DNA from: a virus
Reading direction: 5' to 3' (one strand)
DNA: 28,303 nt
IMG/VR virus record: IMGVR_UViG_3300006071_000074
Location: 1 to 28,303 of that record
The position numbers and the translations under genes were made by a program. The notes under the pieces are model-generated. The model saw nothing but the letters and a program-made list of their open reading frames with translations, did no database searches and had not been told where the DNA came from. Positions 1 to 28,303 of this stretch are shown here, piece by piece; positions within the stretch are counted from its first letter, which is position 1; the number at the start of each line of letters is the position of its first letter.

Positions 1-722
1 CGTTTTTCAATATTGATAACACGAACAAAACTGTTAGTAACAGCCGCAGTAAAATAAGCAAACGGATTGTCGGATTTGCTTTCGTCAAATTGTAATCCAA
101 TCTGTGTTAACTGCAAAATGGCCTGTCCTTTCATTTCGTCATTGTATGTGTAACCGCGAACATTGCCACGGGTTGCATAACGTTCGCACAATTTTAACAT
201 CATCCTAGCTAAAGTGTTAGTAATTTGACCAGCATCTTTGTCGAACTTGCCCTTAACCAAATCACCTTTCCAATGACTTTTTCCAACACAAACAAGCTCA
301 TCGTTTTCATCAAATTTCCAATGTTGGAATGGCGGGAAATTGACCTTGTCCCTATGGTCTGCTAGACTCTTAGGATTCTTTTTACGAGTATTGTTCAATG
401 GAATATGATCGAATGTCATGACCCTGAATACTACATCTGTTTTTTGAATCTTTTTATAGTCAACTTCACAATCTGCTTGTTTGACTTTTTCACCAGCAGC
501 TTTGCGCCGTTGGTATTCTGCATCTCCAATTCTCTTAGCTCGATTACGTTTGGCTTCTGCTATGCTTCTTATATTGATCTTATCCAAACTAGCAACAATC
601 ATGTCATATTGATGATATTCTGGTTGTGTAAAACTGCAATACGAGCTTTTACTTCTATGTATTTCTAACAACATATCCTTGTTGTTTAGGTAATTTACTT
701 TAGTTTGTGTTGGTAAAGTCAT
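1..722 (-). CDS. 55: Late-transcription sigma factor, T4 gp55-like (C-terminus cut by window edge)
   Basis: Reading the minus strand from the ATG at 722-720 gives 240 codons without a stop, continuing past the left edge. Near the N-terminus, VNYLNNKDMLLEI (residues 9-21) resembles the T4 gp55 start (YNYVNNKELLQAI). Residues 190-240 match the sigma region-2-like core: GYTYNDEMKGQAILQL, FDESKSDNPFAYFT and NSFVRVINIEK, against T4 GYTQSWKQEMI, FDETKYKNPHAYIT and NAFVQRIKKER. In T4, gp55 recruits host RNA polymerase to TATAAATA late promoters together with gp33 and the gp45 clamp. Between the two matched blocks this protein has about 120 residues more than T4 gp55 (residues about 30-150), lysine/arginine-rich at 58-92, with no function I recognise. 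It is transcribed away from the structural genes, from its own sigma-70 promoter. The T4 comparison is from memory; identity is fairly sure, the role of the insert unknown. Confidence 0.88.
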   Translation of the reverse strand, partial: MTLPTQTKVNYLNNKDMLLEIHRSKSSYCSFTQPEYHQYDMIVASLDKINIRSIAEAKRNRAKRIGDAEYQRRKAAGEKVKQADCEVDYKKIQKTDVVFRVMTFDHIPLNNTRKKNPKSLADHRDKVNFPPFQHWKFDENDELVCVGKSHWKGDLVKGKFDKDAGQITNTLARMMLKLCERYATRGNVRGYTYNDEMKGQAILQLTQIGLQFDESKSDNPFAYFTAAVTNSFVRVINIEK

Positions 723-747
723 CCGTTCTCAGTCCTATAATAGTAAC

Positions 748-776
748 ATTATAAACTACGCACTTAATAAAGTCAA
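748..776 (-). promoter_or_regulatory. Host sigma-70 promoter for gene 55
   Basis: On the minus strand TTGACT (776-771) and TATAAT (753-748) are separated by exactly 17 nt, a near-consensus bacterial housekeeping promoter. Transcription would start at about 741, leaving a leader of roughly 19 nt that contains AGGA upstream of the ATG at 722. This fits early or middle expression of the late sigma factor by unmodified host polymerase. No start site is measured; the call rests on motif quality and position. Confidence 0.8.
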
Positions 777-783
777 ATAAATA
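776..783 (+). promoter_or_regulatory. T4-type late promoter box (AATAAATA)
   Basis: AATAAATA lies 23 nt upstream of the ATG at 807 and differs from the T4 late consensus TATAAATA at one base. Two further boxes (GATAAATA) sit 18 and 20 nt upstream of the starts at 6506 and 28177, so the spacing is consistent. It would be read by polymerase carrying gp55 and would drive the baseplate operon. A ribosome-binding site GAGG follows at 795-798. The box shares base 776 with the -35 of the opposing sigma-70 promoter. Confidence 0.65.
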
Positions 784-806
784 ATATACCAAAAGAGGAT
801 TTTATT

Positions 807-1820
807 ATGTCATTCGGCGATAGTTTCATACAAACAGCTACCAGTTCACAGAACCTAATAGGTGCAGTGTCGTCTGGCGTAAACACAGCCAGTAGATTAG
901 CCAGTGCTGTATCTACAGCATATAATGGTGACCCAGGTGGCTTTGGTAGCGCATTGAGATCCATTAACTTGCCAGAAGCAGGGGAAGCTGTAGGGGATTT
1001 AGTAAGTGCGGTAGCTAGTTTTGGCGGGGATGCTGATCCCGCAGATTGGCGTGTACGTTTAAGTTTAGTCAATTGGACTAGCTTCAAAGGAAGTCCTGTA
1101 CTTAAACCGTTAAAAGATGCAGGTGGTCTCATATTTCCATACACTCCAACAATTAATATTGCCAGCACAGCATCATATAATAGTATTGATACGACACATA
1201 CCAACTATTCTTTTAGAACTTTTAAAAATAGTGATCCAGGACAGATATCAATTACAGCGCCTATGAATGTTGAAGATTCAACTCAGGCTTTATATTGGAT
1301 TGCGGCGGTTCATTATTTACGTAGCCTTACCAAAATGTTCGCTGGATCTGATCCAAAGGCCGGCAATCCTCCTCCAATTGTTATGTTAAATGGTTACGGA
1401 AATTATATTTTTAAAAATGTACCTGTTGTAGTACAAAGTTTTAGTACAAGTTTAGATGCTAACTGTGACTATATTGGATGTAATGTTGTCGGTAGTATGG
1501 CAGGTGACATACAGGGTGTTAGCGATGCTGTTGGCGGACTAGCTAGTAGCATTGGAGGATCATTAGGCGGAGCCATTCCTGGACTTGGCGACATTGCAGG
1601 CGGTATAAGTAGCATAGCTGGTGGTGTAGGACAAGTTGCTGCGCTAGCCGGAAGTCTTGGCCTTGGCGGAACTACTAGCGGCGGAGTAGCTCATGTGCCA
1701 ACTAAGAGCTCATTTAGTATAACTTTACAACCAATTTACAGCAGAAATAGTGCTCGTAATTTTAGCCTTGATAGGTTTGTTGGCGGCGGGTACCTTAATA
1801 ATTCATTTGGATATGTATAA
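807..1820 (+). CDS. 48: Baseplate tail-tube cap / tube-initiation protein, gp48-like
   Basis: This 337-residue protein begins after an AGAGGA ribosome-binding site. The core RTFKNSDPGQISITAP, ALYWIAAVHYLRSLTKM (about 155-175), PPPIVMLNGYGNYIFKNVPVVV (about 187-208) and the closing ITLQPIYSRNSARNFSLDRFV resemble the tube-cap protein of cyanophage-type T4 relatives, commonly annotated gp48; gp54 is the alternative because the two share the tube-like fold. Such proteins sit on top of the hub and start tail-tube polymerisation. T4 gp48 is of similar size (364 aa). A Gly/Ala/Ser-rich, hydrophobic stretch (about residues 233-293) interrupts the C-terminal third between DYIGCNVVGSMA and the closing beta region. 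The stop overlaps the next start by one base (TAATG), implying translational coupling. Family assignment is fairly firm, the 48 versus 54 choice less so. Confidence 0.7.
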   Translation: MSFGDSFIQTATSSQNLIGAVSSGVNTASRLASAVSTAYNGDPGGFGSALRSINLPEAGEAVGDLVSAVASFGGDADPADWRVRLSLVNWTSFKGSPVLKPLKDAGGLIFPYTPTINIASTASYNSIDTTHTNYSFRTFKNSDPGQISITAPMNVEDSTQALYWIAAVHYLRSLTKMFAGSDPKAGNPPPIVMLNGYGNYIFKNVPVVVQSFSTSLDANCDYIGCNVVGSMAGDIQGVSDAVGGLASSIGGSLGGAIPGLGDIAGGISSIAGGVGQVAALAGSLGLGGTTSGGVAHVPTKSSFSITLQPIYSRNSARNFSLDRFVGGGYLNNSFGYV

Positions 1821-2122
1821 TGTCAGCACAATATTCTAACACAAGTCCTTGGTATACTACTCCAGTTAAAAATAATTATTTGGATATTTTATCTATACGA
1901 CCTGTAAGTGCAGAAGTGGATGATTTTCTTTATACAATAGAACCACAGTATGCTTACCGTCCAGATTTATTGTCGTATGACTTGTATGGAACAACACAGC
2001 TATGGTGGGTGTTCATGCAACGCAATCTTGATGTTCTTCAAGATCCTATTTTAGATTTCTCTCCAGGAACTCAAATTTATATTTGTAAAAATAGTAGTCT
2101 AACTACAGCATTAGGTTTATAA
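1820..2122 (+). CDS. 53: Baseplate wedge protein gp53
   Basis: A 100-residue protein with the gp53 hallmark YAYRPDLLSYDLYGTTQLWW (residues 44-63), followed by VFMQRN and SPGTQIYICKN (81-91), which resembles the end of a LysM-like fold. In T4, gp53 clamps the wedge to the central hub at the late stage of baseplate assembly. T4 gp53 is 196 aa, so this is a compact version retaining the recognisable region. Its ATG shares a base with the stop of the preceding gene, and there is only a weak GGA upstream, so it is probably translated by coupling. The next gene follows after one base. Confidence 0.85.
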   Translation: MSAQYSNTSPWYTTPVKNNYLDILSIRPVSAEVDDFLYTIEPQYAYRPDLLSYDLYGTTQLWWVFMQRNLDVLQDPILDFSPGTQIYICKNSSLTTALGL

Positions 2123-2123
2123 T

Positions 2124-4382
2124 ATGTCAGTATTAGATGATATTTCAGGAGCAGTTGATTCAGCAACAACGTCTGTAGGCAATGCTGTTAGTAGTGCTGT
2201 TGGAGGTGTAACAAACTTTTTAAGTTCGGGACCTGCCAGTGCGTTATCGTCAATTGGAAATGCTGTTAGCGGAGCATTAAGTAGTCTTGGAACATTATTT
2301 TCTCCACTATCGGGTGTTAGTCTTCCTATAAAAAATCCGTTGTTTGCCTATGCTAGTTATGACTATGTATTGGGAATAGCTGTCCTTACAGATGACCAGT
2401 TAAACAATCCAGACAAAGGATATATGAGTGGCGTTAAGTTAGAATTAATTTGCAAAAGTGCCAACGCAGATCCTACCAACAGAGTAAAAACACCATTTGG
2501 ACAGTTTGATTATTTTGTAGATAAACTTGAAATTAATAGTACCATCGGTTTGGAAAAAGGTAATAATACCAATATGATGGACATGAACTTTAATATAACA
2601 GAACCATATAGTATGGGTACGTTTATGATGAGTTTGCAACAAGCAGCTTGGGATTCGGGTCATGACAATTATACACAAGCACCATTTTTATTAACTATAG
2701 ATTTTAGAGGAAATACTGAAACAGGTCGATTGGATAATATTGCAGGAACATCCCGTAGAATTCCTTTTAGATTTAAAGATATTTCTATGACTGTTACTGA
2801 TGCAGGATCAGTATATCATTGCACAGCATATCCTTGGAATAAACAAGCACTTAGTAGTCACGTTTCTGGTATTAAAACAGATGCAAGTGTTAAAGGAGTA
2901 ACTGTTCAGGAAGTTTTGCAAACTGGCGAAAAAAGTTTACAAGTGATGTTGAATAAACGTTTGCAACAACTGGTAACTGATAAAGAAGTTGAAGTTGCAG
3001 ATCAAATATTAATATTATTTCCAACTGATGTTAGTAGTGCTGGCGTAGATAATGCCAAAGGTGATACAGAAGATTCCACAGGTGCTGTAACTACAGGTAC
3101 CGCAACTAGTGTTGATGCAATCGCAAAACAATTAAAATTAGTAAAAAGTACTATACCAGCAAATAATACTCTAGTACAAGATCCAGCAAATGTAAATCTT
3201 ATTGGTAAAGCTAAAATGGGTTTTAGTGATACACGTAAAGGTGACCCTCCAGTAGGCAAAGATAGTAAAGTTGTAGTCAACGGAGATGTAATTCGTAGTA
3301 ACAATACTGTTAATCCACAAACTAGCGATTTGCGTTTCAGCCAAGATACTGATATAACAGTAGCTATTGATGCGGTATTGCTTAACAGTGATTATTCTAC
3401 AACACAATTACAAGAACAAAATATTGATAAAGCAGGTATGCGTAAATGGTGGCGTGTTGATACTCAAGTTTATACAATCACCGACGATAGAAATTTACAA
3501 AGCTCAGGAACAAAGCCTCGAGTGATTGTTTATCGAATTGTTCCGTATGGGGTACACACTAGTAAAACTACAGCACCAAACTCAAAAGCTCCAGGATTTG
3601 CTGAATTAGAAAAACAATGTGTCAAAGTATATGATTATTTGTATACCGGAAAAAATGTGGATGTATTGAATTTTAGAATTGAATTCAAAACAGGCTTTGC
3701 TGGCAAAATGGGTGCTACTAGTATTAAGCGTACTATTGATAATAAACAACAAACAGAAGCTAGCGGTGCAGACAGTAATGATCAAAATAATTTAAAGTCA
3801 TTAGATGGTGGTAAAAAACCTGAAAGAAAATTAGGAGTAATACCACAAGCTGTTAATCGATCAAGCACATCATTTGCTGGTGACGGCACAGGCGGTGGTG
3901 GTATAGAAGATGAAGGTACACGAGCTGCAAAACAATTCCATGATGCTATTACTAGTGCAGCCGGTATGCTACAATTAGATTTAAAAATAATTGGAGATCC
4001 ATATTGGATTGCGCAAAGCGGCATGGGTAATTATACAAGCTCTCCTACACAGTATCAAAATTTAAACAAAGACGGTAGTGTAAATTATCAAGGTAGTGAA
4101 GTAGATGTTAAGGTAAATTTCAGAACGCCTGTTGATATTAATCAATCTACAGGCTTGTATGATTTTGGTAAAAGTACTAAGAGTGCTCCTGTACTAACTT
4201 GGAGTGGTATCTATCAAGTTATTAAAGTTGTAAGTTATTTTGATAACGGACAGTTTACTCAGGTATTAAGCGGTCCTAGAAGAAACGGTCAAGAAATTGA
4301 CGGAGCAGGTAGTTCATCGGCCACACTAAACACTTCTAACGAGAAGAAAGATCCGGCACCTAAAGATGCCACCGGAGATTAA
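2124..4382 (+). CDS. Putative baseplate hub protein (gp27 position)
   Basis: A 752-residue protein in the place where T4-like phages of the cyanophage type carry a large hub/structural protein, between gp53 and gp5. The N-terminus (residues 5-60) is a Ser/Ala/Gly-rich repeat-like stretch (GNAVSSAVGG, GNAVSGALSSLG). After it comes a beta-rich body with FRFKDISMTVTDAGSVYHCT (about 213-232), a helical KSLQVMLNKRLQQLVTDKEV segment, an RVIVYRIVPYGVH block, and a C-terminal domain with VDVKVNFRTPVDI and WSGIYQVIKVVSYFDNGQFT. A linker at about 565-595 is rich in Gly and charged residues. gp27 in T4 forms the hub ring that holds the gp5 spike; direct adjacency to gp5 suggests a similar role here, but I see no sequence motif that proves gp27 homology. 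It is packed between neighbours with gaps of 1 and 2 nt. Confidence 0.5.
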   Translation: MSVLDDISGAVDSATTSVGNAVSSAVGGVTNFLSSGPASALSSIGNAVSGALSSLGTLFSPLSGVSLPIKNPLFAYASYDYVLGIAVLTDDQLNNPDKGYMSGVKLELICKSANADPTNRVKTPFGQFDYFVDKLEINSTIGLEKGNNTNMMDMNFNITEPYSMGTFMMSLQQAAWDSGHDNYTQAPFLLTIDFRGNTETGRLDNIAGTSRRIPFRFKDISMTVTDAGSVYHCTAYPWNKQALSSHVSGIKTDASVKGVTVQEVLQTGEKSLQVMLNKRLQQLVTDKEVEVADQILILFPTDVSSAGVDNAKGDTEDSTGAVTTGTATSVDAIAKQLKLVKSTIPANNTLVQDPANVNLIGKAKMGFSDTRKGDPPVGKDSKVVVNGDVIRSNNTVNPQTSDLRFSQDTDITVAIDAVLLNSDYSTTQLQEQNIDKAGMRKWWRVDTQVYTITDDRNLQSSGTKPRVIVYRIVPYGVHTSKTTAPNSKAPGFAELEKQCVKVYDYLYTGKNVDVLNFRIEFKTGFAGKMGATSIKRTIDNKQQTEASGADSNDQNNLKSLDGGKKPERKLGVIPQAVNRSSTSFAGDGTGGGGIEDEGTRAAKQFHDAITSAAGMLQLDLKIIGDPYWIAQSGMGNYTSSPTQYQNLNKDGSVNYQGSEVDVKVNFRTPVDINQSTGLYDFGKSTKSAPVLTWSGIYQVIKVVSYFDNGQFTQVLSGPRRNGQEIDGAGSSSATLNTSNEKKDPAPKDATGD

Positions 4383-4384
4383 AA

Positions 4385-6016
4385 ATGGCTGAACATGAAT
4401 ACGAAGAGTACTCGGCATCCCCTAAAACGCCAAAGCCTGGGCCGTTCCTTGCCAGAGTTGTCAGCAATCTTGATCCAACATACATGGGTATATTAGAAGT
4501 TGAAATTCTAAAACCAGTTGGCGGATCATCTAGTGAAAGTCAGTTACATCAAGTAAAATATATGAGTCCGTTTTACGGAGTCACTAGTGTACAAGCTAAC
4601 GGTGAAAACAACGACTTTGCTGACACACAAAAAAGTTATGGTATGTGGATGGTGCCACCTGATGTTGGTGTTACTGTAGTTGTTATTTTTATTGACGGTG
4701 ATCCTAAACGCGGTTATTGGATTGGTTGTGTTCAAGATGAAAATATGAATTTTATGGTTCCTGGGATTGCGGCCACTGAAAGTGTAGTTGAAAATCCAGA
4801 TCCAGATAATCAAGGTCGCAATGGTCGTGTTCCTGCAGCAGAATATAATAAAAAAATAGAAGACAACAATAGTCCAGGCGATCCTGATAAGAATTTTAAA
4901 CCAGAACATCCTTTTACTAAAATGTTAACACATCAAGGTTTAGTGTTAGATGACACTAGGGGTATTACAACAAGTAGTGCTAGACGTGAAAGTCCTAGTA
5001 ATGTATTTGGTATTAGTACTCCAGGTCCGTTGGATAAAAAAGGAAAAAAAGTTAAAAGCGGTAAAGCCGAGTGGTTAGCAGATACATTTATTAGTAGACT
5101 TGGCGGAAGTTCTTTTGTCATGGATGACGGTGATGCAAACTGGTTAAGAAAAACCGCGCCCACAGACGGACCACCAGATTATGCCAGTATTGATGCAAGT
5201 GAAACTGACGGTGATGTAGGACTACCGGCTAATGAATTAATTAGAATTCGAACTCGAACAGGTCATCAAATTTTATTGCATAACACAGAAGATTTGATTT
5301 ATATTGGTAATAGTCGTGGAACTAGTTGGATAGAATTAACTAGCGATGGCAAGATAGACATTTATGCTCAGGATAGCATTAGTGTACATACTGGTAATGA
5401 TTTAAACTTTTATGCTGACCGTGATATTAACATGGAAGCAGGTCGTAATTTTAATCTTAAAGTTGCCGAAAGACACCAAACTGAAGTTGGTAAAAATAAA
5501 ATTTGTATTGTAAACGGTAATGTTGCTATACAAGTAGATGGCACACAAGATGAAACTATTTCAGGTGCTGTAAAAGAATCTTTTGGAGCAACATGGGATG
5601 TTACTACTGGCGGACAAACTAATATGACTATTGGTGGCGGTTTAGATGTTAATACTAGCGGAGCAAACAAACTTACATCAGGCGGCGATATGGCGATTTC
5701 CGCCGCCAATACTACTATATCAGGCGGCAATATTAATTTTAACGGCCCTGCAGCTGCAACAGCAGGATCTGCATCTGCAGCAACCGCTCCAGACCCATTG
5801 CCTACAATAGATAATCCAACAGATGTTGATGGAACTACTATTACTAGTATTTTAGCTCGTATTCCAACAGCTGAACCTTATCCACATCATGAAAATTTAG
5901 ATGCTACGATGTTTAAACCTAGTGCTACTGATAGAGAAGCTGCTACAGCTATTCCGGTGCCTGATGCTTGGAAAACATATTCGCTATCAATGGACACATT
6001 CTTAAAAGGAAATTAA
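4385..6016 (+). CDS. 5: Baseplate hub spike gp5 (OB-fold and beta-helix, no lysozyme domain)
   Basis: A 543-residue protein. Residues 17-128 form the gp5 OB-fold (PGPFLARVVSNLDPTYMGIL, YGMWMVPPDVGVTVVVIF, GDPKRGYWIGCVQD). A linker contains the conserved SARRESPSNVFGISTPGP (198-215). From about 280 to 450 runs the VgrG/gp5-type beta-helix with regular short strands (IRIRTRTGHQILLHNTED, SWIELTSDGKIDIYAQ, SVHTGNDLNFYADRDINMEA). The tail has ARIPTAEPYPHHEN (491-504), as I recall from cyanophage gp5. It trimerises to form the membrane-piercing spike under the hub. T4 gp5 has a lysozyme domain between the OB-fold and helix; nothing resembling its Glu-Asp-Thr active site is visible here, so peptidoglycan cleavage must come from elsewhere or not be needed. 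GGAG precedes the start. Confidence 0.87.
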   Translation: MAEHEYEEYSASPKTPKPGPFLARVVSNLDPTYMGILEVEILKPVGGSSSESQLHQVKYMSPFYGVTSVQANGENNDFADTQKSYGMWMVPPDVGVTVVVIFIDGDPKRGYWIGCVQDENMNFMVPGIAATESVVENPDPDNQGRNGRVPAAEYNKKIEDNNSPGDPDKNFKPEHPFTKMLTHQGLVLDDTRGITTSSARRESPSNVFGISTPGPLDKKGKKVKSGKAEWLADTFISRLGGSSFVMDDGDANWLRKTAPTDGPPDYASIDASETDGDVGLPANELIRIRTRTGHQILLHNTEDLIYIGNSRGTSWIELTSDGKIDIYAQDSISVHTGNDLNFYADRDINMEAGRNFNLKVAERHQTEVGKNKICIVNGNVAIQVDGTQDETISGAVKESFGATWDVTTGGQTNMTIGGGLDVNTSGANKLTSGGDMAISAANTTISGGNINFNGPAAATAGSASAATAPDPLPTIDNPTDVDGTTITSILARIPTAEPYPHHENLDATMFKPSATDREAATAIPVPDAWKTYSLSMDTFLKGN

Positions 6017-6017
6017 T

Positions 6018-6458
6018 ATGGCTACAAGTTTACACACTAGAACAACCATAGAGCAAACTAAAACTACTCCTCAACGTACAGTACAGCGTTATAGGGGATT
6101 CAGTACAGTAAGCACCGCCACTAAAAATTTTGCCTTATATGATTTTGAATTAATTAAACAAGACTTATTAAATCATTTTTATGTCAGACAGGGCGAACGT
6201 TTAATGAATCCAACTTACGGAACCATTATTTGGGACGTATTATTTGAGCCTTTAACAGAAGAAATAAAGAATCTTATACTACAAAATGTTAATCAGATTT
6301 TTAATAGTGATCCTCGTGTGCAAGCAGGAAATATTGTGATTACACCCTACGATCAAGGCCTACAAATACAATGTACACTAACATATTTGCTGTATAATTT
6401 GCAGGAAGCCTTACAATTAAAGTTCGATCAAGACAACGGATTGTTACTTACACAATAA
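6018..6458 (+). CDS. 25: Baseplate wedge protein gp25 (GPW/gp25 family)
   Basis: A 146-residue protein with the GPW/gp25 core: DFELIKQDLLNHFYVRQGER (42-61), RLMNPTYGTIIWDVLFEPLT (61-80), then NLILQNVNQIFNSDPRV and a beta-sheet region to LTYLL. The EPR-like signature of the family appears here as the FEPL segment. gp25 binds the core bundle of gp6/gp7 and, with its sheath-like fold, starts sheath assembly. The first 40 residues are a Thr-rich extension. It starts one base after gp5 with AAGGAA as ribosome-binding site. It is followed by a 47-nt gap with a new late promoter, so it ends the first baseplate operon unless transcripts read through. Length is close to T4 gp25 (132 aa). Confidence 0.92.
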   Translation: MATSLHTRTTIEQTKTTPQRTVQRYRGFSTVSTATKNFALYDFELIKQDLLNHFYVRQGERLMNPTYGTIIWDVLFEPLTEEIKNLILQNVNQIFNSDPRVQAGNIVITPYDQGLQIQCTLTYLLYNLQEALQLKFDQDNGLLLTQ

Positions 6459-6479
6459 ACTACCCACATAATTTTATTC

Positions 6480-6487
6480 GATAAATA
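6480..6487 (+). promoter_or_regulatory. T4-type late promoter box (GATAAATA)
   Basis: GATAAATA in the only sizeable gap of the structural cluster (6459-6505), 18 nt before the gp6 ATG. The ribosome-binding site AGGA follows at 6496-6499. The 9-mer GATAAATAT is repeated exactly at 28149-28157. From here no comparable box was noticed upstream of 9987 or 26375, so gp6, the giant gene and the fibre gene may form one transcript of about 21.6 kb. Confidence 0.72.
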
Positions 6488-6505
6488 TCATTATTAGGAC
6501 ATATT

Positions 6506-9500
6506 ATGAGCTCAACGGATAGACTAAACAACCTGTTAGTCAGCGAAGACTGGCAGAAAATTTATCAATCATTTAAGAACGCAGACTTCCAAAGTTACGA
6601 TTTTGATAACTTGCGTCGTACAATGATTGACTATATCCGTACTAATTTTCCTGAAGATTTTAACGATTACATTGAGTCAAGTGAATACCTTGCCCTTATC
6701 GATCTTATAGCGTTCGTGGGCCAAAGCATAGCTTTCAGAGTTGACTTAAATGCCCGTGAAAACTTCTTAGAGCTAGCAGAACGTCGTGATAGTGTATTAC
6801 GTTTAGCACGTTTAATCAGTTATAATGCCCGTAGAAACACAGCCGCCAAAGGCTTATTAAAAGTAAACACCGTTCAAACGACAGAAGTATTATACGATAG
6901 CAACGGTCGTAATTTAGCAGGACAGTTTATCAGTTGGAATGATCCAGCTAACGCTAACTGGTACGATCAATTTATCAAAGTTATAAATGCTGCCCTTCCA
7001 CAAACACAGCAATTTGGAAGTCCTGTGGATCAAGCAACGATTTACGGAGTGCCAACCGCTCAGTATAGATTTAACGCTAACAACACAGATATTCCAATTT
7101 ATACTTTTACTAAAACTATTGCTGGCCGCAATATGGTATTTGAAATTACAAGTACTACATTTAAAGGACAGCCGTACATTTACGAAGAACCACCAAAGAT
7201 TGGCAACAGCATTGCCTGTGTTTATAGAGATGACGGTCACGGAGCCGGAAGTCCAGGCACAGGTTTCTTCTTTAATTTTACACAAGGTATATTAAATCAA
7301 GGAACATTTAATGTTTCAGTACCAACTAGTAATCAAGTAATTGATATTAATACTCAAAATATTAATAATTCAGATGTATGGTTGTACGGTTTAAATCAAT
7401 CAACAAATCTTGAAAGCACATTATGGACTCAAGTGCCCGCATTAACAGGCAATAACATTATCTATAATAGCTTGAACAGTAGTGTGAAGGACATTTATAG
7501 TGTAATTACAAGAGCCAGCGATGCTATCAGTTTAAGTTTTAGTGATGGTACATTTGGTAATTTGCCTCTTGGTAATTTTAGAATTTATTATCGAGTTAGC
7601 AACGGCTTAACATATTCTATCAATCCTGGCGATATTATTAATGTTATTATAAACATTCCTTATATCAGTCAAAGTAATAAAGCAGAAACATTATCAGTTA
7701 GTTTGAGTTTAGCCACAACAGTATCTAATGCTGCAACAACTGAAACTAACGCTAGTGTTAAAACTAATGCTCCTCAAACATACTATACACAAAATAGAAT
7801 GATTACAGGTGAGGATTATAATATTAATCCTCTAAGTGCAACTACAAAAGTAGCAAAAGTAAAAGCTGTCAATAGAACAAGTAGCGGTATTAGTCGATAT
7901 TTTGACTTAGTAGATCCTACAGGAAAATATTCTAGTACTAATATATTTGCCGATGATGGTATTTTATATAGAGAACCTTTTACCACTAGTGTAAACTTTA
8001 CCTATGTAACACAATCTGATATTCAAGGTGTTATATACAATACAATTTATGATATTTTAAACACACCAAGTCTAAGAGATTTTTATTATACAAATTTCGT
8101 TGATTTTTTAACAAGTAGTTTAAATGTATCCTGGTATAGTGTGACTACTGATAGCAACACCAGCAGTGGTTATATCGGTACTTTTAATAATCCTTATAAA
8201 GTTTCATCTTTCACTTATACTGATTTGCGCTATCTTACTCCACAAAGTTTAATCAAATTTACAGCACCAACTGGTTATCACTTTGATAAAAATGACGGTA
8301 ACAAATTAAAACCAAATCAATCTCCTTCTAACCCAACAGGAACTTCGTTCTATATCTGGGCAGAAGTAGTTAGTGTATCAGAAGACGGTACTGGAAACGG
8401 TACTGGAAAAACTGTAGCTGGCAATGGACCGATTGTATTAAATCGTAGTATACCAACACGATATTATGCTGATGGCACAGTGGAAGCCGCGCCAATTGCT
8501 AATCAAATTATTCCTAAATTTACTACAACTATCAGTAGTTCTGTAATTACAACTATGGTAGATTTAATTTTAGAAAATAAACCATTTGGATTACGCTACG
8601 ATGTGTCTACACAAAGTTGGCAAATTATTTTTGAACAAAGCCTAAACAAGACTGGTCCATTTAGTCTTGCTAATCAAGGTAATACATCTGCTTTAAATCT
8701 CGACTCTAGCTGGTTCTTGTTATTTGATACTAATAACGAATATTATACAGTTACTAGTCGTCAGTTACGATATGTATTTGAAAGTGATCAAGATGTAACT
8801 TTCTACTTTGACACTAATGTTAAAATTTATGATACTATTTCAAGTAATACTATTACCGATACTATTAAAGTTTTAAGTGTAAATCCTGACTCTTTAAATT
8901 TAAATAAACCTTATACAGAAGATATTTCTTGGCAAGTTGTTAGCGAATATGTAGGGCAAGATGGATATATAGATCCTACTAAGATTGTTATTAGTTTTGC
9001 TGATACTAATAATAATGGTGTAGTAGACAATCCTCAATTGTTTACTGACATTGTTAATAATACATATATTGTTCAACAAAAATATTCTATTAGTAATGGC
9101 CAAGAAGATTACAAGTATGTTTATAATAACCCAACCGATCTAAATGTTGGACCCGTAATTTTTACAACTTCTACAGGCTTTAGCGATTTAAATTTAATAG
9201 ACGGTCAGTATTTGTATTTTACTGATACACAAGTAGTTACGCAGTATACTTCAACATCTGTTAATCCTATTCCAACTTTAGATTATAAAGTATACACCGG
9301 CCGCGACAAATTAAAATTCCAATATGTTCATAGTGCAGATTATGATAGTCGTATAGATCCAGGTTCAAGTAATATTATGGATGTATATGTGTTGACGTCA
9401 GATTATGATTCACAGTTTAGACAATGGCTAGTTGGCAGCAATGTTACTGAACCGCTACCTCCAAGCAGCGATGAGCTAAACAATTTATTAAGTCCAACTC

Positions 9501-9994
9501 TTAATTTAATTAAATCTATCAGCGACGAAATAATTTATCATCCAGTTACATATAAACTTTTATTTGGACCAGCTGCCGATCCTAGTTTACAAGCAACGTT
9601 TAATGTTATGGTAAATCCAAATAGTGCTGTATCAAATGCTGACATTCAAGCCCGTGTGTTATCTGCAATAAACACATTCTTTGCCCTTGAAAATTGGAAC
9701 TTTGGAGACACATTTTATTTTTCAGAACTAAGCACGTACATTATCAATCAACTAGCACCCGATGTTATAAATTTTGTAATTGTTCCAGTACAAACTAATC
9801 AATACTTTGGTAGTTTGTTTGAAATTCAGTGTCCAAGCAATCAAATATTTGTTAGCTGTGCAACTACATCTAATATTGTAATTGTATCAGGATTAACTAA
9901 CACAAATTTAAAAACAGTAACAGGTACAGCTTTGAACTCATTTACAACTAGTCAAAATATTATCAGCGCAAACTACGGAGTAACTAATGGCTAA
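6506..9994 (+). CDS. 6: Baseplate wedge protein gp6 (enlarged)
   Basis: A 1162-residue protein. The first 130 residues are typical gp6: DWQKIYQSFKNADFQSYDFD, LRRTMIDYIRTNFPEDFNDY, SEYLALIDLIAFVGQSIAFR, ARENFLELAERRDSVLRLAR. Around 430-490 is the gp6 motif NRMITGEDYNINPLSATTKV followed by VKAVNRTSSGISRYFDLVDP. The C-terminal 110 residues (ALENWNFGDTFYFSELSTYI, LAPDVINFVIVPV) match the gpJ-like end that forms the inner baseplate ring. gp6 dimers join neighbouring wedges into a continuous ring. T4 gp6 has 660 residues; the extra length lies mainly between about 490 and 1040 as beta-rich, Asn/Thr/Tyr-rich sequence (for example DQDVTFYFDTNVKIYDTI) that I cannot assign. The stop overlaps the next start by 8 nt. 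Confidence 0.9.
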   Translation: MSSTDRLNNLLVSEDWQKIYQSFKNADFQSYDFDNLRRTMIDYIRTNFPEDFNDYIESSEYLALIDLIAFVGQSIAFRVDLNARENFLELAERRDSVLRLARLISYNARRNTAAKGLLKVNTVQTTEVLYDSNGRNLAGQFISWNDPANANWYDQFIKVINAALPQTQQFGSPVDQATIYGVPTAQYRFNANNTDIPIYTFTKTIAGRNMVFEITSTTFKGQPYIYEEPPKIGNSIACVYRDDGHGAGSPGTGFFFNFTQGILNQGTFNVSVPTSNQVIDINTQNINNSDVWLYGLNQSTNLESTLWTQVPALTGNNIIYNSLNSSVKDIYSVITRASDAISLSFSDGTFGNLPLGNFRIYYRVSNGLTYSINPGDIINVIINIPYISQSNKAETLSVSLSLATTVSNAATTETNASVKTNAPQTYYTQNRMITGEDYNINPLSATTKVAKVKAVNRTSSGISRYFDLVDPTGKYSSTNIFADDGILYREPFTTSVNFTYVTQSDIQGVIYNTIYDILNTPSLRDFYYTNFVDFLTSSLNVSWYSVTTDSNTSSGYIGTFNNPYKVSSFTYTDLRYLTPQSLIKFTAPTGYHFDKNDGNKLKPNQSPSNPTGTSFYIWAEVVSVSEDGTGNGTGKTVAGNGPIVLNRSIPTRYYADGTVEAAPIANQIIPKFTTTISSSVITTMVDLILENKPFGLRYDVSTQSWQIIFEQSLNKTGPFSLANQGNTSALNLDSSWFLLFDTNNEYYTVTSRQLRYVFESDQDVTFYFDTNVKIYDTISSNTITDTIKVLSVNPDSLNLNKPYTEDISWQVVSEYVGQDGYIDPTKIVISFADTNNNGVVDNPQLFTDIVNNTYIVQQKYSISNGQEDYKYVYNNPTDLNVGPVIFTTSTGFSDLNLIDGQYLYFTDTQVVTQYTSTSVNPIPTLDYKVYTGRDKLKFQYVHSADYDSRIDPGSSNIMDVYVLTSDYDSQFRQWLVGSNVTEPLPPSSDELNNLLSPTLNLIKSISDEIIYHPVTYKLLFGPAADPSLQATFNVMVNPNSAVSNADIQARVLSAINTFFALENWNFGDTFYFSELSTYIINQLAPDVINFVIVPVQTNQYFGSLFEIQCPSNQIFVSCATTSNIVIVSGLTNTNLKTVTGTALNSFTTSQNIISANYGVTNG

Positions 9995-12900
9995 TGCTAA
10001 TAACCCAACAGGTATCACAAGCCCTAGTTTAAACTTATTACCAAAGTATTTTCAAACTCCGGCAAATAAAAAGTTTTTACAAGCAACAATAGACCAGTTA
10101 TTCCAACCAGGTAGTGTTACAAAAACTAGCGGATTTATCGGAAGAGAAAATGCAAAAGCTGCTATAGGCACTGACAATTATATTTCAGCTGCAGATACAA
10201 CACGACAAAATTATCAACTAGAGCCAGGTATTACTATTAGAGATAGTCTTGGTAATGTTAAATTCTTTAAAGATTACATTGACTATATTAATCAAATTGG
10301 CGTCTTTGGCGGTAATACAAAGAGTCACCAACGCTTAAATTCACAAGAATTTTACAGTTGGGATCCGCATATCGATTGGGATAAGTTCGTTAATTTTCAA
10401 AATTATTATTGGTTGCCGTACGGTCCAGAAGTTATTAAAATTTATGGACAGCAAGAAAAAATTTCTAGTACTATCTCTGTAGAATTACAAAATGAAGGAG
10501 CAAATAATCAGTATGTGTTTACTCCTGATGGATTCACACCTGATCCAATACTTAAAATTTATAAAGGTCATACTTATACATTTGTAATCAATAGTCCAGG
10601 TAATCCTTTTAGTATTAAATTATCTCGATCTATTGGTTCCATTGATAGATATATTAATAGAAACATTGATAACTATGCGGTAACTGATGGAACAATAACT
10701 TTTACTGTGCCGCTAGATGCACCAAGTATACTATATTATCAAAGTGAAACAGATATCAATCTTGGTGGTAGTATTGAAGTTTTTAGCATTGATGAAAATA
10801 GCTTTATCGATGTTGAAAAAGATTTTCTTGGAAAACAAACATACAAATTAACAGACGGTACCGCTATTAGTAACGGTATGAAAGTAAGTTTTGGTGGTAA
10901 TGTTACACCTGCTAGTTACGGAAAAGGTGAATATTATGTTGATGGTGTAGGTACAGCAATACGTTTAGTACCAACTAGTGTTTTAGAAATTATCACACCT
11001 TATACTATTGAACAAACTTCTGCATTTGATAGCACACCATTCGAATCTGAACCATTTAGTGATGCTACTGGCTATGCCAGCGTACAAGACTATATCACTA
11101 TTAACAGAACAAGTCGAGATCACAATCCTTGGTCAAGATATAATCGTTGGTTCCACCAAGATGTAATTAAAGCAAGTTGTGCTTATAACAACATTGCACC
11201 TGAGTTAGATCAAAAAGCTAGAGCAACACGACCAATTATTGAATTTGTTTCAGATTTAAAATTATTTAATTTTGGTACACAAGCCATAACAGATGTAGAT
11301 TTAATTGATAATTTTACAGTAGACGTATTTTCAACCATAGAAGGAAGTAGTGGTTATAATATCGACGGCGTTGATCTAGTACAAGGACATAGAATTTTAG
11401 TTACAGCTGATATTGATCCATTAGTTGTTAATAAAGTTTACGAAGTAACTTTTGTAGATCTGCGTCATTTAAATTCTGGTAGTAAACAAATTCATTTAGT
11501 AGAAGCTGAAACTCCTACCGTTGGACAAACAGCTATAATTAAATCTGGTAAAACTTATTATAGCCAAATGTTCTGGTTTAATGGAACAACTTGGGTAGAA
11601 GCACAACAAAAAACTAATACCAATCAAGCGCCATTGTTTGATATAGTAGACAACAATGGAATTAGTTACGGAGATACCAGTGTATATAATGGATCTACCT
11701 TCAAAGGCACACAGTTATTTTCTTACAAAGTTGGCAATAGTATCAATGATAGCGTTTTAGGTTTTCCATTAAGCTATCAAAATGTAGCAAACATTGGTGA
11801 TATAGTTTTTAATTTTAATCTAGCAACTGATAGTTTTCAATACAAACAAACTACAAATCTTATTACACAAAAAATTGATGTAGGATTTTTAGTAGGACAA
11901 GACTATGCAGGCCGTCCTATGTACCAGAACGGTTGGCAAATTTGCAATACTAAAACTGTACAAGCCGCTGTTAGAATTTATAAAAATTCTAAGATTACAA
12001 ATAATTTTAATTTAGATATATTTGACGATATTACAAATCTTTCAGATTTAGTTGTTCGCATTTATGTTAACGGGCAAAGATTAAATTCTACCGAATGGAA
12101 GTTAGTTGATACTACTCTTTATAAAAAAATTGTATTAAACACAGCAATATCGTTAACAGATGTGTTGACAATTAAAGCATTTGCTGCACAGCCTATAAAT
12201 TCTAACGGTTATTATGAAATACCGATTAATTTACAAAATAATCCATTAAACGATAGTATGGCGGACTTTACATTAGGTGAAGTTACCGATCATGTAAACA
12301 CAATCGTAGACAATATTGATTTTATTGGAGCTTTTCCGGGTGAAAGCGATTTAAGGGATCTTGGTAATATAACACAATACGGTACACGTTTTGTGCAACA
12401 TAGTGGACCATTAAGTCTTAGCTTATATCATATAACAAGTGAAAATACAAATGTAATTAAAGCAATTGAAACTGCTCGAGATGATTACAATAATTTTAAA
12501 CGTAATTTCTTATCTATTGCTTCTAACTTAGGTATAGATGCAGATCCAGTTACTATGGTTGATTTAATTTTACAAAAAATTAATGCCAACAAACCAAATA
12601 CAGCACCTTATTATTTTACCGATATGGTTCCATACGGTGCAAAATTAGTAACAGATTTGCCTGTTGTTGACGGTAGAATTAAAAAGTATCCTCTTACAAC
12701 TGTATTCAATTTAGACACAATGTCTAATAAAGCGGTTGGTGTATATTTAAATCAAGTACAACTTGTGTATGGAACCGACTATACTTTTGATAGTCAAGGA
12801 TTTATTGATATAATACATTCTCTAGTTACCGGTGATACTATAACTACCTACGAATATGAAAGTACTGACGGTTGTTTTATCCCATCAACACCTACAAAAT

Positions 12901-15900
12901 TAGGAATGTGGCCAAAGTATGAACCAAAGAAATACTTAGACACTACATTATTGACTCCTGTAAACATTATTCAAGGACATGACGGAAGTTTAGTCTTAGC
13001 ATACAATGACTACAGAGATGATATTATTTTAGAATTAGAAAAACGTATTTTTAATAACATAAAAGTTCAATACGATCCTACTATTTTTGATATTAATGAT
13101 ATTATTCCTAGTTATAATAGAACAAATGATTATAGCCGAGTAGAATTTGAACAAGTATTAGCACCTAATTTTTATAAATGGACAGGATTAATTGGTAGCG
13201 ATTTTACTAAACCTCTAAGCTACGATATTGGAAATCCATTTACATACAACTACAAACGTAGTACTGGACCTACTGGTGGAAAGATACCAGGATACTGGAG
13301 AGGTATTTACAAATATTTGCTAGACACTGACCGTCCAAACATTTGTCCTTGGGAAATGCTAGGGTTTAGTATTATGCCTAGCTGGTGGATTAGTGTCTAT
13401 GGGCCTTCTCCTTACACTAAAGATAATCTTGTAATGTGGCAAGATATATCTGAAGGTATAATTAGAGAACCTGGAAAACCTTTAGTATATCAAACCAAAT
13501 ATGCTAAACCTTTCTTAATGAACTGCATTCCAGTAGACGAGTCTGGTAATTTATTAAACCCAACAATAACAGGGTTAGCCAATGGTCCAATTACACCAAG
13601 TGTTGATGGCGATTATGTATTCGGTGATGTTGCGCCAGTTGAGAATGCTTGGCGTAGAAGTAGTTATTATCCGTTCAGTGTTATTGCAGCCAGTTTATTA
13701 TTAACTCCTGCAAAAACATTTGGAACATTATTAGATAGAAGCAGAATTGTTAGAAATCTCGCCGGTCAATTGATTTATAAAGACACTGGTTTGCGTCTAC
13801 GTCCAATGGATATAATTCTGCCAAGCATATATTCTAGTGAAAACAGAGTACAAACATCTGGTATTATTAACTATGTTATAGATCTTATTTTAAATTATAT
13901 TTTTAGTAATAATCTTGCTAGCTATAACAGTTACGAAACTGATTTGGCATTAATGACAGCACAACTAAGTTATCGTGTTGGTGCATTTACAAATCAAGAT
14001 CAATTTAATCTTTTACTAGAAAGTAAAACTCCGATGAGTACTGGAAATGTATTCATTCCAAAGGAAGATTATAGTATATTCTTAAACACAAGTAGCCCTG
14101 TTAAGAAATTAACTTACAGCGGTGTAATGATTACTAAACTTCAGACAGGATATCAAGTCCGTGGATATAGTAGAACGCAACCGTATTTTTATTATTATGA
14201 TTTCCAGCAATCAGGATCAGCAATAAATGTCGGCGGAATAAGTCAAACATATTCTGTTTGGACTCCAGGCCAACAATATATTGTAGGGTCTATTGTTGAA
14301 TATAATAACAAATATTATAGAACAGTAGTTGCTAATACCGAGTCAACATTTGATACACAATATTTCCAAGTATTACCTGGCTTGCCTGCTGTAGGCGGCG
14401 TTGATGTTATTTTTAGAAAAATTTGGGATCGCTCAACTTTAATTACTGTACCCTATGGAACAGAGTTTAGTTCTGCTCAGGAAGTAGTAGACTTCTTACT
14501 AGGCTATGGTGAATATTTAAAAAACCAAGGATTTGTATTTGATGACTATAATAGCAATCTTGAATCTGTGTTAAACTGGGAAACTAGTGCAAAAGAATTT
14601 TTATTTTGGAGTACACAGAACTGGAGCACTGGTCAAGAAAAGTGGAGTGATTGGAAACCAAATCAAGCAATTTCTTATGGAACTATTTTAAGATATAACG
14701 GAAATTACTATAGTGCTATAACTAATATTCCTCCTAGCGCCGAATTTAACGCAGACGATTTTAATAAATTAGATGGGTTAAGTGCTGCAGGAGCAAGTGT
14801 TATCAGTTTAAGCCCAAGCGCGGCTGCTGTAACATTTACAACTACACTAACTGTAGTTGATGATATTAGTAACAAGTTTAATAATTACGAAATTTTTAAA
14901 GTAGACGGAACTAGTATTTCTCCTAAACAAATGGACAGTTATAGAGAAGGTAACACTATTACCTATGCTCCAAGAACAACTGATGGAATTTATAGTGCTA
15001 GTTTTTACTTAATACAAAACGAACACGTTGTTACAATTAAAAATACTGATATTTTTAATGATGTAATTTACAATCCTCCAAGCGGATATAGACGTGAACG
15101 TATTAAGGTAAGTGGTTATGTAACCACTAACTGGTATGGCGGATTAGATATTCCTGGATTTATATTTGATGCTGCTAGTGTAGATAGCTGGCAACCATGG
15201 CAAGACTATAATATGGGAGACATAATTCTACATCAAGGACATTATTATAGTGCAAATAAATTTTTAGCAGGGTCGGACACATTTGTTTCTAGCGATTGGT
15301 CTGTAATGTCTAAAACACCTAGCCCAGTTATTATGCCAAACTGGACTAATTTGGCAACACAATTTACAGATTTCTATAGTTTAGAAGTTGATAACTTTGA
15401 CTCTCAACAACAAAAGATGGCACAACATTTAATTGGCTATCAAAAACGTCAATATCTTGAAAATATTATTCAAGATGATGTTAGCGAATTTAAATTCTAT
15501 CAAGGAATGGTTCGTGAAAAAGGAACACAAAATGTTCTTAATAAGTTGTTTAATGTTTTAAGTTCAGACAACGCAGAAAGTTTAATGTTCTACGAAGAGT
15601 GGGCGTTACGTGTTGGTCAATATGGTGCCAATCGTGCATTTGAAGATGTTGAGTTTGTATTAGATGAAGGCAATTTTAATAGTAATCCTCAAGCTGTAGC
15701 ACTAGTACAACATTACGATTCATCTATTAATGATTTTGTTATTCAACAAGCTGCACAAGATGTATATCTAAAACCAGCAGGATACAATTCTAATCCGTTT
15801 CCTGTGTTTGATGATACTAATCCTTACAAGCCATTGTTACGTAGTGCAGGTTATGTTAACCCAGCAGACGTATTATTAAGTTTAGGAACTATAGACGAAT

Positions 15901-18900
15901 TAACTACACAAGACATTACTAAGTTTAATAATGGAGATTGTGTATGGGTAGCATTTGAAGGTAACAGTTGGAATGTGTATCGCTATACTGATATGAATAT
16001 AACAGTAGAAAATGCAATATACAATCCTACTCTTAAACAGATAACAATTTCTACAAAATATTTGTCAGGAATAACAGCTGGAATGTATATAGGCATAAGC
16101 CAAGTTTCGCAATTTAGCGGTTTTTATAAAGTTGAAAGTGTTAATCTAAATTCTTTTGTAATATCTAAAACTGTTAACGGTTGGATAAATCCTTTTGTTG
16201 AACAAGATAGAATGGTAGTGTTTGCTATGATTAGTCAACGAACTACATCTATTAATAATCTCGATAGTGTTATAAAAAAAGATTTACTACCTGGAGAAAT
16301 TGTTTGGACAGATGATGCTGGCAGTAAATCTTGGGGTACTTGGAAATATAATCCAGTGTACAGCGAATTTTTAGTTAACAATAGTTTTCCAAGCGATGAA
16401 ACAAATTTTGGTTTACGTGTGTCTGTAAACAAAAAAGGAGACATGTTAGCTGTAGGCGATAACCGAGGTAATGTTGTTACATATTATCGTGCTCAGTCAA
16501 ACTTATCATGGGCTGAAAAACAATTAATATCAGCTCCAACAGTATCTTCTATATCAGATAATACTCCGGTTAGTGCCATAGCCTTTAGCCCAGATGGTAC
16601 TTGGCTTGCTGTAGGATCAAAATCAGCTGGATCAGTTTCGTCTAGCTACAAAGGAGAATACAATTCTTCACTTGACTACGGTTCAAACAGTATTGTAAAA
16701 CTTGGAGATTCTTTATACAGAACTCTTACCGCTATTCAACATGAATATATTGTTACTGATTTCAGTGCAACTACTACAAGTTTAGGTTCAGGTGCAATCT
16801 TTGACGTGGTTGTTGTTCCAACAGCTACAAGAGTAATTGGAGATGCCACAGTGCCAACTGCAGGATACTATAATGTAGTTATAAAATATGGCGGTATTGG
16901 CTACGCTCCAGGTAACAAAATAAAAATTTCAGGAACTCAGTTAGGTGGAATATCTCCAGACGACGATTTAACAATCACTATACCAACAGATGGTGTTACA
17001 ACAACTTCTAGTATAAAATTAAATGCTGCTATAACTATTTCTGGTTCTCCTTCTACACTAAACAACGGAATCTTACTAGCAAAAACTACGCCAGGTGTTA
17101 GTGGATCAGTTATATCAGGAGCAGGTGCAACATTACGTATCATAACTCCTCCTTACGGATATAGGATTGCTCCTAATTCAGGCGCCCTTGGAGGTACACG
17201 ATATTCTATTGGAGATACGATTACAGTCCTTGGTAGTCAGTTAGGAGGAGTCAATGTGGTCAATGACTTTATATTAACAGTATCGTCGGTTGACCAGAAT
17301 GGAGCAATTTCTAATTTTACAGTTAACGGACAACCATCTTGGCAACAAATTTCTTACATTCCTTCAGAAATTAACAGATACGGTCAATTAATTGAATCAG
17401 GATATTTTTCAATTGGTAATACTTATGAAATTAGTGTTCTAGGAACAACAGATTGGAACTACATTGCAAACACTACTGGTGTAACTTACAATGTAGGTGA
17501 TACGTTTGTTGCTCGTCAAAGCGGAAAAGTTTTAGCAACTGATCTACAATCTGGATCAACATACGTTATTATATTCCAAGGCACTAGCAATTTCTTGTTA
17601 GCAGGTGCTAGTTCAAATGCAATTGGAACAGCATTTATTGCAGATGCGCCAATTACTGGAACTGGTTTTGTCTTTAACGGAACTGGTGTTGCTATTGAAC
17701 AAATAAAAGCCTATGATTCGACAACAGTGGGTCAAGGTATTGTTACTTTATATAAAAAGAATAATGATAATTTTTACTCTATTGTCGATACAATCATAAG
17801 TGAAGATCCTGTTGATAATGAAAACTTTGGTGCAACTTTAGTTTTTGGACAAGATTCTTTATATGTTGGAGCATTAGGCGGAAGCTCATACGATGGATTA
17901 ACAAATAATGTCGGAAGAGTTTATAAATTATCTTATGGTGTACAAAAATCTGTATCTGCAACATATAATCCTGTAGGAAGTTCGGGAGTTACATTAGTTG
18001 TATCATCTACTAATCCAATTCCTTTATATAATGTAAGCCCAGGTATGCTAGTTACTGGTACAGGATTTATCAGTGGACAATATGTTTTACAAATATTAAG
18101 TACAACTACATTAATTTTAAGCGCACCTCCTACTGGAACCCCAGATGGTACAATAACGTTTAAAACTATAGATTGGGGATATAACTCTTTCCTTGCAGGT
18201 ACTACTGTTGGGGATAATTTTGGAAGAAATATTCAAGTAAGTGCTGATAATTCAATCATTGCTATTAGTACAGAAGATGGCAACGGAAATGGTATTGTAC
18301 AAATCTTTAAAAATGGAATTACTTTACAGCCAATTTCAGGTACTGATGTTTCTTTTGGAACAAGTTTAAGTGTTTCAGATGACGGAGTATATATTGTTGT
18401 TGGAGATGGTACACAAAATGGAACTGTTAATGTTTATAAATTTAACGGAGCTGAATATGGCCCAACTCCATATCAAACACTAGTAGATCATTATTCAGAA
18501 ATTCAAGGACACTTTGGAAACAAGGTTGCGTTTATGAATGGAGGCAAAACTATTGCTGTTTATAGTCAAAGTGGCAATGCTTCTATAACAACAACGTTTG
18601 ATTCTTATGCTAAAACATTAGAAAATAATCAAGATAATCCATATCTTAGCGATACAACTTCTCAGGCAACTACACCTAGCACCTATGATAAAAATTCTAC
18701 ACTATTTGTCCAAACACAAATAGGTAGTGGACGAGTTGACATATATGATATGTATGGAGACAAGTGGGTGTTTAGTGAAAGTTTGCAAAGTGCAGACACA
18801 AGTTCTGATGGATATGGAATTGGATTCTCTGCAGGCGATAATACGGTAGTAGTCGGTGCACCTTATGCAACTGACCAGACACATATTCAATCTGGACAAG

Positions 18901-21900
18901 TTTATAGTTACGTTAAACCGTCTGACAAATACAGCTGGACTCTTGATAAGACATCTAGTTTGATTCCAATTGTTAGCCGAGTTAAGAAAGCATTCTTATA
19001 TAATAAAAATCTTGGAACACTTGTATCTTACTTAGATACTATTGATCCATTGCAAGGAAAAATTGCAGGCGTTGCAGATGAAGAAATAAAATATAAATCT
19101 TTCTATGATCCTGCGGTGTATTCTGATAATCCAGGATCTGTTAATGTTAATGCAGATAACTCAAGTTACTGGTCAAAGAATCAAATTGGTCAGTTATGGT
19201 GGAATTTAAGTACCGCCAAGTTTGTTGAATCTTATTTTGATGATGTAAATTATAGAAATAATAGTTGGAACAAACTAGCCCCAGGTGCAAGTATAGATAT
19301 TTACGAATGGGTTGAATCAAAATTATTGCCAGCTCAGTGGGATGCACAAGCAGATACTCCTGCTGGACTTGCTTTAGGTATAAGCGGTACAAGTTTATAT
19401 GGCAATAATGTATACAGCGTAAGACAGCAATATAATAATCTTACTAAAGCATTTGTTAAGACTTATTATTTCTGGGTTAAAAATAAATCAGTAGTTCCGC
19501 ATGTACCGGGACGTAATATTACAGCATTGGATGTTGCCAGTTTAATTGCTAACCCTCGCGGACAAAGTTATTCTTACTTGTCTTTGTTAGGTCCGGATTC
19601 ATTTAGTTTAACTAATACTCGTCAGTATTTGAAAGATAAAGATGTAGTACTAGCGGTAGAGTATTGGTTAACAAATAAAACAGATCAGAATATTCATAGT
19701 CAATGGAAATTAATTAGTAACGATCCTATTGTGGATTTACCGTTGACATTAGAACAAAAATGGTTTGATAGTTTATGCGGTGTTGATTCGGCAGGACGTG
19801 GTGTTCCAGATTTGACTCAGCCTCCTAAACTACGATATGGTGTAGAGAATCGTCCACGTCAAAGTATGTTTGTAAATCGTATTGAAGCTCTTAAAGAGTT
19901 TGTAGAACGTACAAACAGAACATTGATTTTAAATCAAATTAGTGAAAACTATAATATTAGTGCTTTAGAAAGCTACGATACTCCTCCAACAGTGATATCA
20001 GGTCTATATGATAATACTCTTGACACTGATGCAGAGTTACCATATTTGAATATTACATCATTTAGAAAAGCAATTTTAAATCCTGTAATTACTAACGGTA
20101 CAATTACAAGTATAGATATTACTTTTGCAGGTAGCGGTTATTTAATTGCACCTACAGTAACTATCGATAGTCCGGGAAAAAATGCTGTACTTAAAACAAC
20201 AATTAATAGCCTAGGACAAATTACTAATGTGTCAGTAGTCAGCGGAGGCTTTGGCTACGATATTAGTAATACAACATTAACAGTAAGAACTTATTGTGTG
20301 TTAGTAAAAAGCGATAGTGTTGCCAACAATAATTGGAGTATCTATGCATACGATACTACATCTAAGATATGGTCACGTATACTTACACAAGCATATGATG
20401 TGAGAAATTATTGGAATTATGTTGATTGGTATGCAACTGGGTATAGTCAGTATAGTGCTCCAGATCATGCTGTGGATACATTTGTAGGGTTAAACACTCT
20501 TCAATCTAAAATAGGCGAACTAGTAAAAGTTCGTACAGTAAATGCAGGCGGTTGGTTGTTACTAGAAAAATATGCAAATTCGACCAGTGTTGATTGGACT
20601 CAAAGTTATAACATAGTAGGTATACAGAATGGTACAATACAATTAAGTACTAAACTTTACAACTTTGAATCTACTAATATTGGTTATGACAGCGACATAT
20701 TTGATGGCGGAAGTTTTGATGTTGTTGCTAGTACAGAATTAAGAATTATTCTTAATACAATTAAAGAAAATATCTTTATTGGTAATTTAAAACAAAACTA
20801 TTTAGACTTGTTCATTGCTGCAATACACTATGCACATAGTGAACAAGTATATATTGATTGGGCATTTAAAACTAGTTTTGTTCGTGCAACACATAATGTA
20901 GGTAAGTTAGATCAACCAGTAAACTACCCTGTTGATAATATTGCTAACTTTGAAGATTATGTTTCAGAAGTTAAACCATACAGAACAAAATTAAGAGAAT
21001 ATATTAGCAACTACACAGGTTTAGAAGTTGGACAAAGTGCCATTACTGATTTTGATTTACAACCTGTTTATTCAAATAACAAAGTTGTACCAGTTGATAC
21101 TATATTTGACGGAACTGGTGTATCTTCTAATAACTCTGTTATACAAACTTATCCTTGGAAATTCTGGAATGATAATTTAGGATTTGTTGTTACAGATCTT
21201 GTTATTATCAGCGGAGGTTCTAATTATATAACTCCTCCACAAGTTATTATAACTAGCGAAAGTGGTTCTGGTGCAACAGCTCAGGCATTTATAGTTAATG
21301 GTGCTGTAAGTAGAATAGTATTAACTAATCCTGGAACAGGATACTTGTCTACCCCAACAGTTACTATTTCAGGAGGACTTGGCCCAATAGGAATATCAGC
21401 CAGGGTAATTGCTGTTATTGGTAAAGGTGTAGTTCGTGGTTCGTTAATTGGAATAAAATTTGATAGAACTGACTATACGTATTATAATACAGTATTACAA
21501 AAAACACAAACGTTCACTGGTTCTGGTAGCAGATTGCAATGGGCGTTGACTTGGGCTCCTGATACACGTATTGGTCAAAATACAGTTACTATCAATGGCA
21601 TACCTGCACTTAGAGAAAATTATAAACTTTCTGTTATTAAAGCAAAATATAACGGCTATACACATTACACTGGAGTTATTACTTTTTTAACACCTCCGTC
21701 TAATCAGAGTATTATAGTTGTTACATATAAGATAAATCAATCTTTATTAAATGCTGTTGACCGCATTCAATATTACTATAATCCAACAAGTGGCCAACTA
21801 GGAAAAGATCTTACACAGTTATTAACTGGAACTGATTATGGTGGCGTACAAGTTAATGGTTTAGGATTTAATAGTATTCACGGTTGGGATTCAAACCCAT

Positions 21901-24900
21901 TTGGAACTGATACTTGGGATAATTTTGATAGTAATTATACTGACTATTTTGTTACAGCTACTGCAGATCAACTTAGATCTTTTACACTACCTTATCAATT
22001 GAATCCTGGTACTGAAATAAACGTATATCATGCTGCAAGTACTGAAGATAGAACAACCATATCTGCACTGAACTCTAATCAAATTAAATTTGAGTATAAT
22101 ATTTTAGCTACTACCGTAGTTGTAACATCAGTAGTTACAAAAACAGCTGCAGGACCTACAACTACGTACAACCCAGTAGGAAGTTACTATACTACACTTA
22201 CTGTTTCCGACGCTACTGGAATTTTAATAGGAATGGCTGTTGTTGGAACAGGTTTTACTAGCGGACAAACAGTGACGTATGTTGATTATACTAATAAAAC
22301 ATTAACTTTGAGTAAAGCTCCTGATAGTACACCAACAGGCGTATTAACATTTACATATAACTATGCTGGTAGTAATAAACTTACTTTAAATAGCGTTGAT
22401 GGAATTAATTTAGGAGATGTTGTTACTTCAGATGCTGTATCAGTATTTGCATACGATACGGTAGTTGAAAATATTGACACTAATACAAATACAATTACAT
22501 TAGGAACACCAGATTCTTCTACTACTTTAAATGCAAACAATATTAGTGGTGACGGTCACACAGTTACAATAACGTTTGACACTCAAAAATATGTTCCATT
22601 TGAATCTGGTACTACTATTATTGTAACAGGATTTATTCCAAATTCTTACAACGGCATTTATAAAGTCACCAATGCATCATTTAATTTTGTAAGTTTTACA
22701 AGTTTGTTGCAAGCACCTTCAACTACAATTGGTACTGTAAGTTTAATTTTAAATTCTGTAATCTTTAAGGATCCTGCACAAATTAATAATTATTATCCAA
22801 TTGTTAATGGCAATTCGATACAGTTTACTAAACTACTAAAAGATACAATCGATATGGTAGTAAATAACGACGGTACAGTAGTATTATTATCTTATGTTCC
22901 TGCAATTGGAGCAGAAATTGTTATCACTGGAAAAACAAGTCCTGTAAGATTAGACGATCCAAAATTTGGAACAGTGGATCAGAAAAATTCTAAGGCAAAA
23001 ATGCAAACACCGTTCCCGGTATTTTCAGTTACTGTTACTAGTCCGGGTCGTTATACTCAGTTGCCTGCAATAACATTTAGCGATTCTGATCTCAATGCTC
23101 CAAGTTATACAGCATCAGCAACACCAATAATGAAAGCTGTTGATGTATCTTATAACGGAAACAATCTCGGAACTGGCTATACTGTTGGCGACATACTAGT
23201 AGCAACTCCACAGTATGGTCCTGCTAATGTAACAATGATCAATTCTTCTATAGTTAATTCAACACTAGTTGTAGGAACTATAACTTCTGGCGAAATTTAT
23301 CCAGGAATGATTTTAACCGGATCAGGAATTGCACAATTTGATTCATTAATCAGCACAGGAATCCGTGGCGATGGAACAATCGCAACTATCACATTTGCAA
23401 CTCGTGCTAGTATACCATTTGCATTAGGCCAGTATACAGAAGTATCTGGATTTCCTAATGGATTTAACGGAAAATATATAGTTACTGATGTTACTGACCA
23501 TTCTGTTTCTTATGAAAACACCACGGTGTTATCGCAAACATTTGTAGTTGGTACAGTTTCTAGCGTTGATATAACATACATTACAGGCCTTGATCCGTCT
23601 AGTCATGGAACTGGCAATGGCAGTTTCTGGACATTAAATCGTAAATTAACTACCGCTTCGACTACTATTACTGGTTCGAGTGCTGTTATTTTACAAGTAA
23701 CAAGAACAGCCAGCTTTACAGAAATTGGACCAATTGATGAATTACAAATATTGTCTTCAACAATATATGAAGGTGGAGTTGATGAAGCCAGCCAATCATT
23801 AATGGGAGGCACTGGTCAAAATGCAACAATTACTTTAGTTTATGGTGTGGACTCTGTTGTATTAGCAAATCCAGGTAGTGGATATTTAAATAATCCAACT
23901 ATTACATTTGAACAAGGTATTGAAACCGCTACAGCAACTGCTACAATTAGACAAGTGGTTAATTCTTCTACAGCAAATACAGTTGTGACAATATCTGATA
24001 GTTATCCAGTGACTGTTGGTGATGAATTTGTTATTCGTCAAGCATCTAGTGATGGATCAGTTGCACCTGCTGATCAAGATTATGATACATCGATTACTGG
24101 CGGCGATTTAGCTTATACTACAGCAACTGGTATTTTAGCAGATGATATTATCATTGATGGTGACGGATTAGTAACACCAACATCTAGTCCTGCTCCAGAA
24201 GAAGTAATGCCAGGACAAGTAGTTGATACATTGGCTATTAAAGTATACGATCAAACATACAATGCTGGAGCAAAAGTTAAAATTGACAACTATGTTGGCG
24301 ATGGTAGCTTATTAACATTTGCATACAGTCAATTATTAAACAATCCAGGTGCGATTGTAGTAAAAGTTGATAATGTAATTAAAGTAGCGGGTGTGGATTA
24401 TAATGTTTCATTTAATCAGAACAGAATTGTTTTTGTTCAACCACCTGCAGCTAATAAAATTATTAGTATTTTTACTATTGGTATTAATGGTCAAAATATT
24501 TTAGACGGTGATTATTTTATTTGTGATGGAATTACATCAGAATTTATCACCAGAGCTAAATGGCTGGATACTGTTTCATCTGTAATTTATTTAAATGGTG
24601 TATTAGTAAATCCTATATTGTTTAAAACAGACAATACATACTCGTTAGGCGGTATGATTGGTTTGCGTTTTAGTGTAACTCCTGCAGCAGGATCTGTAAT
24701 AAACTATATTATCGTAGCAAGTGCTATTCAAACGGTTGCAGTTACGCAAACTGAGTTATTACCGTTGTATGCAATACCTCAGAATACATTTAAATTAGAT
24801 AATCCTGTTGGTGTTGGTTTACCTGCAGAATCAAATATGATTGTAATAGTTGACAATACTGTATTGGAAGCTCCTGCTAATAGTTATTTTACAATAACAT

Positions 24901-26369
24901 CTGATACGCTTGCTTATACTATTTCAGCTGACCAGTTTACTTTAAATGCTGTTCAGTATTCAGATGTTAGGGTGTATATTGATAAAAAGTTAATAGCTTT
25001 GAATAAAGAATATGTTGTTGACCTAACTGGCCTTACAGTGACGTTGCGTAAAAAAATACGTGATAAGAATATAGGAAAACAATTAGTTGTTAGTATTAGA
25101 ACCAATGCAGAGTATTCTTATGATTCTACAACTGGAGATTTAACATTAAATAATTCTTATGATAGCAGTCATAAAATTCAAGTATTAACATCTTATAATC
25201 ATGATATATTAGATCTTGAAAGAACTACAGTTAATATTTCTTCATTAGTATCTTCGATACCAGGATCTGTTGATTATTATCGTTATCAAGATGCAACACG
25301 TGGAATTATCAATTTAAATCATACTGTACCTGACGAAGAATATGCTTGGATTATTCAAAACGGACGTTTGTTAACTCCGTTAATTGATTATCAGATGCTA
25401 TCAAATCACCAAAGTGTGCAATTAACAGTTCCACCTGCCCCAACTGATAAGATTTCAGTGTTATTGTTTAACAACAATGTACCACAACCTGGAATTTCAT
25501 ACATGCAGTTTAAAGACATGTTGAACAGAACTGTTTATAAGAGACTGGCACTCAACCGACATACACTATTGGCACAAGAGCTAAATTGGTATGACACACA
25601 AATTGTAGTTAAAGATGGAACAGTTTTAACAACACCAAACCCTTCAACTAACAAACCAGGTGTGATAGAAATTGCCGGTGAACGTATCGAATATTTTAAG
25701 AAAGATCTTAATATATTAAGTCAGTTACGTAGGGGAACTTTAGGAACTGGTGTTAGATCTTATAGTAATGTAGGAACAAGTGTACAAGATATTGGTACAG
25801 ATTCTACTATCCCGTACAGTGATATTACCGATGTGAGGCCAATTATTTCAGATGGAGTAACTACAACATTCAATCTAGACCTTGGATTTACATTAGATCC
25901 TACTTTTACAGACTATAATTCATTATTTGAAGTATTTGTAGGCGGACAGGATGACTTAAGAAGATTGAAAAAATATGATTATGTTCATTACAATCCTACT
26001 TTAGCTCCTTACAGTCCAACAATTCCTATCTCTGATACAGATCCAGTTGGTACAATTAAAGACGGCGATGAAAAGTTTGCTAAAGAATTTGTTGTTTCTA
26101 ATGTAACTACAGCAGGATCAGTAATAACATTGGCAAACGTAGTTACACAAGGTACTCAAATTACGATAATTAGAAAGAGCGGCCAGTCGTGGGACGGCGA
26201 CCATTCTGCTAATCCTGTTAATATATTGAATGATGTAAGTAATATTGCATCTTTCCTTAAGGCCACTCCGGGTATATGGTATACTGGATTTAACAACAAC
26301 AGAAAACTAACTATAGATAGTTCTAAAGTAACATTCGACAGCGGTAATGTAACATTAGACAAAGGATAA
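9987..26369 (+). CDS. Giant modular baseplate/virion structural protein (5460 aa), gp7 position
   Basis: A single uninterrupted frame of 5460 codons with CGGAG before its ATG, overlapping gp6 by 8 nt. It occupies the place of gp7 in T4 but I cannot prove gp7 homology. Core-like segments that recall large cyanophage-type structural proteins: PKYFQTPANKKFLQATIDQL (19-38), NYYWLPYGPEV (139-149), FYQGMVREKGTQNVLNKLF with FYEEWALRVGQYGANRAFED (about 1835-1885), SRVKKAFLYNKNLGTLVSYL to NRTLILNQI (about 2995-3320), DYGGVQVNGLGFNS (3950-3963), PEEVMPGQVVDTLAIKVYD (4737-4755), and LRRGTLGT near 5250. Between these lie modules: four CBM-like units, a seven-bladed propeller (2141-2990), GSGY-type repeats, two pairs of duplicated beta domains, and many short VYxNGxxL-type beta units. 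No signal peptide, transmembrane helix or catalytic motif was seen. Estimated mass is about 0.6 MDa. Likely a peripheral baseplate or host-contact protein. Confidence 0.72.
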   Translation: MANANNPTGITSPSLNLLPKYFQTPANKKFLQATIDQLFQPGSVTKTSGFIGRENAKAAIGTDNYISAADTTRQNYQLEPGITIRDSLGNVKFFKDYIDYINQIGVFGGNTKSHQRLNSQEFYSWDPHIDWDKFVNFQNYYWLPYGPEVIKIYGQQEKISSTISVELQNEGANNQYVFTPDGFTPDPILKIYKGHTYTFVINSPGNPFSIKLSRSIGSIDRYINRNIDNYAVTDGTITFTVPLDAPSILYYQSETDINLGGSIEVFSIDENSFIDVEKDFLGKQTYKLTDGTAISNGMKVSFGGNVTPASYGKGEYYVDGVGTAIRLVPTSVLEIITPYTIEQTSAFDSTPFESEPFSDATGYASVQDYITINRTSRDHNPWSRYNRWFHQDVIKASCAYNNIAPELDQKARATRPIIEFVSDLKLFNFGTQAITDVDLIDNFTVDVFSTIEGSSGYNIDGVDLVQGHRILVTADIDPLVVNKVYEVTFVDLRHLNSGSKQIHLVEAETPTVGQTAIIKSGKTYYSQMFWFNGTTWVEAQQKTNTNQAPLFDIVDNNGISYGDTSVYNGSTFKGTQLFSYKVGNSINDSVLGFPLSYQNVANIGDIVFNFNLATDSFQYKQTTNLITQKIDVGFLVGQDYAGRPMYQNGWQICNTKTVQAAVRIYKNSKITNNFNLDIFDDITNLSDLVVRIYVNGQRLNSTEWKLVDTTLYKKIVLNTAISLTDVLTIKAFAAQPINSNGYYEIPINLQNNPLNDSMADFTLGEVTDHVNTIVDNIDFIGAFPGESDLRDLGNITQYGTRFVQHSGPLSLSLYHITSENTNVIKAIETARDDYNNFKRNFLSIASNLGIDADPVTMVDLILQKINANKPNTAPYYFTDMVPYGAKLVTDLPVVDGRIKKYPLTTVFNLDTMSNKAVGVYLNQVQLVYGTDYTFDSQGFIDIIHSLVTGDTITTYEYESTDGCFIPSTPTKLGMWPKYEPKKYLDTTLLTPVNIIQGHDGSLVLAYNDYRDDIILELEKRIFNNIKVQYDPTIFDINDIIPSYNRTNDYSRVEFEQVLAPNFYKWTGLIGSDFTKPLSYDIGNPFTYNYKRSTGPTGGKIPGYWRGIYKYLLDTDRPNICPWEMLGFSIMPSWWISVYGPSPYTKDNLVMWQDISEGIIREPGKPLVYQTKYAKPFLMNCIPVDESGNLLNPTITGLANGPITPSVDGDYVFGDVAPVENAWRRSSYYPFSVIAASLLLTPAKTFGTLLDRSRIVRNLAGQLIYKDTGLRLRPMDIILPSIYSSENRVQTSGIINYVIDLILNYIFSNNLASYNSYETDLALMTAQLSYRVGAFTNQDQFNLLLESKTPMSTGNVFIPKEDYSIFLNTSSPVKKLTYSGVMITKLQTGYQVRGYSRTQPYFYYYDFQQSGSAINVGGISQTYSVWTPGQQYIVGSIVEYNNKYYRTVVANTESTFDTQYFQVLPGLPAVGGVDVIFRKIWDRSTLITVPYGTEFSSAQEVVDFLLGYGEYLKNQGFVFDDYNSNLESVLNWETSAKEFLFWSTQNWSTGQEKWSDWKPNQAISYGTILRYNGNYYSAITNIPPSAEFNADDFNKLDGLSAAGASVISLSPSAAAVTFTTTLTVVDDISNKFNNYEIFKVDGTSISPKQMDSYREGNTITYAPRTTDGIYSASFYLIQNEHVVTIKNTDIFNDVIYNPPSGYRRERIKVSGYVTTNWYGGLDIPGFIFDAASVDSWQPWQDYNMGDIILHQGHYYSANKFLAGSDTFVSSDWSVMSKTPSPVIMPNWTNLATQFTDFYSLEVDNFDSQQQKMAQHLIGYQKRQYLENIIQDDVSEFKFYQGMVREKGTQNVLNKLFNVLSSDNAESLMFYEEWALRVGQYGANRAFEDVEFVLDEGNFNSNPQAVALVQHYDSSINDFVIQQAAQDVYLKPAGYNSNPFPVFDDTNPYKPLLRSAGYVNPADVLLSLGTIDELTTQDITKFNNGDCVWVAFEGNSWNVYRYTDMNITVENAIYNPTLKQITISTKYLSGITAGMYIGISQVSQFSGFYKVESVNLNSFVISKTVNGWINPFVEQDRMVVFAMISQRTTSINNLDSVIKKDLLPGEIVWTDDAGSKSWGTWKYNPVYSEFLVNNSFPSDETNFGLRVSVNKKGDMLAVGDNRGNVVTYYRAQSNLSWAEKQLISAPTVSSISDNTPVSAIAFSPDGTWLAVGSKSAGSVSSSYKGEYNSSLDYGSNSIVKLGDSLYRTLTAIQHEYIVTDFSATTTSLGSGAIFDVVVVPTATRVIGDATVPTAGYYNVVIKYGGIGYAPGNKIKISGTQLGGISPDDDLTITIPTDGVTTTSSIKLNAAITISGSPSTLNNGILLAKTTPGVSGSVISGAGATLRIITPPYGYRIAPNSGALGGTRYSIGDTITVLGSQLGGVNVVNDFILTVSSVDQNGAISNFTVNGQPSWQQISYIPSEINRYGQLIESGYFSIGNTYEISVLGTTDWNYIANTTGVTYNVGDTFVARQSGKVLATDLQSGSTYVIIFQGTSNFLLAGASSNAIGTAFIADAPITGTGFVFNGTGVAIEQIKAYDSTTVGQGIVTLYKKNNDNFYSIVDTIISEDPVDNENFGATLVFGQDSLYVGALGGSSYDGLTNNVGRVYKLSYGVQKSVSATYNPVGSSGVTLVVSSTNPIPLYNVSPGMLVTGTGFISGQYVLQILSTTTLILSAPPTGTPDGTITFKTIDWGYNSFLAGTTVGDNFGRNIQVSADNSIIAISTEDGNGNGIVQIFKNGITLQPISGTDVSFGTSLSVSDDGVYIVVGDGTQNGTVNVYKFNGAEYGPTPYQTLVDHYSEIQGHFGNKVAFMNGGKTIAVYSQSGNASITTTFDSYAKTLENNQDNPYLSDTTSQATTPSTYDKNSTLFVQTQIGSGRVDIYDMYGDKWVFSESLQSADTSSDGYGIGFSAGDNTVVVGAPYATDQTHIQSGQVYSYVKPSDKYSWTLDKTSSLIPIVSRVKKAFLYNKNLGTLVSYLDTIDPLQGKIAGVADEEIKYKSFYDPAVYSDNPGSVNVNADNSSYWSKNQIGQLWWNLSTAKFVESYFDDVNYRNNSWNKLAPGASIDIYEWVESKLLPAQWDAQADTPAGLALGISGTSLYGNNVYSVRQQYNNLTKAFVKTYYFWVKNKSVVPHVPGRNITALDVASLIANPRGQSYSYLSLLGPDSFSLTNTRQYLKDKDVVLAVEYWLTNKTDQNIHSQWKLISNDPIVDLPLTLEQKWFDSLCGVDSAGRGVPDLTQPPKLRYGVENRPRQSMFVNRIEALKEFVERTNRTLILNQISENYNISALESYDTPPTVISGLYDNTLDTDAELPYLNITSFRKAILNPVITNGTITSIDITFAGSGYLIAPTVTIDSPGKNAVLKTTINSLGQITNVSVVSGGFGYDISNTTLTVRTYCVLVKSDSVANNNWSIYAYDTTSKIWSRILTQAYDVRNYWNYVDWYATGYSQYSAPDHAVDTFVGLNTLQSKIGELVKVRTVNAGGWLLLEKYANSTSVDWTQSYNIVGIQNGTIQLSTKLYNFESTNIGYDSDIFDGGSFDVVASTELRIILNTIKENIFIGNLKQNYLDLFIAAIHYAHSEQVYIDWAFKTSFVRATHNVGKLDQPVNYPVDNIANFEDYVSEVKPYRTKLREYISNYTGLEVGQSAITDFDLQPVYSNNKVVPVDTIFDGTGVSSNNSVIQTYPWKFWNDNLGFVVTDLVIISGGSNYITPPQVIITSESGSGATAQAFIVNGAVSRIVLTNPGTGYLSTPTVTISGGLGPIGISARVIAVIGKGVVRGSLIGIKFDRTDYTYYNTVLQKTQTFTGSGSRLQWALTWAPDTRIGQNTVTINGIPALRENYKLSVIKAKYNGYTHYTGVITFLTPPSNQSIIVVTYKINQSLLNAVDRIQYYYNPTSGQLGKDLTQLLTGTDYGGVQVNGLGFNSIHGWDSNPFGTDTWDNFDSNYTDYFVTATADQLRSFTLPYQLNPGTEINVYHAASTEDRTTISALNSNQIKFEYNILATTVVVTSVVTKTAAGPTTTYNPVGSYYTTLTVSDATGILIGMAVVGTGFTSGQTVTYVDYTNKTLTLSKAPDSTPTGVLTFTYNYAGSNKLTLNSVDGINLGDVVTSDAVSVFAYDTVVENIDTNTNTITLGTPDSSTTLNANNISGDGHTVTITFDTQKYVPFESGTTIIVTGFIPNSYNGIYKVTNASFNFVSFTSLLQAPSTTIGTVSLILNSVIFKDPAQINNYYPIVNGNSIQFTKLLKDTIDMVVNNDGTVVLLSYVPAIGAEIVITGKTSPVRLDDPKFGTVDQKNSKAKMQTPFPVFSVTVTSPGRYTQLPAITFSDSDLNAPSYTASATPIMKAVDVSYNGNNLGTGYTVGDILVATPQYGPANVTMINSSIVNSTLVVGTITSGEIYPGMILTGSGIAQFDSLISTGIRGDGTIATITFATRASIPFALGQYTEVSGFPNGFNGKYIVTDVTDHSVSYENTTVLSQTFVVGTVSSVDITYITGLDPSSHGTGNGSFWTLNRKLTTASTTITGSSAVILQVTRTASFTEIGPIDELQILSSTIYEGGVDEASQSLMGGTGQNATITLVYGVDSVVLANPGSGYLNNPTITFEQGIETATATATIRQVVNSSTANTVVTISDSYPVTVGDEFVIRQASSDGSVAPADQDYDTSITGGDLAYTTATGILADDIIIDGDGLVTPTSSPAPEEVMPGQVVDTLAIKVYDQTYNAGAKVKIDNYVGDGSLLTFAYSQLLNNPGAIVVKVDNVIKVAGVDYNVSFNQNRIVFVQPPAANKIISIFTIGINGQNILDGDYFICDGITSEFITRAKWLDTVSSVIYLNGVLVNPILFKTDNTYSLGGMIGLRFSVTPAAGSVINYIIVASAIQTVAVTQTELLPLYAIPQNTFKLDNPVGVGLPAESNMIVIVDNTVLEAPANSYFTITSDTLAYTISADQFTLNAVQYSDVRVYIDKKLIALNKEYVVDLTGLTVTLRKKIRDKNIGKQLVVSIRTNAEYSYDSTTGDLTLNNSYDSSHKIQVLTSYNHDILDLERTTVNISSLVSSIPGSVDYYRYQDATRGIINLNHTVPDEEYAWIIQNGRLLTPLIDYQMLSNHQSVQLTVPPAPTDKISVLLFNNNVPQPGISYMQFKDMLNRTVYKRLALNRHTLLAQELNWYDTQIVVKDGTVLTTPNPSTNKPGVIEIAGERIEYFKKDLNILSQLRRGTLGTGVRSYSNVGTSVQDIGTDSTIPYSDITDVRPIISDGVTTTFNLDLGFTLDPTFTDYNSLFEVFVGGQDDLRRLKKYDYVHYNPTLAPYSPTIPISDTDPVGTIKDGDEKFAKEFVVSNVTTAGSVITLANVVTQGTQITIIRKSGQSWDGDHSANPVNILNDVSNIASFLKATPGIWYTGFNNNRKLTIDSSKVTFDSGNVTLDKG
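14259..15314 (+). repeat. Three carbohydrate-binding-module-like units in the giant protein
   Basis: Three diverged units share W-x-Y/I-x-G-x-I-x-x-x-x-x-Y-Y-x-A/T: WTPGQQYIVGSIVEYNNKYY (from residue 1425), WKPNQAISYGTILRYNGNYY (about 1556) and WQPWQDYNMGDIILHQGHYY (from 1735). The pattern W..Y..Gd.V.y.g..Y.a is that of the CBM5/12 chitin-binding fold common in phage tail proteins. A fourth copy, YKGEYNSSLDYGSNSIVKLG (from 2221, nt 16647), lies inside the propeller insertion. They probably bind surface glycans, but ligand and even binding are inferred from the fold pattern only. Confidence 0.55.
16635..17729 (+). other. Module string inserted within propeller blade 2
   Basis: Blade 2 begins FSPDGTWLAVGSKSAG (to about 2216), and the strand that should close it, GIVTLYKKNNDNFYSI, appears only at about 2585. 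The roughly 365 residues between hold, in order, a CBM-like unit, two copies of a GYxxGDxIxxxGxxLGG unit (GYAPGNKIKISGTQLGG at 2305; YSIGDTITVLGSQLGG at 2406), and two copies of a GxTYxIxxxGTTxF/W unit (GNTYEISVLGTTDWNYIA at about 2477; GSTYVIIFQGTSNFLLAG at about 2526). Both latter types are, from memory, common repeats in cyanophage-type structural proteins. Confidence 0.6.
17961..18167 (+). repeat. Duplicated beta-domain A, copy 1
   Basis: Residues 2659-2727 of the giant protein: TYNPVGSSGVTLVV, then VSPGMLVTGTGFISGQYV and LILSAPPTGTPDGTITF. It matches a second copy at 22164-22358, about 1400 residues downstream. This copy is placed directly after propeller blade 3 (GRVYKLSY) and before blade 4. 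Diverged at nucleotide level, so an old duplication or independent acquisition of the same module. Confidence 0.75.
20118..20292 (+). repeat. GSGY-type beta repeat (two units)
   Basis: Residues about 3378-3435 of the giant protein contain AGSGYLIAPTVTIDSPG followed by ITNVSVVSGGFGYDISNTTL. The pattern V-x-N/S-x-G-x-G-Y-x-x-x-P-x-V-x-I recurs elsewhere in this gene (21199-21420, 23022-23210, 23857-23962). Function unknown; such short units are frequent in phage fibre and baseplate appendage proteins. Confidence 0.6.
21199..21420 (+). repeat. GSGY-type beta repeat (two units)
   Basis: Residues about 3738-3811 hold LVIISGGSNYITPPQVIITS and IVLTNPGTGYLSTPTVTISG, two units of about 40 residues joined by a Gly/Ala-rich strand (SGSGATAQAFIVNGAVS). 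The second unit is close to VVLANPGSGYLNNPTITFEQ at 23857-23916, which suggests the same module was used repeatedly. Confidence 0.65.
22164..22358 (+). repeat. Duplicated beta-domain A, copy 2
   Basis: Residues 4060-4124 of the giant protein: TYNPVGSYYTTLTV, IGMAVVGTGFTSGQTV, LTLSKAPDSTPTGVLTF. It corresponds to copy 1 at 17961-18167 through TYNPVGS, the GMxVxGTGFxSGQ core and the L-x-L-S-x-A/P-P-x-x-T-P-x-G-x-x-T-F ending, with a 5-residue gap in the middle. Confidence 0.75.
22548..22748 (+). repeat. Duplicated beta-domain B, copy 1
   Basis: Residues 4188-4254 of the giant protein: GDGHTVTITFDTQKYVPFES, VTGFIPNSYNGIYKVTNAS, TTIGTVSLI. It pairs with the copy at 23364-23567 through the frame GDG-x-x-x-T-I-T-F-x-T-x-x-x-x-P-F, V-x-G-F-x-N-x-x-N-G-x-Y-x-V-T and G-T-V-S. 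Function unknown; about 67 residues, predicted all-beta. Confidence 0.75.
23364..23567 (+). repeat. Duplicated beta-domain B, copy 2
   Basis: Residues 4460-4527 of the giant protein: RGDGTIATITFATRASIPFA, VSGFPNGFNGKYIVTDVT, FVVGTVSSV. See copy 1 at 22548-22748. The stretch between the copies (about 205 residues) contains a GSGY-type unit and a GTGYTVGDILVATP unit. Confidence 0.75.
25661..25800 (+). other. LRRGTLGT-type fibre/attachment motif near the C-terminus of the giant protein
   Basis: Residues about 5225-5271: GVIEIAGERIEYFKKDLNIL then SQLRRGTLGTGV and VQDIG. The pattern I-x-I-x-G-E-x-I-x-Y-x-x-K-x-x-x-x-L-x-x-x-x-R-G-x-x-G-T is widely seen in phage tail and fibre-attachment proteins. 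It marks the C-terminal region as fibre-like. The last residues, LTIDSSKVTFDSGNVTLDKG, are a short strand repeat. Confidence 0.6.
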
Positions 26370-26374
26370 AAAAA

Positions 26375-28117
26375 ATGACACAACAAATTTTAAATTATGG
26401 AAATTCAGTTAATGACGGCACCGGCGACACATTGCGTGTTGCCTCAGTCAAAATAAATGATAATTTTACAGACTTGTATACAAAAGTAACTTCCTTAACC
26501 GGACTTACATTACCTCCGCAAACAAACTTTCAAAATGGTTTGTTAACTACTGACGGATTATCTTTAAGTTGGACAGCATCGCCTATCACCGTAGATAATT
26601 TACTAGTAGCATCGGGTCAGTATAGTAATCCAATTTGGATTACTAGTTTAGCTTATTCTAAACTTACAGGTGCACCGGTACTTAGTGCTGTAGCAACTAC
26701 TGGAAGTTATCAAAGTCTATTGAATAAACCTGTATTTGCTGCTGTGGCTACTAGTGGCAGCTATAACGATTTATTGAATTTACCTACAATTCCAGCCGCA
26801 CAAGTTAATAGTGACTGGAATTCTAGTTCTGGAATTTCTAGAATTTTAAATAAACCAACACTTGCTTCAGTAGCAACTAGTGGTAGTTACAATGATTTGT
26901 CAAATAAACCATCACTTTCTACAGTGGCAACTAGCGGTAGTTACAACGATTTATCTAATAAGCCATCATTATTCAGCGGTGCTTATTCAGATCTAACTGG
27001 TAAGCCATCATTGTTTAGTGGTGCATATTCAGATCTAACTGGTAAGCCATCATTGTTCAGCGGAGCCTATGCAGATTTAACTGGTAAGCCAGATCTAAGT
27101 GTTTATCAATTAAGCTCATCTGCATTCAATGGAAATTATAATAGTTTAACTAACAAACCGTCTCTTGCAACAGTAGCAACTAGCGGTAGTTACAGTGATT
27201 TGTCTGGAACTCCAACACTTTCTACAGTTGCAACTAGTGGGGACTATAGAGATCTATCGCATACACCTAGTATTCCTTCTATTGGAAATTTTGTATTTAC
27301 TGGTAGTACAATAACTTCCACTGGAAATTCTACAGTTGAAATTGATGAAAATGTATTAGTTAAAGAATCAATCTCAATACAAACTTCTGCTACTTCAGGA
27401 TCTTATAATTCTGTTTTGAATTTCAATAACACAGCTGGGTTATCTGTGTTTTCTATAGATGCATCGTTTGCTTCCCCTGGTACAGCAACCGTATCGTTGT
27501 TAGCTAGCTCTGGAGGATCTAGTGAAAACAATGTATCTAGAAATATGGACATTGGTACAACAAACGGCAGTGTTAATATCAAACACGGTACTAGCACCTT
27601 GTTTACAACTAGTTTGAGCGGAATTGACGGATCTTTAAAATTAGCTAACGGGGCGATGACTTCTGATACTAATATAATTGATATCTTTACTAATACCTCA
27701 TCTCCTAATTTCGCAGAAGTTTACTTGCATGACAATACTGAAGTAGCCATTACAGCAGATGGCGCCATAACAAACTGGTCGTTTAAATCAGGAGGTATGC
27801 TATCTTTACCGCCTACAAACAATAATGTTAATATCGATGCTAGTGCCGCAGGTGTAATAACTTTGAATACAAACGATACTGTTACTTTTACAAGTTTTAG
27901 TGGTATGATTATTATCAACGATAACGATAACGGATATGTATACACTTACATAATGGGCAGTGGATCTGATCCAGTGTTATTGGGTACAACTAATTTGAAT
28001 CCAACCTTAACTGATTGGGTAACATTTGTAGCTGGAACAGGAACTTACGTCTTTACTAACAAAGCTTCGTCTCGAGACTACAACTTTGTTACCATAAAAA
28101 CAAGAAATAATGCCTAA
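26375..28117 (+). CDS. Tail-fibre / baseplate-appendage protein with SYNDLSNKP repeats
   Basis: A 580-residue protein. The N-terminus ILNYGNSVNDGTGDTLRVAS (5-24) with KINDNFTDLY (26-35) is the attachment motif seen at the start of many T4-like and cyanophage fibre proteins. Residues 92-300 carry about ten YxDLxxKP repeats. After a beta-rich Ser/Thr/Asn-rich shaft, the C-terminal domain (about 495-580) contains TFTSFSGMIIINDNDNGYVY and VTFVAGTGTYVFTNKASSRD, a head domain of the type I associate with cyanophage fibres. Such proteins trimerise and make contact with the host. The repeats and variable shaft fit rapid evolution of host recognition. The ATG follows the giant gene after five bases with AAAGGA as ribosome-binding site, so both are probably co-translated from one message. 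Identity as a fibre is well supported; which T4 fibre position it takes is not. Confidence 0.72.
   Translation: MTQQILNYGNSVNDGTGDTLRVASVKINDNFTDLYTKVTSLTGLTLPPQTNFQNGLLTTDGLSLSWTASPITVDNLLVASGQYSNPIWITSLAYSKLTGAPVLSAVATTGSYQSLLNKPVFAAVATSGSYNDLLNLPTIPAAQVNSDWNSSSGISRILNKPTLASVATSGSYNDLSNKPSLSTVATSGSYNDLSNKPSLFSGAYSDLTGKPSLFSGAYSDLTGKPSLFSGAYADLTGKPDLSVYQLSSSAFNGNYNSLTNKPSLATVATSGSYSDLSGTPTLSTVATSGDYRDLSHTPSIPSIGNFVFTGSTITSTGNSTVEIDENVLVKESISIQTSATSGSYNSVLNFNNTAGLSVFSIDASFASPGTATVSLLASSGGSSENNVSRNMDIGTTNGSVNIKHGTSTLFTTSLSGIDGSLKLANGAMTSDTNIIDIFTNTSSPNFAEVYLHDNTEVAITADGAITNWSFKSGGMLSLPPTNNNVNIDASAAGVITLNTNDTVTFTSFSGMIIINDNDNGYVYTYIMGSGSDPVLLGTTNLNPTLTDWVTFVAGTGTYVFTNKASSRDYNFVTIKTRNNA
26648..27274 (+). 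repeat. Tandem peptide repeats, YxDLxxKP type, in the fibre gene
   Basis: About ten units over residues 92-300 in two period lengths. The 18-residue form VATSGSYNDLSNKPSL occurs twice in direct succession (163-198), with looser copies at 103-121, 122-139, 265-282 and 283-300. The 14-residue form LFSGAYSDLTGKPS is repeated three times in a row (199-240, nt 26969-27094); units one and two are nearly identical in DNA over 42 bp, pointing to recent tandem expansion. The repeated Y-x-D-L-x-x-K/T-P forms a triple-stranded fibre shaft in other phages. Confidence 0.88.
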
Positions 28118-28148
28118 AACGGGATTAAACTACCAGATTATATCCGTT

Positions 28149-28156
28149 GATAAATA
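28149..28156 (+). promoter_or_regulatory. T4-type late promoter box (GATAAATA)
   Basis: GATAAATA sits 20 nt upstream of the ATG at 28177 in the 59-nt gap after the fibre gene. GATAAATAT is identical to the box at 6480-6488. An AAAGAGAG ribosome-binding region follows at 28163-28170. It starts a new late unit that runs off the window. Confidence 0.7.
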
Positions 28157-28176
28157 TAAGATAAAGAGAGATAGAT

Positions 28177-28303
28177 ATGCAGACTAAAGACGCAACAGGG
28201 ATTCATATAGAAGGTCATATTAAAATTTATGACCCAATTTCTAACGAAATTTACATCAACAAACGTAATGCTATTCATTATGAAAATATGAGTATAGCTA
28301 TTG
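28177..28303 (+). CDS. Small conserved phage protein of unknown function (C-terminus cut by window edge)
   Basis: Forty-two codons are visible: the start MQTKDATGIHIEGHIKIYDP, then NEIYINKRNAIHYENMSIAI. The layout G-H-I-K-I-x-D-P-x-x-x-E-x-x-x-x-K-R-N-A-I-H-Y-E-N-M-S recalls a short conserved virion-associated family of T4-like marine phages, but I have no function for it. It has its own late promoter and an AGAGAG ribosome-binding site, so it is expressed as a late gene. Its position after the fibre gene suggests a structural or appendage role; that is inference. Confidence 0.65.
   Translation, partial: MQTKDATGIHIEGHIKIYDPISNEIYINKRNAIHYENMSIAI

Follow-up and report, generated by a model that had tools for sequence, protein, structure and literature searches.

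The window, that is, the whole stretch of DNA analysed here, is a 28,303-base virus record read as one strand, and all coordinates below are window positions. Its plus strand carries a T4-type baseplate cluster extending from a gp53-like gene through a gp10-like gene. The following genes are present.

Left end of the window, other strand: late sigma factor gene.
1820..2122, plus strand: gp53-like baseplate wedge subunit of 100 aa (phrog_7145, E 1.3e-26; PF11246, 21.4 bits against a cut-off of 21).
2124-4382, plus strand: virion protein gene with no name assigned.
4385..6016, plus strand: gp5-like baseplate hub/tail lysozyme gene, 543 aa (phrog_13211, E 4.5e-58).
6018..6458, plus strand: gp25-like baseplate wedge subunit of 146 aa (PF04965, 30.1 bits against a cut-off of 27.2; phrog_261).
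6506..9994, plus strand: gp6 baseplate wedge subunit of 1162 aa (phrog_10646, E 2.5e-292; T4 gp6 profile, prob 65.9, E 5.7e-5).
9987..26369, plus strand: giant gene with an ATG start, encoding one 5460-aa protein (phrog_10938 in three of four pieces).
26375..28117, plus strand: gp10-like gene of 580 aa with a T4 gp9/10-type N-terminus and internal repeats (PF07880, 23.9 bits against a cut-off of 25).

The start of the giant gene overlaps the end of the gp6 gene by 8 bases, and the next gene begins 5 bases past the giant's stop, at 26375. The PF07880 match of the gp10-like gene reaches 26.6 bits, above the cut-off of 25, in L008, a 57.8-kb contig from another metagenome. As the gene order in T4 is gp6, gp7, gp8, gp9, gp10, the giant occupies the gp7-gp9 interval. 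The window phage is presumably of the jumbo type, since contigs carrying relatives reach lengths of 223 and 259 kb. A nucleotide search with the window gave no match among named phages, and the genome contig search returned one relative only.

The initial annotation described a single frame of 5460 codons directly after gp6, about five times as long as T4 gp7. Both points are confirmed: the frame at 9987..26369 on the plus strand has zero internal stops, its product has a computed mass of 599 kDa and pI of 4.8, and the length ratio to T4 gp7 (1032 aa) is 5.3. Misassembly had been named as a danger and can be excluded, as can chance, because the independent contig L008 encodes an identical 5460-aa protein and a complete frame is present in 55 of the 80 related loci that a chassis piece retrieved. 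At the base level, for which the match to the window was measured in 32 of the 80 loci, L007, L008 and L009 matched over 15906, 23985 and 23985 bases with 0, 1 and 0 differences, respectively. Counted from the first ATG, the complete frames have a median of 4986 aa over all 55 loci, and 54 of them measure 3883-5658 aa, two being those of the window phage and two being longer. The 55th, L174, holds the same content split by a frame change into frames of 2697 and 2278 codons. This relative with a frame in two pieces is what can be said for an assembly artefact fusing separate genes, and nothing in favour was found for the window itself; given the identical protein from another metagenome, the single frames at the 54 loci and the single genes of 3340-4449 aa in named phage genomes, the probability of such an artefact is negligible.

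Judged by sequence similarity, the giant is a member of a known family, PHROG 10938. The corresponding profile matches three of the four pieces into which the protein was divided (E 1.3e-176, 1.5e-63 and 5.1e-82), and the fourth piece, covering the C-terminal 1260 aa, matched no PHROG profile at an E threshold of 0.1. This profile of 3324 positions is named only 'virion structural protein' and is filed under head and packaging, a misleading label that the placement in the baseplate cluster corrects. With residues 1-2000 as a tblastn query, 115 phage records were found, in 31 of which one place spans at least 80% of the query; many of the remaining records are cyanophages matched over residues 163-267 alone. 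Residues 2001-4000 retrieved 72 records, the best 30 of which match at about 2947-3811, and the last 1460 residues retrieved nine only, all of them Pseudomonas phages, over 101 aa. Named homologues of 3340-4449 aa are Atu_ph07 gp180, PA5oct gp355, CBB gp236, SCTP-2 gp140 and gene 424 of Vibrio phage 2.275.O. The exceptional size hinted at by the initial annotation does not hold against these five jumbo phages and two cyanophages with proteins of 5195 and 6817 aa: the giant is near the top of its own family in size, not unprecedented. A large protein at the gp7 place is likewise not new, because the named jumbo phages and the cyanophages P-SSM2 and ACG-2014d also carry giants.

The place assigned to the gene, that of gp7 after gp6, is upheld. 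Upstream sequence of 3.6 kb or more was available for 79 related loci, three belonging to the window phage itself; gp6 lies immediately upstream of the giant in all 79 and gp25 lies upstream in 76. The homologue also directly follows gp6 in Atu_ph07, PA5oct, CBB and Vibrio phage 2.275.O, four of the five named phages; in SCTP-2, tblastn did not find gp6 before the 3807-aa homologue, and the preceding gene is 9.3 kb long. The downstream side is less constant: as classified by eye, a gp10-like gene comes directly after the giant in 33 complete loci out of 55, while 21 have a different small gene there and one has a gene of a third kind. A gp8 model that matched the positive controls T4, P-SSM2 and ACG-2014d recognised no gp8 in four of four named jumbo phages or in any of the four long contigs from relatives (165-259 kb); among the latter, G002 and G004 share an identical giant (4914 of 4914), so that the four contigs represent about three phages. 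These eight negative records may hold a diverged gp8 or be incomplete. A search for gp8 in nine contigs, run without a positive control, also gave no match. The giant is therefore not found between gp6 and gp8: gp6 is upstream, but the next gene is gp10-like and no gp8 was recognised in the eight records. The absence of gp8 from these searches fits a giant covering more than gp7, though no gp8-like stretch is seen within it.

Several homologues are virion proteins. The record of PA5oct gp355 carries an ESI-MS/MS note, and the accessible text on CBB reports CBB_236 in virions by mass spectrometry, with 21 unique peptides and 7.72% coverage (PMC5259590). The accessible text on phAPEC6 lists gp245, of 381.88 kDa and adjoining the wedge protein gp244, with 17 unique peptides in the virion (PMC7247149); from its place and size, this protein is probably a homologue of the giant. 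Peptide coverage of the giant homologues is low, at 7.6-7.7% in the portions of these reports consulted.

We aligned the giant with nine uncultivated relatives and the five named phages and, separately, with 48 relatives, which remain of the 55 complete frames after removal of the split L174, of L116 and L117 (same phage) and of identical copies. The giant consists of a conserved chassis that bears modules and two hypervariable cassettes, located as follows.

9987..15821, plus strand: chassis segment 1, residues 1-1945; length and sequence kept in the 48 relatives and largely in the five named jumbo phages.
16647..17726, plus strand: hypervariable cassette A, residues 2221-2580; median 66 aa and range 1-367 in the 48 relatives; starts with CBM5/12-like module 4.
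18972..22046, plus strand: chassis segment 2, residues 2996-4020; its parts vary in length with an sd of 3-11; piece 3001-3321 matched at least 595 viral-contig stretches.
22047..24026, plus strand: hypervariable cassette B, residues 4021-4680; median 269 aa and range 54-845 in the 48 relatives.

Parts within residues 1-1945 and 2996-4020 exhibit a length sd of 2-33 residues and a mean identity to the window of 46-68%. The C-terminal residues 4681-5280 are conserved less strictly (length sd 4-45), and the counterpart of residues 5281-5460 varies from 131 to 662 residues among the relatives. Total length correlates with cassettes A and B together at 0.75, and at 0.89 once the whole 2137-2995 region is included. 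Searches with residues 2221-2580 and 4360-4680 each returned three contigs, all identical to the window phage, whereas the similar-sized chassis piece 3001-3321 returned at least 595 relatives among at least 599 matching stretches; as search patterns differ between cassette and chassis queries, these counts indicate orders of magnitude only. Fast-changing cassettes on a steady chassis may reflect host-range pressure, which would leave such a pattern. The alternation of core-like segments with adhesin-like modules proposed earlier is thus borne out by the alignments and by profile tiles, with other boundaries: core at 1-1945, at 2996-4020 and, less strictly, at 4681-5280, instead of 1-1420, 1740-2140, 2995-3320 and 4700-5460.

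The modules recognised in the giant by profile comparison and in structural models are listed below.

10473..10787, plus strand: residues 163-267, module also present in ACG-2014d gp073 (34.8% identity), a cyanophage protein with the annotation gp9-type wedge/tail-fibre connector.
14244..14402, plus strand: residues 1420-1472, CBM5/12-like module 1 (module 2 profile, E 2.6e-14; PF02839 match under its cut-off, E 0.0011).
14604..14816, plus strand: residues 1540-1610, CBM5/12-like module 2 (model of 1551-1596 against 8fqc_P1: Z 7.6, rmsd 1.2 over 45 residues).
15171..15317, plus strand: residues 1729-1777, CBM5/12-like module 3 (module 2 profile, E 1.2e-10; PF02839 match under its cut-off, E 0.0037).
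Start of cassette A, plus strand: residues 2222-2254, CBM5/12-like module 4 (E 6.4e-8 to the module 2 profile).
16395..18971, plus strand: residues 2137-2995, possible beta-propeller region (two Pfam models of the beta-propeller/WD40 type, E 1.9e-7 and 7.3e-5, at about 2145-2213).
20037..20321, plus strand: residues 3351-3445, GxGY module (profile tiles; similar stretches in ACG-2014d gp071).
21186..21419, plus strand: residues 3734-3811, GxGY module (E 6.5e-11; reversed control 0.016).
21450..21791, plus strand: residues 3822-3935, fibre-adaptor-like beta domain (model of about 3831-3928 matches phage neck, tailspike and baseplate proteins).
24279..24701, plus strand: residues 4765-4828 and 4838-4905, two more adaptor-like domains (E 2.1e-5 and 3.3e-5; best reversed control 0.0026).

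The module at residues 163-267 is one that we take, by eye, to be cupredoxin-like, and residues 181-360 are largely absent from the five named jumbo phages. For the internal copies of the CBM5/12-like module, a carbohydrate-binding-like type, the best reversed control has an E of 0.0043; the curated cut-off of PF02839 (26.2 bits) is not reached, with scores of 19.4 and 17.7 bits. The WD40 and beta-propeller matches also stay below their curated cut-offs (PF00400, 23.6 of 27 bits; PF23414, 31.2 of 90 bits). Profile tiles further show a GxGY fragment at residues 4621-4642.

Structural models were built for residues 940-2136 (61-row alignment; pLDDT 65.2, pTM 0.37) and 2990-4020 (52-row alignment; pLDDT 70.6, pTM 0.47), with near-duplicates, low-coverage rows and odd-length rows removed from the alignments, and both predictions are of middling quality. 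In these models, the CBM-like domain at about 1551-1596 resembles chains of the receptor-binding complex of Milano (Z 7.6) and of the tail fibres of 7-7-1 (Z 7.2), both of which are Agrobacterium phages. The adaptor-like domain at about 3831-3928 resembles neck/portal-complex proteins of DT57C and T5 (Z 9.8 and 9.2), TSP4 of CBA120 (9.3), a baseplate-cup chain of KP1 (8.1) and the T4 baseplate chain 5iv5_B (6.5). Both the adaptor-like and the CBM-like domains are of small, widespread types, and shared folds are no proof of function. A small barrel at residues 1999-2084 aligns, with Z values of up to 9.5 across 75-81 residues, to the first catalytic cysteine half-domain of ubiquitin E1 enzymes; phage proteins match it too, and we took the likeness as a common small-barrel arrangement. 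Foldseek on the PDB gave no match at E 0.001 or below for either model and no gp7-described chain among the best 50 rows listed. By sequence, the PDB yielded only two chance-level matches for residues 1-1500 (E 0.17 and 0.31) and none for the rest of the giant or for gp6. In BFVD, the closest entries are 'YHYH domain-containing' proteins of uncultured Caudovirales phages (54% identity in the best row) and a structural protein of Atu_ph07; a cyanophage 'baseplate wedge initiator' follows much lower. The earlier description of a modular baseplate-type protein is upheld in part: family membership and the place after gp6 back the baseplate reading well, homologues of PA5oct, CBB and probably phAPEC6 occur in virions, and the build of chassis and variable adhesin-like modules holds, but the exceptional size does not; arms or a skirt around the baseplate would be a putative shape. 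No account of the domain layout of such giants was found in the portion of the literature searched, which falls short of a full review.

Two segments of the giant are relevant to a possible relationship with gp7.

15339..15686, plus strand: residues 1785-1900, candidate gp7 core with FY-x(6)-KGT...LF.VL at 1837 (motif in five of five named jumbo homologues).
25650..25748, plus strand: residues 5222-5254, GVIEIAGERIEYF..LRRGTLGTG segment (E 7.4e-4 to the domain preceding the gp7 core in cyanophages).

The giant carries one motif of the FY-KG type, FYQGMVREKGTQNVLNKLFNVL at 1837. Profiles of the cyanophage giants match T4 gp7 around FY-x-x-KG (T4 gp7 residue 734) with a prob of 92-94. When ten pieces of the giant were compared with T4 gp7, gp8, gp9 and gp10 profiles, the best prob was 2.4; in the control, the gp6 family of the window retrieved T4 gp6 (prob 65.9, E 5.7e-5). 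The suggested profile check against T4 gp7, gp8 and gp10 was thus negative for the T4 profiles (prob at most 2.4), whereas the cyanophage gp7 profile gave a suggestive result, with an E of about 1e-3 near residue 1840. Against this profile, the top two of 72 overlapping tiles were 5176-5325 (E 7.4e-4) and 5101-5250 (E 8.8e-4), and the next two, 1801-1950 (E 9.6e-4) and 1726-1875 (E 1.3e-3), lie over the KGT motif in register; the fifth reached 0.014. When T4 and cyanophage sequences were combined in one profile, the two motif tiles ranked first (E 1.8e-3 and 1.9e-3) and tile 4201-4350 had an E of 0.0047. With the T4-only gp7 core, the best tile was 1126-1275 (E 0.0045), the KGT tile lay outside the best eight, and the core segment alone gave an E of 0.16. 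Elsewhere in the giant, scores less than tenfold weaker occur, as for tile 4201-4350 and for residues 3400-4020, which reach an E of 0.0066 against one cyanophage set. Reversed alignments of the gp7-like segments gave E values of 0.13 or above, and the alignments behind the gp7 link span only 28-58 columns. Three cuts of the candidate core were tried before the tiling control, and the third, shorter one is quoted; a cut starting at residue 1830 missed the preceding stretch, and the second cut had its best T4 gp7 match elsewhere (E 0.098) and placed the motif only on P-SSM2 gp7 (E 0.35). The candidate stretch 1781-1889 was modelled below pLDDT 50, and BLAST of P-SSM2 gp7 and ACG-2014d gp071 against the giant found small modules and no shared core. 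On balance, these comparisons are suggestive, not proof, and the segment near residue 1840 is somewhat more probably homologous to gp7 than unrelated to it.

In the T4 baseplate, gp7 ties gp6, gp25 and gp53 to the outer parts, with one copy in each of the six wedges. We consider it probable that the giant is a baseplate wedge protein of a T4-related jumbo-type phage, which stands in the gp7 place and probably does the gp7 job, and it is best read as a gp7-like wedge protein enlarged into an adhesive arm. The short segment near residue 1840 would dock the giant onto the gp6 of its own wedge, and six copies, about 3.6 MDa in total if the copy number is as in T4, would ring the hub. The conserved chassis would keep the wedge together and offer its adaptor-like domains to fibre proteins, perhaps to the gp10-like product of the next gene; this fibre-docking step is weakened by the gp10-like gene being next in only 33 of the 55 loci. 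The exposed CBM-like, GxGY and lineage-specific domains could then contact the host surface and relay a signal to the wedge. A further step, which we put forward tentatively and regard as rather unlikely, is that in this phage lineage a single polypeptide does the work of gp7, gp8 and perhaps also gp9. Such a wedge would be built on a single 600-kDa chain with host-range cassettes, its six copies forming a skirt of about 3.6 MDa, and receptor recognition would lie inside the wedge and not only in separate fibres.

These assignments have to be weighed against other readings of the same protein. The giant could be mainly an adhesin or fibre-type protein outside the baseplate, with the wedge tied together by other proteins, such as the virion protein at 2124-4382 or an enlarged gp6, which has 1162 aa in the window versus 660 in T4. 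Most of the recognisable domains are indeed of the adhesin or fibre-adaptor type, and homology to gp7 is not established. However, large stretches beyond the adhesin-like modules are equally or better conserved, the place after gp6 is fixed in 79 of 79 loci, and the gp7-like segment is in register with the KG motif, all of which render this reading unlikely, at odds of roughly one in a handful. Cutting of one chain into several mature baseplate and adhesin proteins has less to recommend it and is improbable. The giant does span the T4 gp7, gp8 and gp9 place, with gp8 unrecognised in the four named jumbo phages and four contigs, and the low peptide coverage in the accessible reports is compatible with cutting; nevertheless, no gp8, gp9 or gp10 profile matches inside the giant. 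The accessible part of the phAPEC6 report lists gp245 at full mass, a figure that also speaks against a polyprotein but looks computed and is not decisive (PMC7247149).

Finally, the giant might form the whiskers or hairs along the tails of Rak2-like phages instead of a baseplate part. CBB has whiskers, the genes of which are not identified in the text accessible to us, where the authors favour genes absent from GAP32, should GAP32 be whiskerless (PMC5259590). GAP32 carries the giant gene, however, and the gene lies inside the baseplate cluster, adjoining gp6, which makes this very improbable. We therefore retain the gp7-like wedge protein with an adhesive arm as the preferred reading. The family is widespread among viral contigs, one chassis piece matching at least 595 stretches, and the candidate gp7 core and the mapped variable cassettes provide specific segments for structural and host-range work.

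Compared with known systems, the giant resembles T4 gp7 (1032 aa) in its place after gp6 and in a candidate common core around KG. In contrast, T4 gp7 is five times shorter and precedes gp8 and gp9, neither of which is seen here, and the window protein has no significant profile match to T4 gp7. In pelagimyophages, T4 gp7 is missing and is apparently replaced by VrlC, according to the accessible part of the report (PMC7029224); VrlC of pelagi- and cyanomyophages, likened here by that description only, reportedly stands in for T4 gp7, as the giant may do. Closer in form are the cyanophage giants P-SSM2 gp7 (5195 aa, annotated as baseplate wedge initiator) and ACG-2014d gp071 (6817 aa), each encoded by one giant gene that comes directly behind gp25 and gp6, and each bearing an FY-x-KG motif, the latter also having GxGY modules in common with the window. 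Unlike the window protein, they match T4 gp7 with their own profiles, carry the motif near the N-terminus (residues 206 and 707) and come from phages in which gp8 is recognisable. The PHROG 10938 jumbo family shares similarity over approximately residues 1-1906 and about 2947-3690, the place after gp6 in four of five phages and, in PA5oct and CBB, presence in the virion. Its five named members differ in length (3340-4449 versus 5460 aa), have little of residues 181-360 and of cassette A, and give poor alignments over cassette B. The giants that jumbo phages and cyanophages carry in the gp7 place could be variants of a single design.

The giant gene belongs to PHROG 10938, a family placed in the category 'head and packaging', yet the members that we examined are located within the baseplate gene cluster. 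The gene that follows the giant gene differs among relatives. Directly after it, 21 of the 55 relatives with a complete giant frame (among loci L116-L195 from viral contigs) carry a small gene that is not gp10-like, as counted by eye. This small gene begins approximately with MQ.KD.TGIHIEGHIKI, and it is located farther downstream in other relatives. The gp10-like gene, which is the next gene in the window (26375-28117, + strand), seems to be optional at this position. Within it, tandem repeats with units of 54 bases (18 codons) and 42 bases (14 codons) and 86-89% matches are present at 26848-27091.

Additional long frames are observed in related contigs. The 259-kb contig around locus L167 exhibits a further frame of 5826 codons (G010:C1:129581 onward, + strand); its start scores 28.5 bits in a match to the N-terminal family of T4 gp9/gp10. 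The contig around locus L034 comprises a 3936-codon frame (G002:C1:212565, - strand) with a start similar to that of the 5826-codon frame. In the related locus L174, the giant gene is divided by a frame change into two frames of 2697 and 2278 codons, overlapping at about 9875-9905; the frameshift could occur naturally or could stem from an error in sequencing.

Among bacterial and archaeal genomes, one scan returned a single relative, L298 (PAOW01000002.1), with 40% identity in its best segment. It is located on a 16.9-kb contig assigned to a Euryarchaeota MAG, perhaps a phage contig that was misbinned into the MAG.

Salicola phage SCTP-2 is a named jumbo phage with a 3807-aa homologue of the giant protein. 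Using tblastn, gp6 was not found in the gene preceding its giant gene (L004, 6609-15899), and this preceding gene is also long, comprising about 3096 codons.
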